The position numbers and the translations under genes were made by a program. The notes beneath the pieces were generated by a model, which did not search any database, had not been told where the DNA came from, and was given only the letters and a program-made list of their open reading frames with translations. Positions 1-64,000 of a stretch of 64,000 bases of DNA are shown here, piece after piece (position 1 is the first letter of the stretch; each line of letters starts with the position of its first letter). Origin of the DNA: Lepidostoma basale (Eukaryota > Arthropoda > Insecta > Trichoptera > Lepidostomatidae). The stretch is taken from assembly GCA_022606425.2 (NCBI GenBank), contig JAHDVF020000513.1:419284-483283 (forward strand), in the 5' to 3' direction.

Positions 1-230
1 CAAATTTTTCAGGTTTGTTTAATTTATTGCTATTGTTAACTATGTGTAGAATTTTATTTGCGATTTTTATATTAGTCTTTCTTTGTTGTTTTTATTATAT
101 TTTTACATCTGAAGATGGAGGTATCCTCCGAAACATGTCGTGTTTTTTAATACTTTGTGGATTAAACAAAGTTATTTTCAATTACCTAAGTCCTATATCA
201 CTGTGGAATTCCACGGTGTTAATGCCTTAG
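1..230 (+). repeat. Dispersed repeat with GAAGATGGAGG stem-loop
   Basis: Matches 12,590-12,800 (plus) and 12,070-12,260 (minus). At 109-140 it holds CTGAAGA, a GGAGG/CCTCC hairpin and CCGAAACATGTCG. The hydrophobic open frame here (FAIFILVFLCCFYYIF) is repeat sequence, because it is also found in the minus-strand copy away from the Gr gene. Probably a Penelope-like element remnant. Confidence 0.6.
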
Positions 231-449
231 CGTTCAATAAGTTAAATTCTAATATCATTGATTTAAATCCTCAGTGTTTGTTTTTACAAAAAAATGATAT
301 CAACTCAGAAAATATGATAGAAAATGTACTAACTACATCAGAAGTAAGCATTATTTCCATTATACCACCACATAGAGGGAATACTCCACATAAAAAAATA
401 TTGATTTTAATTGAATTGGCAAAAGTAATAGTGAAATTATATGTTAGCT

Positions 450-990
450 AAGTTTCCGCAGTCGTCGATAATGAAATTTGCGAAAACACAAACAAAAAAA
501 AATATTTTTTGTCTTACATATATATTTGAAATTGATGTGTACTTTTAAAATTGGCATTCAAACATATTTAATAACTAATGGAGATTTGTGAGTTCATTAA
601 ATCACTAATATATTTGTATCGTGAAAATTCCAGATTATTGTGTATGCACTCTTAACATATCTAGACATTATTGTCACGGTTACTAGTCTTACTAATATTT
701 TTCAATATGGAATAGTAAGTATATTTTGTTTGAATAAATATAATTACACTTGATATTACAACACTTTATTTCACTAGACATAGATGTGTTTAGGTTATTA
801 TATAGCCTTTATCTATGTACACAATTTTAACCTTATATTATATTTTGTGATCATATTGCTTTCGATTATTGCATTAGTTATATGAGTAATATATTATTAT
901 ATTCTGAACAGGGTGTACCTGTGTATAAAAGCGAAAAATAGGTGTTTCGATAACTGAAAATAAATGCGTTTTCAATAATTGACTGCAGCC
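450..990. other. No gene seen; AT-rich unique DNA
   Basis: Between the stem-loop repeat and a SINE. The same text occurs at about 13,020-13,555 in copy B. No coding frame, RNA gene or inverted repeat was recognised. Confidence 0.5.
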
Positions 991-1100
991 GGACGACCTT
1001 CGTGGCAGAGTGGCAAGAGCTCTGACTGCCACATCGTAGAACTCGGGTTCGATTCCTGGCGATGACAGTGTGATTGTTATACAGTCTTTGGTCAGGTGTA
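991..1100 (+). mobile_element. tRNA-derived SINE (family 1), truncated
   Basis: Begins GGACGACCTTCGTGGCAGAG, with an A-box-like GTGGCAGAGTGG and a B box GGTTCGATTCC, then the family body 'CAGTCTTTGGTC'. The body is cut at about 1,100, whereas the copy at 13,557 continues to a (TAA)n tail. Confidence 0.8.
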
Positions 1101-1231
1101 TTTATTTATTTATAGATGATACACAAATGAGACATTACAAACGATAAAACATTTAGGCGACTCATTTGGACATAAAACAGTATTACAAAGATAAAATAAA
1201 ACAAAACAACATGAGACTAAAAAATTCATAC

Positions 1232-1795
1232 ATCGTGTCATTTCTCTGAAACCTCACATGGCCGGCATTCAATATTTGATTTATTTTATCGTGCCACGTT
1301 TTTCTCGGTCTTCCTCTTTTTCTAGTTCCATTTACATCGTTAACATATACCTTTTTAACATTTTTTCTTCATTCATTCTTTCCATGTGTCCAAACCATCT
1401 TAATGATCCTTTCATTATTTTGTTCATAACACGATCATTCGCACCACATTCAATTCTTATATTTTCATTCGAAACTCTATCATCATACACAGAGTATCTA
1501 CATATTCGTCTAAGAGATCTCATTTCTAATGCATTTATTCTACTTTCATCCTTCTTTTGCCAGTTCCATGCTTCGCTTCCATACATAAGGATCGGTAGAA
1601 GAACACCATTGTGCACTGCCATTCTAGCTTTTTTGGGTAGGTTTTTGTTTGCGATGACAACTTTAAGTGCACCATTCACTTTGTTGCCTGCCCCAACCCT
1701 TCTTTCAATATCCCTCTCCACTCGCCCACATTTTGTATATGTACTACCCAAATACACGAACTCATCTATGTACTTGCTCCATATTTTCACCATTC
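1232..1795 (-). mobile_element. LINE 3' fragment (LINE-1 group here, GTTA-tail family)
   Basis: Minus-strand frame 1,793-1,332 reads FVYLGSTYTKCGRVERDIERR ... MYGSEAWNWQKKDES ... SLRWFGHMERMNEE, the usual C-terminal end of a non-LTR reverse transcriptase. It continues toward 1,232 as the GRPRKTWHDQINQ region in another frame. It faces a plus-strand fragment of the same family at 1,890-2,412, so it is half of an inverted pair, conserved in copy B. Confidence 0.8.
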
Positions 1796-1889
1796 ACGCT
1801 GATGATGCAGACTGTCATGATTTCTTCTCTGTCATGATTTCTTCTGATTCATTATCAGATCATTTCACATGCATACCTCATACATATTA

Positions 1890-2412
1890 CTAATTATCAC
1901 ATATTGTGTTCTTCTACCAACCCTTATGTATGGAAGCGGCATGGAACTGAAGGATGAAAGTAGAATAAGTGCAGTAGAAATGAGATATCTTAGACGAATG
2001 TGTGGATACTCTGTGTATGATAGAGTGTCGAATGAAAATAGTGTTCATATTGCCTATTTATAATAAGTGAATGCGGTGCGAATTATGGTGTTATGAACAA
2101 AATAATGAAACGATCATTAAGATGGTTTGGACATATGGAAAGAATGAATGAAGAAAGAATGGTAAAAAAATTATATGTTAACGATGTAAATGGAACCAGA
2201 AATAAAGGAAGACCAAGGAAAACGTGGCACGATCAAATAAATCAAATATTGAATGTCGACCATGTGAGGAGTCAGAGAAATCGACGCGCGTGCATGACAC
2301 GATGTATGAATGTTGAGGAATCGAAAGAAATATGTCAGGAAAGAAAAGTGAGTGAGTCCATTATTTCTGCCTACCCCTTCGGGGAGACGGCGTGATGGTT
2401 AGTTAGTTAGTT
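1890..2412 (+). mobile_element. LINE 3' fragment with (GTTA)n tail
   Basis: Plus-strand frames read LPTLMYGS, EMRYLRRMCGYSVYD, then 2,093-2,395 SLRWFGHMERMNEER, GRPRKTWHDQINQIL, RACMTRCMNVEE and SAYPFGETA-stop. It ends in GATGGTTAGTTAGTTAGTTAG. This defines the commonest LINE family of the window. It is broken by a frame change near 2,060. Confidence 0.85.
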
Positions 2413-2507
2413 AGTAAATATATTATTAAGATTATTACAATTTATTAATATTTCGCAATGTAAGATGTAAGCAAATGTATTGATTATGTTTTATATGTAT
2501 TTATTAG

Positions 2508-2655
2508 CCAAGACCAATTATGATAACCTCGGCTGTGTGGGTTTTATGCGAAGGCTGCACAATGATAATATTTGTTTGTGTAATTGAATGTTTGAAAGCA
2601 GAAATTAACAAGACCAAACGAATTATGGCGAAAATCGTTCAAATGACAAATTTAG
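2508..2655 (+). CDS. Gustatory receptor copy A, exon 2 (TM6)
   Basis: A 148-base open stretch between TTTATTAG and the donor GTAATAT. It encodes 49 residues plus one base: a hydrophobic span (VWVLCEGCTMIIFVCVIEC) followed by KAEINKTKRIMAKIVQ, as in the sixth membrane helix and following loop of insect gustatory receptors, seven-pass ligand-gated channels of chemosensory neurons. It has no ATG of its own. It enters in phase 0 and leaves in phase 1, and the latter fits exon 3 at 5,213. Copy B has the same exon at 15,341-15,488 with two base changes (Arg to Lys, Ala to Val). The first exon of this copy is expected left of the window. The start acceptor has a weak pyrimidine tract. Confidence 0.72.
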
Positions 2656-2840
2656 GTAATATAAAATTGAATAGTTTTTTACTTAATTTTTAAGCATTTA
2701 AAAAAACATTTTTTCCATTTTTATTATTAGATTGTAAAGCCAGACAAAAAAATCTTAGTTTATAAAATTGAACTGACCTTTAAAATTCATCGCATCGGTG
2801 CACTGCTGCTGCCAGTTAAATCCACTGTTGCCATATAGAG

Positions 2841-3591
2841 CAGAGGTTCCCAAACTGTTTTGTCCCGTAGACCCCTTGCCGATTTCTTCTATTTTGTGTA
2901 GACCCCCTGCTTTCCTAATATTGATTATTTTACATATTCATCTATACCTATACAATTAGTTTTTGAAGCTGACACAGAGCTACTCACTTTAATAAGGTCT
3001 ACTGTAGAAAATAAATCTTTTAAATAAAATATGTTAAGTTTTATAGTTTTTTAACTGTTAAATTTTACAACACTGTTATAATATCACAATGTTGCATTAT
3101 ACACTTTTTGAGAATGTCACAACAGCTGTTTCGCCAACCGATGTTGTCATCAGCTGATGAAACAGATGTCGCAACATTCTTAAAAAGTGTATAATAAAAA
3201 ATGACATTTTTTTACAAATATAATGTTGATATATCAAAGTGTTTCCGCCAAAACAATGGATTACATTATAACAGTGTTGTAAATTTAACAGTTAATAATG
3301 TTTAAGTATCATAGTGTTTCGGCCAAAACAATGGACTATTTAGACATACAATTATTAATTAAAACGAAACAAAATTCAAATCCAACATTTTTACATAAAA
3401 TAAAAACATAGGAGGGATGAGCCTTATGCTATGATATCAACATTTCAATATTCTTCTTCAATTCAGTTTAATCATCTCGTGGACCCCCATTTACATCCCA
3501 TGCACCCCCAATTTATTTTCAATTGTCGTAGACCCCTTGCAAGTCGAAATCGACCCCTGGTGGTCGATATAGACCACTTTGGGAACCACTG
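2841..3591. mobile_element. hAT-type non-autonomous element with perfect 8-bp TSD
   Basis: Ends are CAGAGGTTCCCAAACTG and CACTTTGGGAACCACTG, flanked on both sides by ATATAGAG (2,833-2,840 and 3,592-3,599). It encodes no transposase. A stem-loop repeat pair (about 3,040-3,345) is nested inside. The same element sits at the same place in copy B, so it predates the duplication. Confidence 0.85.
3040..3345. repeat. Inverted stem-loop repeat pair (family A)
   Basis: Arms contain AACTGTTAAATTTTACAACAC and its inverse. In the centre, 3,121-3,175, two head-to-head copies of the motif CTGATGA...GAAACAGCTGT meet; the plus copy has lost its stem. Also at about 15,890-16,180. Confidence 0.7.
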
Positions 3592-3814
3592 ATATAGAGA
3601 TAGGATTCCCGTGGAATCGAATATGGTATATGGCCATATGTAAGACTGGCGGGAATTTAAAATCTTAAATTCGAAATGAGAATTAAACCCAGTATTTATC
3701 AAATTGATACATTTTATGTGCCCAATAATTGGTTATTATATTTATAGAGCAATTCAAGTTATATGAGTAATGGGTACGAGCTATACAGTACCAGTAAGGG
3801 AAGGTTAAGATCTT

Positions 3815-4185
3815 ATATTATTTATTCTTCTTCTTCAAGTGCCCTGTCGGGTCCCCCCAACGTTGGCGATCACCTCGGCGAACCTGTCCCTGTCCTGCGC
3901 CGCTCGGAACAGCTCCTCCACACTTTGGGTGCCGGTCCACTCCCTCACGTTTCGCAGACAGGATATTTGTCTCTTCCCCTCCAATATTAGTTGGAGAAGG
4001 TGGTACTTTTCCCCACGCAGTATATGACCCAGATTGAGATCTTTCGAATATTGATAATTGATAACAGTTCCCTGTCAACTCTAGCTCGCCTCAGGACTTC
4101 GGTATTGGCAACCATGTTTGTCCAGGGAACTCTGAGCATTCGGCGATGGTATTTATAATACCTGTTCACAGTAATTCTGAACGTT
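3815..4185 (-). mobile_element. LINE 3' end, (GAA)n-tail family
   Basis: The minus strand reads toward a GAAGAAGAA tail at 3,826-3,836. The coding end matches the 46,019-46,279 fragment (RDRFAEVIANVGGTRQGT-stop). The upstream end, about 4,100-4,185, matches FRITVNRYYKYHRRMLRVPW. Frames are broken. An identical copy lies at 16,655-17,025. Confidence 0.8.
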
Positions 4186-4199
4186 CTGGGAAAATACAA

Positions 4200-5212
4200 T
4201 ATGGGTGATTGAATAAACAAATTTATATAAAATTGTCGCTTCCTGTATTTTAAAATATGTTTTATTTAATATAAAACAAAAAGGAATACAAGTTTTTTGT
4301 GTATTTAAAGAGCCAATTTAACAATTCATTTAAAACGTTTTCAGTATACAGTTTTTATCACCCTCATTATGTTATCCCTGTTCATTCAAACTATTGTGAT
4401 TGATGATCTTATACGAGTATAACATAATGAAAATAAAAATAAAATGTTATTTTTTTAATGTGTATTTATAATAGTTAAATTCCACTTAGGGTTATGGCTT
4501 CAATCGGTTTCAGAAGCTCGCTGCCATATTATGGTCGAAGGCATCCTTTCTTCATTTTTGTCCTGTCACACCTCCGTGGTGCATAGGGCCTCAAGGAACC
4601 TTCTCCACCCGACTCTCGGACTGGTCGAAGGCATAACCATAAGTTATGCCTTCGACCTATTATACCTATTTGAATTGAATTGTGAATTGTTTTTTCATCA
4701 TGTAATACTATTGTATCGTTTTATCTGATTTGTATATCTCTTTTTTTTATCATACTTTGATTTGTTGGTTTGTTATTTATTGTCTCGTTCTATTGTTTTA
4801 TTATACCTGATTGGTATGTTTGTTCTTTGTCCTTTGCTATAGCCTTGTTTAAATGAATTTGTATGTCTCTTTATCTTAAATTGATGTCTTGTTTTGCCTG
4901 ACGGTTCTTTACACCGAAGGGTGGTACAAGATAGTTGAACTTTCAATGTTATATTCTTGGTGTGCACATCTAACTGAGGCATCTAATCTGTTTTAATATA
5001 TTTTTTATTACTTATCACTACTGTATATTAGATGTTTTGTTTGTGTACCAACAATAAATAAATAAATAAATAAGTGGAATTTAACTATAATAAATAAACA
5101 TATTTTTTTTTAAATTACACAAAAATGTTTTTTTAATCATTTACAATGAAATTTAAAATAACAACATTATTTTTTTAATAACATATTTTGATTAATTATT
5201 ATGTGATTGCAG
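4200..5212. other. Gr intron, mostly AT-rich; one LINE tail
   Basis: Intron between Gr exons 2 and 3 of copy A. At about 4,540-4,650 is a minus-strand LINE 3' end (inverse of CACTTGGGATG/ATGCACCACGGAGGTGTGACAGG type). At about 4,500-4,535 is an inverse GGCAGCGAGCTTCTGAAAC stem-loop. (AATA)n and T-runs occur near 5,050-5,110. No coding exon seen. Confidence 0.55.
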
Positions 5213-5376
5213 GTCCTCAGGAATACAAAGCCGGCAAAGTTTTCATAAAATTTCTCCAGCAAGAAAAATTCCAGATAACAGCGGGGAAATTCGTCACCAT
5301 AGACTTCACCTTCCTTTACTCCATGTTGGCTTCACTCACTTCCTTCACTATATTCTTATTACAGTTTACTAATTAA
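5213..5376 (+). CDS. Gustatory receptor copy A, last exon (TM7)
   Basis: After the acceptor GTGATTGCAG, two bases complete a split codon (phase 1) and 53 residues follow to a TAA. The reading is PQEYKAGKVFIKFLQQEKF, then ITAGKFVTIDFTFLYSM and TSFTIFLLQFTN. The AG-F-x-x-D-x-xL run and the closing T-x-x-x-x-x-LLQF are the hallmark C-terminal helix of insect gustatory receptors. The splice phase agrees with exon 2 (2,508-2,655). Compared with copy B (18,056-18,234), this copy keeps QF and the earlier stop; copy B has QL and five more residues. About 265 N-terminal residues should be coded upstream of position 1. Confidence 0.82.
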
Positions 5377-5690
5377 AACAGAATAAGATAACTTTATCTG
5401 TAAAATCAGAGAAGCAATGATCAGCAGTCAAATACTTATAATGTATTTATTTAACATCAGATCATTTCTCTAATTCCGGTCTGATGTGCTGTTTCAAGTC
5501 GGAGCTTTTCATATTTATAATATGATTTTGTATTCATAAATTATTGATTATTATTAAATTATGTTTAATGTTTCTTAAACAGTTATGTGTAACTCCATAT
5601 TATTTCTAGAAGTTTAATTTATTTTTTCGTGTGTTCTAGAAGTTTTATTTTATTTTATTTTAACATGGTAAGCCTTTGCTAAGGCATTAT

Positions 5691-6141
5691 CAATTGATGC
5701 GAAGTTACGTGGCGTAGCAGTGTAGACAGTTGCGTAACTCGGTAGGAGGATCGGAGGTTTCTTGTTCGTAGACTTGACGGCGTAGACTCGTGTCGGTTAG
5801 AAGTCGCAAGAAGGAATACTGTCGTAGCGTGGCTTCGTAGTTCGGCGGGGGAGGGAGTCCGATATCCCTCGTGGCGTAGACTTATTAACGTAGACTCGTG
5901 TCTGCTAGAAGCCGTAATACTGACTGACGTCTTGGGTGGTCGGAAGTACCGCTTTTATATGCTTTGCTTTCCATTGAACACGATGCTCTGCTCTAGTGAC
6001 CTAGTGACCAAACTGAATAAATCTGGGCCTTCGACTCATCAGTTTTGATAAGTAGGTCCTGAGTCAGGCGTTTTTCGGTTATTCGTGTCATATATTTCAT
6101 CATGAAATATGCTTATCTGGGTTATGCATTTAACCCCGACA
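5691..6141. other. GC-richer stretch, possible solo LTR
   Basis: Clearly less AT-rich than its surroundings, with a repeated GCGTAGACT(T/C)..GTAGACTCGTGTC motif, a TTTTATATGCTTTGC box and an AATAAA (about 6,016). It begins TGCGAAG and ends CCCCGACA, as an LTR would (TG...CA), but I see no target-site duplication. Absent from copy B. Confidence 0.3.
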
Positions 6142-6224
6142 CTCTTATTTCGGCCTTATGTGTTGTCTCAAATGAAAGTTATTTATTTTCTATTTGTATC
6201 ATAATTTTATTTTGTATTAATACA

Positions 6225-6480
6225 TGATGGAATAGTCCATTATTTTTGCCGAAACACTATGATACTTCAACATTATTACTGTTAAATTTTAAAACACTGT
6301 TATAATATCACAATTTCTTTTTATTCCCTGATAATAAACTGAAGTTGAGAAGAAGACTGACAATAAACTGTGAAGTTTATTGTAACACCTGATGATGCCA
6401 ACATCGGCTGGTGAAACAGCTGTCGCAACACTCTTAATGAATAAAAAGAAATTGTGATATTATAACAGTGTTAAGTAATA
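6225..6480 (+). repeat. Stem-loop repeat family A
   Basis: Holds ATAGTCCATTATTTTTGCCG, CAACACTGTTATAATATCAC and, at 6,389-6,425, CTGATGA, a GCCAAC/GGCTGGT hairpin and GAAACAGCTGTCG. The element ends in the inverse of its start (ATTGTGATATTATAACAGTG), so it is a foldback unit. Confidence 0.65.
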
Positions 6481-6854
6481 ATAAATAATTGATTATTATT
6501 ATTCCATGTTTATTGTTTTTTTTAACAATTGAATAAAACTTCATTTTAAATAATTATTTAAAATTAAAACCATTGCTTTCTATAAGTTTTATTTTATTTT
6601 ATGGGAATGTTTCATAGACTCTTATTTTGTGGTTCATAGGTCCATGGCCTCTAGTATATTATCCAATTTCCGTTCATCGGTCCAACTCCTCTGGATATTT
6701 TCGCAGCATGGTTTTCCTTCCCTAATTTGTTCCTGCCGCTGAGATGGTAAAAAATACTAAAATTGGAATTAATTGTAAATAGAAAAATCATCATTATAAA
6801 CTTAAGAATAAAAATATTTTAAAAGTATTATACTTTGTTTTTTATTGGTTCAAC

Positions 6855-7835
6855 GGTTTAAATGTTCACATTGAAGAAGAATGTCAACTATCCGAAGTAT
6901 GTTTTTTTATGGGAAACAAAGAAGCAAAGGGTGTAAATATAAATGGTATTAATCTACGTCACCTCAGATTTGCATATGACATAGTCATTATAAGCAAGAG
7001 ACTAAAGGAACTGAAAAAAGTGTTAAAGAATTACAAGAGGCATCCGAAAAAACAGGTTTAGAAATGAATGTATCGAAAACAAAGATCTTGAGCACATCAA
7101 AACATACGAGGTCTGTCGAAAAGTATCGTATTTTTTACTGGCAAAACAAATAACGCTTTGAGGGCGGAGCTTAGATGACCGTTTGTAGGTATACCTAATG
7201 CGCATGCTCAATTTTTTTCACGACCACAGCTGCCACGCCGTTGAAGAGTGAGCACGTGTACGCTATTGCCGTCGGATTTTAGTTTTAACAAAATGACAGA
7301 AAAAGTTGAACAACGTTACAACGAACGAAGCAATGGGCACCACACAGATAAAGGAGTGGTATAACCGCTTCAAAGATGGCCGCTCATCAGTGGAGAGTGA
7401 ATCACAATCCGGTAGGCCCTCAACATCCAAAAATGATGTTGTCATTAATCAAGTAAGGACCCTGGTGTTGCAGGATCGGACCAGATTTCAGACCAGGGAA
7501 GACATCATGAACATTGCGACGGACCACCTGCGCGCCACACCAAAAGAGTCTTTCCAGCGTTGCTTCCAGCAGTGGCAGAACCGTTAGGAGAAGTGTGTAG
7601 CAGCTCAAGGGGACTACTTTGAAGGGGATTAGTGGCATTTAATTGTATCTCAATAAATGTTGTTTTTATGAATAAAAGTCGGATACTTTTTGAACAGACC
7701 TCGTACATTCGTAATAAATGGCAAACATATTAAAACAGTTAACGAGAACGTTTCTTAGGCCACAAAATAAAACTCGGAAAAGAAAACCAAAAACCGAAAT
7801 ACCCAGAAAAAACTGAAAAATGTTTTTGAAATCAA
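6855..7835 (+). mobile_element. LINE reverse transcriptase fragment, split by a mariner
   Basis: On both sides of the mariner at 7,107-7,703 the plus strand reads one reverse-transcriptase core: INLRHLRFAYDIVIISKR (an altered FADD box), KELQEASEKTGLEMNVSKTK up to the insertion, then TFVINGKHIKTVNENV after it. Frames are interrupted. The order (catalytic box, then 'GLEMNVSKTK') fits an RTE-like or related non-LTR element. Confidence 0.75.
7107..7703 (+). mobile_element. Deleted mariner element with TA target duplication
   Basis: Terminal inverted repeats CGAGGTCTGTCGAAAAGTATC and GGATACTTTTTGAACAGACCTCG are flanked by TA on both sides (7,105-7,106 and 7,704-7,705). Inside, from ATG at about 7,292, MTEKVEQR is followed after a frame break by IKEWYNRFKDGRSSVESES and SGRPSTSKND, the N-terminal DNA-binding end of mariner transposase. 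Then near 7,535-7,630 comes SFQRCFQQWQNR and the closing end. The catalytic DD34D part is missing, so the 597-base element is dead but could be moved in trans. Confidence 0.88.
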
Positions 7836-7885
7836 GCAGGTTCCAATTTGTCTAAAATGAAAAATGTTCTACACATGTATATTGC

Positions 7886-8065
7886 TAACTAACTAACTAA
7901 CTAACCATCGAAAGGGTAGGCAGAAAGAATGGACTGTCACACTTTTACTGATGCGGCACTCCATCCTTCTCTTTTCGCCCCGCGGGAGACGCGGTGTGAT
8001 GGGTTGCGAACCTCATCGCCACCAATAGGCATCTCCCGCGCATACTTTGATCGTCCAACACCCAC
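7886..8065 (-). mobile_element. SINE sharing the LINE (GTTA)n tail
   Basis: The minus strand reads a body with GGGAGATGCCTATTGGTGGC, CCCGCGGGGCGAAAAGAG, then CATTCTTTCTGCCTACCCTTTC and (GTTA)n. The last 60 or so bases equal the 3' end of the LINE at 1,890-2,412, but the body is not LINE coding sequence. Other copies at 22,441-22,540, 36,988-37,135 and 39,178-39,365. Confidence 0.75.
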
Positions 8066-8097
8066 TGCTTATCCTGACATTTATAGTCTAGAGACAA

Positions 8098-8612
8098 CCA
8101 CCCAATGACAACAATGGAGTTCTAGTGCCAACCCTCATGTATGGAAGTGAAGCTTGGAACTGGTAAAAGAAGTATGAAAGCATTGTAAACGCCGTAGGAA
8201 TGAGATCACGAAGAAGAATGTGCGGGAAAACGTTGAATGATAGAATACCGAACAATGAAATAAGAAAGAAATGAAAGGCAGATGACTGCATCATGGATAA
8301 AATTAAAAAAGGATCCCTGAGATGGTTCGGACATATGGAACGAATGAATGAGAGAGTAGAATGGTTATAAAGTTGTACACAAGCAGCGTGAGTGGAAAAA
8401 GAAGCCGAGGACGACCGAGGAAAACATGTCATGGCCAAATTAATCAATTACTAAAAGGCGGCCACATTCGTAGTCGGAATAATCGACGTGCGTGCATGGT
8501 ACGATGTATGAATGTAGAGGAAGCCAGAGGGTATGCCAGGAAAGAGCATTGTGGCGATCAATCCTCTCTGCCTACCCCTCCGGAGAAATGGCGTGATAGT
8601 TAGTTAGTTAGA
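8098..8612 (+). mobile_element. LINE 3' fragment, (GTTA)n-tail family
   Basis: Plus strand: LVPTLMYGSEAWNW, GSLRWFGHMERMNE, and 8,361-8,603 SRGRPRKTCHGQINQLLKGG, RACMVRCMNVEEARG, ending GTGATAGTTAGTTAGTTAG. Several stops and frame shifts. Confidence 0.8.
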
Positions 8613-8800
8613 GACAACCACCTATATACAACTTCCACAAATTTGTCAGACATGGTCATAAGAAACGTGGAATGGGGAATGTTGTAATTACATAAAGCAT
8701 GCGCTTAACCCGACCAATGAGAGGTCATAAGTCCTGTAAACAACTTGATCAACCATATTCAGTTTCCAATTTGCATCTTCGTCTCTATTGAGATACAATT
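8613..8800 (-). repeat. Dispersed repeat R1 fragment
   Basis: Matches 11,768-12,030 and 62,441-62,690: GACATGGTCATAAGAAACGTGG..., GCGCTTAACCCGACCAATGA, ending CGTCTCTATTGAGATACAATTAA. Confidence 0.65.
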
Positions 8801-8867
8801 AAATCATAAAAACATAGTGTTGCACAGAAATATAATTTATATTGTAATAAAATTATTATCTTTCTTT

Positions 8868-9115
8868 TTTTATATACTTTATACACAACACTCACAACGA
8901 AGGAATTAAATCAAATATTGGACTGGACGTTAAATTTATTTGATTATTTATAATATTTTCTTTATTTTTCATTGATTTTTTAATTTATAAAATTTCGGGA
9001 TTGTTCAAAGTTATATTTCTATTATTAACATGCAAAATTTCTACGCCATTATCATTATTAAATTAATGATCTTTTTTGATGTGAGTGTTGTATACCAAGT
9101 ATATAAAAAAATCAT
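8868..9115. mobile_element. Short inverted-repeat element (MITE-like)
   Basis: TTATATACTTTATACACAAC with ACTCACA near 8,868-8,895 is the rough inverse of TGTGAGTGTTGTATACCAAG/TATATAAAAAAATC near 9,080-9,112. Nothing coding between. Confidence 0.4.
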
Positions 9116-9214
9116 TAAACATCTACAACACAAAGCAATGGCGAACGTAGAATTTTGTTTATAATCTTCTGTATACGCCATACTTTGTGTTGTTATGATG
9201 GTTTATTTCTAAAC

Positions 9215-9360
9215 AAACAAACCATCACGCCGTTTCCCCGCAGGGGTAGGCCGAGAGAATGGACCGCCACACTACTCTATCCTGGCAAACCTCTCTAGCT
9301 TCTTCTACATTCATACAACGAGTCATACACGAACGTCGATTCCTCCGACTTCTAACATGA
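9215..9360 (-). mobile_element. LINE tail fragment, (GTTT)n-tail subfamily
   Basis: Starts AAACAAACAAACCATCACGCCG and reads on the minus strand into ACTCGTTGTATGAATGT-type sequence, the same 3' end as 56,860-57,381. Confidence 0.75.
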
Positions 9361-9364
9361 ACAA

Positions 9365-9590
9365 TTTTTATTTTTTATACACTTTGTATATACATCACTT
9401 TTATTAAAAAAATAAAATTATATTGACATGTTTCTTTATAACATCTGTCAGATCATGTAAACAACAACAATTTTATAATATTTGTATAAATATATATCTT
9501 TACTGAAGAAGGACTGTTTGTCCGAAACATGTCTATATAATTTTATTTATTTAATAAAAGTGTTGTATATACAAAGTGTATAAAAAAGAA
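9365..9590 (+). repeat. Foldback repeat with hammerhead-like stem-loop (family D)
   Basis: Ends TTTTTTATACACTTTGTATATAC and its inverse. At 9,503-9,534: CTGAAGA, a GGAC/GTCC hairpin, CCGAAACATGTCT. Probably a Penelope-like element terminal piece. Confidence 0.55.
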
Positions 9591-10204
9591 AAATGAGAAT
9601 AAAAAAATTGTATCTTTAGTTAATGGATAAATGTAATTTTGTCAAAAGAAATAAATAAAAAGGTATTTAATTAATTAATAATAATAAGATAAACAGCCCC
9701 ACTGCACTATATGTGTGTGAATGATATTGTTAAAAAAAAAATTTTTTGCTCGAAGTGTATTAAAAAAAAATCCCATCAAGAATTTTTTTGATCTGTCGTG
9801 TTTCAAATGGTTAGAGCAGGATTAATATTTAATCTGCAGTAAATTCTCAATTAAAAAAAACTTAAATCAGAATGCCTTACATATGCTTTTTTCGTGTGTT
9901 TTTTGTTTAGATATTTTCGGAATACACTATTTTCGATATTTTACCGTGTTTAACGTACAATTTAATTAATTGGTCTATACTATCAGTCTTTAAGTGAAGA
10001 GGTTGATAAACAAAATGAATATCAAGGACGTGTGGTAATAAAAGTTAATGCGTAAGTAATTAGATTTTGTCACATTGATTATAAAAATATATTAGTACTA
10101 GAAAAATGCGTGAATTATATGGACGGTATTTCATAAGCACGTGTTTTACACAACATGAGAGCAAAATAAGCAAACAACAACCGTTATTGTAATTTAAATA
10201 CAAA
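9591..10204. other. 5' flank of the Gr gene; no gene seen
   Basis: AT-rich DNA upstream of the Gr start codon at 10,205. No clear TATA box position or transcription start can be supported. Confidence 0.4.
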
Positions 10205-10999
10205 ATGGACAAGAAACAAAGTTCAACGATTGAAATACAAAGCAAATGTCTCCGTAGTATCAACATTGAAGGGCCCAAATATTGTTGTCTATATATGGGG
10301 ATGAAACATTATAATCAGAGCGGTGATACTTTAAGGCCACTGGGAAATGTAACCAAAGCATACTTTGCTGTTTTGTCTATAGTGTCCCTATGGATATTTA
10401 TGATTAACTTTATACATACAGTAAGCCATGATAAATCCAGCAAAAACCGTGTTTTGCTTTATTTATTTTCTAATTATGAATGCTCCGCAACATTCTACTC
10501 TGTGTTTTGGTGGATAAAAAAGATAACCGAAAATCATCCGCAGATATTTTCGATCTTAAAAATCTTCGATAAAATTGAAAAACATCTCCAAAATAGTGAT
10601 ACATTCAGTAAAATTAAACATTTTTATTTGGTACACTTTTTATTTTACTTAGCGTTCAACCATTCACTTGGTGCGATATTGATAGTCGTTAAGAGAATTG
10701 ACTACATTTGGGTGATTTTTATAGTAGCAAGGCTGGCAATTACAATACATCAAATTACTATGATATTGACAATGTCGTTATGTGAATGTGTGGTTGTAAA
10801 CAGAATACTGGAGAATGCTTATGATATGAATATCGATACAGGCACAAACCCTTTATGCTCTCTGATATCGAACAAGATATCTAATTATCAATCTGAAATG
10901 GGAGAGGAAAAACGTGAAGAAAAGCTTTATAATTTGACGAGGATTTATAAACTGATTTATTCCAATTTAGAAAAAGCTAACACAATGTACAGTTCAGAG
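10205..10999 (+). CDS. Gustatory receptor copy B, exon 1
   Basis: Encodes the first 265 residues of an insect gustatory receptor, a seven-pass channel subunit of taste or other chemosensory neurons. Hydrophobic helices are visible at about residues 51-73, 82-103, 139-162 and 168-198. Near the end comes LYNLTRIYKLIYSNLEKANT, the L-x-x-L-x-x-...-N loop that precedes TM6 in this family. The frame runs on to a stop at 11,036, but GAG|GTAAAT at 10,999/11,000 is a good donor in phase 0 and exon 2 (15,341-15,488) opens in phase 0. With exons 2 and 3 the protein is 373 residues, normal for the family. The first ATG in the open frame, after AAATACAAA, was taken as start. Family assignment rests on layout and the C-terminal signature, since this exon itself is weakly conserved. 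Confidence 0.8.
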
Positions 11000-11164
11000 G
11001 TAAATATGAAGTCATTTTGTGAATTAATTCATGCATAAAATAACATAAAAGACATAGATAACATATAACATGTGCAAAATGAAATATTATTATATGTCCG
11101 AACAAGTAAGTTATTTTATGTAATATTTTGTTGAATACTTAACTTAAATAATAATTTCTGATTA

Positions 11165-11340
11165 ATATTAACAGTTGAAAAAATATTGTAACACCTGATG
11201 ATGCTAACATAGATTGACGAAATAGCTGTCGCGATTTTTTTTTAAATTGTGATAGGTACCATGAATATAGCATTTTATATTTCAACAGTTATTATATTAT
11301 ATTGAAGTATCATAGTGTTTCAACCAAAATAATGGACTAA
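11165..11340 (+). repeat. Stem-loop repeat family A, decayed
   Basis: AACACCTGATGATGCTAACAT, GACGAAATAGCTGTCG, then TGAAGTATCATAGTGTTTC. Two changes spoil the GAAA core. Confidence 0.6.
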
Positions 11341-11649
11341 GAATTTCTGAGTAAATATAATCGGAGAATATTTGTGTTGAACATTTACAATTATAAAAAT
11401 TAATATCATTAAAAAGAAATTATTATAAATTACTACTAAAAATAAAATATTGTAAATAATGAATTTTATTTTCGTCGTGTTACGATATTATTAACACAGC
11501 CTTTATGGCGTTTTTATATGGTCTAATAATTATAAAAATGAATAAGAAGGCACATGCTATTAAATTTAGGGATGATTTAAAATGATATTATATAAAACTC
11601 CATTTTATGTACTTATCATGAAACGATACTTGGAAATATGTACTAGGAT

Positions 11650-11765
11650 ACAAATCGGGTGGTGGTCTAGGATAGAACGCTTGGTAACTGCTCCAGGGAT
11701 CCAGACCAGATTCCTTCTTCATAATATTGAGCTATTTTCTGTTCATATTGAAGATTGTAAATAAA
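11650..11765 (+). mobile_element. tRNA-derived SINE (family 2)
   Basis: GGTGGTGGTCTAGGATAGAACGC has an A-box look, then CTCCAGGGATCCAGACCAGATTCCTTCTTCAT and GAGCTATTTTCTG...CATATTGAAGATTG. The B box is damaged here; see 56,505-56,640 for a better copy. Confidence 0.6.
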
Positions 11766-11767
11766 TC

Positions 11768-12030
11768 TTAATAGATGGCGCTAGTGTAGATTGACCTACA
11801 AAATGTGGAGTTATTTAACTTAGTAGCATATATACAAGTTCCAAAAAAATTTTTTTTTGTCAGACGTGGTGGTCGTAAGAAGGGCGGAATGGGGAATGTT
11901 GTTAACATAAAGTGATCGCTTAACCCAACAAATGACAGGTCAAAAGTCCTGTAAACGCCTCGACTACCATATTCTGTTTCCAAAAAAAAAAACAATTTAC
12001 ATTTTCGTCTCTATTGAGATACAATTAATC
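11768..12030 (-). repeat. Dispersed repeat R1
   Basis: Starts with the inverse of CTAGCGCCATCTATTAAGATT and ends TCTCTATTGAGATACAATTAA. The best matching partner is 62,441-62,690 in opposite orientation. No clear transposase; both ends of the copy at 37,915-38,105 carry the AATTGTA..TCAATAGAG sequence in inverse, so it may be a MITE. Confidence 0.65.
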
Positions 12031-12069
12031 CTTAAAAATGATTAACCCACAGTGGGTAAAATCCAGTAT

Positions 12070-12260
12070 TTGTATACATTCAAAAAAACAAATTGTAGAA
12101 AATATAATAACTTTGTTTAATCCACAAAATATTTAAAAATATTTAAAAAACACGACATTTTTCGGAGGTTACCTCCATCTTCAGGTATAAAAATATAATA
12201 AAAACTAAACAATGAAAGACTAATTTGAAAAAACACATTTATAATTCGATACTTTTGTAT
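12070..12260 (-). repeat. GAAGATGGAGG stem-loop repeat, inverse copy
   Basis: The minus strand holds, at 12,153-12,184, CTGAAGATGGAGGTAACCTC and CGAAAAATGTCG followed by the same AATACTTTGTGGATTAAAC-type sequence as copy A position 150. Together with 12,590-12,800 it forms an inverted pair about 0.5 kb apart. Confidence 0.6.
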
Positions 12261-12589
12261 AATTAAAATTTAAAAATTAACCTCGGCTATTTGCTATAAG
12301 CACTAACAATTATTTATCAGTAAGAACTAATAAATAATATTGTATAAATAACATGATAATATAAAAAATAAAAAAAAAATTAATTTTGAAAAAACATACA
12401 CTTGAAAAGACATAATTTATATAGAAATTAATAAATGATTAATTTGCATTTGATTGGGAATGGGAGCCTAGGAAATTAAATGCAGACAAAGTATTTAAGG
12501 AGAAAGGAGTAAAAGGAGAAATATGATTATTAATTTATTATGTTTTCACCCAATTTTACCGACTTGAGGATTTCAAAATTTTCAGGTTT

Positions 12590-12800
12590 GTTTAATTTAT
12601 TGCTATTGTTCACTATGTGCAGATTTTAAATGCGATTTTTATATTAGTCTTTCTTTGTTGTTTTTATTATATTTTTACATCTGAAGATGGAGGTATCCTC
12701 CGAAACATGTCGGGTTTTTTAATACTTTGTGGATTAAACAAAGTTATTTTCAATTACCTAAGTCCTATATCACTGTGGAATTCCACGGTGTTAATGCCTT
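12590..12800 (+). repeat. GAAGATGGAGG stem-loop repeat (copy B)
   Basis: Direct counterpart of 1-230. CTGAAGATGGAGGTATCCTC and CGAAACATGTCG at 12,681-12,712. Its hydrophobic frame has a stop not present in copy A. Confidence 0.6.
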
Positions 12801-13556
12801 AGCGTTCAATAAGTTAAATTCTAATATCATTGATTTAAATCCTCAATGTTTGTTTTTAAAAAAAAATGATATCAACTCTGAAAATATGATAGAAAATGTA
12901 CTAACTACATCAGAAGTAAGCATTATTTCCATTAGACCACCACATAGAGTGAATGCTCCACATAAAAAATATTGATTTTAATTGAATTGGCAAAATTAAT
13001 AGTGAAATTATATGTTAGTTAAGTTTCCGCAGTCGTCGATAATGAAATTTGCGAAAACACAAACAAAAAAAAAAAAAATTGTATTTACATATATATTTGA
13101 AATTGATGTGTACTTTTTAAACTGACATTCAAACTTATTTAAAAATATGGAGTTTTGCGAGTTCATAAAATCACTAATATATTTATATCGTGAAAATTAC
13201 AGATTATCGTGTATGCACTCCTAACATATCTAGACATTATTATCACGGTTACTAGTCTTACTAATATTTTTCAATATGGAATAGTAAGTATATTTTGTAT
13301 GAATAAATATAATTACACTTGATATTACAACACTTTATTTCACTTAACATACATAGATGTGTTTAGGTTATAATATAATCTTTATCACTGTACACAGTTT
13401 TAACCTTATAGTATATTTTGTGTTCATATTGCTTTCAATTATTGCATTAGTTATAAATAATATATTCTTATATTCTGAACAGGATGTATGTATAAAGTGA
13501 AATATGTGTGTTTCGATAACTGAAAATAAATGTGTTTTTAATAATTGACTGCAGCC

Positions 13557-13797
13557 GGACGACCTTCGTGGCAGAGTGGTAAGAGCTCTGACTGCCACAC
13601 CGTAGAACTCGGGTTCGATTCCTGGCGATGACAGTGTGATTTTTACACAGTCTTTGGTCTGGTGTAGAATTCTTGTGACAATAAAATGGCGATAAATGAA
13701 CTGCCTATCACATTTCATGAGAATGAATATAATGGTGATAACCCTTTCGATTTGGCTTGTGCTGCAATAAAACTAAATAATAATAATAATAATAAAA
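13557..13797 (+). mobile_element. tRNA-derived SINE (family 1), full length
   Basis: GGACGACCTTCGTGGCAGAG, GTAAGAGCTCTGACTGCCAC, B box GGTTCGATTCC, then the body AATTCTTGTGACAATAAAATG and GATTTGGCTTGTGCTGC, ending in a (TAA)n run. Not a functional tRNA: no matching acceptor stem or CCA-side partner is seen. Confidence 0.85.
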
Positions 13798-14030
13798 ATA
13801 TTTTTGGCATAGTAAGGATAAGGATATTATATAAACAATCTGACTAATCGCATTTTTGCGCATCTCTTTATTTTACATGTGGTGACCACACGATTTAACT
13901 ATTCAATATTATAATAGTTAAAATTCAACAAAACGTAAATTTCATTAAAAAAATTCATAAATTGTAATTCATAAAAAAAATCGTCATTACGGTATTCCAC
14001 AGTGTAAACGCCTGAAGATTATTACAAAAC
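13798..14030. other. AT-rich, nothing recognised
   Basis: Between SINE and LINE tail; no coding or repeat structure found. Confidence 0.4.
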
Positions 14031-14680
14031 TAACTAACTAACCATCGCGCCGTCAGAACCATCAGAAGGGGTAGGCAGAAAGAATAGACTGCCACACTTT
14101 TCTTTCTTGACATATTTCTTTCGCTTCCTCAACATTCTCCTCACGTGGCCGATTTCTTTGACTCCTCACATGGCCGACATTCAATATTTGATTAATTTGA
14201 TCGTGCCACGTTTTCCTCGGTCTTCCTCTATTTCTAGTTCCATTAACATCGTTAACATATAATTTTTTACCATTTATTCTTTCCATGTGTCCTGTGATCC
14301 GTTTCTTATTTTGTTCATAACACCATCATTCGCACCACATTCAATTCTCATACTTTCATTCGACACTCTATCATCGTACACAGAGTATCCACATATTTGT
14401 CTAAGAGATCTCATTTCTACTTTCATCCTTCTTTTGCCAGTTCCATGCTTCGCTTCCATACATAAGGGTCGGTAGAATAACACCATTGTGCACTGCCATT
14501 CTAGCTTTTTTGGATAGGTTTTTGTTTGCGATGACAACTTTAAGTGCACCATTCACTTTGTTGCCTGCCCCAACCCTTCTTTCAATATCCCTCTCCACTC
14601 GCCCACATTTTGTATATGTACTACCCAAATACACAAACTCATCTATGTACTTGCTCCATATTTTCACCATTCACGCTGAT
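14031..14680 (-). mobile_element. LINE 3' fragment with (GTTA)n tail, inverse member
   Basis: Tail ACTAACTAACTAACCATCGC at the left, then the inverse of SAYPF, GRPRKTWHDQINQ, RCGRVERDIERRVGAG and YIDEFVYLGS. Pairs head to head with 14,780-15,245. More of the tail side is preserved than in copy A. Confidence 0.85.
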
Positions 14681-14779
14681 GATGCAGACTGTCATGATTT
14701 CTTCTCTGTCATGATTTCTTCTGATTCATTATCAGATCATTTCACATGCATACCTCATACATATTACTAATTATCACAT

Positions 14780-15245
14780 ATTGTGTTCTTCTACCAACCC
14801 TTATGTATGGAAGCGGCATGGAACTGAAGGATGAAAGTAGAATAAGTGCAGTAGAAATGAGATATCTTAGACGAATGTGTGGATACTCTGTGTATGATAG
14901 AGTGTCGAATGAAAATAGTGTTCATATTGCCTATTTATAATAAGTGAATACGGTGCGAATTATGCTGTTATGAACAAAATAATGAAACGATCATTAAGAT
15001 GGTTTGGACATATGGAAAAAATGAATGAAGAAAGAATGGTAAAAAAATTATATGATAACGATGTAAATGGAACCAGAAATAGAGGAAGACCAAGGAAAAC
15101 GTGGCACGATCAAATAAATCAAATATTGAATGTCGACCATGTGAGGAGTCAGAGAAATCGACGCGCGTGCATGACATGACGTGAGGGAGTCCATTATTTC
15201 TGCCTACCCCTTCGGGGAGACGGCGTGATGGTTAGTTAGTTAGTT
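14780..15245 (+). mobile_element. LINE 3' fragment with (GTTA)n tail
   Basis: Plus strand LPTLMYGSGMELKDESR, SLRWFGHMEKMNEER, GRPRKTWHDQINQIL; a deletion after RACMT removes the MNVEEAKEIC part before the AGACGGCGTGATGGTTAG end. Copy A lacks this deletion. Confidence 0.85.
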
Positions 15246-15340
15246 AGTAAATTTATTATTAAGATTATTACAATTTAATAATATTTCGCAATGTAAGATG
15301 TAAGCAAATATATTGATTATGTTTTATATGTATTTATTAG

Positions 15341-15488
15341 CCAAAACCAATTATGATAACCTCGGCTGTGTGGGTTTTATGCGAAGGCTGCACAATGATA
15401 ATATTTGTTTGTGTAATTGAATGTTTGAAAGCAGAAATTAACAAGACCAAACGAATTATGGTGAAAATCGTTCAAATGACAAATTTAG
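15341..15488 (+). CDS. Gustatory receptor copy B, exon 2 (TM6)
   Basis: Bounded by TATTTATTAG and the donor GTAATATAA. It encodes 49 residues plus one base: PKPIMITSAVWVLCEGC, a membrane helix through CTMIIFVCVIEC, then KAEINKTKRIMVKIVQMTN. Entry phase 0 matches exon 1 (10,999). Exit phase 1 matches exon 3, where G|AT makes Asp. Within a region full of transposon debris this 148-base stretch is the only one with a clean membrane-helix reading and correct splice phases on both sides, and it is kept in both duplication copies with only conservative changes. Confidence 0.75.
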
Positions 15489-15674
15489 GTAATATAAAAT
15501 TTAATAGTTTTTTACTTAATTTTTAAGCATTTAAAAAAAACAATTTTTCCATTTTTATTATTAGATTGTAAAGCCAGACAAAAAAATTTAAGTTTATAAA
15601 ATCGAACTGACTTTTAAAATTCATCGCATCGGTGCACTGCTGCTGCCAGTTAAATCCACTGTTGCCATATAGAG

Positions 15675-16431
15675 CAGAGGTTCCCAAACTGTTTTGTCCC
15701 GTAGACCCCTTGCCGATTTCTTCTATTTTGTGTAGACCCCCTGCTTTCCTAATATTGATTATTTTACAAATTCATCTATACCTATACAATCAGTTTTTGA
15801 AGCTGACACAGAGCTACTCACTTTAATAAGGTCTACTGTAGAAAATAAATCTTTTAAATAATATATATGTTAACTTTTATAGTTATTCATTTTAACTGTT
15901 AAATTTTACAACACTTATAATATCACAATGTTGCATTATACACTTTTTGAGAATGTCACAACAGCTGTTTCGCCAACCGATGTTGTCATCAGCTGATGAA
16001 ACAGATGTCGCAACATTCTTAAAAAGTGTATAATAAAAAAAATACATTTTTTTACAAATATAATATTGATATATCAAAGTGTTTCCGCCAAAACAATGGA
16101 TTACATTATAACAGTGTTGTAAATTTAACAGTTAATAATGTTTAAGTATCATAGTGTTTCGACCAAAACAATGGACTATTTAGACATACAATTATTAATT
16201 AAAACGAAACAAAATTCAAATCCAACATTTTTACATAAAATAAAAACATAGGAGGGATGAGCCTTATGCTATGATATCAACATTTCAATATTCTTCTTCA
16301 ATTCAATTTAACCATCTCGTGGACCCCCATTTACATCCCATGCACCCCCAATTTATTTTCAATTGTCGTAGACCCCTTGCAAGTCGAAATCGACCCCTGG
16401 TGGTCGATATAGACCACTTTGGGAACCACTG
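15675..16431. mobile_element. hAT-type non-autonomous element (copy B)
   Basis: Same element as 2,841-3,591: CAGAGGTTCCCAAACTG to TTTGGGAACCACTG, 8-bp target duplication ATATAGAG at 15,667-15,674 and 16,432-16,439. It carries the nested inverted family A stem-loop repeats (about 15,890-16,180). Confidence 0.85.
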
Positions 16432-16654
16432 ATATAGAGATAGGATTCCCGTGGAATCGAATATGGTATATGGCCATATGTAAGACTGGCGGGAATTTAA
16501 AATCTTAAATTCGAAATGAGAATTAAACCCAGTATTTATCAAATTGATACATTTTATGTGCCCAATAATTGGTTATTATATTTATAGAGCAATTCAAGTT
16601 ATATGAGTAATGGGTACGAGCTATACAGTACCAGTAAGGGAAGGTTAAGATCTT

Positions 16655-17025
16655 ATATTATTTATTCTTCTTCTTCAAGTGCCCTGTCGGGTCCCCCCAA
16701 CGTTGGCGATCACCTCGGCGAACCTGTCCCTGTCCTGCGCCGCTCGGAACAGCTCCTCCACACTTTGGGTGCCGGTCCACTCCCTCACGTTTCGCAGACA
16801 GGATATTTGTCTCTTCCCCTCCATTATTAGTTGGAGAAGGTGGTACTTTTCCCCACGCAGTATATGACCCAGATTGAGATCTTTCGAATATTGATAGTTG
16901 ATAACAGTTCCCTGTCAACTCTAGCTCGCCTCAGGACTTCGGTATTGGCAACCATGTTTGTCCAGGGAACTCTGAGCATTCGGCGATGGTATTTATAATA
17001 CCTGTTCACAGTAATTCTGAACGTT
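16655..17025 (-). mobile_element. LINE 3' end, (GAA)n-tail family (copy B)
   Basis: Nearly base-for-base equal to 3,815-4,185. Confidence 0.8.
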
Positions 17026-18055
17026 CTGGGAAAATACAATATGGGTGATTGAATAAACAAATTTATATAAAATTGTCGCTTCCTGTATTTTAAAATATGT
17101 TTTATTTAATATAAAACAAAAAGGAATACAAGTTTTTTGTGTATTTAAAGAGCCAATTTAACAATTCATTTAAAATGTGTTCAGTATACAGTTTTTATCA
17201 CCCTCATTATGTTATCCCTGTTCATTCAAACTATTGTGATTGATGATCTTATATAACATAATGAAAATAAAAATAAAATGTTATTTTTTTAATGTGTATT
17301 TATAATAGTTAAATTCCACTTAGGGTAATGGCTTCAATCGGTTTCAGAAGCTCGCTGCCATATTATGGTCGAAGGCATCCTTCCTTCCTTTTTGTCTTGT
17401 CACACCTCCGTGGTGCATAGGGCCTCAAGGAACCTTCTCCACCCGACTCTCGGACTGGTCGAAGGCATAACCATAAGTTATGCCTTCGACCTATTATACC
17501 TATTTGAATTGAATTGTGAATTGTTTTTTCTTCATGTAATACTATTGTATCGTTTTATCTGATTTGTATATCTCTTTTTTTTTTATCATACTTTGATTTG
17601 TTTGTTTGTTATTTCTTTGTCTCATTCTATTGTTTTATTATACCTGATTGGTATGTTTGTTCTTTGTCCTTTGCTATAGCCTTGTTTAAATGAATTTGTA
17701 TGTCTCTTTATCTTAAATATATGTCTTGTTTTGCTTGACGGTTCTTTACACCGAAGGGTGGTACAAGATAGTTGAACTTCCAATGTTATGTTCTTGGTGT
17801 GCACATCTAACTGAGGCACCTAATCTGTTTTAATATATATTTTTTATTACTTATCACTGCTGTATATTAGATGCTTTGTTTGTGTACCAACAATAAATTA
17901 ATAAATTAATAAGTGGAATTTAACAATAATAAATACACATTTTTTAAAAAAATACACAAAAAAGTTATTTTAATCATTTACAATGAAATTTAAAATAACA
18001 ACATTATTTTTTTAATAACATACTCGTATTTTGATTAATTATTATGTGATTGCAG
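17026..18055. other. Gr intron 2 remainder (copy B)
   Basis: AT-rich; the LINE tail at about 17,370-17,470 (minus) matches 4,540-4,650. No coding exon seen. Confidence 0.5.
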
Positions 18056-18234
18056 ATCCTCAGGAATACAAAGCCGGCAAAGTTTTCATAAAATTTCTCC
18101 AGCAAGAAAAATTCCAGATAACAGCGGGGAAATTCGTCACCATAGACTTCACCTTCCTTTACTCCATGTTGGCTTCAATCACTTCCTTCACTATATTCTT
18201 ATTACAGCTTACTAATGAAAACAGAATAAGATAA
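18056..18234 (+). CDS. Gustatory receptor copy B, last exon (TM7)
   Basis: After TGATTGCAG two bases finish a codon (G|AT, Asp) and 58 residues follow: PQEYKAGKVFIKFLQQEKF, ITAGKFVTIDFTFLYSM, SITSFTIFLLQLTN and ENRIR-stop. This is the seventh helix and C-terminus of an insect gustatory receptor. Against copy A it has Leu to Ile in the helix, the conserved closing QF changed to QL, and the stop TAA changed to GAA so that five codons are added. The gene as a whole spans 10,205-18,234 with introns of 4.3 and 2.6 kb. Confidence 0.83.
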
Positions 18235-18399
18235 TTTTATCTGTAAAATCAGAGAAGCAATGATCAGCAGTCAAATACTTATAATGTATTTATTAACGTC
18301 AGATCATTTCTCTAATTCCGGTCTGACGTGTTGTTTCAAATGGAAGCTTTTCATATTTATAATTTGATTTTGTGTTAATAAATGATTGATTATTATTTT

Positions 18400-18860
18400 T
18401 AAAAAATATTATTTACTTGAAAAAGTACACATGTACACAATACATGTTCTAATAAAAACAATTAAACATTCAATTATAATAATAAGGTTACATATTTATT
18501 TAATTCTATTCTCATTTTTTTTATGCTCTGCACACTTTTGACATCCTCAGGTATATCTTCATAAATTTTAAATGCTTAAGAGAATCCTGAGATTAGTTTT
18601 TTTTTTCGAAAGGGAACCTTAGTTTATTTTTCTTTCTTGTTTCATATTGATGTTCATGTTGGTTACTTTTTATCTTCCTTAAAAATTCTTGGGATGTGTG
18701 CCCATTAACAATTTTGTGAATTAGTAATAAAACGTTGAATGTAATTATTTTTTTAAATGGCAGAATTTTTAGCTCTTTAATTCTGGCATATCTGCTTCTT
18801 CTCAAAATTATGTATAATGTTTCTTGAACAATTATGTGTAACTCCATATTATTTCTAGAA
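18400..18860 (-). mobile_element. Jockey/CR1-like LINE C-terminal fragment
   Basis: Minus-strand frame 18,847-18,593 reads ILRRSRYARIKELKILPFKK, NVLLLIHKIVNGH, FLRKIKSNQHEHQYETRKKN, a typical region near the C-terminus of jockey-like reverse transcriptases. It is absent from copy A, where the flanks join directly, so it was probably inserted after the duplication. Confidence 0.5.
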
Positions 18861-18884
18861 GTTTTATTTTATTTTAAGGGTTTG

Positions 18885-19977
18885 TGGTTATTTGACATGG
18901 TAAGCCTTTGCTAAGGCATTATCAATTGATGATTCCTTAGCATGGCAAAACATGTCATTCCCAAAAAATATAACTAATATGAATGAAAACAGACATATTC
19001 ATTCATATTAACTATTATTTTTATATATTACAAGCTAACACCCCAAAGCTACGCCAACAATTATCAATTCAACGTTAAAAAAAAGATTTTTGTATTTAAA
19101 ATAAGAACAATTAGGTTACCTCTTTCCTTCTATATTCACCATTACTTTGTGTTGTGAATTCACAATTGAAAAATATTTTTTAAACTTTGTTACATAACAA
19201 ACAACCACCTGAACAACTGCCCCACCCTCTGGATTCTGGTCCACCCTCTGGCATTTCCCAGCCAGGACATCTGCAGCCTTCCCACACTGCAACTAGTCTC
19301 AATCTCTCCTTTCATGATGAGGTGTAGCAAACCATATTTTTATTCGGAGAATGAGTTCCATATATGCCATTTTTTAATCTTTACCAATATCTCCGCCCCC
19401 TGCTGGTGATCATATCAGTCCATGGGATAAAACATTTTGCGATGGAGCTACATCCTCCATCTATATACATAACTCTCTTACCTACAACTTGTCTTATTTA
19501 TTGTTTCATCAATGATGTAAAACTCCTTACAAAATCATTAATGTGGATGAAAACGTCTGTTTTCGTCTCACCTTGCTAAGGCATTATCAAATGTGATAAT
19601 GATAATGCCTTAGGAAGACAAAACATTCCATTCACATAATAATTATGTGATAAACTTACAGAACATCATTAATATTACCATAATCAACAATTATCTTACT
19701 CACTTTCGCGGATACATATAGATTTAGCAAGAGTGAGACATAACGAGTGGGGTAGACAGCCATGTGTGACGGTAGAAATGTACCTGGGATATTGGGTATA
19801 TCCATATCTCTCGGCAGTAAGTATGGATCCCTGAATATGGATTCTGCAACTATCTCTGAAAGGTCGGTTAAATCGGATACCAAGAGACAGGGATGTTTGA
19901 AATACACAGATCCTAAAGAATATAATATGAAGTTTATGAACAGCTGAAGCACAGTATTTATACTACATATTATATAG
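18885..19977. other. No gene seen; stem-loop repeat remnants
   Basis: TAAGGCATTATC...ACATGTCATTCCC remnants at about 18,898-18,965 and an inverted pair at about 19,565-19,630 (CTAAGGCATTATCAAATGTG and its inverse). Otherwise AT-rich without coding signal. Confidence 0.45.
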
Positions 19978-20570
19978 TATAGAAGACTATTAGGAATTTC
20001 CTGGAGAGACTACATCACGAATGAGGAGGTTCTCCGAGGAATCGAAGGAGGAAGACACCTGCTCGGGACCTTGTCCGAAAGGCGTGCAAGATGGATCGGC
20101 TATGTAATACGACAAGAAGGCCTCTTGCATGCCATAATGGAGGGTATCACCGAAGGGACAAACTCTAGGGGACGCCCACGCCGAGAATACCTGGAGGACG
20201 TGCGCTGCTCATCATATCGCACCGTGAGTGTAAAACCGAGATAAGTGCAAATATACATTTTGGAGATGTGGGAGTTTAAAGACTTCATATTGCTTGGAAT
20301 ATCTGGTTTTTTTTTTAATAAACCAATGATTTTCGGTTTATAGTAATATACCTATAAACCGAAAATCATTGGTTTATTTAAAAAAAAAAAAAACAGTTTT
20401 TCCAAGCAATATGAAGTCTTTAAACTCCCATGTCTCCAAAATGTATATTTGCAGTTATCTCGGTTTTACACTCACGGTGCGATATGCAGATTTCAAAAGA
20501 GCCACACAAGACAGGGAAGAATGGAAGAGAAGAATAGAAGAAATTGCTGCAAACCAATCCCAGGATTGAA
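19978..20570 (+). mobile_element. LINE 3' fragment interrupted by a foldback MITE
   Basis: Left part: RLLGISWRDYITNEEVLRGI, RRARWIGYVIRQEGLLHAIM, SRGRPRREYLEDVRCSS. Right part after 20,487: ADFKRATQDREEWKRRIEEI-AANQSQD-stop. The two parts join as one LINE end across the palindrome at 20,210-20,487. The same family is seen at 59,650-59,860. Confidence 0.75.
20210..20487. mobile_element. Foldback MITE with long near-perfect arms
   Basis: CATATCGCACCGTGAGTGTA at the left is the inverse of the right end; the arms (about 130 bases each) stay complementary through the centre at about 20,347, with a T/A-run difference. Nested in a LINE coding region, so the insertion boundaries are plain. Confidence 0.8.
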
Positions 20571-21085
20571 ACCAGAGAGAAGATATATTGTGGGGTTTGA
20601 AATAAAGAAAATTTATATAATTTAAATGCAACTTTATTTAATGAGATCAAATTGTACACTAAAACACATGTAAATTCAAGCATAATTTTATAGTAACATG
20701 TAAATATACGTAATTGCAAACAATTTTAGGTTTTTTGTAATTCTTCTACACTAAGTCTATGTGATTCAAAATATTACAATATATTCAATGGATATTGTGA
20801 TAATTATATAATTTAAATGCATGGTTCATGAGATCATATATGGTTATCACTTTAAATATACGTAGTTTGCTAACAATTTTAGATTTTTTGCAATTCTTCT
20901 ATACTAAGCCAATGTTATTCAAAATATTATATTCAATGAAATACATTGATTAGAAAAGAGCAACAGTGGAATTTTTAAAAGAATTATCGTGGTAACATCA
21001 GAAAATCTAACTAATATTAAACAATCGTATATTGTTAAAATTCTCAGTAATTGGTGAGAAGAGTTATAATAATATGGATAGTTAT
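20571..21085. other. No gene seen
   Basis: Two rough copies of ATTGCAAACAATTTTAGGTTT...CAATTCTTCTATACTAAG-type sequence (about 20,695-20,775 and 20,855-20,930) form a weak direct repeat. Nothing coding. Confidence 0.4.
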
Positions 21086-21398
21086 ATAGGGTGTTTTTTT
21101 TAGAGGTTTGGTTTTTAAACTGGCAACATTGTTTCTACAGACTGTCAATTTGACAGTTGACAGTTGATTTGTAGTCAGTACGTTTTGCCATTTCACCCAG
21201 TTGCTCAATAAAGGTGTCGAAAATTGGACTTCACGATTGCGCTTCATTCGAGCTAGGCGTGGCGCTCATATGCCCGAAATCACATTTAAACAATAATGGC
21301 ATAAAATTATTTATTAAATAAAGCCAATATCATAGACATTAACATTATTTTAATGTGTTTTTTTATTATGAATTTGTATACCTCTAAAAAAACACCTT
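21086..21398. mobile_element. MITE with GGGTGTTTTTTTTAGAGGT ends
   Basis: Left GGGTGTTTTTTTTAGAGGT and right ACCTCTAAAAAAACACC are inverse. The flanks TTATATA/TTATATA suggest a TA-type target. No transposase. Confidence 0.7.
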
Positions 21399-22313
21399 TA
21401 TATAACAATGTGTATTAATACAATAAGATTATTATTTTTATTAAAATGCTGTTTGCTCCATTTATATGAGTTTAACAATTAATTAAATTTAAAAGTATAA
21501 TACTTTCATTATATCAGGGTAACAATACAATCTGATAATGAAGTAACATCTTTAAAACAAGTTGGGATAAATTATTAAATTAGAACAGACAGCATTTTGA
21601 ATCATAAATTTAAATATTCTTAGTAGTAATGTCATACATTGATCAAAAATCCCTACAAATATTCTAATAAGCACAGGGTTTTGCGTTTACCAAATTTGTT
21701 TAGACATGTAAGGTGTATCGCGTGACATGTGTTATTAGGGATATTTTTTATATATTAAAACTCGTGTGACATGTGACACATACAGGTAACGATTTCATAC
21801 TAAAAACATTGTCAGATTATGTGAAATACAAAGATATTTATGACAATTTTAAGTAACTTATGACATATGACAAATGTTAACTTTGATATACAGAGACAAA
21901 ACATGTTTTAATAAGCCAAGACATTTATTTTAATTTTACATATAGTCAACAGTTTTCATAAATATATTTTTGAATAATAAGACATTTTATTTGTAAGTAA
22001 CCATTATATTATTATACATATAACAGAAAACTATATTTAGGCATCACCGAAATCAGCAATAATACTCACATATTGATAAATCTTTTATTTGGTCATATTT
22101 TTGAAACTTTATATTTTATTCACAAAATGAGATCACATATTACAATACATATTTGGGAAAATAAGATGAATAAAAAAACTTCACCTGGACTAAAATAATA
22201 CAATTTGTAAATGCACACATATAAAATCTAAATTAAAATAAATAAAGCCAAAACTCAAACCACACAATAAAAAAAACACACGCTAATTACTAACATTAAA
22301 ACTATTTTATAGT
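21399..22313. other. No gene seen; AT-rich
   Basis: Contains short repeats of GTGACATGTGAC type near 21,725-21,780. No coding frame. Confidence 0.4.
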
Positions 22314-22653
22314 ATACGGGGTGTCCCAGAAGTCGACGTCAAGCAGGAAACAGATGAGTCATGCTAGCTATGAGAAAAATGTAAAAAGAACAGGGTGTTG
22401 ATTTTCTCGATTTTTTTTAATTGCCTATATTTTACAACTAACTGACTAACTATCACGCGGTTTCTCCGAAAGGGTAGGCAGAAAGAATAGACTGTCACAC
22501 TTTGACCCATGCGGCACTCCATCCTTCTCTTCTGCCCTATTTTTAAAAAAATACAAAACTTCGATTTTTCTCATAACTAGCATGACTTGCCCGTTTGAGT
22601 GACTAGCATGACATCTGTTTCCGGCTTGACATCGACTTCTGGGACACCCGTAT
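22314..22653. mobile_element. MITE with GGGTGTCCCAGAAGTCGA ends, SINE nested
   Basis: Ends TATACGGG(G)TGTCCCAGAAG and CTTCTGGGACACCCGTATA, followed inward by ACAGATG...CATGCTAG...TATGAGAAAAAT in inverse orientation. At 22,441-22,540 it is interrupted by the minus-strand SINE/LINE tail (AACTAACTGACTAACTATCA ... CACTCCATCCTTCTCTT). Confidence 0.75.
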
Positions 22654-23597
22654 ATTTTAAGCATACAAAAGATGAATACAATTTAAAATGATTTACTAGA
22701 AAGTTAAATAGGAAAAAGGTACTTCAAAGTTGTACATAATTTGACAAAAAAAAATGTGATAAAATATTAATATCTTTGGAATTATTTGGTACAAAAATAT
22801 TAATGTTGTTAATTGGTAGCAATTCTTTGTAAATAATGAAGAAAAAAAACATTATTATTATTTATTTATAATACTTATTTAGTTATATTCCGTTTGTTCT
22901 TTTACTTTAGGCTGGTTATGGTAGCACGCTTCCTCGCTTACCAGAAGATGGCAGCGAGCTGCTGAAAACGCTTGAAACTTAAAAAACAAATGAAATATAA
23001 CTAAAAATGTATTCTAAAGACATTTTCATTATATCTATAAAATATGAGTATCAAATTTGATAAAATAAGTTAAAGAAAATGAAAAAATAATCTCATACTA
23101 ATGTCTAAAATAAATAAATATGATTAGTGGATGAAAAACATTAAATTAAGGATAATTCAATAAATTACTACATATTTTGGTGCGGTCTAAAAATATTATT
23201 TAACACATTGTATGCGGGTGCATTTGTGCTAGAAAATTTACTGTAAATTAAGACCAATATAATTGTTCCAATGTTACATAACTTCTAGTTCAAGATTAAT
23301 TTAAAAACTGTATGTCTGATCCTCTAGCGTGGGTCTAAAAACTTTGGTCAAAATCTTCCATTGCCAGTTAACATACTATATGGTAAAAATAAATCTGTTT
23401 AAATTTCAAGAATCAAGTATTTTTATGTTTTCCGCACACAATGTGTTAAGCCCTCCTAACTCACTGTCAAGTACCAGTAAGTGGACTCTCTTGGCCTATA
23501 GGTATGGTGTACGAGTATGTTATGTGAAAGCGTGACCACAAAAATGGATATTTGAACAATATTAAAGAAGAAATATTTAATATGCAATTAATATATT
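22654..23597. other. No gene seen
   Basis: AT-rich. At about 22,942-22,975 CCAGAAGATGGCAGCGAGCT and GCTGAAAACG is one more stem-loop of the hammerhead-like type. 3' flank of the minus-strand FLYWCH exon. Confidence 0.45.
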
Positions 23598-23836
23598 TTA
23601 AATTTTAACGTAAGTTCCATCTTGAATCTGCAAGTATCTTGGGGGGTCGTGGTTGTGTGTGCCCTTTTCTTGAAATATCTTGTTATCTCTGATACCCGTG
23701 CTGGCATAGCACTGCTTGCCCCAATAGGAAGAGCACCGCCACCAGGACTTATCACCGTTTAAAGACCCTCGGTGCCGGCAAAATGTGTACCCGTCTATCA
23801 TCAGAAGTTTCTTGCCCTTGAAAGTAATGAATTTAG
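23598..23836 (-). CDS. mod(mdg4): FLYWCH alternative 3' exon A, mod(mdg4)-like
   Basis: Acceptor TTTTTTTTTTCCAG, then CT of a split codon and 78 residues to a stop. KFITFKGKKLLMIDGYTFC opens the domain; SWWRCSSYWGKQC gives the W-x-C and second Cys, and GTHNHDPP the H-x-H pair of a FLYWCH finger. In mod(mdg4) such C-terminal fingers give each isoform its partner specificity and are joined to a shared BTB part. No ATG is needed; the first Met is internal. Leftmost of the minus-strand set. Phase 1 entry as in the other thirteen. It could also be a FLYWCH exon of a different BTB locus, but the array layout favours mod(mdg4). Confidence 0.85.
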
Positions 23837-23839
23837 CTG

Positions 23840-24370
23840 GAAAAAAAAAATATGTGTGAGTAAAGGATATTAAAAAAGAAAATATACTAAAAATAGTATA
23901 CAGTCATAAAGATAAATATACGATTTTTTTATATTTTTTTGTTGAGACCAAAATAAACTAACCAACATAATACAAGACAATACAAGAGGCGGAAATTCTC
24001 TTGATTTTTTCTGCCTCTTATATATTGTCTATTATTTTGGTTATTTTATTTAGTTCTCTCGACAATGTTTGTTTAATACCTTCAAACCTTTAGAGAAAAA
24101 TAAACCCATCACTTGAAAAAGCAGTGTTTTCACTCATATAACAATAATTAAGGAATTCCAGTTTTAATGCTTTCAGTTTATCAAAAATTATATTGATTAA
24201 CCCTTGATTAACTATATTTATGGTATTTCATTTATTTTAATAAAAAATCACAAACATTATAGACATATAATTCCAGATCGTTTGCAATTACATTATAAGA
24301 ATTTATAAGAGAAGCATAAAAAAAATTAAGCTTAATTATTAGAAAGAATCATAACATTGATATTGCATCC
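23840..24370. other. No gene seen; inverted repeat near 23,970-24,040
   Basis: ACAATACAAGAGGCGGAAATTC faces GCCTCTTATATATTGTC, an imperfect short palindrome. Rest AT-rich. Confidence 0.4.
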
Positions 24371-24371
24371 C

Positions 24372-24850
24372 CGAGGCAACTCACACTATCACGAAATATG
24401 TCAACCTCTGAGGCGACCCGATTAAACAATACGATTGCCCTACCCACAGGCATAACCATTGGCAGGTTGGTTCTGCAGCGCGGCAAATAAAACAATCTGT
24501 GCTGTCTTTGACGAAGGGACAAAATAGACCTACATCACTCAGGACATCTGAGTTTTGTATACGGCTGCCAATCAGCTGAAAGAAGTGGATATTCCTCCTT
24601 CTCTCCGATGATTGGTAGCTTAGCATACCTAGCAAGAATTCAGTCGAAAAGAGCCACAGGTAAAAACCGCGCTCCCTGAGGTAAAGCGCAGAAATTTTGT
24701 CTGCACTCGCTCCACCATCAGAGAATATCGGATCCCAGGCGGTGACCAAATAATGGAACTATATTCCAGCCGATTTCTTACCAGGGAATTATACAACACT
24801 CGAAGTACTTGAAAATATCTTGGTATTCCTAAAAACAAATCCAAGCATTT
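24372..24850 (-). mobile_element. Jockey-like LINE C-terminal fragment
   Basis: Minus strand in two frames: RVLYNSLVRNRLEYSSIIWS, VERVQTKFLRFTSG, then LLGMLSYQSSERRRNIHFFQ, RIQNSDVLSDVGLFCP and closing text. This is the usual C-terminal end of a jockey-clade non-LTR reverse transcriptase; relatives at 36,538-36,950 and 58,075-58,510. Confidence 0.75.
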
Positions 24851-25039
24851 CTATTACATAGAGCAACTATGTGAAGATTGAACGATAATTGAGCATCAAA
24901 CAGATCACTGAGATCTCTGGATGTAGAAGCTCTTTCAAGCTGTGTATTATCATGCTGTGTGTCTTGAGGGTTTTGTAAGTTAGATTATGGTAGAATAAAG
25001 TGTCTAAATATGTGTAGAGGGATAGAATATTATATAATA

Positions 25040-25420
25040 TACTAGCGGACCCGACGTTGTCCTGACCGAACATTGGCTTGTCTGCTATTAGCTGGTTCAG
25101 CAAATGTTTTTTCGATAGTCATATTTTCGATAAACTATATACTAAGTGACATTTTAAGGGGTTCGTTGTGTTGCTCTTGACTTTTATTTGCCTGGTTTCT
25201 TAAATTGGCATCGTCAGGAGGTCAAATATTCATAAACTTCCCAAGAGGTTTTAACGGTCTCCTACTGGGTCCAATTGTGAATCTAAACCATCCAGGGACC
25301 CACTCAAACACACAAAAAAATTCATCAAAATCGGGTCCAGCCGTTTAGAAGGAGTACAACTACATGCGGCTGTACAGAAGATACATATAAAGATAGTAAA
25401 TTAAGAATACATATAAAGAT
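25040..25420. repeat. Dispersed repeat (CTAGCGGACCCGACGTTGTCC type)
   Basis: Begins ACTAGCGGACCCGACGTTGT and ends CATCAAAATCGGGTCCAGCC-GTTTAGAAGGAGTACAAC then a tandem ACATATAAAGATAGTAAATT. Such text is a common non-LTR element 3' end in insects; family not determined. Confidence 0.5.
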
Positions 25421-25479
25421 AGTAAATTAATATAAAAAATATATTAAAAGAAAAACAAACTTATTTTAATAAGTTTTAT

Positions 25480-26084
25480 TTGAGAGATTAATTAGATTGG
25501 TAACGCAAAAAAAAAATACAAAAGACATTAATACTTTTTTAATTTGCATTTTTAATAGTTAATATCAACTTTAACAAAAGTCTACATAAAGCAAAAATCT
25601 TGGATCTGAAATATTGGAAAAACATATTATATCTCATGGAATGTTTTTTTAACACTGATAAAGAAGAAACCATTCCATGCAATTGAAGTCTTTATCCTAA
25701 CCGAGGGCTAAGATAAGCTTTCTCCTATTAAAGACCTAAGATCGGGGCACTTAAAAGACAGAATAAGAAATGGGTGTAGATATTTGATTTTTACTTAACT
25801 CCACTAGAAATTTAAGGCTCCACTAGGGTTTTTTTGGATTGAGGAGAAATGTGGTAGTGCTTCCCCTTGATACTGATGAGGCAACCATCCTTCATTACGA
25901 TAGACACAAGACAATGCATTGACCAATTCTAGGACATCTCCACCAAGATTACCCTGATTGAGGGTATTTACACAATGTAAATGCGTCAATTATTATTTTA
26001 AAAAATCCTGTAGAATATCAGTTTTACTGAAATTTAACAATTGTCTCTTATAAGGTTACAGTTAACTTTTGACTTAATACCGGA
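25480..26084. other. No assigned gene; one unknown minus-strand ORF
   Basis: The 60-residue minus-strand frame 25,989-25,804 (NTLNQGNLGGDVLELVNALS, ...GWLPHQYQGEALPHF) is not recognised. It has no clear phase-1 acceptor. Possibly an old transposon piece. Confidence 0.3.
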
Positions 26085-26918
26085 CATGTCCAACTAAAAA
26101 TAAAAATAGCTATCCTACTTGCAGACAACGAGCATGAACTACAAGTCCTGGTGAATTGTATGTATGAGGTATGCATGCGAAATGATATGATGATGAATGT
26201 TAACAAGTCCAAGGTAATGATTTTTGAAAAAGAAGAAATCATGACAGCCTGCAACATTAGCGTGAATGGTGAAAATTTGGAGCAAGTAGTTGAGTTCGTG
26301 TATTTAGGTAGTATGTTTACAAGAGATGGGCGAGTGGAGAGGGGATATTGAAAAAAGGGTTGGGGCAGGCAACAAAGTGAATGGTGCACTTAAAGTTGTC
26401 ATCGCAAACAAAAACCTATCCAAAAAAGCTAGAATGGCAGTGCACAATAGTGTTCTTCTACCGACCCTTATGTATGGAAGCGAAGCATGGAACTGACAAA
26501 AGAAGGATGAAAGTAGAATAAAAGCAGTAGAAATGAGATCTCTTAGACGAATGTGTGGATACTCTGTGTATGATAGAGTGTCGAATGAAAATATAAGAAG
26601 TGAATGAGGTGCGAATGATGGTGTTATGAACAAAATAATGAAAGGATCATTAATGAAGAAAGAATGGTAAAAAAATTATATGTTAACGATGTAAATGGAA
26701 CCAGAAATAGAGAAAGACCGAGGAAAACGTGGCACGATCAAATAAATCAAATATTGAATGTCGGCCATGTGAGGAGTCAGAGAAATCGACGCGCGTGCAT
26801 GACACGATGTATGAATGTTAAAGAAGCAAGAGAAATACGTCAGGAAAGAAAAGTGTGGCAGTCCATTCTTTCTGCCTACGCCTTCGGGGAGACGGCGTGA
26901 TGGTTAGTTAGTTAGTTT
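26085..26918 (+). mobile_element. LINE 3' part, longest of the (GTTA)n-tail family
   Basis: Plus strand: LADNEHELQVLVNCMYEVCM, MNVNKSKVMIFEKEE, EFVYLGSMFTRDGRVER, GAGNKVNGALKVVIANKNL, MYGSEAWN, EMRSLRRMCGYSVYD, 26,664-26,900 GRPRKTWHDQINQILNVGH-type and SAYAFGETA-stop, then GTTAGTTAGTTAG. Several frameshifts and a short deletion at about 26,645. It shows the order of the family's C-terminal third best. Confidence 0.85.
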
Positions 26919-27469
26919 AAAAATAACTTACATCCCATGGCCAAAGTATTGATAATATGGATTATTTAGAATATATCAGACCATATCAGTTTGTTTTGAT
27001 GTTAGAAAAAAAGTAATAAATGTAAAAATATTTATGCTTTAATAAATCATAAACACATTAAAAAAAACGATTTACAGAGATTTCGTAATTAAAATATTTG
27101 TATAAAACAAAAATCAATCAAAATAACATATTACACACCATTTTATACTAAAAATATGTTTTATTTGTAAAATAAACATACAAAAAATTATAAACTAAGG
27201 TGAACGCAGACATCATAAAATTATTGTAAAATATTTTTTTTTTATATTATAAATTTACCAATCAGAAAATATGAAGACAGCCACAAATGGACATGATTCT
27301 TAGCTAATTTCATAAATAATTCAATTTGAGTGCACTAAACAATATTTAGTATTAACCACAAGTATATCACTCTTTTTATAATACAATTTCATATATTTAT
27401 AAATTAGTTATTATACTTCAATATATGATCATACTTAACAATACCAAGAACTCACTAAAAAATTAAATA
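26919..27469. other. No gene seen; AT-rich
   Basis: No coding frame, repeat pair or RNA gene recognised. Confidence 0.4.
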
Positions 27470-27904
27470 CAGTAGAACGTCGTTTATCCAGATTAATTGG
27501 GACCGGAGGAGTTACGGATACCAATTTTTCCGGATAATCAAAAAGGCGCTAATTATTTTAGCAAAATAAGGTGTAAATCGATATTTTTTGATAAATGATG
27601 ACAGGTTGAAACAACGAGATGACACGTTGAAACTCAAACACAGCAGGAGACTGACTGTCCGTAGGGTGCGGGGAAAATGAGAGGAGGAGGAAGGAGGAGG
27701 GAGGAGGACGAAGGAGGAGGGAGGAGAAGGGATAAGGAGGGAGGAGAAGGGATAAGGATGTTGCAACCCACACCCAACGTTGTGTAAGTATGTGGGATAA
27801 GCTTAGTCATGCGTAGGTCACGGTACAGAATGCTTCATCATCTCTGCTTGTCTGGATAATTGACGTTTCGGTTAACTGACGTCTGGATAAACGACTTTCT
27901 ACTG
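27470..27904. mobile_element. pogo/Tigger-like non-autonomous element
   Basis: Inverted ends CAGTAGAACGTCGTTTATCC and GGATAAACGACTTTCTACTG, TA on both flanks. A purine run (GAGGAGGAAGGAG repeats, 27,677-27,760) lies inside. Same family at 44,101 and 51,432. Confidence 0.85.
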
Positions 27905-28649
27905 TAATTGTAAAATAAATTGTGTTTTTAAGCTTGTGACTAAAATTTGACATGCTGTTTTTAAAAACTCACATTTTAATACACTTGAAGGCCATGAACT
28001 ATAACATACATTATGATATTTTACTACCATAAAATGAGTACAATAAAAATTCATTCTAAAAAGTTACTTCTAAAAATATGGTTTTAAAATATTATGAGGT
28101 CGTAGGAGATAGTTTCCAAGTTGAACAGTTCTAATTCAATTATAAATTTCTTTCCATTTTTCTATAAAATATGCTATTCCTTTTCTATTCTTACTACCTT
28201 ACACAAATATCCTATCTTATTACTTATTATTTAACGAGGTAGCGATGAAGTGTATTACCCATCTCACCAGATTCAGAAGTCACACTTCAAAAAATTATAA
28301 CCTGCGTAACAAATATAAGTTTTAAAAATTTCATGAATATATAACTAATGAAAATAAAAATAAATTCCTTTATAATATATATTTAGTTTAATTCCACAAG
28401 AGTTTATTTCATTTTATGACATCCAGAAGATAACAACGAGCTGCTGAAACCGGTCGAAGCCATAAGATCTTGTGAAATTAGGCTAAATATATATTATAAA
28501 AGATTTTTTTTTTTTTTTCTATTTTCATTATTTACAAAAAACTTCTAGCAAATATTATCAATTAACAACATTTTGAGTATAATATATAACTGATTCTGTA
28601 TACCAGATTGTGGAATAAAAATTGACAATGTGAGAGGTATAAGTGAATC
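27905..28649. other. No gene seen
   Basis: AT-rich; near 28,424-28,460 CCAGAAGATAACAACGAGCT-GCTGAAACCGGTCG, another stem-loop of the hammerhead-like type. Confidence 0.4.
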
Positions 28650-28891
28650 GTGTTTTTCAGAAGTAGCACACATCCAGTAACCTCAACTTTACAGGACAGA
28701 CAAAAAACTGTCTGGTACAAAATTTTCCTACAATATATATATTTTTTTCAATACACATTTGTCTATTTTACTCCCTATGACAAATGTGTATTGAAAAAAT
28801 ATATACATTGTAGGAAAATTTTGTACCAGACAGTTTTTTGTCCGTCCTGTAAGGTTGAGGTTACTGGATGTGTGCTACTTCTGAAAAACAC
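28650..28891. mobile_element. Foldback MITE, near-perfect palindrome
   Basis: Left arm GTGTTTTTCAGAAGTAGCAC and onwards to about 28,765 is the inverse of the right arm ending at 28,891, with only a few mismatches; central loop about 15-20 bases. No coding frame of its own. Confidence 0.85.
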
Positions 28892-28946
28892 AATTTAAGT
28901 ACTTTTCAAGATATTCATATCTTTTTATTCAAAATATTTAACATAT

Positions 28947-29332
28947 CGTCACCTGAGAGTAAGAGGGTTCCAACTAACAAAATTTCACATTTGGCTTTTT
29001 TTCGTGAAAAGGGTTCTTACTAACCATATCTATACGTACAATAAAAAAAAACATGTAACAGTATCGTCATTTTGATGTTACGAAAGAATCAAGTTCCATC
29101 TGATCATTCAAAACACACAATTCACTGAAAAAGGATTCATTGAAACTTAGAACTTTATTATTCCAACTGTTGCCAGACAAAATTTACACGTTTCTCAGTA
29201 AAAGAATCTCTGGAAATTGGAATAAAACCCTTTTATTCCAAGATACACACCCGAAACCAACAAAACTTTGACTCTGATTTTTCTCAGCTTTTTACTTTTT
29301 TCAGTTGGAACCTTCTTACTCTCAGGTGACGA
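28947..29332. mobile_element. MITE with CACCTGAGAGTAAGAGGGTT ends
   Basis: Left CACCTGAGAGTAAGAGGGTTCC, right inverse GGAACCTTCTTACTCTCAGGTG. A second copy, lacking its left end, lies at 60,549-60,916. Confidence 0.75.
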
Positions 29333-29463
29333 TGTGTAAAAGGTGAATGTGTAAAATTGATTGTAAGAAATAAAATTGTCCAGATAATATTTCAAAACAG
29401 AAAGATTTCTAAAATAGAAAAAAATTATTGCTCTATTTGTCAGTTAGAGACAAATATTCATTA

Positions 29464-29702
29464 TCATTGCCAGACTGGAAAGCCCATGAAGTTTTGATGT
29501 TCCTTGGGCATGTGGTGATTATGAACTAAGACCGAGTATACGATTATCCCATTTTCTACGTGAGCCAGAGCTTTACATCCTTTACTCGAACGGGAGGAGC
29601 AGTACCATCTTACTTTTCCTGTAAGCGTGTGAGAAGGACTCGAGAAAGTATAGCCCCGATAGAACAACAGCTTTTTTCCAATTCTGGAGTTGACGTACAT
29701 AG
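29464..29702 (-). CDS. mod(mdg4): FLYWCH alternative 3' exon B, mod(mdg4)-like
   Basis: Acceptor CTCTTCTTTTCTAG, split codon CT, then 78 residues to TGA. MYVNSRIGKKLLFYRGYTFS, then KVRWYCSSRSSKGCKALAH and LVHNHHMPKEH: aromatic start, W-x-C, Cys and H-x-H of a FLYWCH finger at about residues 15-64, with a longer tail (NFMGFPVWQ) than its sisters. Phase 1 entry. Minus strand, between exons A and C. Function as in exon A: an isoform-specific C-terminus of a BTB protein. Assigned on domain and array context. Confidence 0.85.
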
Positions 29703-30750
29703 CTAGAAAAGAAGAGAAAGTGTAAATTACTCAATATATAATTCTAACAGCATTATGTTGAATCCATCCAATTTTTTAATGTTGTTCTAAGTTAATATCA
29801 TGCATTTCTTTATTTATTTATATTATATTATACAAAAAGGGTTCAAAAGGGTAGTAGGGCTACGATGGGGTATGCTTTGCTGGAAAGTATGCCTCTACAA
29901 ATGTCGTAAGGCGCCATGTTGCATTTACAACAGCAACACAACTATCAAGTCCAACTCTCTAGCGTCCACGAGAGGTCTTTTAAAGACCTTGCGAACCCCG
30001 GGCAATGTGGCACATATTACTTAGTGCCATAGCCGATAGAGAGAGGACGAATGGCGAGCTTCCAGCGCCATAAAACTGGATACACCCAGCTAAGGGAAGG
30101 TAACCCCGACAGAAAATCCTCCAGAGAAGGCAAAGGGATACCACTCTGGATATTTTTCCCCAGGTCATCACTATGAAAAGGTGATAGTCAACGTTAGGGA
30201 GACCTGACAGGACACAGAAAGAAGAAGATATTATACAAAATAAAAATTGGAGAACTTTTAAGAAGTATAGTGTTTATTTTTTATTATAATTGCTGTCCTT
30301 TTATGTTTGTTCTGCTGGAATGATGAATTATTTATATTAACCTGTTAACCGGGGAATTTATTTTGTAATTACGCAATATACAATTTTTTCATAATGACGT
30401 GTCAGTTCATCACGCCCGCATGACGTAATTTCATAGAATTTTTTTTATCAATGCTTAGAATTAATGAAAAGACAATGAATTATATATTTTTTGTTTATTT
30501 ATAAATAAAAATACAAAATTCCAAACAAATAAACAAAAGTACTTACAAAAATGGGAATATTGAATTAATAAAACTATATTAAAAAAAAAAAATTTAAAAG
30601 TTATGAATCTTACAAACAAGTAGATATATAATGAAACATATTTTATTAAATTTATTTTGAAACAAAAACATATAAAGAAATTAACAATTTATTACAAAAC
30701 AGTAAACAAAAGCACACAAAGAAATATAGAATTTCAAAATTTGTAATATA
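29703..30750. other. No gene seen; a LINE tail at 30,010-30,235
   Basis: 30,010-30,235 (plus) reads toward GACCTGACAGGACACAGAAA-GAAGAAG, a (GAA)n-type LINE 3' end without a good coding frame. The remainder is AT-rich. Confidence 0.45.
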
Positions 30751-31359
30751 CAGTGGAACCTGGATAATTGGCATTCCAAAGGACCAACCCTACGGTGGTC
30801 AATTAACCAGGTATTCCAATTATCCAGTTTTTCATGTATCCAGGTCCAGATTGTGCTTTGGTTTTTTAACCAGGTTTTGTATCCACATAAACAGAAAAGC
30901 AATAAAAATAATTCATGGACTGATATATAAAACAATCAATAAAAATTACATACAATAAATTTAATTATTGTGGCTTGAAAAAATCAGTTACATGGACCTG
31001 TTTCACACGCTGAAAATGTTGCAAAACTCTTCGTGAGATTTATCGGCTTCAAATTCTTGGATTAGTTTTAGTTTCGAGCTCAAATCAAGGCCGTTATATT
31101 TAAGTTTATGAAATATTGCGGTCTAAAATGGACCACCTTCGATGAGTACAGAACAAATACTGAGGAGTTGTCAGTTTACAGAGATCGAGAAGGCGGTGCT
31201 CTCCAATTACAGAGGTTTAGGGCCAGAATGTCAAGTTCAATTAAACAGGTTTCTTTTTTCCAATTAAAGAGGTTTTAATGCTCCAAGGGGGTGGGACCGG
31301 AATTTTTCTGCCAATTATAGAGTTTTGCTAACCAGGTTCCAATTATCCAGGTTCTACTG
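30751..31359. mobile_element. pogo/Tigger-like element next to exon C
   Basis: Ends CAGTGGAACCTGGATAATTGG and CCAATTATCCAGGTTCTACTG with TA flanks (30,749-30,750; 31,360-31,361). Several internal copies of AATTATCCAG/ACCAGG..CAATT. It lies 12 bases past the stop of exon C, so it sits in that exon's 3' UTR. Confidence 0.8.
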
Positions 31360-31370
31360 TATATCACAAT

Positions 31371-31618
31371 TCAAAGGTCAACTTTGGTGTGATATATTTT
31401 AAAACAGTTGTTAACACATAGAGCTACCTTACAATCCGGACACCAGTATGTAGATTCTTTTCTAGCACCACTTTTGTAGCAAACTCGGCATTTCCTGGCT
31501 TTAGATTTTCCTATATTGTTTTTCATTTGTTCTAGAAAATGTTTCTCAACTAAGCGTGATGGTTTAGGTGTAGGGCTGTTTGTTGGTCCATTTTGATGGA
31601 CACTAATAAACAAGTATT
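31371..31618 (-). CDS. Alternative 3' exon C with piggyBac-type Cys-rich finger
   Basis: Acceptor TTTTTATTTTAG, split codon AA, then 81 residues to TGA. PKPSRLVEKHFLEQM leads into RKCRVCYKSGARKESTYWC, PDCKVALCVNNCFKIYHT: four C-x2-C-like pairs ending C-F-x-x-YH. This is the cysteine-rich zinc finger at the C-terminus of piggyBac transposases, a DNA-binding module. The rest of the transposase is absent. Exon length (2 mod 3) and phase agree with the FLYWCH exons, so it reads as a cassette of the same gene. Alternatively it is a lone piggyBac relic that kept an open frame by chance; the two like exons at 47,568 and 49,247 speak against this. Confidence 0.7.
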
Positions 31619-31889
31619 CTAAAATAAAAAGATTGGAAATATAAGTAGAAAATTTAAATAAAAAATATATAGTACGAAAGTAGGAAGTGAAAGAACACAC
31701 CTGTCACCTCTCGCCAAGCACACCTCCACCCAACACAATAGCAAAGTTCCCGAAGCGATTCCCGTCGCGTCTTAAATCCAAGTCGAAACATGTACCGATG
31801 ACTCATACATTTGTTGAGTAAAAATACGTTCCGCCCGTTCAAGGGTGCAACAAATATTTCAAGGACACATTCACATGTCCTACCCGTAC

Positions 31890-32235
31890 TCGATATTGTG
31901 CCATGCACGTCGATTTCTTCGACTCCACGTGGCCGAATTCAATAATTGATTTATTTGATCGTGCCACATTTTCCTTGGTCTTCCTCTATTTCTTATTATG
32001 TTTACAACGTTAATATATACTTTTTTTACCATTCTTTCCTCATTCATTATTTGTATGTGTCCAAAACATCTTAATGATATTTTCATTATTTTGTTCATAA
32101 CACTTTCATTCGCACTGCATTCACTTATTATATTTTCATTTGACACTATCATACTTTTTAGATAGATTTTCGGCACATCCTACTCTGATCTCATTTCTAA
32201 TGCATTTATTCTATGTTCATCTTTCTTTTCTCAGT
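31890..32235 (-). mobile_element. LINE 3' fragment, (GTTA)n-tail family
   Basis: Minus strand MNKIMKISLRCFGHIQIMNE-ERMVKKVY, RNRGRPRKMWHDQINQLLN. The tail is missing; the piece ends in the middle of the RRNRRAW region. Confidence 0.75.
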
Positions 32236-33189
32236 AATATTTTTCATAATTTGCAAATATATGAGCAACATGTTAAGAGAAATAATTTAAAAAAAAATAT
32301 TAAAACAGTTTATTATTACATATTCAAAAATATTTACATTAAAAAATGTACAGTATCTTCTGAACCATGTACATGTAATATAATTTTACATGTACTCACA
32401 TTTTATTTCCCTGTTTCATAGGTCTTAAATGGGGGGAAGGGGGTGGGTTAAGGGGTTAAGTTAACACAATTATTAAAAAATTTAAATAAATAAAAACAAT
32501 TTATGGCTATTTGGAATTACATAGTCATGAATTAAAATAATGTCATTCTAATAAAATATGATAAAACTTCTAGAGCACAGATGTTTTCATTCAAATCGAG
32601 GTGTTTTAATTATTCCAATTTCATAATTAAAGAATAAATTCATACCACTTTGTATAAAACACATTTCAACTTTGACTAAATATAAAAAGTATATAAATTT
32701 TATATATAAATTTTATATATAAATTTTATATATAAATAATATATAAATATATAAATAATATAAATTTTGATTACTTATTTAATCAACAAAAATAATTATC
32801 AAAATATATATACAGTAATTAATTGTTAAACAATTAATACTTATAAATGAAAACGTCTGTCTTATAGGAGTTTTATTAAGTTTTTTATAGAATGACATGT
32901 TTCGCCTTTCTAAGGCATTATCAAATGTATTTCATTGTGTATATCAATTGTATATCATTTGATAATGCCTTAGAAGGGCGAAACATGTCATTCCATAAAA
33001 AAACTTAATAAAACTCCTTGAAGACAGACATATTCATTTATATTAATTATATATATACAGTTCATCAGATCCAGTGAAATGTGTATAAGAAATTCTTCAT
33101 TATAGAGAACTGGGATTATGTCAAATGAATGGAAAGAATAACCAAGAAGACAAGAGATTTTTTTTGTAGATCCATTCATTTGAAATCTG
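32236..33189. other. No gene; AT microsatellite and inverted stem-loop pair
   Basis: (TATATAAATTTTA)n at 32,690-32,765. A head-to-head pair at 32,873-33,020: inverse and direct copies of TTTGATAATGCCTTAGAAGG-GCGAAACATGTCATTCC (family C), with ACTTAATAAAACTCC on both outer sides. Confidence 0.6.
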
Positions 33190-33190
33190 A
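33080..33190 (-). pseudogene. Possible decayed FLYWCH 3' exon
   Basis: After AAGTTTGCCAG comes TC (split codon) and RFQMNGSTKKISCLLGYSFH, which resembles the opening of the FLYWCH exons (aromatic, GK-x-LL, GYxF). The W-x-C and H-x-H parts do not follow; the frame runs into stem-loop repeat sequence. Splice phase is the shared phase 1. Either a truncated cassette or chance. Confidence 0.3.
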
Positions 33191-33479
33191 CTGGCAAACT
33201 TAATATAAATAGGCAAAAACAGATTTTGTCAAGAAAAAGTACGAGAATATTTTGATACAAGATAGTGTGAGAGGAATACTTCAATTCTCTCCTAAATGAA
33301 TTCAAAATGGACATTAATAATAATTATAATACACTCTACATCTTCCTAATTCTACCGCGGATGTTATTGGAAAACTCCAGGTGTTCATAAATAGGTGCCT
33401 TCGCTCAATATGATATTCAAGATCTATTGGCCCCAAAGAGTGTCAAATGCCGTTCTCTGGACCACGGCAAGCGAAAAGC

Positions 33480-34010
33480 CAATTAGAGAACAAGTCGCTA
33501 GACCCTAGGTTCTCAAAGTGGGTGATAACGCCCCCTTGTGGGCGTTTGAGACTTTCAGGGGGCAGTAGAAGACCCAGAAAAAATAGAGAGCGTGGGCAGA
33601 TAAAAAAATATAGTCTAAAAAGACAAAAAAAAAACACGCTAATCATTTCTTCATTCGGTATCCTACGATATGTCGTTTTCAGATACATAAAAGATTTAGT
33701 AATATTTTAAAATTCAACCATGTGTTTCTAAATACTTGGAATAACTTTTATGGGAGGGGAGTGTTGAACGTTTATTTTTCTTGTAAAGGGGCGGTGGCCC
33801 AGAAAAGATTGGAATCCTATGCGCTAGACGCAAATGGCAGTGGATCAGTTACACTCTGAAACGGAACCCAGCCTGCGTCGTTCAGGGCACACTTGGGATG
33901 ATGTAAGGTATAAGGCATGCGATAGAGTCGGGTGTTGAAAGTTCCTTGAGGCCCTTTGCACCACGGAGGTGTGACAGGACAAAAAGTAGAAGAAGACACC
34001 TTCCTAATAT
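33480..34010. mobile_element. hAT-like fragment followed by LINE tail
   Basis: CCTAGGTTCTCAAAGTGGG at 33,502 looks like a hAT end; its partner is not certain. 33,790-34,000 (plus) is a LINE 3' end: CACTTGGGATGATGTAAGG, GATAGAGTCGG, TGCACCACGGAGGTGTGACAGG then GTAGAAGAAG; same family as 49,575-49,755. Confidence 0.5.
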
Positions 34011-34318
34011 GGTGTTTTAAAAACTCCTTCCTTAGGTCTTTTTTTTTAAAATTAATTAATCAGTTGATGGCACATAAAACAATAATGATTGAGGAGTGCA
34101 AAGGGTTAAACGGTAGAAAATCTTTACTTCTGTGAATATTTCACGGGTCGCAACTAGTATAGATAAATCTCCAATATGATATAGGTATTGAAATATTATA
34201 ATTTTTCAATATTTTACAATTAGTTTTTTTTACGCTTTCTTCACGTACACAATTAGCAGAATTAATCATACACAATATACATATATCGATACGCAACATC
34301 TTAAACTAATATAATTGT

Positions 34319-34569
34319 TTATGTAGATAAATATGTTATATCGATGTGACCGTTACTATCAGATGGGGTGATTTTTGACTTGACTTGGTGATTATGGTTA
34401 TGTCTGTGTTTCACCACAATATCATTGAAAGTGTGCACAAATGCGTTACAGCCCAAATATCTCGAAGTGCACGCCCATCTCAGCTTTTGGTTCAATGAAG
34501 TGTGAACGGAGTAGGTGTGACCTCCAATGTTTAAAATTTTCTTGCCATTTCTGTTAGAACTGTAATAAG
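34319..34569 (-). CDS. mod(mdg4): FLYWCH alternative 3' exon D, mod(mdg4)-like
   Basis: Acceptor ATCTTTTTTACAG, split codon CT, 82 residues to TAA. YYSSNRNGKKILNIGGHTYS, KLRWACTSRYLGCNAFVHT, HRHNHNHQV give the FLYWCH pattern at about residues 9-57, then a 25-residue polar tail. Entry phase 1. It differs most from the plus-strand subgroup and is closest in style to exons B and E (the -RWxC...GC- form without SSY). Role inferred as an isoform-specific C-terminus. Confidence 0.83.
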
Positions 34570-34699
34570 CTGTAAAAAAGATATATTTAAAAAATATCAA
34601 GTCACATAGATTTTTGTCAAATTCCCATCAAACTTATTTTAAGCACAATGAAATAAATTTTAACCTAAAAAAACAAATTTATAAAAAAAAACATACTGC

Positions 34700-34925
34700 A
34701 TAAAACATTGACCCCCATTGTGCGGCTTACTTCATTTGCAGTATTTAAAAAAATTGTCACGAACTGCGGCCAAGTACATTCGCACTCAGACAGATTGTCG
34801 TAAAGACTAAAGTAAAAAGGTTTATATGATACATTAAAATATGAACTGCAAATATAGCCTATCGCAGTTTGAAACCAAAATTTTGTTCTGCAAATAAAGC
34901 CAGTCGCACTATAGGGGTTAGAGAA
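34700..34925. mobile_element. MITE family 'CCCC(T)ATAG..GCGACTGGC'
   Basis: Left CCCCCATTGTGCGGCTTAC-TTCATTTGCAG, right CTGCAAATAAAGCCAGTCGC-ACTATAGGGG: imperfect inverse ends. Copies at 38,118-38,345 and 46,498-46,700. Confidence 0.6.
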
Positions 34926-36537
34926 AAATTATATATAATTTTACTGCAATCAAGAAAATCAGACATAAATAATAAATATTCATCTGAAACACTTCATTTG
35001 TCATGTGATATGTATAAAATAAATTAAAATACTAAAAAAAATTGTTTTTAGACTCTTTTATCATGTTTTTAAAGGAGCTTTTTATCTTCACAAAACTTTA
35101 AAAGAAATCTTTATTATCTTGACAAAGCTCAGGTGGGAACAACTTTGTTGTTTTAAAAAAACTAAAACCACAAAGTAAGATAAAAAGGGTTTTAATTTTT
35201 CATAAACTTAAAGTGTCACTGGAATTCCATTGTAGTTTTTTTATAAATAAAACAGTATTTTTTCTACTCCATAGTTATTTTTTCTCTACTAATTTTGAAG
35301 GTTTTACACATTCATCACCAGCAGAACTACATAAAAGTTCATATCGTTCTCCCGATGATGATGGTTTCATTGAAATATTTTGAAAGAATAAAACTCAAAA
35401 ATAGAAAAAACTGTTTTAATTCATTATTTTTTCAGATTTAATTTATTAACAAATCATATGAACTGTGATATATATAATTGTGCATAAAAAATGACAATTT
35501 GAATGATAGGTATAACACTAGTATATCATTCATTCATTGCGATTCACTTTTTTTTTCACGTTCAAAGAACACAATTTGAAAGCTCGATGGATCATTGTCA
35601 GAACCAAAGTTTTGTTATAATTTGTATCAGTCAATGGAAAATAATCAATAGTCATCGATTTTTTTTTAAATGACGTATAGTATGCTACCCTTTAGGATTG
35701 GGTTGATAAAAACAAAATCATAAATGTGAATATAGCATTTTATTACAAATTGATGAAACTGACAAATAGTAAAAACATAAAAACAAAAATTTATATTTTT
35801 CAACATACAATAACATAAATAAATTCCTTGAACTGTGTATAAATAAAATACAAAAGATTCAGATGTCAAACTGTTTAATTAATTGATTTACAATTGTCTT
35901 CTTTGGTTTATTCGGATACATAGCAGGAAAATGCCACCATATGTGGTGTTACTAAAACCGGCTTCCCTGGAAACGACACAAAGTTGGCCAAACCTTCCAC
36001 CACAGCAACATAATATCAGGAGAGATAATGCCCTTTTATGAGTTTTAATTAAAATGACATCCTTTGAAAATTATCGATTCATAACCATACATTTGCATAC
36101 ATCTAAATCATTTATTCTGATCATCCAAACAAGAAATTTTTGACACTATTTGGATTTTGGTAGTATTGGGGGAGATGTAAACTGCTTAAATATTTAACTT
36201 TGATGGAACCCTGTACATTTTTATTATTATTTAATTAACCACTTTTGAATGAGCAGCGTTCGCGCGCGGCGCATGTATTGTATCGCGCCAACCCTAGCAC
36301 TGCTGGCGCGTTTCGACTTGCTTGCGTTACGTAAGGTAAAGAAAAGAACTGAGTTCGCCTCTTTTTTGAACCTGACAACTTTTAAATAATGTAAATTTTT
36401 TAAATAAAAAATGTAATAATCTGATATTATTGGTTCTATTTTTGTAAAAAAAAAAAAACAGAGTGGTTAAATATCAAAATCATTACAGTTAAAAATTCTA
36501 ATACATTCATGATAAATACAATTTACAAACATATTTA
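34926..36537. other. No gene clearly supported
   Basis: AT-rich. CCCGATGATGATGGTTTCATTGAAAT at about 35,351 is stem-loop-like. At about 35,895-35,985 (minus) a short frame reads NFVSFPGKPVLVTPHMVAFS then stop, reminiscent of a FLYWCH exon start; no acceptor or W-x-C supports it. Confidence 0.35.
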
Positions 36538-36950
36538 TGCATCCCCAAGGCAAATCCTACCACTGCAAAATATGTCAACATCTGAGGTGACCCAATAAGC
36601 AAAGAGATTGCTCAACCCACAGGTGTAACCATTGGCAGGTTGGTTCTGCAGCGCGGCAAATAAAACAATATGTGTTTTCTTTGACGAAGATAATTATTAG
36701 GGACAAATAGACCTACATCACTCAGGACATCCGAGTTATATACACAGCCGTCAATCGGTTGAAAGAAGTGATATATCCCTCTTTTTCCCCAAATGATTGG
36801 AAGCTTGATATGCCTAACAAGAAGTTAGTCAGAAAGAGCCACGGGTCATAACCATACTCACTGAAGATAAAAAATTGTAGGTTTTTTTTTCTACACTCAC
36901 GCCACCATCAGAGAATATCGAATCTCATGCGGTGACCAAATAACTCATTT
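36538..36950 (-). mobile_element. Jockey-like LINE C-terminal fragment, decayed
   Basis: Close to 24,372-24,750 in sequence (GGTTGGTTCTGCAGCGCGGC, CATCACTCAGGACATC, CACCATCAGAGAATATCG) with many small changes. Confidence 0.7.
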
Positions 36951-36987
36951 TAGGGCAATCCCTATTAAACAAGATTGCCATTTATAC

Positions 36988-37135
36988 AAACGATGAGGTT
37001 CGCAACCCATCATACCGCGTCTCCCGCGGGGCGAAAAGAGTAGGATGAAATGCCGCATCGGTTAAAGTGTGACAGTCCATTCTTTCTGCCCACCCTTTCG
37101 GGGAGACGGTGTGGTGGTTAGTTAGTTAGTTTTAG
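36988..37135 (+). mobile_element. SINE sharing the LINE (GTTA)n tail
   Basis: GATGAGGTTCGCAACCCATC, CCCGCGGGGCGAAAAGAG, GTGTGACAGTCCATTCTTTC then GGTTAGTTAGTTAG. 5' truncated relative to 39,178. Confidence 0.75.
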
Positions 37136-37322
37136 ATTTTTACAAGTGCCTTCCATTGCGCAAAGACTCGGTGACTTCGGTGATACATTGACTTCTGCGA
37201 CTTTTTTAGCTTGTGTAACTTATTGTGACCTGCACGAGTCGACAAAGTTTTTATCTAGTGGACACATCGCTTAAGACTTGATATACAATTTCAAACTCAT
37301 GTAAATAATGTCCATAATGATT

Positions 37323-37513
37323 TTAATGATTATGGAATCCTACTGTTTTCAAAATTACACTATCAACGGTGTATAACACAGAACGGCAGCCAGCGTCTTT
37401 CTTGCTACAGCGCCACCGTACCGTGCCATTTGGTGCAACAGTTCGGTTGGAATATCGGTAGGGGCCGAAATTAATGACAACTGTTCCGTTCTTCGATGTT
37501 CCAAATCTAGGAA
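37323..37513 (-). CDS. mod(mdg4): FLYWCH alternative 3' exon E, mod(mdg4)-like
   Basis: Acceptor TTGCTTTTGCAG, split codon TT, then 62 residues to TAA. RFGTSKNGTVVINFGPYRYS, TVRWRCSKKDAGCRSVLYT, KTVGFHNH-stop: aromatic run, W-x-C, Cys and H-x-H, the last His being the final residue. There is no Met in the frame, so it is invisible to a start-codon search. Shortest of the set (191 bases). The nearest minus-strand exon to the orientation switch. Phase 1 entry as in all others. The W-R-C-S-K/R-x-x-x-G-C form is the classical mod(mdg4) FLYWCH form. Confidence 0.87.
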
Positions 37514-37914
37514 CTGCAAAAGCAACGATAAATTCATATTATTACATTTTCACAAATGAAAGACTAAGTCTTAAAATTAAATAAAAATTAACAAATCATT
37601 ATCAGTACTATACTAGTGCAGTCACTGCTCGAGACATATAACATATTGAACATGCTATTAAGATCAAAACAACACTTTAATAATTAATATTAAAACCAAA
37701 ACAACACTGAAAATTTAAAAATGAGAAAATAACTACAAATAACACTTCACGAATTCATCATTAACCGAGTGAGCCAGCTTTAATCCAAGAAAATTATAAA
37801 TAAAAAAAAACACGTAGAAAAAACCAACTAAATACATTTTTTTTTAATGTATACAAATACTTGTAGAAAAATACTGGATTTTACCCGTTATGGGTGTATT
37901 AATCATTAATAATT
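37514..37914. other. No gene seen; AT-rich
   Basis: Upstream (minus strand) intron of exon E; no feature recognised. Confidence 0.4.
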
Positions 37915-38105
37915 AATTGTATCTCAATAGAGACTAGTGTATCTCAGACGTGGTGTTCGTAGAAGGGCAGAATGGGGAATGTTGTATTACATAAAGCGAT
38001 CGCTTAACCCAACCAATGACAGGTCATAAGTCCTGAAACGCCTCGACCACCATATTCTGTTTCCAAATAATTTACATCTTTGGCTCTATTGAATTACAAT
38101 TAATT
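37915..38105. repeat. Dispersed repeat R1
   Basis: AATTGTATCTCAATAGAGAC at the left, GCGATCGCTTAACCCAACCAA in the middle and the inverse CTCTATTGAATTACAATTAA at the right. Confidence 0.65.
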
Positions 38106-38117
38106 CTTATCTAAAAA

Positions 38118-38345
38118 CATGATAATCCCTCATTGTGCAGGTGGCTATATTTGCAGTTAAAATAATTTGGTCTGCGGTTGACTACATTTACAGATGACAG
38201 ATAGTCCCCGCTCATTAAAATATTACGTACAATTTAATAGTAAGGAACAAAAGTAAATAGGTTTAAAGATACAATCAAATATGAGCTGCAAATGTAGTGC
38301 GCGGCAGTTCAAAACCATTATTTTGGACTGCAAAAAGAGTTAATC
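38118..38345. mobile_element. MITE family 'CCCC(T)ATAG..', copy 2
   Basis: CCCTCATTGTGCAGGTGGCT-ATATTTGCAG ... GTGCGCGGCAGTTC, resembling 34,700-34,925. Confidence 0.5.
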
Positions 38346-38443
38346 CACTCATTAAATCATGAAATATTTGGTCTATTGAAAAAAAGACGTACACTGTTGA
38401 TTCAAATCAATTTTTTTATACAATCACTAGTATGAGAAGAAAT

Positions 38444-38690
38444 GATGACCTTTGTGGCGGAGTGGTAAGTGCATTGACTGTCACCCCGAAGGTTCCGGGT
38501 CCCATTCCCGGCGAGGGCAGTGTGATTGTCACACTGTCATTGGTCTGATGTAAAATTCACTTAACAATAAAATGGCGATGGATTAGCTACCTATCAAATG
38601 TCGCGAGAATCACTATGATAGCTATAATACCCTTTACATCGATTTGGCTCATGCTGTCATGATGTAAAGAGCGACAAATTAATAATAAAT
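38444..38690 (+). mobile_element. tRNA-derived SINE (family 1)
   Basis: GATGACCTTTGTGGCGGAGTGG, B-box-like GGGTCCCATTCCC, body ACAATAAAATGGCGATGG and CATCGATTTGGCTCATGC, tail of AATAATAAA. Confidence 0.82.
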
Positions 38691-39177
38691 TATTATAAAA
38701 ATAATTGTTGCCGCACTTTATAATCGTCAATTGTGACACGTAATACGTTTGTACTGTTTTTCTGTTAAAATTATATAAGTTTTTTCGTTTTTATAAAGAA
38801 TTTTGACAGGTGTAAAAATAAATTTTTCATTTGTTCCAATGACAATTTGAATAATTTCTTCAATATTATTTTTAAGTTCTTGCTGGTTAAGTGCCTAATT
38901 ACAGCTAATTTAAAAAACGGTGGATACGTGTAACATAAATTAAATAAACACAAAAGTCCGGATCGTCCATGTCAACATGTGCAACATCGAAAAAAACATT
39001 ATGTGTTATTACATTATGTGCTAAATTAGAAAAAAACGGTGGATATGTGGAACATAAAATAAAAAGACAATATGTGCACCATCTAAAAAGAACATTTTGT
39101 GTTAAATTATTCATATTTTGTTATTTTATTTTATATCATTGTATTTTATAGTATTTGTTTCAGATTTATTTTGTGGG
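38691..39177. other. No gene; short internal repeat
   Basis: The text AAAAAACGGTGGATA(C/T)GTG and ACATAAA appears at 38,912 and 39,030, a direct repeat of about 120 bases. Nothing coding recognised. Confidence 0.4.
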
Positions 39178-39365
39178 TGTTGGACGATCGAAGTGTGCGC
39201 GGGAGATGCCTATTGGTGGCGATGAGGTTTGCAACCCATCACACCGCGTCTCCCGCGGGGCGAAAAGAGAAGGATGAAGTGCTGCATCAGTAAAAGTGTG
39301 ACAGTTCATTCTTTCTGCCTACCCTTTTGGGGAGACGGCGTGATGGTTAGTTAGTTAGTTAGTAA
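39178..39365 (+). mobile_element. SINE sharing the LINE (GTTA)n tail, longest copy
   Basis: Starts GTTGGACGATCGAAGTGTGC, GGGAGATGCCTATTGGTGGC, then the common middle and CATTCTTTCTGCCTACCC ... GACGGCGTGATGGTTAGTTAG. Confidence 0.78.
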
Positions 39366-41828
39366 AAATAAATAATAGCTCATAATAATGAGGAATAAAC
39401 TGAGTCATCTCCAGAATTGATCTTAAATCTCTTAAAACATGACCCAAAATGATATTACCATAAAGTACTAATTTATATACATTCTTTACAATAATTGAAG
39501 CCCGGTTATTATAATACAAAAATAAAAACAAAGAAAAATAACAAAAACTGTTTGTTGTTCCATGTAATGTGCCATGGGTGGCATCTTTAGGGTGACGTTT
39601 GAACTACACTATATTATAAAATCACTTTACACCTTTGCAGTTATTGGCCTTCACATGTAACACCAATTGGGATAAAAAATACTTTTTTGATGCACCTTTG
39701 TTATATAATATCCAGCCCTCAATTACTAAATGTTATCAACCAAATTTGCATTTGGGAAAAAAAAATTGTGTATTTGAATTAAAAGATGTACATAATTTAA
39801 TGTCTTATATAAAAAATATTTAGTATACATAGCTTAATAATCATATTTTTAATAAAACTTGTGGCTCTGTTTTCATAAGAGCTCGTGTATTCGATGCTTC
39901 TTACTAGAAAATTCTATCATTTGAAACTTCAAAACAAAAGTCTTACAATAAACAAGGAAATTAAAATAGGGTCTTCAATTAGAGATAATCGTTGACAAAT
40001 AAAAAATACTTACGATTCATTAATCAATACGAGGCACTGAGGAAATACGAACTAAACAAATTAATATTGCTTCATATATTAAGTTTATTTTTTTAAATAG
40101 ATTAATGTATTTTAGAGTCCGGATATATACAAACAAATAAATAAGTTCACAAACAATATATGTTAACTAAGATTTCTAAAATTATGGCATATTATAATAT
40201 GGCACATAATACAATAAAAGTAAAATAAATGTTGATAAATTCATCCAAAAACATAACCCTTTACTGTCAGATGTCACTTTCGCTGTATAAATTAAGTAAG
40301 ATAATATGATAACAGTGAACACGCGATTATTTTTATTAGCTTTTTAAAAATAGCAAATTGTGTAATTTTAAATTAAAATAATAAAATAAATACATTACGA
40401 AAATTTGACAATCAACAAACACATTACACAAAATGTTGGATTAAAACCATAGAAATTGACTATCTACATCTACTAATGTGGTTTTTCTTGATCATTCCGT
40501 GGAATATTTTTCGTGAGATACGCTTACTCAATAGGGTAAGCGAAATCAATATTGGCACACAATCCGAAAATAAGGTTAAATCGACCAGCGTTGCCTATAA
40601 CTGTGTCATATACCCTATTCGAGCGGTTCGTGTTACTCCACAGAAACAGATATAAGTTTTGTTAGGTTACGGTCTGCATTTGTACTGTCAAAATATTATA
40701 TTTTGCTTCGTGTATAATAAATACTTATTAGAAACTATTTTGTAATTTGAGATATTATTTTAATTTGAGATATAAATATAACGTCGGTATTCGTAATATT
40801 AAATATTTATGTTTAGATGTGCCGTTCATTTTACCGTTTTTTATTTGTTTTCATTCCAGTGTAAACACTCATTGGTTATTTGAATTGTGGTTATAATATT
40901 AGAAATAAAAGTTGCGTGATGGTTTTTTAATATAATTTATAAATTTTCATACGTTTAGTTCATTTTACGTTACACATAAATTACTGTGAATATGCTGTTT
41001 AAATGACACTGTGGCTATTTTTAATTAGAATGTATATGAATATTATTGTATTCAGTGAAATGTTTTTAATTCAGGTAAATTGATTTAATACTAATAAATC
41101 GTTTTGCATTTAAATGTCTTTCATTTATAGTATTTATATGTATTTTTTATTGCGACAAGATTTTTTTTCCAAAATAATACAATTGCCCAATTATCAGTTT
41201 ACAGCCTTAATATAGATCCTGCTTCCTGTATTTTGACAACCAAACTACAATTAAATTAAATTGTTTGTTCATTTAGTAATATTTGCAATTAAATAGAAAT
41301 AAACAATAGTAGCATTTGCAAAAGTGTGGATAAATATCATTTAAAGAGATGCTTACCTTGTTCGTTTATTAATATTGTCATTATTTTTTTTTAAATACCT
41401 CTTAATATTTTTTCTATTACATTTATTGAGTTCTTTTACTAAAAATATGGTTTGGCATAAATACTCAATTGTGAAATGCTTCATTGACTAACAAATTAAT
41501 GCAATTAACTGTTACATATTCCAATGTTCATAAAAAAAAACATTGAATGTTCATCCCAGTATACCACTACACCAAATACGAGCGAGAAAAAAATATGTTT
41601 GCTTGTATTTTGACACTAAACTGACGAAGAAGAAAAATGTTGAATGACATTTGACATAGGACTCACTAGAATAAAGTCGATGTCGAATGTCATTCGACAT
41701 AGGACCGGAAAGTGTTGATCCTTTTCGATATATTAACATGGGATCAATAAGTGTGCAGTAATGTTTATGTGCAACAATATAAGTAACCTGCAAAAAGTGA
41801 GTTAATAAACTGTTTAATTTGTTTTCAG
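39366..41828. other. Divide between minus and plus exon blocks; no exon seen
   Basis: 2.4 kb without FLYWCH, BTB or LINE coding signal. An unknown 62-residue frame (39,635-39,823; YFFDAPLLYNIQPSITKCYQ) follows TTTGCAG but not in phase 1. 40,490-40,680 is somewhat richer in GC with CGATAC-type words and could hold a promoter or untranslated exon, which I cannot prove. Confidence 0.4.
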
Positions 41829-42070
41829 TGAATTTCATTACTCTTAAAAATAACTCCACCCTTGTGATGTATCAGAATTACACTTACAATAGAGGACGGC
41901 GTTGCGGAATAGGCACGCGCTGGCACTGTTCCTCATATGGAGCCCTACGCTGCAAAGCTTCTATCGTTATCAAAGAAAATATTATAATTTCTCTCAGATG
42001 TGTTGCACACAGCCATCCTCCTCCCAATATCTACCATATTGACGGAAGATTTCAAAAACGTCAATTTTAA
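41829..42070 (+). CDS. mod(mdg4): FLYWCH alternative 3' exon F, mod(mdg4)-like
   Basis: Acceptor TTTGTTTTCAG, split codon TG, 79 residues to TAA. NFITLKNNSTLVMYQNYTYN, GTRWHCSSYGALRCKASIV, CVAHSHPPPNIYHIDGRF: FLYWCH with H-S-H at the end and the PP-x-x-x-x-x-G-x-F tail shared by the plus-strand subgroup. First exon of the plus block, 4.3 kb from the last minus-strand exon. Phase 1. The first residue would be Val if the common exon ends in G. Confidence 0.87.
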
Positions 42071-42225
42071 ATCCATGCATTTTAATTAAATCCCATGATT
42101 CTATTTGAATCATGAGAATTAATTAAAATTTGGGATTTAATTAGAATGGGATATAATTAAACTCTTTCTAGAGTCACACCTCTTTTTAAGTACTATTATT
42201 TTGTTAATACTCTTTACATCATTAC

Positions 42226-42430
42226 AGCGCGAACCAAATCGATGTAAAGGGTGTAGCTATTATATTGATTCTCATGGCGTGAGACAGGTAGTCTATTGCC
42301 ATTACACTCACGCGAATTCTATACCAGAACTAAAACAGTGTGAAAATTACACTGTCATCGCCGGCAATCAAACCCGGAACATTCGGTGCGGCAGTCATTG
42401 CTGTTGCCATTCTGCCACAAAAGTCGTATT
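42226..42430 (-). mobile_element. tRNA-derived SINE (family 1), minus strand
   Basis: GCGAACCAAATCGATGTAAAGG at the left is the inverse tail; GACAGGTAGTCTATTGCCATT and TCGCCGGCAATCAAACCCGG are the inverse body and B box; the start is at GCCACAAAAGTCG. Confidence 0.8.
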
Positions 42431-42721
42431 TACACTGGACTCGCTTTGAACATTTTTGTACACAATTTAGAAATAACACAGTGCCCCATTCCCTGCATGT
42501 ACAACTCAGTATGTACTATGTGAAAAGCGGAGCAGAAATTGCATGTGAGATGGAAAGTGCAGCAATAGGTTTGTCTATTATCCGATTGTGATAATTAATA
42601 ATCTTTGTTACGATTTTATAAAGTTATTATTATTATTTTGAAATAAAATTAAGATACATAAAAAATATTGAATTTTATTTTTTGAATCCTGAATTCATTT
42701 TTGTACAAGGAAACCTATCCA

Positions 42722-42973
42722 CCAATGGCGATACTCCCATAGAAGCCCCGAAGTCCGGCTTCCGTAAGAAATTTTGAATCAACACCCCCAAATCTAAGTA
42801 ATCATGCCCCGCATAAACCAACAACCCACCAAATCACCTTCCAACAATGTTGCCATCAGACATAAGAAGAATAGCCTCGAGAGCTGAACCTCTGTAAGCC
42901 AGAAGAGGTTTTGATTCAAAATTTCTTACACAAGCCGAGCTTCTGGGCTTCTATGGGAGTACCGCCACTGCTA
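42722..42973. mobile_element. MITE with GGCGATACTCCCATAGAAGC ends
   Basis: Left GGCGATACTCCCATAGAAGC then AAGAAATTTTGAATCAA; right TTGATTCAAAATTTCTTACAC then GGCTTCTATGGGAGTACCGCC. Arms about 60 bases. Confidence 0.8.
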
Positions 42974-43364
42974 TCCACCATTAGTATTTTTTAACTATTT
43001 TTTTATTAATTAAAACAATGTTTTTTCCACTTTTGTTCTTACTTTCATTTTGTTCATAGTCGTATGATTGATTCATAATATGACTTGACATAAACCCTAC
43101 TGAAAATATGAATAAAAACCATCAGTGTTTGTTTAATTTTTGTACAAAATACAATATTATTTGTTTACAAAAATTTAACTCCAAAATCGTCTTCTTTCGC
43201 ATTTCTTATTCTGAACCCACTATCTGATCCAAACTATTTGATGTAATAACTTTATAAATCAATAACTTCCTTTACTAAATCGATTTTTGCATATTAAATA
43301 TTAATAACAATATAAAAACAATGAGTTAATCCCCAAGCTCATGTTATTAATTTTTACCATCTAT

Positions 43365-43760
43365 ATCACAGGTTCCCAACCTTTTCTAAACCACAGCTCC
43401 GTTTTCAAGAAATAAAAATTCTATAGCCCCCTTTCCCATAACAGTTATACCAAATATTAAAACATTGTTGCACATTATTTATATTTTATCTATGGATCTA
43501 AACATGCTAGATTGCATAAATCACATCAAACAAATGAAGTATACATATACCTAATGCTTTTTTAAAAATGTTATTAATTAACACCCATTTTTTGTTATTA
43601 ATACAATTGAAAATGTCTGTTTTCTAGCAGTTTTATTGAAATTTATGGGAATGACATGTTTCGCTTTTCTAGGTCGTTATCAAATGTCCCTCTATTTGCC
43701 TTTAGATCTGTTACTGCCATCAGCGGAAGGCATCAGTACCCGTTGGGAACTTATGGTCTA
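43365..43760. repeat. hAT-like fragment with nested family C stem-loop
   Basis: CAGGTTCCCAACCTTTTCTAA is a hAT-like left end. At about 43,605-43,690 inverse family C text (GACATGTTTCGCTTTTCTAG-GTCGTTATCAAATG). Right boundary uncertain (CGTTGGGAAC near 43,745). Confidence 0.4.
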
Positions 43761-43867
43761 CATGTATTAATGTAATGACTGAATTGAATAGTTTATTTAA
43801 TAGTTTTTTAATGTTTACATAAAATATAATTCAACTAAAATACGTGTATTGTTCTGATTGGTTTCAG

Positions 43868-44097
43868 TGAAATATATATCCGTAAATAACAAAACACTTC
43901 TAATGTACAAGGAGTATACCTTTAACAAGGGACGCCCGAGAAGTTATGGCACTTGCTGGAATTGTTCCTCCTATACCACTCTTCGCTGCAAGGCCTCCGT
44001 TGTTGTCAAGAATGGTCAAATAGAGTGTCTCAGAAATCAACATATTCACGATCCACCTCAATTTTTTGTAGTTAATGGGAAATATGTGAGGTTCTAA
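43868..44097 (+). CDS. mod(mdg4): FLYWCH alternative 3' exon G, mod(mdg4)-like
   Basis: Acceptor TGATTGGTTTCAG, split codon TG, 75 residues to TAA. KYISVNNKTLLMYKEYTFNK, GTCWNCSSYTTLRCKASVV, NQHIHDPPQFFVVNGKYVRF. W-x-C, Cys and H-I-H are in place. Sister of exon H: the first 19 residues are identical and both exons are 230 bases long, so they arose by tandem duplication. A pogo-like element starts 3 bases after the stop, so the 3' UTR is transposon sequence. Phase 1. Confidence 0.88.
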
Positions 44098-44100
44098 TTA

Positions 44101-44649
44101 CAGTAGAACATCGTTTATTCGGACGTCAGTTAACCGGAACGTCAACTATCCGGACAAGCCAAGATGATGAAATGTTCTGTACCGTGACATATGCATGACT
44201 AAGCTTACCCCACCACACCTACACAAAGTTGGGTGTGGGTTGAACGATGATGAAATTGTTTCTCTGGTACAAAAATAGAGTGAGGATGAAGATGATGATG
44301 GAAGCTCAGATGAGGATGATGAAGGAGAACGAATCAGTCATTGAGAAGCTTTTACAGCATTTGAAACTGCGCTATCATGTTTGAAGAGCAAGAGGAAAGC
44401 AGCTGAACTTAATTGCTATTATTAAAACTCAATTACTTTTCCAGTAATGTAGAGTAATGTAAGCCTTTTTATGTACACACTGTACTACATAAATACTTGT
44501 TTTTGCAGTTAAATTTGGTATTTCATAATCAATAAATTAGCTGAGGATAAATATCGATTTACACCTTATTTTGCTAAAAGAATTAGCGCCTGTTTGATTA
44601 TCCGGAACGCCTCTGGTCCCAATTGGTCTGGATAAACGAGGTTTTACTG
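44101..44649 (+). mobile_element. pogo/Tigger-like element abutting exon G
   Basis: Ends CAGTAGAACATCGTTTATTC and AATTGGTCTGGATAAACGAGGTTTTACTG, TA flanks 44,099-44,100 and 44,650-44,651. Inside, 44,250-44,420 carries a broken piece of the transposase C-terminus (DDEIVSLVQK, acidic run), as in 51,432-52,000. Confidence 0.85.
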
Positions 44650-44686
44650 TACTTTCAAATTTACTGCTTTTTTTTACTACTTTAAA

Positions 44687-45669
44687 CTGAATGAATTGAT
44701 TGTTAAATTTACTGCTTCTAACTGAATTAACATATTACTTGTATAATGCATACTTAAAAATCATTTTGTCTATTTTTATATTTTATATGAGATCATGTAT
44801 TGTGATTATTCTGATGAATATTTATATATTAAATCACACATAATTAATGAAACATGTCTATTTAATGTGCTAAAATTGACATGATGCTGAATGAATTGAT
44901 TGTTAAATTTACTGCTTCTAACTGAATTAACATATTACTTGTATAATGCATACTTAAAAATCATTTTGTCTATTTTTATATTTTATATGAGATCATGTAT
45001 TGTGATTATTCTGATGAATATTTATATATTAAATCACACATAATTAATGAAACATGTCTATTTAATGTGCTAAAATTGACATGATGCTGAATGAATTGAT
45101 TGTTAAATTTACTGCTTCTAACTGAATTAACATATTACTTGTATAATGCATGCTTAAAAATCATTTTGTCTTTTTTTATATTTTATATAATATTATTTAT
45201 TGTGATTATTCTGTTGAATTTATATATTAAATCACACATAATTAATGAAACATGTCTATTTAATGTGCTAAAATTGACATGATGCTGAATGAATTGATTG
45301 TTAAATTTACTGCTTCTAACTGAATTAACATATTACTTGTATAATGCATGCTTAAAAATCATTTTGTCTATTTTTATATTTTATATAATATCATTTATTG
45401 TGATTATTCTGTTGAATTTATATATTAAATCACACATAATTAATGAAACATGTCTATTTAATGTGCTAAAATTGACATGATGCTGAATGAATTGATTGTT
45501 AAATTTACTGCTTCTAACTGAATTAACATATTACTTGTATAATGCATGCTTAAAAATCATTTTGTCTATTTTTATATTTTATATAATATCATTTATTGTG
45601 ATTATTCTGTTGAATTTATATATTAAATCACACATAATTAATGAAACATGTCTATTTAATGTGCTAAAA
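44687..45669 (+). repeat. Tandem repeat, five units of 198-200 bp
   Basis: Units start at 44,687, 44,887, 45,087, 45,285 and 45,483, each beginning CTGAATGAATTGATTGTTAA and ending ATGTGCTAAAATTGACATGATG; the last is cut short. Units 1-2 are near identical, units 3-5 share a TATAATAT(C/T)ATTTATTGTG variant. The 60-residue open frames in it are by-products. Confidence 0.95.
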
Positions 45670-45689
45670 AATAATAGTCCTATATTTTT

Positions 45690-46290
45690 TTTACTTTATA
45701 TTAAATCCAGGACCTCCTTAATCTTGTTGACGAGTCCGGTGAAAGATTGGGGCTAGCAATAAATGTCAGCAAAACCAAATGGATGACATTCGGACGGCTT
45801 GACTACAGTGGGTCAGTATTGCATTTGAACGGCCGTAACGTTGAAAGGGTGGAAAAATTTAAATACCTCGGCAGCATACTAACGCAATCTCTTGACCCAG
45901 ATGTAGAGATAAGATGCAGAATTGAGGCAGCAAGAGTGATCGCCGAATGCTCAGAGTTCCCTGGACAGACATGGTTACCAATACCGAAGTCCTGAGGTGA
46001 GCTAGAGTTGACAGGGAATTGTCATCAACTATCAAGGTTCGAGAGATCTCACATCTGGGTCATATACTGCGTGGGGAAAAGTACCACCTTCTCCAACTGA
46101 TATTGGAGGGGAAAGTTGAGGGACACCGAGGGCCCGGAAGGAGACAAATGTCCTGGCTGCGAAACGTGAGGGAGTGGACCGGCATCCGAAGTGTGGAGGA
46201 GCTGTTCCGAGCGGCGCAGGACAGGGACAGGTTCGCCGAGGTGATCGCCAACGTTGGGGGGACCCGACAGGGCACTTGAAGAAGAAGAAG
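45690..46290 (+). mobile_element. LINE 3' fragment with (GAA)n tail
   Basis: SGERLGLAINVSKTKWMTFG, RVEKFKYLGSILTQSLDPD, EIRCRIEAARVI; after an internal deletion SHLGHILRGEKYHLLQLILE, RRQMSWLRNVREWTGIRSVE, RDRFAEVIANVGGTRQGT-stop, then (GAA)n. Better preserved copy of the family at 3,815 and 16,655. Confidence 0.85.
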
Positions 46291-46497
46291 AAGAAATCCA
46301 CACTATCTTATTAATGAAATTTTTGAGAAAAGGAGAACAAATCATATGACTCACTCCGTCAAAATATAATGTCTCAATACCAATGCAATTGCTAATGTTA
46401 TATGCAACTATTCATGATATATCCTATTTTTTTTACACACAACCTTCTATATGTAATAGTATGTATCAGTTTATGGACAATAATTTCGAACTCTCTT

Positions 46498-46700
46498 AAC
46501 CCCTATAGGGCGGCTGGCTACATTTGCAGTCCATAATATTAGTTTTGAAATGCGACAGACTATTTATAAACCTTTTCACTTTATTTCCGTACAACTATAT
46601 TGTACGCAATATGATGAACTGAGCCAACTGTCAGAGCTGCAAATATAGTTAGCCGCAGTTCAAGGTACAATTTGTTTTACTGCAAATGATGCACAATATA
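46498..46700. mobile_element. MITE family 'CCCC(T)ATAG..', copy 3
   Basis: AACCCCTATAGGGCGGCTGGC-TACATTTGCAG at the left; GCTGCAAATATAGTTAGCCGC near the right. Upstream of exon H. Confidence 0.55.
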
Positions 46701-46792
46701 AACTGCAAAATTAAATTGGAAGATTTGTTCATCATTCACATCTTTTTCTGAAAACTTTTTTAGTAATCATATTGTTTTGTTTTTGCTTTTAG

Positions 46793-47022
46793 TGAAATAT
46801 ATATCTGTCAATAATAAGACCCTGCTTATGTACAAGGAATACACCTTCTATAAGGGGTGGTCTACAACTGCAGGCTCTCGCTGGACTTGTTCATCATACC
46901 CTACATCCCGTTGCAAGGCGTCAGTAGTCATAAAAGATGACAAATATTTTTCTTCTGTAGATAATCACATTCACAAGCCTCCTAGATTTTTTGTTATTAA
47001 TGGGAAATATGTGAAATGTTGA
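46793..47022 (+). CDS. mod(mdg4): FLYWCH alternative 3' exon H, mod(mdg4)-like
   Basis: Acceptor TTTTTGCTTTTAG, split codon TG, 75 residues to TGA. KYISVNNKTLLMYKEYTFYK, GSRWTCSSYPTSRCKASVV, DNHIHKPPRFFVINGKYVKC: complete FLYWCH with H-I-H. Nearly a twin of exon G at both ends but different in the centre (W-x-C surroundings), the part expected to set binding specificity. Between the two lies the tandem array and a LINE piece. Phase 1. Confidence 0.88.
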
Positions 47023-47082
47023 GATTTTCATTTATTTTCACTTTGATAAAGATGTTTTTTTTATTTAAATGGCAATATTTGA

Positions 47083-47225
47083 CAAATTATGGGAGAGTGG
47101 AGAGGGACATTGAAAGAAGGGTTGGGGCAGGCAACAAAGTGAAATGTCATCGCATACAAAAGCTAAGATGACAGTGCACAATGATGTTCTTGTACCGACC
47201 CTTATGAATGGAAGTTCTCTTCGAG
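47083..47225 (+). mobile_element. LINE fragment, (GTTA)n-tail family
   Basis: Sixty bases after exon H: GTGGAGAGGGACATTGAAAG-AAGGGTTGGGGCAGGC and CCGACCCTTATGAATGGAAG, matching 26,335-26,480 with a deletion. Confidence 0.75.
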
Positions 47226-47567
47226 GAATATGTGGTAAATATAAGGAAAATGTAACAGGATCTGTCACTAAATATCCATTAATAAATAAACCTTTTCAGT
47301 TACCTGATAATATGTGTCGAATTATTGTTACATTGCAAATTGGATTGTAAATTAAATAACTAAAGTGTGTTTTTTTTTATTGTTTGTAATTATAAATAAT
47401 CAAATATTTGTATAGCACATATACAGTATTACTATCAAATAATATATAGTTACAATGTATTATAATGGTGGATACTATCATTGTGACAACCTATTTTAAT
47501 AATTGTGTACTCGGTTCCATTTTATTGCAATGGGCGCTTCTTTATTTTAATTTACAGTATTTTGCAG

Positions 47568-47782
47568 ATGTCTATGAAAATTCTAAAATGTTTGTCAAAA
47601 CAAAATGTCCGACATTGTCACCAGTGCTTGGAGTGGTGCAGAAAAACAATGGGCACAATCCGGAGCGCATTAAAAAACCATTGCGTTGTGTTATTTGCCA
47701 CAACCGAGGTCGCTGGTGTTGCGAACTCTGTAAAAAAACATTATGTGTTGAGCGACCTTGCTTCGGGCAATTTCACTCTTAA
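47568..47782 (+). CDS. Alternative 3' exon I with piggyBac-type Cys-rich finger
   Basis: Acceptor TATTTTGCAG (the nearer of two; the one at 47,557 would give phase 0), split codon AT, 70 residues to TAA. KKPLRCVICHNRGRWCCELC, KKTLCVERPCFGQFHS: C-x2-C, C-x2-C, C-x5-C-F-x-x-FH, a shortened form of the piggyBac C-terminal finger. Preceded by 40 polar residues without transposase motifs. An AATAAA lies about 65 bases past the stop. Second of three such exons. In phase with the FLYWCH exons, hence probably spliced to the same common part. Confidence 0.7.
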
Positions 47783-47839
47783 ATCGCTCACTGTACACGA
47801 CTGTGTACATTCCTTTCATTTATGTGTTTTTTGTCTATG

Positions 47840-48289
47840 ATATGGAAATAAATCATAATAATAAATCATTTTCACGTGTAGTTTTATTTTAGACGTTAAT
47901 GGGTTAGTAATAGGTCGTTGTGATTCATGATCACTGCTATCATTGCTGGCATTGCGGGATAAAATGGTGGTTACATTTTTAAGTACATGTTTGACACCAA
48001 GGTTAAAAGACTTAGAAAAACACCACTTACCCAAGACAGTGAGGCTACTACTAATAGGCCTCGCTTCTCTTCCTTTTCTTTCATTCATCAGCCTCGCTTC
48101 GTTCACACCCTAGGCCTGTCCCCTGTCCATCCGAGATTGACATTAACAGTTATTTCATTTAACCAAATCAACAGGGACACCAGGGCACATTTTGAATACT
48201 CTATTTTTCTCCCTTCTATGCTCAGCACTTACAAATACAAGCATATGATATATAACAACAATAGAATAATATTAACTGCATAGGACTAT
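47840..48289. other. No gene; exon I 3' flank and a dispersed repeat
   Basis: 48,045-48,200 (CTCGCTTCGTTCACACCCTAGG-CCTGTCCCCTGTCCAT) resembles 51,030-51,140 (TTCACTCGTGCACCCCTAGGC). Unclassified repeat. Confidence 0.4.
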
Positions 48290-48900
48290 AATACCCAAAA
48301 CATGTAACCTGGTCATAGAAAATCAATCCATAGAACAGGTCAGGGCCTTCAAGTATCTATGCATAGACCTGGTGGGGATAGCTGATCTGCGGGAAGAAAT
48401 ACAAGCCCAAGTAAACGAGGCAGCTGCAATCTCTGGGACTCTAAAATCCACAATATGTAAAAACAAAGACATGGCCATTAATAGTAAGATGAGAATCTAT
48501 AAAGCATGCATAAGACCAATAATAACATATGGCGTCGAAGCAAGGGCAGACACAGTAAGGACCAAACAAGTTTTTAGGACTTCCGAAATGAAGACACTGA
48601 GGATGATAGCAGGCAAGACACTGAGGGATCGCGTGAGGAACACCAGAATAAGAGAGATATGTGAGGTTGAGGATATTATAAGATGGAGCAGACAACGAAA
48701 AAGGGACTGGTACGGTCATGTTCAAAGAATGGACTCCACCAGACTACCCTATATTGCATTGCATAATCAACTCGGGACTCGTCCTCGTGGAAGACTTCCT
48801 AAAAGATGGAAGGACAGCTGGGAATCTACTTCACAGGAGGAGCAACTCTCTGGAGAACAGACCACATAGGTCTAAAGTAAGGAAGAAGAAGTATAAGAAA
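48290..48900 (+). mobile_element. LINE 3' fragment (third type)
   Basis: Long frame 48,372-48,869: REEIQAQVNEAAAISGTLKS, KACIRPIITYGVEARADT, RKRDWYGHVQRMDSTRLPY, GRLPKRWKDSWESTS. C-terminal end of an RTE-like reverse transcriptase; a GAAGAAG tail follows. Less decayed than others. Confidence 0.82.
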
Positions 48901-49246
48901 AACGGGACACAGTTGGAGGTGGAAGAGTATAATTGGTATGTATGGGGAAAAGAAACTCTAGAGATAGTAGGCAGAGAAAGAGCCACAAGAACTATTTGAA
49001 GGTTAAGAAGAGTACAGAAATAACTAAGTGGTGGTTCTGCAGTAAATAGCGAAAAGTCACTGGTTACATACTCGTATATTTCATACAGATGAAATTGATC
49101 AAGTTAATCGCTATGCATCAAGTATATAAAAACATTTTTGTGGGGAATCAAGGTGTGTTATAAACTCATATACTGTTTCAAAGTGAGAAAAAATACAATG
49201 AAACAATGATATTTGATGTTTCTAAAACCATTGGTTGGCCTTTTAG

Positions 49247-49494
49247 GAGGAGAATTTCCAAGAGGCACTGAATTTCAAAGAAGATCTGCTATTCTTCCTA
49301 CAGAAGGCCGTCTTATGAATAAATTACATATCCTTCGTTCCGGAACCAAGAAGGACTGTGCAGTGTGTTCTAATAGAAAAGTTATCGGTGGAAGAAAAGA
49401 AACACGGCTATTTTGCGAAACCTGTGAAAATCAACCTGGTCTACATGTCGGGGATTGTTATGTGAAATATCATACAATGAAAATATATAAATAA
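49247..49494 (+). CDS. Alternative 3' exon J with piggyBac-type Cys-rich finger
   Basis: Acceptor TTGGCCTTTTAG, split codon GA, 81 residues to TAA. EGRLMNKLHILRSGTKKDC, AVCSNRKVIGGRKETRLFC, ETCENQPGLHVGDCYVKYHT: the complete C-x2-C ... C-x2-C ... LH-V-x-x-C-Y-x-x-YHT pattern of piggyBac C-termini, close to a canonical one. Phase 1 and length 2 mod 3 as for the FLYWCH exons. It lies between exon I and exon K in the plus block. Likely an old transposon end taken over as a terminal cassette. Confidence 0.72.
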
Positions 49495-49574
49495 TAATTC
49501 TTCACATTTATTATATTCATTTTCACCTATTTTACCAAAAGGTAACATGGTTGACCAAAAATTATGGCCCGCTA

Positions 49575-49755
49575 TGGGGGGAAAGAGGAAGCATGGCAGA
49601 CCTAGAGCCACCTAGAGAAGAGCCCCACAGGACGAGGTCAAAGCAGCAGGCCTCACTTGGGATGATATTAGGCATGCGATAGAGTCGGGTGGAGAAGGCT
49701 CCTTGAGGCCCTATGCACCACAGAGGTGACAGGACAAGAAGAAGAAGAAAAAGAT
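49575..49755 (+). mobile_element. LINE tail, CACTTGGGATG type
   Basis: GAGCCCCACAGGACGAGGTC, CTCACTTGGGATGATATTAGGC, GATAGAGTCGGGTGGAG, CACCACAGAGGTGACAGGAC then GAAGAAGAAG. Reads GLTWDDIRHAIESG, an RTE-like 3' end. Confidence 0.75.
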
Positions 49756-49904
49756 TGAATATTGTAAAATAAATTCTGATATCATTGATTGAAATCCTCA
49801 AAATCCAAAAGAAAAAGAATTCATCCTGAACTTGCTATTTTACTAACATTTTAAGGACTCTATTTAATTTTCCCATAACTTACTTATGTTTTTCTTTTTT
49901 ACAG

Positions 49905-50140
49905 TTAAATATTTTTTTATACACAAAAAGAGAATTTTGATGGCTAACGACTACACATACTGGGTGGGCACGACGGCGACTAAGGGGGGAATAAACTGGA
50001 CGTGCTCCTCTTCTTCTTCCTTAAAATGCAGAGCTTCAGTGCTTATCAAAAATGATGAGATCCATTCAAAAAAAAATCATCATAATCACAAGCCCCCCAC
50101 TGTCTTTGTATGTAATCAGTCAGAGTACTTTGAAATTTGA
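49905..50140 (+). CDS. mod(mdg4): FLYWCH alternative 3' exon K, mod(mdg4)-like
   Basis: Acceptor TTTCTTTTTTACAG, split codon TT, 77 residues to TGA. KYFFIHKKRILMANDYTYWV, INWTCSSSSSLKCRASVLI, NHHNHKPPTVFVCNQSEYF: W-x-C, Cys, H-N-H. The K-Y-F/I start and the SS-x-x-x-L-K/R-C-K/R-A-S centre place it in the plus-strand subgroup with F, G, H, L. The stop lies 17 bases before a large inverted repeat. Phase 1. Confidence 0.87.
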
Positions 50141-50157
50141 ATGATTATGACTTATGT

Positions 50158-50850
50158 TTGTTGTGTTTTTGGGTAACACAGTGTGATAACTCCTTCTCGA
50201 CCGACGTTTCGGAGATCGTTGCAGTCTCCATCTTCAGGGTAATGAATGTGATATGTGTTGTGTCTGCTAAGGTACTTCACCGTTGTACCGTGTCGCCGGC
50301 AGTGTGTACGTATGAGACAAAGGTTCCCCGAAATAGCTTGGCACAGGGGGCATTCCGGAGCGGTATGTCGCCGGCAGTGGGTTATTCCCCTAATTAGCTA
50401 AGCACTAGTACACTAGACTACTAGACAGACCGAGGAGCCAACGTGCACGTCTCATCAGCGAGGCAATCGAAATTTATCAACACCCGCAAAACATCAACAG
50501 AGACGACGGCCTCCGCCTTAAACCCGCGTGGTATCCGGTACTACACAATATACAACCCGCCCGACTGAGGCCCGCGCCGCCCGGTGACACACCACCCGGG
50601 AATGGGCCCCTTGTGAATAACCCACTGCCGGCGACATACCGCTCCGGAATGCCCCCTGTGCCAAGCTATTTCGGGGAACCTTTGTCTCACACGTACACAC
50701 TGCCGACACGGTACAACGGTGAAGTACCTTAGCAGACACAACACATATCACATTCATTACCCTGAAGATGGAGACTGCAACGATCTCCGAAACGTCGGTC
50801 GAGAAGGAGTTATCACACGGTGTTACCCAAAAACACAACAAACATATTGC
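50158..50850. repeat. GC-rich inverted repeat with hammerhead-like stem-loops (family E)
   Basis: Arms 50,165-50,390 and about 50,610-50,840 are inverse: TTTTTGGGTAACAC.., CGACCGACGTTTCGGAGATC, ..GGGCATTCCGGAGCGGTATG. The stem-loop is at 50,202-50,237 (minus) and 50,762-50,797 (plus). The centre (50,400-50,600) is GC-rich and not repeated. Likely a Penelope-like element remnant in inverted form. Confidence 0.75.
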
Positions 50851-50874
50851 TGCCAACCGTGAAAATCTACGCGA

Positions 50875-51431
50875 TTATGACTTACTTGACTTGATTATGA
50901 TTATGAAAATATCTGTTTCCTAGAGGTTTTATCATATTTTATGGGAATGACATGTATCGTCTTTATACTGCAAATGACATTTGATAATGTCTTAGAAAGG
51001 TGAAACTATATATGGCCGAGGCATAGAGGGCTCCCTCCGCTTACCCGAAGCTGTTATAGGCGCAGCGGCGCCTTTCGTCAGCTTCACTCGTGCACCCCTA
51101 GGCCCGTCCCCCGTCTATGCGGGACTTACGTTAAATAATAATAATAATAATATATGCATATTTGCAACCAAGGGGGACCCAGACCATTTAAGCTACGCTA
51201 CTCTCCCTCGATGTCCCGCCGTACACACATAGCAATTCAACAGCAAACAAAAATACACAATTGATACATAAATAACATATGTTAGAGAAAGAATAAAAAA
51301 AGAAATAATGCACAGCCGGAGGCACAGAAGGGAGGGAGGAGACAAAATACAGGATGGGGGAAATAAGGAAATTTATTTAATATGTGGAATAGGGAAAGTG
51401 AAACGTGTCATTCCCATAAAATATAATAATA
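50875..51431. repeat. Stem-loop family C remnants and dispersed GC-rich repeat
   Basis: 50,935-51,010 carries ATGGGAATGACATGTATCGTC and TTTGATAATGTCTTAGAAAG-GTGAAAC. 51,012-51,140 is GC-rich (GGCGCAGCGGCGCCTTTCG, CCCCTAGGCCCGTCCCC) and ends in (AAT)n. Confidence 0.45.
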
Positions 51432-52000
51432 CAGTAGAAAGTCCTTTATCCGGATGTCAGTTAACCAGAATGTCAATTATACGGACAAGCCGAAATGATG
51501 AAGCATTCTGTACCGGGACCTACGCATGGCTAAGCTTATCCCACCCCACCCCACAACGTTGAGTGTGGGTTGAACGATGATGAAATTGTTTCTCTGGTAC
51601 AAAAAGAGAGTGAGGATGAAGATGATGATGAAAGCTCAAATGAGGATGAGAAGGAGAATGAATCAGTCATGAAGAAGCCTTTACAGCATTTAGAAACTGC
51701 TGTATCATGGTTTAAAGAGCAAGAGGTAAGCAACTCAACTCAATTGCTTTTATTAAAACGAATCTGCGATTTAGCTGCAAAAAAAGATGAGGATTTCTTG
51801 TTCAAAAAAAATGTTAGCATTTGTATGTAAATGTACTACATACGTACTTGTTTTTCCAGTTCAATTTGTAATTTAATAATCCACAAAGAGTCGAGGAAAA
51901 AAAATCTATTTACACCTTATTTTGCTAAAAGAATTAGCCCCTGTTTGATTATCCGGAACACCTCCGATCCCAATTAGTCCGGATAAATGGCATTCTACTG
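51432..52000 (+). mobile_element. pogo/Tigger-like element with transposase C-terminus
   Basis: Ends CAGTAGAAAGTCCTTTATCC and TCCGGATAAATGGCATTCTACTG, TA flanks (51,430-51,431 and 52,001-52,002). The open frame 51,570-51,830 reads NDDEIVSLVQKESEDEDDD, HLETAVSWFKEQEVSN, LLLLKRICDLAAKKDED: the acidic C-terminal end of Tigger/jerky-type transposases. The catalytic part is missing, so the element is an internally deleted, non-autonomous copy. Confidence 0.85.
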
Positions 52001-52079
52001 TACTTATAGAAAACAAACATTTTCTTTTGGATTATTTAATATGGAGTTATTAAATAATTTTTCAAGAAACAATTAATAA

Positions 52080-52240
52080 ACACTCTTGTTCTTATTATAT
52101 TTTAAGTCTTTATATTTTATAAAATAATACACTTGTAAATATTTATTTACAAGTGTATTATATTATAAAATAATTATCGAAGAAACAATTAATAAACACT
52201 CTTGTTCTTATTATATTTTAAGTCTTTATATTTTAAGTCT
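52080..52240. repeat. Inverted and direct short repeats
   Basis: AATAATACACTTGTAAATATT and its inverse meet at 52,125-52,165; ACACTCTTGTTCTTATTATA-TTTTAAGTCTTTA appears twice (52,080 and 52,196). Ends of the family F stem-loop element. Confidence 0.5.
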
Positions 52241-52242
52241 TT

Positions 52243-52440
52243 AAGTCGAGGCAGACCGAGGAAAACATGGCATGACCAAATTAATCAAATTTTAAAGGTT
52301 GGTCATGTTAGAAGTCGTGCGTGTATGACTCGTTGTATGAATTGGAGGAAGCTAGAGAGGTTTGCCAGGATAGAGTAGTGTGGCGGTCCATTCTCTCTGC
52401 CTACCCCTGCGGGGAAACGGCGTGATGTTTTTTTTTTTTT
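52243..52440 (+). mobile_element. LINE 3' tail, (GTTT)n subfamily
   Basis: GTCGAGGCAGACCGAGGAAA, ATGGCATGACCAAATTAATC, ACTCGTTGTATGAAT, CCTACCCCTGCGGGGAAACGG-CGTGATG then T-run. Same as 57,165-57,365. Confidence 0.82.
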
Positions 52441-52552
52441 TGTCTTTATAACAAATTAAGGTCAATTAATTGGATGTTTTCAGATATATTATAATATGCA
52501 TTTTGAAAATCTGTATGTTTATCATTTAAAAATGTATTCATAATGTTAATAA

Positions 52553-52792
52553 ATATATCGCCTCTTTGCGAGAATAACGTGTTATCTCGAATTTTTTTTA
52601 AATGAAGCTAGATACCCGTCTGAAAGAGACAACGTGACAACACAATATACCACTGTTGTGTTGTCTCTTTGCTTCATAAATCCTCTGTTTTTCACTTTTA
52701 AAATACCATGTTTTTGTAGAACATAAAGTTGAGCATGGCGGATTTGATTTTTGAAGTGTCACGTTATTCTCGCAAAGTGGTGATATAATGTA
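52553..52792. mobile_element. MITE with CTTTGCGAGAATAACGTG ends
   Basis: TATATCGCCTCTTTGCGAGA-ATAACGTG at the left, CACGTTATTCTCGCAAAGTGG-TGATATA at the right; inside, GTTGTCTCTTTGCTTC and its inverse GAAGC..GAGACAACGTG. Confidence 0.75.
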
Positions 52793-53686
52793 TTGTCGAA
52801 ACACATTTTGTAAAATTGTAACATATTTGGTTGTATTTTTGTCTAATAAATTAAAATAATTAACAGTGTGTTCTGTTACCCTGACGAAGCTCCTGCGTGA
52901 GCGAAATCGGTTGGCATTTATATAAAATAAAGTGGTTTATATGCAAATTTTACAAGTGTATTATTTTATAGAATAATTTTTACAGTTTTTTATTTATTTC
53001 CTTTCGAGTATTTATTAATGACACAGTACAAAAGAAATAATGGTTTTCCAATATTATAATAACATTTTTTCTGATGGAGCTTATCACGGATTGAACAAAT
53101 TGTACCTGTTCTTGATGTTTGAAGCTCATATTTTCCAAATTTAGAGTATCTACACCATATTCTAAGAAATTAAAAAATCATATCAAGAAAAAGTTATTCA
53201 TTGTTTTGGCTGAAACACAATGATACTTTAACATTATTGAATATTTTAAAGTTGAAACACCTTTATTACACAATCACAATTTATTAATTATTTTATATGA
53301 GATTGACGCAACAGATGTTTCGCTAACCTATGTTGGCATCATCGAGTGTTACAAATAACATAACACCTGATAATGCCAACATAGGTTGGCGAAACAGCTG
53401 TCGTGATCTCATAAAAATAATTAACAAATATGAGATACATAATATAATAACCGTGTTCAAAATTGAAACATTTACTAAACAAGGCTTTAACATTATGGAA
53501 TTCAATAATGCCGATTTTTTTATGAGAAAGAGTAGAGTTAAAGAAGTGAATGTGTGAAAAATTATAATATTGGGTAGAATTTGGTAAGTACTATATATTT
53601 CAAAGTTCTGATTATACACAAGAAATCAAATTTCCTATCCAGAAGTTAAGTTATTTTTGTATATTTAATTAATTATTTCTTTCTAG
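52793..53686. repeat. Stem-loop repeats (families F and A), no gene
   Basis: Family F: CTGACGA, GCTC/GAGC hairpin, GCGAAATCGG at 52,881-52,912. Family A inverted pair at 53,300-53,405: minus copy near 53,308-53,346, plus copy 53,367-53,403 (CTGATAA, GCCAAC/GTTGGC, GAAACAGCTGTCG). Confidence 0.6.
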
Positions 53687-53919
53687 TGAAATATATTGTC
53701 ATGGGCTCTAAAACATCTCTGATGTTTGACAAGTACACATACAGAAAAGGGAAACCTTCAGGAAAGGGAGTTCGCTGGCATTGCTCCTCGTATTCTTCCA
53801 TGCGCTGCCCGGTCTCCCTCGTGTTACAAAACAATCGAGTTATCTCTATGAGAAATCAGCATACTCATGTACCCCCCAGTTGGTACACGGACTCGGACGG
53901 AAATTATATCAAAATTTGA
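53687..53919 (+). CDS. mod(mdg4): FLYWCH alternative 3' exon L, mod(mdg4)-like
   Basis: Acceptor ATTTCTTTCTAG, split codon TG, 76 residues to TGA. KYIVMGSKTSLMFDKYTYRK, GVRWHCSSYSSMRCPVSLV, NQHTHVPPSWYTDSDGNYIK: full FLYWCH with H-T-H. Close to G and H but with Pro in place of Lys after the third Cys (RCPVS instead of RCKAS). AATAAA at about 53,963. Phase 1. Confidence 0.88.
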
Positions 53920-55325
53920 ATTCCAATTATGGTAAAATCCATTATAAAAATGGAATACACATAAATAAATCCTAATTATAGGAACTTCAAACTAAAATTG
54001 GAATGATCCTAATGGACCAAACTGGAAACATGGAATATACTCGCTGATAGAATTTTAAGAGTTTTGAATTAAATTGTATTTATTTTTTTATAACAGAGAG
54101 GAAGGGTTTATTAATCTGAAAATCTTTGCATATTATTTATAATGCTTGTATTATAATATGTTATTAATTTTTTTATTTCTTTTAAGTGAATGTCTTTTTT
54201 TCTACACTTTTCAATTATGAACAGATTGAATAAACTGTGTTTAAAGAAATTGACTTAAGGTATTTTATAAAATACATAGAAACCTTATAATTACATTATC
54301 TACAAATTTTATTAGTTAAATGTGGATGTTGAAATTTTATTATGATAAAATTTGCAAAGAAAAACGCCAAAAGGAAGGTCTAGTCTACTCCGCAGTGGAT
54401 TTGGATTTTATACCAGTTTAACCTCTATTTTTTTCTTGAAGATTCGCCTTATTGAACAAAGAACAAATGATCTACAACAGCTCACTTATTTTACACAGCT
54501 TAAATCCGCGCTGTGCCAGCGGACGGCCTGCGTGGCGTCGGACCCTCCACCGTTTGTGTTTTAAAACTTGTATATATACTCTAATCCAACACCACTCTTT
54601 ACAGAATTTGAGGTACTCTATGCTACCGACATCTACATTATTTTTTAGTCCCTAACGCTCACACTGATCACAGATGGCAGTACAGTATAAATACAACGGA
54701 ATACTTGTAGCGAACTCGTCTCGATTGTGGGCGTTTTGTGGAAATGGTAGAATACACACAACTTCTCCGTAGCTCATTTAGACTCTATTCGTACTTTATG
54801 CGGTATTGTCTGCAACTAGTCGTATATTGTTATTCGATATTTAAAACCACTTAATTTGAATAAAACAATCTGTTATTAAATAGTAGGCGATACTTGTTCA
54901 GTTACACTCAAAATAATATGACAATTTTTTAAAAAATATGTAATTTAGTGAGTAAACAAAATTGTTTAAAATTCGGGTTACATTTTATGTTCTGGTACAA
55001 TATTTTATAAAAATAATGTTTGACCCTTAATTTTTTTGATGTTAACAAAAACAGTATTTTCAGTTATCTTTTGCAAAATAGAATATAAATCAAATAAAAA
55101 TAAATCCAATCGTATTTTTTTTTATTGAATATTTAATTTAAATTCACTAATGTTTGTGACTTCGTCCAATTTCGGTAGCTCGCTGCCATCGTCGGGGGTT
55201 CTTACGGCTTTATCAAATGTTGGCAGACACTATCAAAGGTATTTGATAATGCCCTAGACAGGAGAACCATATCATTTACATAAAATATAACAAAACTTCT
55301 GCAAAACAGACGTTATCATTCGTAT
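53920..55325. other. No gene clearly seen; a TATA-like box at 54,686
   Basis: Mostly AT-rich. 54,500-54,800 has higher GC (GCCAGCGGACGGCCTGCGTG) and a TATAAATA at 54,686-54,693 followed by non-repetitive sequence. No coding frame follows in the next 300 bases. At 55,160-55,290 stem-loop family C remnants. Confidence 0.4.
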
Positions 55326-56060
55326 TAAATAACTAACTAACCATCACGCCGTCTCCCCGAAGGGGTAGGCAGAAATAATGGACTGCCACACTTTTCTTTC
55401 CTGACATATTTCTCTCGCTTCCTCAACATTCATACATCGTGTCATGCACGTGCGTCGATTCATCTGACTCCTCACATGACCGACATTCAATATTTGATTT
55501 ATTTGATTGTGCCACGTTTTCCTCGGTCTTCCTCTATTTCTGGTTCCATTTACTTCGTTAACATAATTTTTTTTACCATTCTTTCTTCATTCATTCTTTC
55601 CATATGTCCAAACCATCTAAATCAATGATACTCAACCTTTTTTTTCTTCGGGCCACATAAATATATTTGTAAAGCTACGCGGGCCGCAACACTATACTGG
55701 TATGACGAAAAAAATCATGAACCCATTTATTTGGAAAAATTATTTGCGCGCATACTTGTCTGTCAAATTTTTGTTTTTTGGTAATAAATATAGCGCGTGC
55801 AATAGCAACACTCTTATACCAGATTTGATGTTGACACGACAACGACAACCATTTTCGGATGTCACTATCTGTACGTCAAAGTCGAAATTAATCTCAAGAT
55901 ATACGAAATATAGAACGCCAGATTTTGTAAATCATGTCCCTGATAATAAATGTGTTTAGGGCCGCACAAAAAAGGCTTGAGTATGGTTGATCTAAATGAT
56001 CGTTTCATTATTTTGTTCATAACATCAACATTTGCACCGTATTCACTTCTTATTTTTCAT
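55326..56060 (-). mobile_element. LINE 3' fragment split by a hAT element
   Basis: From 55,326 (AACTAACTAACCATCACGCCG) the minus strand reads SAYPFGETA, GRPRKTWHDQINQ-type sequence up to MERMNEE; the coding continues after 55,997 (inverse of VMNKIMKRSF). The middle is the hAT element at 55,623-55,989. Confidence 0.82.
55623..55989. mobile_element. hAT-type MITE with perfect 8-bp TSD
   Basis: Ends CAATGATACTCAACCTTTTTTT and AAAAAAGGCTTGAGTATGGTTG; ATCTAAAT repeated at 55,615-55,622 and 55,990-55,997. Inserted into a LINE. Confidence 0.85.
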
Positions 56061-56156
56061 TTGTATTAATTATTTTATGTGAAGTTTTACACTATTGTTA
56101 AAGAAACAATAAATAATTCAATTGTTTATAAATACAATTAATTTATATTTTTTCAG

Positions 56157-56392
56157 CACAGTTCGTCAACTCGCGTTTAGGCAAACCCATGTTGATGTTT
56201 CGGAAGTTCACGTTCTGTAAGCACAGGGTCACCGCCGGTAACAGAGTACGCTGGATGTGTTCTCAACACACCTCCAAATGGTGCAACGCCAACGTCTATA
56301 CCAAAGACAACGTCATCATTTCGTTTCAAAACTCACACACCCACAATCCGCCGAAATACGCCAGACATAATGGAGAATATTTTAAAATTTAA
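56157..56392 (+). CDS. mod(mdg4): FLYWCH alternative 3' exon M, mod(mdg4)-like
   Basis: Acceptor TTATATTTTTTCAG, split codon CA, 77 residues to TAA. QFVNSRLGKPMLMFRKFTFC, NRVRWMCSQHTSKWCNANVY, NSHTHNPPKYARHNGEYFKI: FLYWCH with W-M-C, Cys and H-T-H. It belongs with exon N (shared NSR/SKxGKP-LM, FC, GNRVRWxCS, PPKY) in a second plus-strand subgroup; exon B has a similar NSR-x-GK start. Higher GC than its surroundings, as expected of constrained coding DNA. Phase 1. Confidence 0.88.
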
Positions 56393-56504
56393 AATATCCT
56401 AACAATATGTCGGCGAGTATTGAGTTTCTTTATTCAAAAAAAATTTTTTTTTTTAAAAAAGACTAATACCAAGGATTTTAATCAATGATATTAGAATTAA
56501 TTTT

Positions 56505-56640
56505 ACAATCTTCAATGTGAGCAGAAAATAGCTCATTATTATGAAGAAGGAATCTGGTCGTGTCCAGACTTGAACCCATGTCCCCTGGATCAGGAGCCAA
56601 GCGTTCTATCCCCTAGACCACCACCCGAATTGCCAGGAGA
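56505..56640 (-). mobile_element. tRNA-derived SINE (family 2), minus strand
   Basis: The inverse strand reads GGTGGTGGTCTAGGGGATAG-AACGCTTGGCTCCTGATCCAGGGGACATGGG-TTCAAGTCTGGACACGACCAG. Clear A-box-like GGTCTAGGGG and B-box-like GGGTTCAAGTC; tail TTCTTCATAATAATGAGC. Confidence 0.75.
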
Positions 56641-56859
56641 AAACTGGGTTATCTGGAACAGTGGTCCCCGACCCCCGGGCCGTGGACCAAATGGTACTGG
56701 GCCGCGCAAGGGCCTGCTTAAAAATCAAAATTACTTTTGAAAAATCGAACATACCCAATAAAACTTAATTATAGCTTAAAATAGTTATTCCGTTGAAAAC
56801 CTCTTCACGCTTTAAATAACTTTCAAATAGTCATTGGAAACAAGAATTTATCAATGAAA

Positions 56860-57381
56860 GCGAAAACGGCCGTTCACAATAGAGTTCTGGTCCCAACCCT
56901 AATTATGGAAGCGAAGCATGGAACTGGCAGAAGAAGGATGAGAGCAGAATAAATGCGGTAGAGATAAGGTCCCTAAGACGTATGTGTGGTAGAACGATAT
57001 ACGACAGAATCTCAAATGCTGATATAAGAAAGGAATGTAGAGCGGAAGAAGGTATTATGAACAAAATTATGAAAGGATCGCTGCGTTGGTTCGGACATAT
57101 GGAACGCATGGATGTAGAAAGAATGGTTAAGAAAGTATACGTTAATGATGTAAATGGGGTACGAAGTCGAGGCAGACCGAGGAAAACATGGCATGACCAA
57201 ATTAATCAAATTTTAAAGGTTGGTCATGTTAAAAGTCGGAGGAATCGACGTGCGTGTATGACTCGTTGTATGAATGTGGAGGAGGCTAGAGAAGTTTGCC
57301 AGGATAGAGTAGTGTGGCGGTCCATTCTCTCTGCCTACCCCTGCGGGGAAACGGCGTGATGGTTTGTTTGTTTGTTTGTTC
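56860..57381 (+). mobile_element. LINE 3' fragment, (GTTT)n-tail subfamily, best copy
   Basis: ESRINAVEIRSLRRMCGRTI, then 56,982-57,359 in one open frame: NKIMKGSLRWFGHMERMDVE, RSRGRPRKTWHDQINQILKV, RACMTRCMNVEEAREVCQD, WRSILSAYPCGETA-stop, followed by GGTTTGTTTGTTTGTTTG. The intact 125-residue end shows this is the youngest of the family here. Confidence 0.88.
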
Positions 57382-57384
57382 AAG

Positions 57385-57700
57385 TTAATATATCTGCAAG
57401 ATATCAGAATAACATTAAAATCCCGATATTAAACGCTAAGTATTCTCAAAATTATTTTCTCTATCTTGGAAAAAATACGTTAGACCTTCCTTTGAACCTT
57501 AAAAATATTGAAAATACCCATGAATCCAAAAGAAAATTAAAAAAATATCTGAAACTTAATAATCTTTCACTGTTACATATTATATATTTTCTCTTCATTT
57601 TTCCCACAAACCTTGCGTTTTCTCTACTATTATTTGTCACTATAACTTATGTACCACAGTTGTAAATTTTATTATTATATATTGTACAAATATGTAGTTA
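57385..57700 (+). mobile_element. Jockey/CR1-like LINE C-terminal fragment
   Basis: NNIKIPILNAKYSQNYFLYL, PLNLKNIENTHESKRKLKKYLK: typical closing region of jockey-like reverse transcriptases. Lies within the hAT element, directly after the (GTTT)n tail. Confidence 0.55.
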
Positions 57701-58074
57701 TTAAATTTAAAAAAAAAACTGCATTCAATGTGTGTCCCCTCCCTTCCCCCAGTGGCCCGCGGTAAAAATATGAAACGTTAACCGGTCCGCGGCGACAAAA
57801 AGGTTGGGGACCACTGATCTAGAAAATATAATTGTCACAGAAAATATTCCAGACAAAAGAAGTAGAGCAGGTCTGTGATCAGATTAATAATATGATTGGA
57901 GGAGGCCTTTCTCGGCGGTGAGGGCTGCAGAGAACATAGAGGATAAGAGACGGAATAAATATATATTATTTAATACGGAGTTTTACTTAATAATTAAATA
58001 AAACGATGTTTTTTTTTTTTTCAAATCAAATCAAATCAGTTTATTTCATCAACAGACATTACAAAATTTATTTT

Positions 58075-58510
58075 CAAGGCATCTATTGAGAACAGGTAAA
58101 ATAATATATTATAATATATAGTATACTATCAGAAACGCATAAGAGATGGTTCAACATTAGGAAGACAGAATACTCTCCAGAATTAAGAGTATTTGCCTTC
58201 TGAACGTACTTTCACTAACATGAAAGACGTCGATCTCCGAGGAGACCGCGTTCAGCAGACTAATTGCTCTTCCCACCGGTGTCACCAGAGGCAGATTGGT
58301 TCTGGCGGCCGGTAGGTAAAACAATCTGTGCTGTCGCTGTCGAAGATATCTATCGGGGACAAAAAGCCGAACACCCTCCAGTACGGCCGAGTTCTCGAAG
58401 TATCCCCTAATTAATCTAAAGAAATGGGTAATTAGATGTCCATCTCTTCGAAGCTGTAGAGAATTGGTTCCGAGCATTCACAAAAGAAATGCCGTGGGAT
58501 AGAGCCAAGG
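58075..58510 (-). mobile_element. Jockey-like LINE C-terminal fragment
   Basis: Minus frame 58,477-58,157: RRDGHLITHFFRLIRGYFEN, VLEGVRLFVPDRYLRQRQHR, FYLPAARTNLPLVTPVGRA-ISLLNAV. One open frame of 106 residues, better preserved than relatives at 24,372 and 36,538. It interrupts a stem-loop repeat (ACGATG(T)n / CTTAACTACTTCCACTTTTG). Confidence 0.8.
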
Positions 58511-58524
58511 ATAGCTACCATTTT

Positions 58525-59640
58525 CTTAACTACTTCCACTTTTGTCTTTATTTCGACAGCGACCGGTATCGCCAGGCTCGCTGGCATCGACCGACTGGTG
58601 ACACTATTGTAAACTTAGTCCTTTATATACATACAGATCAGGGGTGGTAAACATGATTCTATACAAAAATAATCTGCAAATATATATATGTAAAAACTGA
58701 ATTTAAATATTGGTATTATAGGTATTCAAGAATATTCATATTCAGTACAATGGATTTTAAATTTTATTATAGCTTACATATTTACATATAACGTTTGAAT
58801 TTTTTTACTTTTGGGTCGCTTATGGTCGCTGTCGAAATAAAGACAAAAGTGGAAGTAGTTAAAAAAAAACATCGTTTTATTTAATTATTAATGCACTTCC
58901 ATCAAGAATTTTCAGGAAAATCATTTGAGTTTTACTTCATTGTTCAAGAAAAAATATATAAGTTATTCTACAAGTACTAATTATTAATGAATTGTTTATA
59001 ATATTTACTATAAATAAATATTTTTTACACTATGTTTTGAAAACCCTTGTTTTATTTATATATTAAACAATTCATATCATAGTTATTTTTATAAATATTG
59101 TACACCATATACACGTGGAGAAAGCTAGAGAAATTAATGGATATATCGCACGCTTAATAGAACACTGGCTTAACAAAAAAAAAACAAGTTTTGCTCAATC
59201 TGACATGAGTCGGTGTTTTAACAAAAAAAGACGAAAAACACGTTAGAATGCATAGCGTTAACATTGTGAAAAATAGATGGATAGCGTTAACACAAGCCTC
59301 TGTTTGATGTTAATTCAATTATGGCCTAAACCATAATCGGTCAGTTTACTATTAAGCGTGTGATATGTAAGTATGAAGGATGATATCCTTTACCACTTAA
59401 AAAAACTACATTGTACAAGGTTAATGAGATGATTCGGAAAATAATTCATATTTTTTTTCTTTATGGTGTCATGCCGGGTCCCCTCGACGTCGACTATCAG
59501 TTGAGAATACACGTCCCTGCCTTGCGCAGTTCTAAACAGCGTCTCGCCCGTTCTTATCTCCGTCTAATTACGTATGTTCCGGAGCCAGGATGTCCGTCTT
59601 CTCTCGTCACCTCGACGACCCTCTATTTTGTCCTTTATGC
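58525..59640. other. No gene; stem-loop repeat in two orientations
   Basis: 58,530-58,610 (CGACAGCGACCGGTATCGCC-AGGCTCGCTGGCATCGACC) and, inverse, 58,820-58,880 (GGTCGCTGTCGAAATAAAGAC). Another hammerhead-like family with a GCCAG/CTGGC stem. Otherwise AT-rich. Confidence 0.45.
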
Positions 59641-59860
59641 AGGGCAGCAATGTTTCCTGCATAATGTGTTGGAGGGAATGGTCGAGGGATCGATTGGCAG
59701 AGGACGACCTCGCCAAGAGTACCTAGACCAGATTTACCGAGATATGGGCTGCACCTCTTATGCGGAGTTGAAGAGAGTTGCCGAGGATCGGGCGGAGTGG
59801 AAGAGGAGATGCGTCACCTTGCTGCAGACCAATCGCTAGATTGAGACCGGAGAGAGAGCA
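59460..59860 (+). mobile_element. LINE 3' fragments
   Basis: 59,650-59,839 reads VLEGMVEGSIGRGRPRQEYL, AELKRVAEDRAEWKRRCVTL-LQTNR-stop, same family as 19,978-20,570. 59,462-59,530 (GTCATGCCGGGTCCCCTCGA) is the inverse of another LINE end. Confidence 0.75.
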
Positions 59861-60100
59861 GGTGCAGCATCTCGCACTTCTCTCCTCTAAGCACATACAA
59901 CAGGAAGGATACCTTCCGGAACTTGATGTCACCCAGCAGTTGTCTATCAACTCTTGCTCTTTGTGGCGCACTTTATTGCTGACCACATCAGTCATGATGC
60001 ATACGATGCATCCACATTTCTAATGCCTCTGTTCATAGTGCTGATTTTGAGGGTCCATAACCCGAATCCGTACAAGAGCGCCGACAATAATAGTTATATA
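59861..60100. other. LINE-related flank, unassigned
   Basis: Higher GC than average, no clean frame. It follows the LINE stop with ATTGAGACCGGAGAGAGAGC, similar to the flank at 20,568. Confidence 0.4.
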
Positions 60101-60107
60101 GTTATAT

Positions 60108-60300
60108 TATTCTTCTTCTTCTTCTTCTTCCCGTCCACTCCTGGATAAAGGCCTCCTCCATTCGCTTCCATGTCACTCTGTCCTGTGCAGACTGTATCCA
60201 GGTTATTCCGACGTGTCTGTTCAGATCATCCTTCCACCGTGCTTGCGGTCGCCCTGCACTTCTCTCTGCCGTCCACGGTCTCCAAGTCAGCTTCCAGTCG
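60108..60300 (-). mobile_element. LINE 3' end, (GAA)n tail
   Basis: Minus strand SAGRPQARWKDDLNRHVGI, WIQSAQDRVTWKRMEEAFIQE-WTG, then GAAGAAGAAGAAG: RTE-like 3' end, like 63,345-63,485. Confidence 0.8.
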
Positions 60301-60548
60301 CATAGTGCGTATGTTTTATGTAGCAACAAGCAGTCGGGACTGACTGTATTAGCAGTGCGGGATTCTGAGCAATTTGCTCTACCCGCCTGGGGTAAACCTG
60401 TTTTAAAAATCGACATTTTCATCTTTGTTTGGAGGGAATTTTGTCATTTCCACACCACGCTTGCCATGCGGGTTGGTGTGTATTATTTCCAGCCGCCCTT
60501 GACATGGGGAACAGACGCTGTTTGTAGCCGCCCACTCGTCCAGGGTTC

Positions 60549-60916
60549 GAAGAGGGTTCCAACTAACAAAATTTCACATTTGGCTTTTTTTCGTGAAAAG
60601 GGTTCTTACTAACCTTATCTATACGTACAATTAAAAAATAAATGTAATAGTATCGTCATTTTGATGTTACGAAAAGAATCAACTTCCATTTGATCATTCA
60701 AATCACACGATTCACTGAAGAATGATTCATTTAAACTTAGAACTTTATTATTCCAACTGTCGCCAGAAAATTTACACGCTTCTCGGTAAAAGAGTTTCAT
60801 CTGCTTCATATGGAACCCTTTTATTCCAAGATACACACCGAAACCAATAAAACTTTGACATCATTTTTCTCAGCTTTTTACTTTTGACAGTTAGAACCTT
60901 CTTACTCTCAGGTGAC
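60549..60916. mobile_element. MITE, CACCTGAGAGTAAGAGGGTT family, left end lost
   Basis: GAGGGTTCCAACTAACAAAA ... TTACTCTCAGGTGACG, about 90 percent like 28,950-29,332 by eye. Confidence 0.72.
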
Positions 60917-61257
60917 GCACTGTGGATCAGACGCCACTGCCTGCTGGTAGTTATATTAACATCGAAAACATGTTAGATACGTCTAAAAATTGGCACGAGG
61001 CGTTCAGGATCTGTGCGGCCGAAATGGGAAGTCTGGCCGACATCAATAGCGCCCGGCGGAGGCCTCCTACTTGGTAGACGAACTGAAAAACTAACCGAAC
61101 AAATTTCTTCTTGGCAGTTACACTTACAAACACATCGCGCTTATACAATAGATGCCAATTAAATATTATAGTGAAAAGTGATATAAAATGTATTTATGAT
61201 TGTTTGAGCAATTGTTTAACACTCCATATTAAAATTAATATTTTTGAATACGGTTGA
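60917..61257. other. No gene seen
   Basis: 60,985-61,080 is GC-richer (TGTGCGGCCGAAATGGGAAG, CCCGGCGGAGGCCTCC) and may be one more LINE remnant; no clean frame. Confidence 0.35.
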
Positions 61258-61260
61258 AAC

Positions 61261-61448
61261 GGTCGACCTTCGTGGCAGAGTGGTAAGAGCTCTGACTTTC
61301 ATACCGAAGGTCCCGGGTTCGATTCTCGGCGATGGCCGTGTGATTGTCACACTGTCCTTGGTCTGGTGTAGAATTCTCGTGACAATAAAATGGCGATAGA
61401 TTGGCTACCTATCACATGTCATAAGAATCAATATAATAGCTCAAATAA
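61261..61448 (+). mobile_element. tRNA-derived SINE (family 1)
   Basis: GGTCGACCTTCGTGGCAGAG, TGGTAAGAGCTCTGAC, B box GGGTTCGATTC, body GTGACAATAAAATGGCGATAG. Tail short. Confidence 0.85.
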
Positions 61449-61487
61449 ATTGTATACAGTAATTGGGTTCAAACGACCTGTTATAAT

Positions 61488-61740
61488 TCGTCGATTCAAA
61501 GGTAAAACTCACTAAGTGACATTTGATTTTTTTTTTTTTGCAATTTCTGTATCAGACTTGTGAATTCTACGGCAGAAAGTAATCACCAAGTGTTTTTTGT
61601 TAAAGAATAACTGTTATTCTTTAATAAATACACTTGGTGATTGTTTTTTGACGTAGAATTCACAAGTCTGATGCGGAAGTTGCAAGAAAAGGAGAAAAAA
61701 TTGAAATGTCACCTAATGAGTTTTACCTTTGAACCGACGA
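61488..61740. mobile_element. Foldback MITE
   Basis: TCGTCGATTCAAAGGTAAAAC at the left, GTTTTACCTTTGAACCGACGA at the right; arms of about 115 bases stay complementary through CACCAAGTGTTTTTTGTTAA / TTAATAAATACACTTGGTG. Confidence 0.85.
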
Positions 61741-61906
61741 TATACAAGGGAAAAAATATATATTTTGCTTTAAAAAGGCATTATCATAATAAATATAACA
61801 TATCCAAATAACTTCCAACAGGGGGGAGCAATAGCCTTCGAGCCGATACTCCTGAAAGACATGATCCAAGAAAAGATATATAAATACCCCCAGTAGTTCT
61901 ATGAGT

Positions 61907-62350
61907 CAGCGGTTCTCAAATTTTTTTGGCGAAAGAACCCTTTTGAAACACTAAATATTTTACGGAGCCGTACAATAAGCAAAAACTGATTTTATGTTCA
62001 TTATTTAATTATAATCATCTAATGAACGACGACCTTCGTGGCCGAGTGGTAAGTGCATTGACTGCCACCCCGAGGGTTTCGGGTTTGATTCCCGGCGAGG
62101 GCAGTGATTGTCACACTGTCTTTGGTCTGGTGTAGAATTCACGTGACAATGAAATGGCGATAGATTAGCTACCTATCGCATGTCACGAAAATCACTATGA
62201 TAGCTGTAGTACCCTTCACATCGATTTGGCTCATGCTGTCATGATGTGAAGAGCGATTCAACAGAGTAATAATAATAAAAATATCATATAAAAAATGGGT
62301 ACATTATAAACTATGCTCATTATAAAATATGTACACTTTGAGAACCGCTG
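61907..62350. mobile_element. hAT-like element with nested SINE
   Basis: Ends CAGCGGTTCTCAAATTTTTTT and CACTTTGAGAACCGCTG are inverse. The interior is taken up by a family 1 SINE (62,028-62,285). Target duplication not evident. Confidence 0.7.
62028..62285 (+). mobile_element. tRNA-derived SINE (family 1), full length
   Basis: GACGACCTTCGTGGCCGAGTGG, B-box-like GGTTTGATTCCC, body, CATCGATTTGGCTCATGCTG, (AAT)n tail. Confidence 0.87.
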
Positions 62351-62440
62351 AAGGTAGACATTACATAATTGTTCGGACTATAAATGTATATGTTGTCTCT
62401 ACATTATAATTATTAGAAAAATACAGTTTATATTTTATAG

Positions 62441-62690
62441 GATTAATTGTATCTCAATAGAGACGAAGATGTAAATTATTTGGAAACAGAATATGGTAGT
62501 CGAGGCGTTTACAGGACTTATGACCTGTCATTGGTTGGGTTAAGCGATCACTTTATGCTTAACAACATTCACCATTCCTCCCTTCTTACGATACCACGTC
62601 TGACAAATTTTTGGAACTATATGTCAATATTTTTTAATAACTTCACTGTTAGTAGGTCCATCTACACTAGCACCATCTATTAAGATAATT
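62441..62690 (+). repeat. Dispersed repeat R1
   Basis: ATTGTATCTCAATAGAGACG, GAATATGGTAGTCGAGGCG, GGGTTAAGCGATCACTTTATG, ending CTAGCACCATCTATTAAGAT. Opposite orientation to 11,768-12,030. Confidence 0.7.
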
Positions 62691-62887
62691 TGTAAGCATT
62701 AAGCAGAAAATCTTTATTAATGCAATGTGAAAGGCTTTTACGCAATTATCACATTGCTAGATAACGCCTGGAGTGAAACTCCAATTTTTATGCTTTTAAC
62801 TTGTACCAGTTTTTATGGAATTTTTTTTTTTTTGTATACAAAAAAAACGAAGTTTATATTTTATTAAATGAAAGGTTTTTGTTACAG

Positions 62888-63114
62888 TTGTCTTGTCGAA
62901 GAACGGAAAACCTCTGTTGATGTTAAATGACTACACATTCTGCAGACAGCAGTCGGCTTCCGGAAACAGGGTCCGCTGGATCTGCTCCACCCACTCTAAG
63001 GGATGTAAGGCTAATCTGTACACGAGAGGTACGCAAATTGTGTCTTTTAAAAACGACCATGTCCACGAGCCGCCCAAGTACGTTAGAATTAATGGAAAAT
63101 TTGTTAAAATATAA
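62888..63114 (+). CDS. mod(mdg4): FLYWCH alternative 3' exon N, mod(mdg4)-like
   Basis: Acceptor TTTTTGTTACAG, split codon TT, 74 residues to TAA. VLSKNGKPLLMLNDYTFCR, GNRVRWICSTHSKGCKANLY, NDHVHEPPKYVRINGKFVK: FLYWCH with W-I-C, G-C and H-V-H. Sister of exon M. Last exon of the window on the plus strand; the array may continue to the right. Phase 1. GC content is higher than in flanking DNA. Confidence 0.88.
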
Positions 63115-63204
63115 TATTCATATTTTTTTTTAGATTAAGATTATAAATCTCTCCTTAATTGGGTGGGTTCAAAAAATCATATTGAAACTCCTAGAAATAT
63201 AGAC

Positions 63205-63340
63205 ACATAGATTCAGGTGGTGGTTCAGAGTCAGAACGCTTGGTTTCTAATCCAGGAGACTAGGGTTCAAGCCTAGACACGACCATATTATTTTTTCATA
63301 ATGATAAGCTATTTTCTGCGCATATTGAAGAAGAGAAGAA
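63205..63340 (+). mobile_element. tRNA-derived SINE (family 2)
   Basis: CAGGTGGTGGTTCAGAGTCAG-AACGCTTGG, GGGTTCAAGCC, GACACGACCATATTATTTT, GATAAGCTATTTTCTGCGC. Follows exon N by 90 bases. Confidence 0.72.
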
Positions 63341-63645
63341 GAAGAAGATTCTTCTTCTTCTTCTTCTTTTTCTTTGCTAGCCTTCTTCCCTCCACTACTG
63401 GATATAGGCCTCTTCCATTTTCCTCCACTCGTCTCTATCCTGCCCCCTTTGTATCCAAGATTTTCCAACCCTTTTGAAAACATCATCGGCAAAATTGAAA
63501 TGGCAATGGGCTGGACACTTGGCTAGACAGGGTGGCAACAGATTAGCATCCAGGATAGTTGGAGACCATGGGCAAATAGGCGAAGTGTCGGAAGGCCACC
63601 GATGAGATGGACCGATGATATTGTCAAAAGAAGAAGATTGAAGAT
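63340..63645. mobile_element. Two LINE 3' pieces, opposed
   Basis: 63,345-63,485 on the minus strand (inverse of ENLGYKGGRIETSGGKWKRP then (GAA)n) and 63,490-63,645 on the plus strand (KLKWQWAGHLARQGGNRLAS, ending TTGTCAAAAGAAGAAG). Confidence 0.7.
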
Positions 63646-64000
63646 AAAAAAAATCTAATACCTTTGTTTTTAAATCTTTGTCTTAAAAAAATAAGATACA
63701 CTTCATTGTTATAGCTGTATTTTAGCAAATAAAATTATAATACAATAATAAAAAATATAATTTTAATATAATATAATACATTTTCAACGGATTTTGTATT
63801 TAATTAAATGTGGAAATATTTCAAATATACTCGTATTTTTGAAAATACGAGTAGTATTGTTATTTCACAACACTTTTTTGTGTTCTTTGCGAACATACTC
63901 GTATTTCGGACCACATACGTCCTTCCTTAGTGTAAAATTTTTGACAATACATAAAAGAAAAAATCAGATCAATGGTCAGAAACAAGTGTGCAAAAAGTGT
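63646..64000. other. No gene seen; AT-rich
   Basis: Two inverse copies of ATACTCGTATTT near 63,828-63,850 and again at 63,895. Nothing else. Confidence 0.4.

Follow-up and report, generated by a model that had tools for sequence, protein, structure and literature searches.

In Drosophila, mod(mdg4) is described with 31 variants, 27 of which carry a FLYWCH tail (PMC9723646). Conserved trans-splicing elements lie in the intron after its last common exon, and a bidirectional promoter is located between the D. melanogaster acceptor exons T and K (PMC12692577). Mod(mdg4)-like loci of Danaus plexippus, Bombyx, Plutella and Aedes are described in PMC4667647, with 24 acceptor genes over 550 kb in the monarch and a donor-acceptor distance that can reach 0.95-1.28 Mb in Aedes. 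A comparable organisation is reported for Drosophila lola, with a TTK-type BTB front, alternative zinc-finger exons and isoforms made by trans-splicing (PMC11426971).

The window, meaning the whole analysed stretch of 64,000 nucleotides from Lepidostoma basale, formed the right end of contig C1122 and lay within a far larger array. Judged from sequence, it very probably holds some of the arrayed acceptors of a mod(mdg4)-type gene, at least one strand set of which is joined in trans. The locus resembled D. melanogaster mod(mdg4) in its common BTB part, its alternative 3' exons, the predominance of FLYWCH tails and the presence of acceptors on opposite strands, the last also being described for the lepidopteran loci (PMC4667647). 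It differed in scale. At least 182 FLYWCH matches and 24 piggyBac-type tails were found, compared with the 31 variants of D. melanogaster, and acceptors were several-fold more numerous than in the Danaus, Bombyx, Plutella and Aedes loci and distributed across no fewer than three large contigs. The common part comprised 283 residues from two coding exons, the 81-base second exon being presumably used, whereas 402 aa from four exons are given for D. melanogaster (PMC5666082). A class of piggyBac-type tails was also present; the word piggyBac is absent from the main text of PMC4667647. These tails matched the C-terminal cysteine-rich domain of piggyBac transposase in sequence, but occurred as solo terminal exons without a catalytic core found upstream. 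The scale of the array and the piggyBac-type tails look new in the literature searched.

Terminal exons of the window

A preliminary description of the window had claimed 14 short exons, five on the minus and nine on the plus strand, and all 14 open frames with their own stops were found at the places given there. FLYWCH fingers, claimed for 11 of them, were identified by Pfam matches over the cut-off (E 6.8e-13 to 5.3e-8). The remaining three exons (31371, 47450 and 49210) showed likeness to the piggyBac C-terminal zinc finger. With a zf-Tnp_2 cut-off of 24 bits, 31371 passed at 29.5 and 49210 was just under at 23.8. Exon 47450 had no Pfam match; its cysteines and last histidine aligned with those of 31371 and 49210. 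Combined as a profile, the three exons matched piggyBat 9c0f with E 6.2e-10. Scanned singly against Pfam, the 14 exons showed only FLYWCH, zf-Tnp_2 or nothing, and none (0/14) contained a C2H2 zinc finger, in contrast to the mostly C2H2 tails of lola. A sub-threshold C1_2 match was also seen in 31371. The features of the window were:

23598..23836 (frame 23598-23903), minus: FLYWCH terminal exon, phase-1 acceptor to stop; Pfam E 5.3e-12; acceptor 7.8, phase 1
25815..25928, minus: broken FLYWCH exon relic with stops and a frame change, outside the 14; own FLYWCH profile E 8.8e-5
29464..29702 (frame 29464-29730), minus: FLYWCH terminal exon; Pfam E 6.3e-10; acceptor 8.0, phase 1
31371..31618 (frame 31371-31703), minus: piggyBac-type zf-Tnp_2 terminal exon; 29.5 bits; piggyBat 9c0f E 6e-6; acceptor 3.1, phase 1
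34319..34569 (frame 34319-34627), minus: FLYWCH terminal exon without in-frame ATG before the domain; Pfam E 1.2e-8; acceptor 4.3, phase 1
37323..37513 (frame 37323-37538), minus: FLYWCH terminal exon without in-frame ATG before the domain; Pfam E 3.1e-8; acceptor 6.2, phase 1
37539..41800, no strand: gap separating the minus block from the divergent plus block; no Pfam family reported within
41829..42070 (frame 41801-42070), plus: FLYWCH terminal exon, near copy at C1122:51492; Pfam E 5.3e-8; acceptor 5.5, phase 1
43868..44097 (frame 43858-44097), plus: FLYWCH terminal exon; Pfam E 5.2e-9; acceptor 3.8, phase 1
46793..47022 (frame 46702-47022), plus: FLYWCH terminal exon; Pfam E 1.6e-8; acceptor 6.6, phase 1
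47568..47782 (frame 47450-47782), plus: piggyBac-type zinc-finger terminal exon, divergent and the weakest case among the 14; Cys/His pattern; alone, 0 Pfam and 0 PDB matches
49247..49494 (frame 49210-49494), plus: piggyBac-type zinc-finger terminal exon; zf-Tnp_2 23.8 bits; piggyBat 9c0f E 3.4e-4
49905..50140 (frame 49868-50140), plus: FLYWCH terminal exon; Pfam E 1.3e-9; acceptor 9.9, phase 1
53687..53919 (frame 53650-53919), plus: FLYWCH terminal exon; Pfam E 1.5e-12; acceptor 4.2, phase 1
56157..56392 (frame 56132-56392), plus: FLYWCH terminal exon; Pfam E 6.7e-12; acceptor 4.8, phase 1
62888..63114 (frame 62872-63114), plus: FLYWCH terminal exon; Pfam E 6.8e-13; acceptor 0.8, phase 1

A stronger acceptor in exon 49210 would place its start at 49304; both AGs were in phase 1. 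The gap at 37539..41800 is a candidate site of divergent promoters. Searched against Pfam in six frames with stops read through, the window yielded solely FLYWCH and zf-Tnp_2 at E 0.001; this long-frame scan was not fully sensitive, as a mariner HTH domain (26.9 bits in a single-frame scan) and exon 49210 were unlisted. No BTB domain was detected in the window by the six-frame scan, or on its contig in a genome-wide BTB search. A BTB domain sized like the one on contig C211 (90 bits, see below) would be expected to appear in the window scan despite its imperfect sensitivity.

When AGs upstream of the domain were ranked by a weighted acceptor score, 13 of the 14 window exons had a phase-1 AG at the top (binomial p 6e-6 at a chance rate of 1/3). 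As a control, 141 further open frames 70-120 codons long were scored; the best AG was in phase 1 in 54 of them, and at that rate p was ~3e-5. The sole exception was 47450, with its best AG in phase 0 (47558) and a weak phase-1 AG ten bases further on. The wider 274 kb of C1122 held 62 FLYWCH exons, and the best AG near the domain start was in phase 1 in 57 of these. In the other five an out-of-phase AG scored higher and the second-best was in phase 1, poor in 54075. The same 274 kb contained 18 piggyBac-type exons with open frames of 54-121 codons. Phase 1 was best in 14 of them; an out-of-phase AG scored higher in 85286, and 92487 and 118092 had no acceptor above the floor. An out-of-phase AG also outscored the phase-1 AG in exons 1454589 and 1460403 of C211.

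The array and its probable BTB donor

The FLYWCH matches of the genome were concentrated on few contigs, with four of the at least 182 lying off the main array contigs. When the best 150 of 355 candidates were scored genome-wide, all 150 were over the cut-off, and 146 were located on C1306 (72), C1122 (36), C211 (31) and C430 (7). At least 126 zf-Tnp_2 matches were obtained from the best 150 of 400 candidates. Among the matches listed, 12 were on C211, C1306 and C1122, and their strand agreed with the block in 12/12. The 24 piggyBac-type exons were reduced to 19 when weak or truncated ones were left out. By coordinates, 17 of the 18 on C1122 had the same orientation as the FLYWCH block around them. 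Array exons were mostly arranged in long same-strand blocks, and strand switches occurred on C1122, C211 and C430. The clean split of the window into a minus and a plus block, as first described, was real in that both blocks exist, but it was only one of several such switches in the larger array.

The preliminary description had proposed a search outside the window for a BTB exon with a phase-1 end, and one was present on the plus strand of C211. The TTK-type exon started at C211:1127781 (Pfam BTB E 7.9e-26, 90 bits). It was nearer to the D. melanogaster Mod(mdg4) N-terminus (68% identity over 119 aa) than to Lola (50% over 120 aa). Its 3' end, ...TCTG|GTTAGT, was in phase 1 with G as last base. 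An 83-base intron and an 81-base exon followed, the latter ending ...CAAG|GTAGGA, again in phase 1 with G as last base. Donor exons and most acceptors thus had one common splice phase, a match in one of three possible phases. Joined on paper to the 14 window exons, the donor gave open products of 346-366 residues in all cases.

Just past the donor, plus-strand acceptors were located at 1129651 (FLYWCH) and 1132218 (piggyBac-type), and minus-strand FLYWCH acceptors followed at 1137275, 1138790 and 1140148, the first ~9 kb downstream. The best AG was in phase 1 in all five, weakly so in 1138790. With acceptors on both strands of C211, one strand set would be out of cis reach, barring misassembly or an unseen second donor. 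The donor flanked in this way supports the mod(mdg4)-type reading proposed at the outset, including its strand set beyond the reach of cis-splicing. Trans-splicing was the best, if unproven, reading.

The strongest competing explanation, although unlikely, is that two or more ordinary genes are present, with every strand block spliced in cis from its own BTB donor. The assembly contains no link between C1122 or C1306 and C211. The array on C211 (3,295,571 bases) is interior, at about 1.13-1.65 Mb, so adjacency of C1122 and C1306 to this contig is not established by the assembly, and a gap in the assembly may hide a second donor. Contig C565 moreover has another BTB gene of the TTK type; a piggyBac-type exon and a FLYWCH exon follow it on its own strand, and this is apparently a cis gene. 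However, none of the 69 matches of the genome-wide BTB search, in which all 103 candidates were scored exon by exon so that divergent BTB exons may escape, fell on C1122, C1306, C430 or C1151, and C211 had only the one at C211:1127847 on the plus strand. The minus acceptors downstream of this plus-strand donor also argue against separate cis genes. So does the tree of the 62 C1122 exons, in which minus and plus blocks were intermingled, with 9 changes among four blocks compared with a minimum of 3; many forks lacked resolution, and if only well-supported branches are counted, no more than 1-2 changes per block are required.

Misorientation of the minus exons by assembly error, with a true array that is one-stranded and cis-spliced, is very unlikely. 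The region is repeat-rich, which favours misassembly, but strand switches were found on three contigs and again close to the C211 donor. Long runs such as that of C1306, where 72/72 scored FLYWCH matches were minus, are not easily made by a local inversion error, and acceptors on both strands are reported for Drosophila, silkworm and monarch (PMC4667647).

Origin and constraint of the exons

Slightly less probable again is that these sequences are remnants of transposons, of the piggyBac and FLYWCH-bearing kinds, rather than exons of a gene. Both domains are described as transposase-related (PMC10027918, PMC8086355), and zf-Tnp_2 matches occurred elsewhere in the genome within open frames of 583-638 codons. 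Against this, no transposase core was reported in the window by the six-frame Pfam scan or ~1-1.2 kb upstream of 15 piggyBac-type solo fingers outside it, although a strongly decayed core could escape in either case. Acceptors were mostly in one phase and exon strand agreed with the block. In the tested pair 43858/46702, DNA similarity was limited to the stretch from acceptor to stop, with dN/dS 0.14 at a dS of 1.81, near saturation. This extent and the low dN/dS indicate that the exon set is more than chance. All six piggyBac-type pairs also showed dN/dS of 0.13-0.46. Recent FLYWCH duplicates were weakly constrained (pooled pN/pS 0.63 over 11 independent pairs, some near or above 1), suggesting that part of the array may be decaying. 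That every exon is its own short gene for a small FLYWCH protein is hardly credible: an in-frame ATG was present ahead of the W-x-C core, downstream of the preceding stop, in 49 of the 62 frames, but 13 had none, and the similarity of 43858/46702 began at the acceptor, not at an ATG.

Judging from the trees, the runs of same-strand exons, the relics and the lack of transposase cores, the array appears to have grown as exons duplicated locally, blocks were inverted, copies decayed and solo finger modules of the piggyBac type were captured.

Proposed expression and significance

In the proposed mechanism, the donor pre-mRNA carries the TTK-type BTB exon and probably the short one behind it, each with a phase-1 end whose last base is G. 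It would be joined by splicing to a single terminal exon out of a very large set. Every exon in this set has a separate acceptor, in phase 1 with few exceptions, and ends with a stop of its own; the tail it encodes is either a finger of the FLYWCH type or a cysteine-rich one of the piggyBac type. From each mRNA a protein of ~350 residues would be made, in which a shared multimerising front is followed by a tail that differs between mRNAs and binds DNA or chromatin. Acceptors on both strands of the donor contig and on other contigs suggest that at least one strand set is joined in trans. By analogy with Drosophila, the acceptor RNAs would be transcribed separately.

A bolder proposal, offered tentatively and rather doubtful as a whole, is that one mod(mdg4) front serves more than 200 tails from two transposase finger families, over megabases and perhaps at unlinked sites. 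Joined in trans and renewed by rapid duplication and divergence, these would form a transposon- or heterochromatin-recognising repertoire. Insects would in this way possess an equivalent of the KRAB zinc-finger arsenal, reached along another path.

If transcripts confirm the mod(mdg4)-type reading, a remarkably large alternative-exon repertoire would be attached to one gene and could function in its entirety only through trans-splicing. The tails of the piggyBac type point to a route to new DNA- or chromatin-binding ends, in which transposase fingers are simply exonised in the right phase. The cysteine-rich domain of PB is described as DNA-binding, and that of the related Paramecium PiggyMac as showing no DNA binding and weak histone H3 binding (PMC8086355). 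Repression of the HeT-A retrotransposon by Drosophila Mod(mdg4) variants, most of all N, is reported in PMC9723646. Together, these activities lead to the testable idea that insects may diversify chromatin-targeting proteins by swapping terminal exons instead of duplicating whole genes.

Terminal exons of the window

All 14 open frames listed in the preliminary description were present where it had placed them, and its assignment of FLYWCH fingers to 11 of them held, with all 11 above the Pfam cut-off. The three exons that it had left open (31371, 47450 and 49210) look like one class, termed piggyBac-type here. A joint profile of the three sequences hit the piggyBat transposase at E 6.2e-10, in its C-terminal cysteine-rich domain. 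Taken singly, exon 31371 matched with E 6e-6 and exon 49210 with E 3.4e-4; exon 47450 alone gave no piggyBat match. Exon 31371 was over the cut-off of the Pfam family zf-Tnp_2 and exon 49210 just below it.

A six-frame Pfam scan of the entire window (E 0.001) returned the FLYWCH and zf-Tnp_2 families alone, with no BTB domain and no transposase core. It was run on long frames and failed to list a 26.9-bit mariner HTH that a single-frame scan detected, so weak domains may escape it. Rfam at gathering scores matched nothing in the window. In the protein collection, one FLYWCH relative (P0001, of 61 candidates) reached E 0.001, and a single-exon query retrieved none; viral contigs scanned twice, with two single exons as queries, yielded no relative. 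Other features of the window were as follows.

7297-7587, plus strand: mariner-like fragment (Pfam HTH_48)
1-5555 and 12574-18397: tandem segmental duplication left of the array, pieces 93-97% identical; a recent duplication or an assembly artefact
10193-11038, plus strand: open frame of 281 residues, no match in Pfam; by eye possibly an insect gustatory receptor fragment, a tentative name
44620-45669: five tandem repeats of a roughly 200-base unit, with a FLYWCH exon on either side
50153-50295 and 50704-50846: inverted repeat of 143 bases, 99% complementary, directly after exon 49868; may be a foldback or MITE that inserted recently

The proposed BTB donor

The preliminary description had suggested looking elsewhere for a BTB exon ending in phase 1, and such an exon was found on the plus strand of contig C211. 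The BTB search gave 69 matches, and the single one on contigs C211, C1122, C1306, C430 and C1151 was C211:1127847-1128128 (plus). In 274 kb of C1122, the contig holding the window, local tblastn with a BTB consensus reached a best E of 6.5.

The donor frame starts with MASDEQFSLCWNNFHSN, with the Met at 1127781. It runs for 769 bases to the end of the BTB exon at 1128549, in phase 1 (TCTG/GTTAGT). An intron of 83 bases with the acceptor AAACAG leads to a second exon of 81 bases, which also ends in phase 1 (CAAG/GTAGGA, GT at 1128714) with G as its last base. As the base shared at the junction, this G makes a stop at the junction codon impossible. By base counts, 49 of the 57 C1122 FLYWCH exons whose best acceptor is in phase 1 would give Val or Ala at that codon. 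Joined in silico to the donor, all 14 window exons gave an open product, of 346-366 residues. The donor agreed at 68% over 119 aa with what we take to be the fly Mod(mdg4) sequence, compared with 50% for the Lola sequence that we likewise assume; its identity as Mod(mdg4) depends on that fly sequence.

Extent and strand layout of the array

The window (C1122:419284-483283) forms the right end of C1122 (483,283 bases) within the 768.8-Mb assembly. The genome search for FLYWCH yielded 355 candidates, of which 150 were scored, all of them matches over the cut-off; 4 of the 11 window FLYWCH exons were among these 150, so the genome count is a lower bound. A profile grown from the window exons detected 62 FLYWCH exons at E < 1e-4 in the 274 kb of C1122 that were read (200-409 kb unread).

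FLYWCH and donor-proximal features
C1306: 72 FLYWCH among the 150 matches listed, all minus
C1122: 36 among the 150 listed
C211: 31 among the 150 listed, 12 minus and 19 plus
C430: 7 among the 150 listed
C1151: 2 among the 150 listed
C36: 1 among the 150 listed
C565: 1 among the 150 listed
C1122, 0.8-76.8 kb: block of 23 FLYWCH exons, plus
C1122, 78.3-456.8 kb: block of 32 FLYWCH exons, minus (200-409 kb unread)
C1122, 461-482 kb: block of 7 FLYWCH exons, plus
C211, downstream of the plus-strand donor: FLYWCH 1129651, plus
C211, downstream of the plus-strand donor: piggyBac-type 1132218, plus
C211, further on: FLYWCH 1137275, 1138790 and 1140148, minus
C211, further on: piggyBac-type 1141921, minus

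The union of the FLYWCH sets was 180; with C211 1129651 (plus) and 1138790 (minus), at least 182 were counted, four of them on C36, C565 and C1151. The best AG near the domain start (short span) was in phase 1 in 57 of the 62 C1122 FLYWCH exons, and in the remaining five the second-best AG was in that phase. Near the donor, all five scored exons (1129651-1140148) had a phase-1 best AG, a poor one in 1138790. Three other pieces of C211 showed the same phase in 5/6 FLYWCH exons; the best AG was out of phase in piggyBac-type 1460403.

Acceptors opposite to the donor strand cannot be joined to it in cis. The layout on C211 is the known mod(mdg4) arrangement, and the acceptors, those of the window included, would probably be joined by trans-splicing. 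Two cis genes would also provide acceptors on both strands; with a single BTB match on the five array contigs and acceptors of both orientations downstream of it on C211, this was considered unlikely. An assembly error was judged very improbable, the strand change recurring on C211. When 40 kb of C211, 10 kb of C1306 and 20 kb of C565 were compared with the stretches of C1122 that had been read, 376 alignments resulted, none longer than 806 bases; the 15 listed showed 74-94% identity and resemble dispersed repeats. The 40 kb are the smaller part of C211's array, so the array contigs may include haplotigs of one another.

The piggyBac-type tail class

The 274 kb of C1122 contained 18 piggyBac-type fingers, 15 of them beyond the window. 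By coordinates, 17/18 shared the strand of the FLYWCH block around them; the exception, C1122:79079-79408 (plus), is at most 1 kb from a plus/minus switch. The best acceptor was in phase 1 in 14/18 and in phase 0 in 85286 and 47450; 92487 and 118092 had no acceptor above the score floor. Five were weak or truncated: 85286, 107659 and 119589 (profile E 8e-4 to 2.4e-3) and the short 92487 and 118092. Pfam searches with 10 of the 15 outside exons placed six over the zf-Tnp_2 cut-off and left four without a hit. Including 1132218 (plus) and 1460403 (minus) of C211, the array contigs contained 24 piggyBac-type exons in total, a number that drops to 19 when the five weak ones are left out. In six close piggyBac-type pairs, dN/dS was 0.13-0.46.

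Genome-wide, zf-Tnp_2 gave at least 126 matches (150 of 400 candidates scored). All 12 listed on C211, C1306 and C1122 were in frames of 72-110 codons on the strand of the FLYWCH block. Off the array, many were in frames of 583-638 codons, a length that would fit real transposases; others were short as well. The long frames were spread over many contigs, and several of them scored identically, a hint of piggyBac-like copies that were active recently. In the 1-1.2 kb or so preceding each of the 15 outside exons (three frames, Pfam E 0.01; shortened by locus ends for 119589 and 30175), no transposase core was found; the matches there were an adjacent finger exon and an unrelated family at a marginal E of 0.0091. 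That the exons are transposon debris and do not belong to a gene was regarded as highly implausible, given their block strand and dN/dS.

A second TTK-type BTB gene was located on the minus strand of C565 (within 643501-653500 and 625501-635500). Its two BTB pieces, joined, were 65% identical to the C211 donor over 113 aa, and one exon of each type, piggyBac-type and FLYWCH, lay downstream on the same strand. The gene has the appearance of a cis relative and hints that the finger class also occurs beyond the array.

Acceptor phase and exon boundaries in the window

Using assumed acceptor score weights, the best AG between open-frame start and domain was in phase 1 in 13 of the 14 window exons; in a comparison set of 141 other open frames (70-120 codons), 54 had a phase-1 AG as the best one within their first 100 bases. 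Exon 47450 was the weak case, with a better-scoring AG out of phase. In the closest window pair, 43858/46702 (dN/dS 0.14, dS 1.81), similarity rose at the acceptor and fell at the stop. All 14 exons have a poly(A)-like hexamer (AATAAA or ATTAAA) no more than 1.5 kb beyond them, which means little at a background of 2.6 per kb per strand for AATAAA alone. That each exon is its own short gene is scarcely credible, given that similarity in the pair 43858/46702 sets in at the acceptor.

Evolution of the array

A tree built from 62 FLYWCH exons clustered neighbours, with 23/28 minus-left exons in one clade (98/96). The four strand blocks required 9 changes on this tree versus a minimum of 3, with 24/59 inner branches unresolved. 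C1122 plus exon 51492 and the window's plus exon 41801 were 90% identical over 77 residues despite lying 410 kb apart, and the window holds one broken FLYWCH relic. Constraint on young FLYWCH duplicates is weak (pooled pN/pS 0.63, 11 independent pairs). The young C1122 pairs 8723/23136, 11113/19274 and 69236/71405 had dN/dS of 1.92, 1.25 and 1.71, values that are not put forward as positive selection. We read the array as having probably grown by birth-and-death with strand inversion.

Relation to known loci

Trans-splicing of mod(mdg4) is reported in Diptera and Lepidoptera, with nine isoforms combining opposite-strand exons in D. melanogaster and 24 acceptor genes over 550 kb in the monarch; Tribolium, Apis, Camponotus and Daphnia are reported to have canonical cis genes (PMC4667647). 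A further account describes every fly isoform as trans-spliced and a bidirectional promoter between acceptors T and K (PMC12692577), a site that the window's 37.5-41.8 kb gap recalls. The literature searched, mostly outside subscription journals, contained no report of mod(mdg4) tails with piggyBac-type fingers, or of so large an array. The kind of locus is already known; its scale and the second tail class look new.

On C211, the array stops within the 3.3-Mb contig, so C1122 and C1306 may be distant or unlinked. Another donor hidden in an assembly gap would weaken the case for trans-splicing. If C1122 and C1306 are distant or unlinked and served by the C211 donor, the need for trans-splicing would be all the greater.
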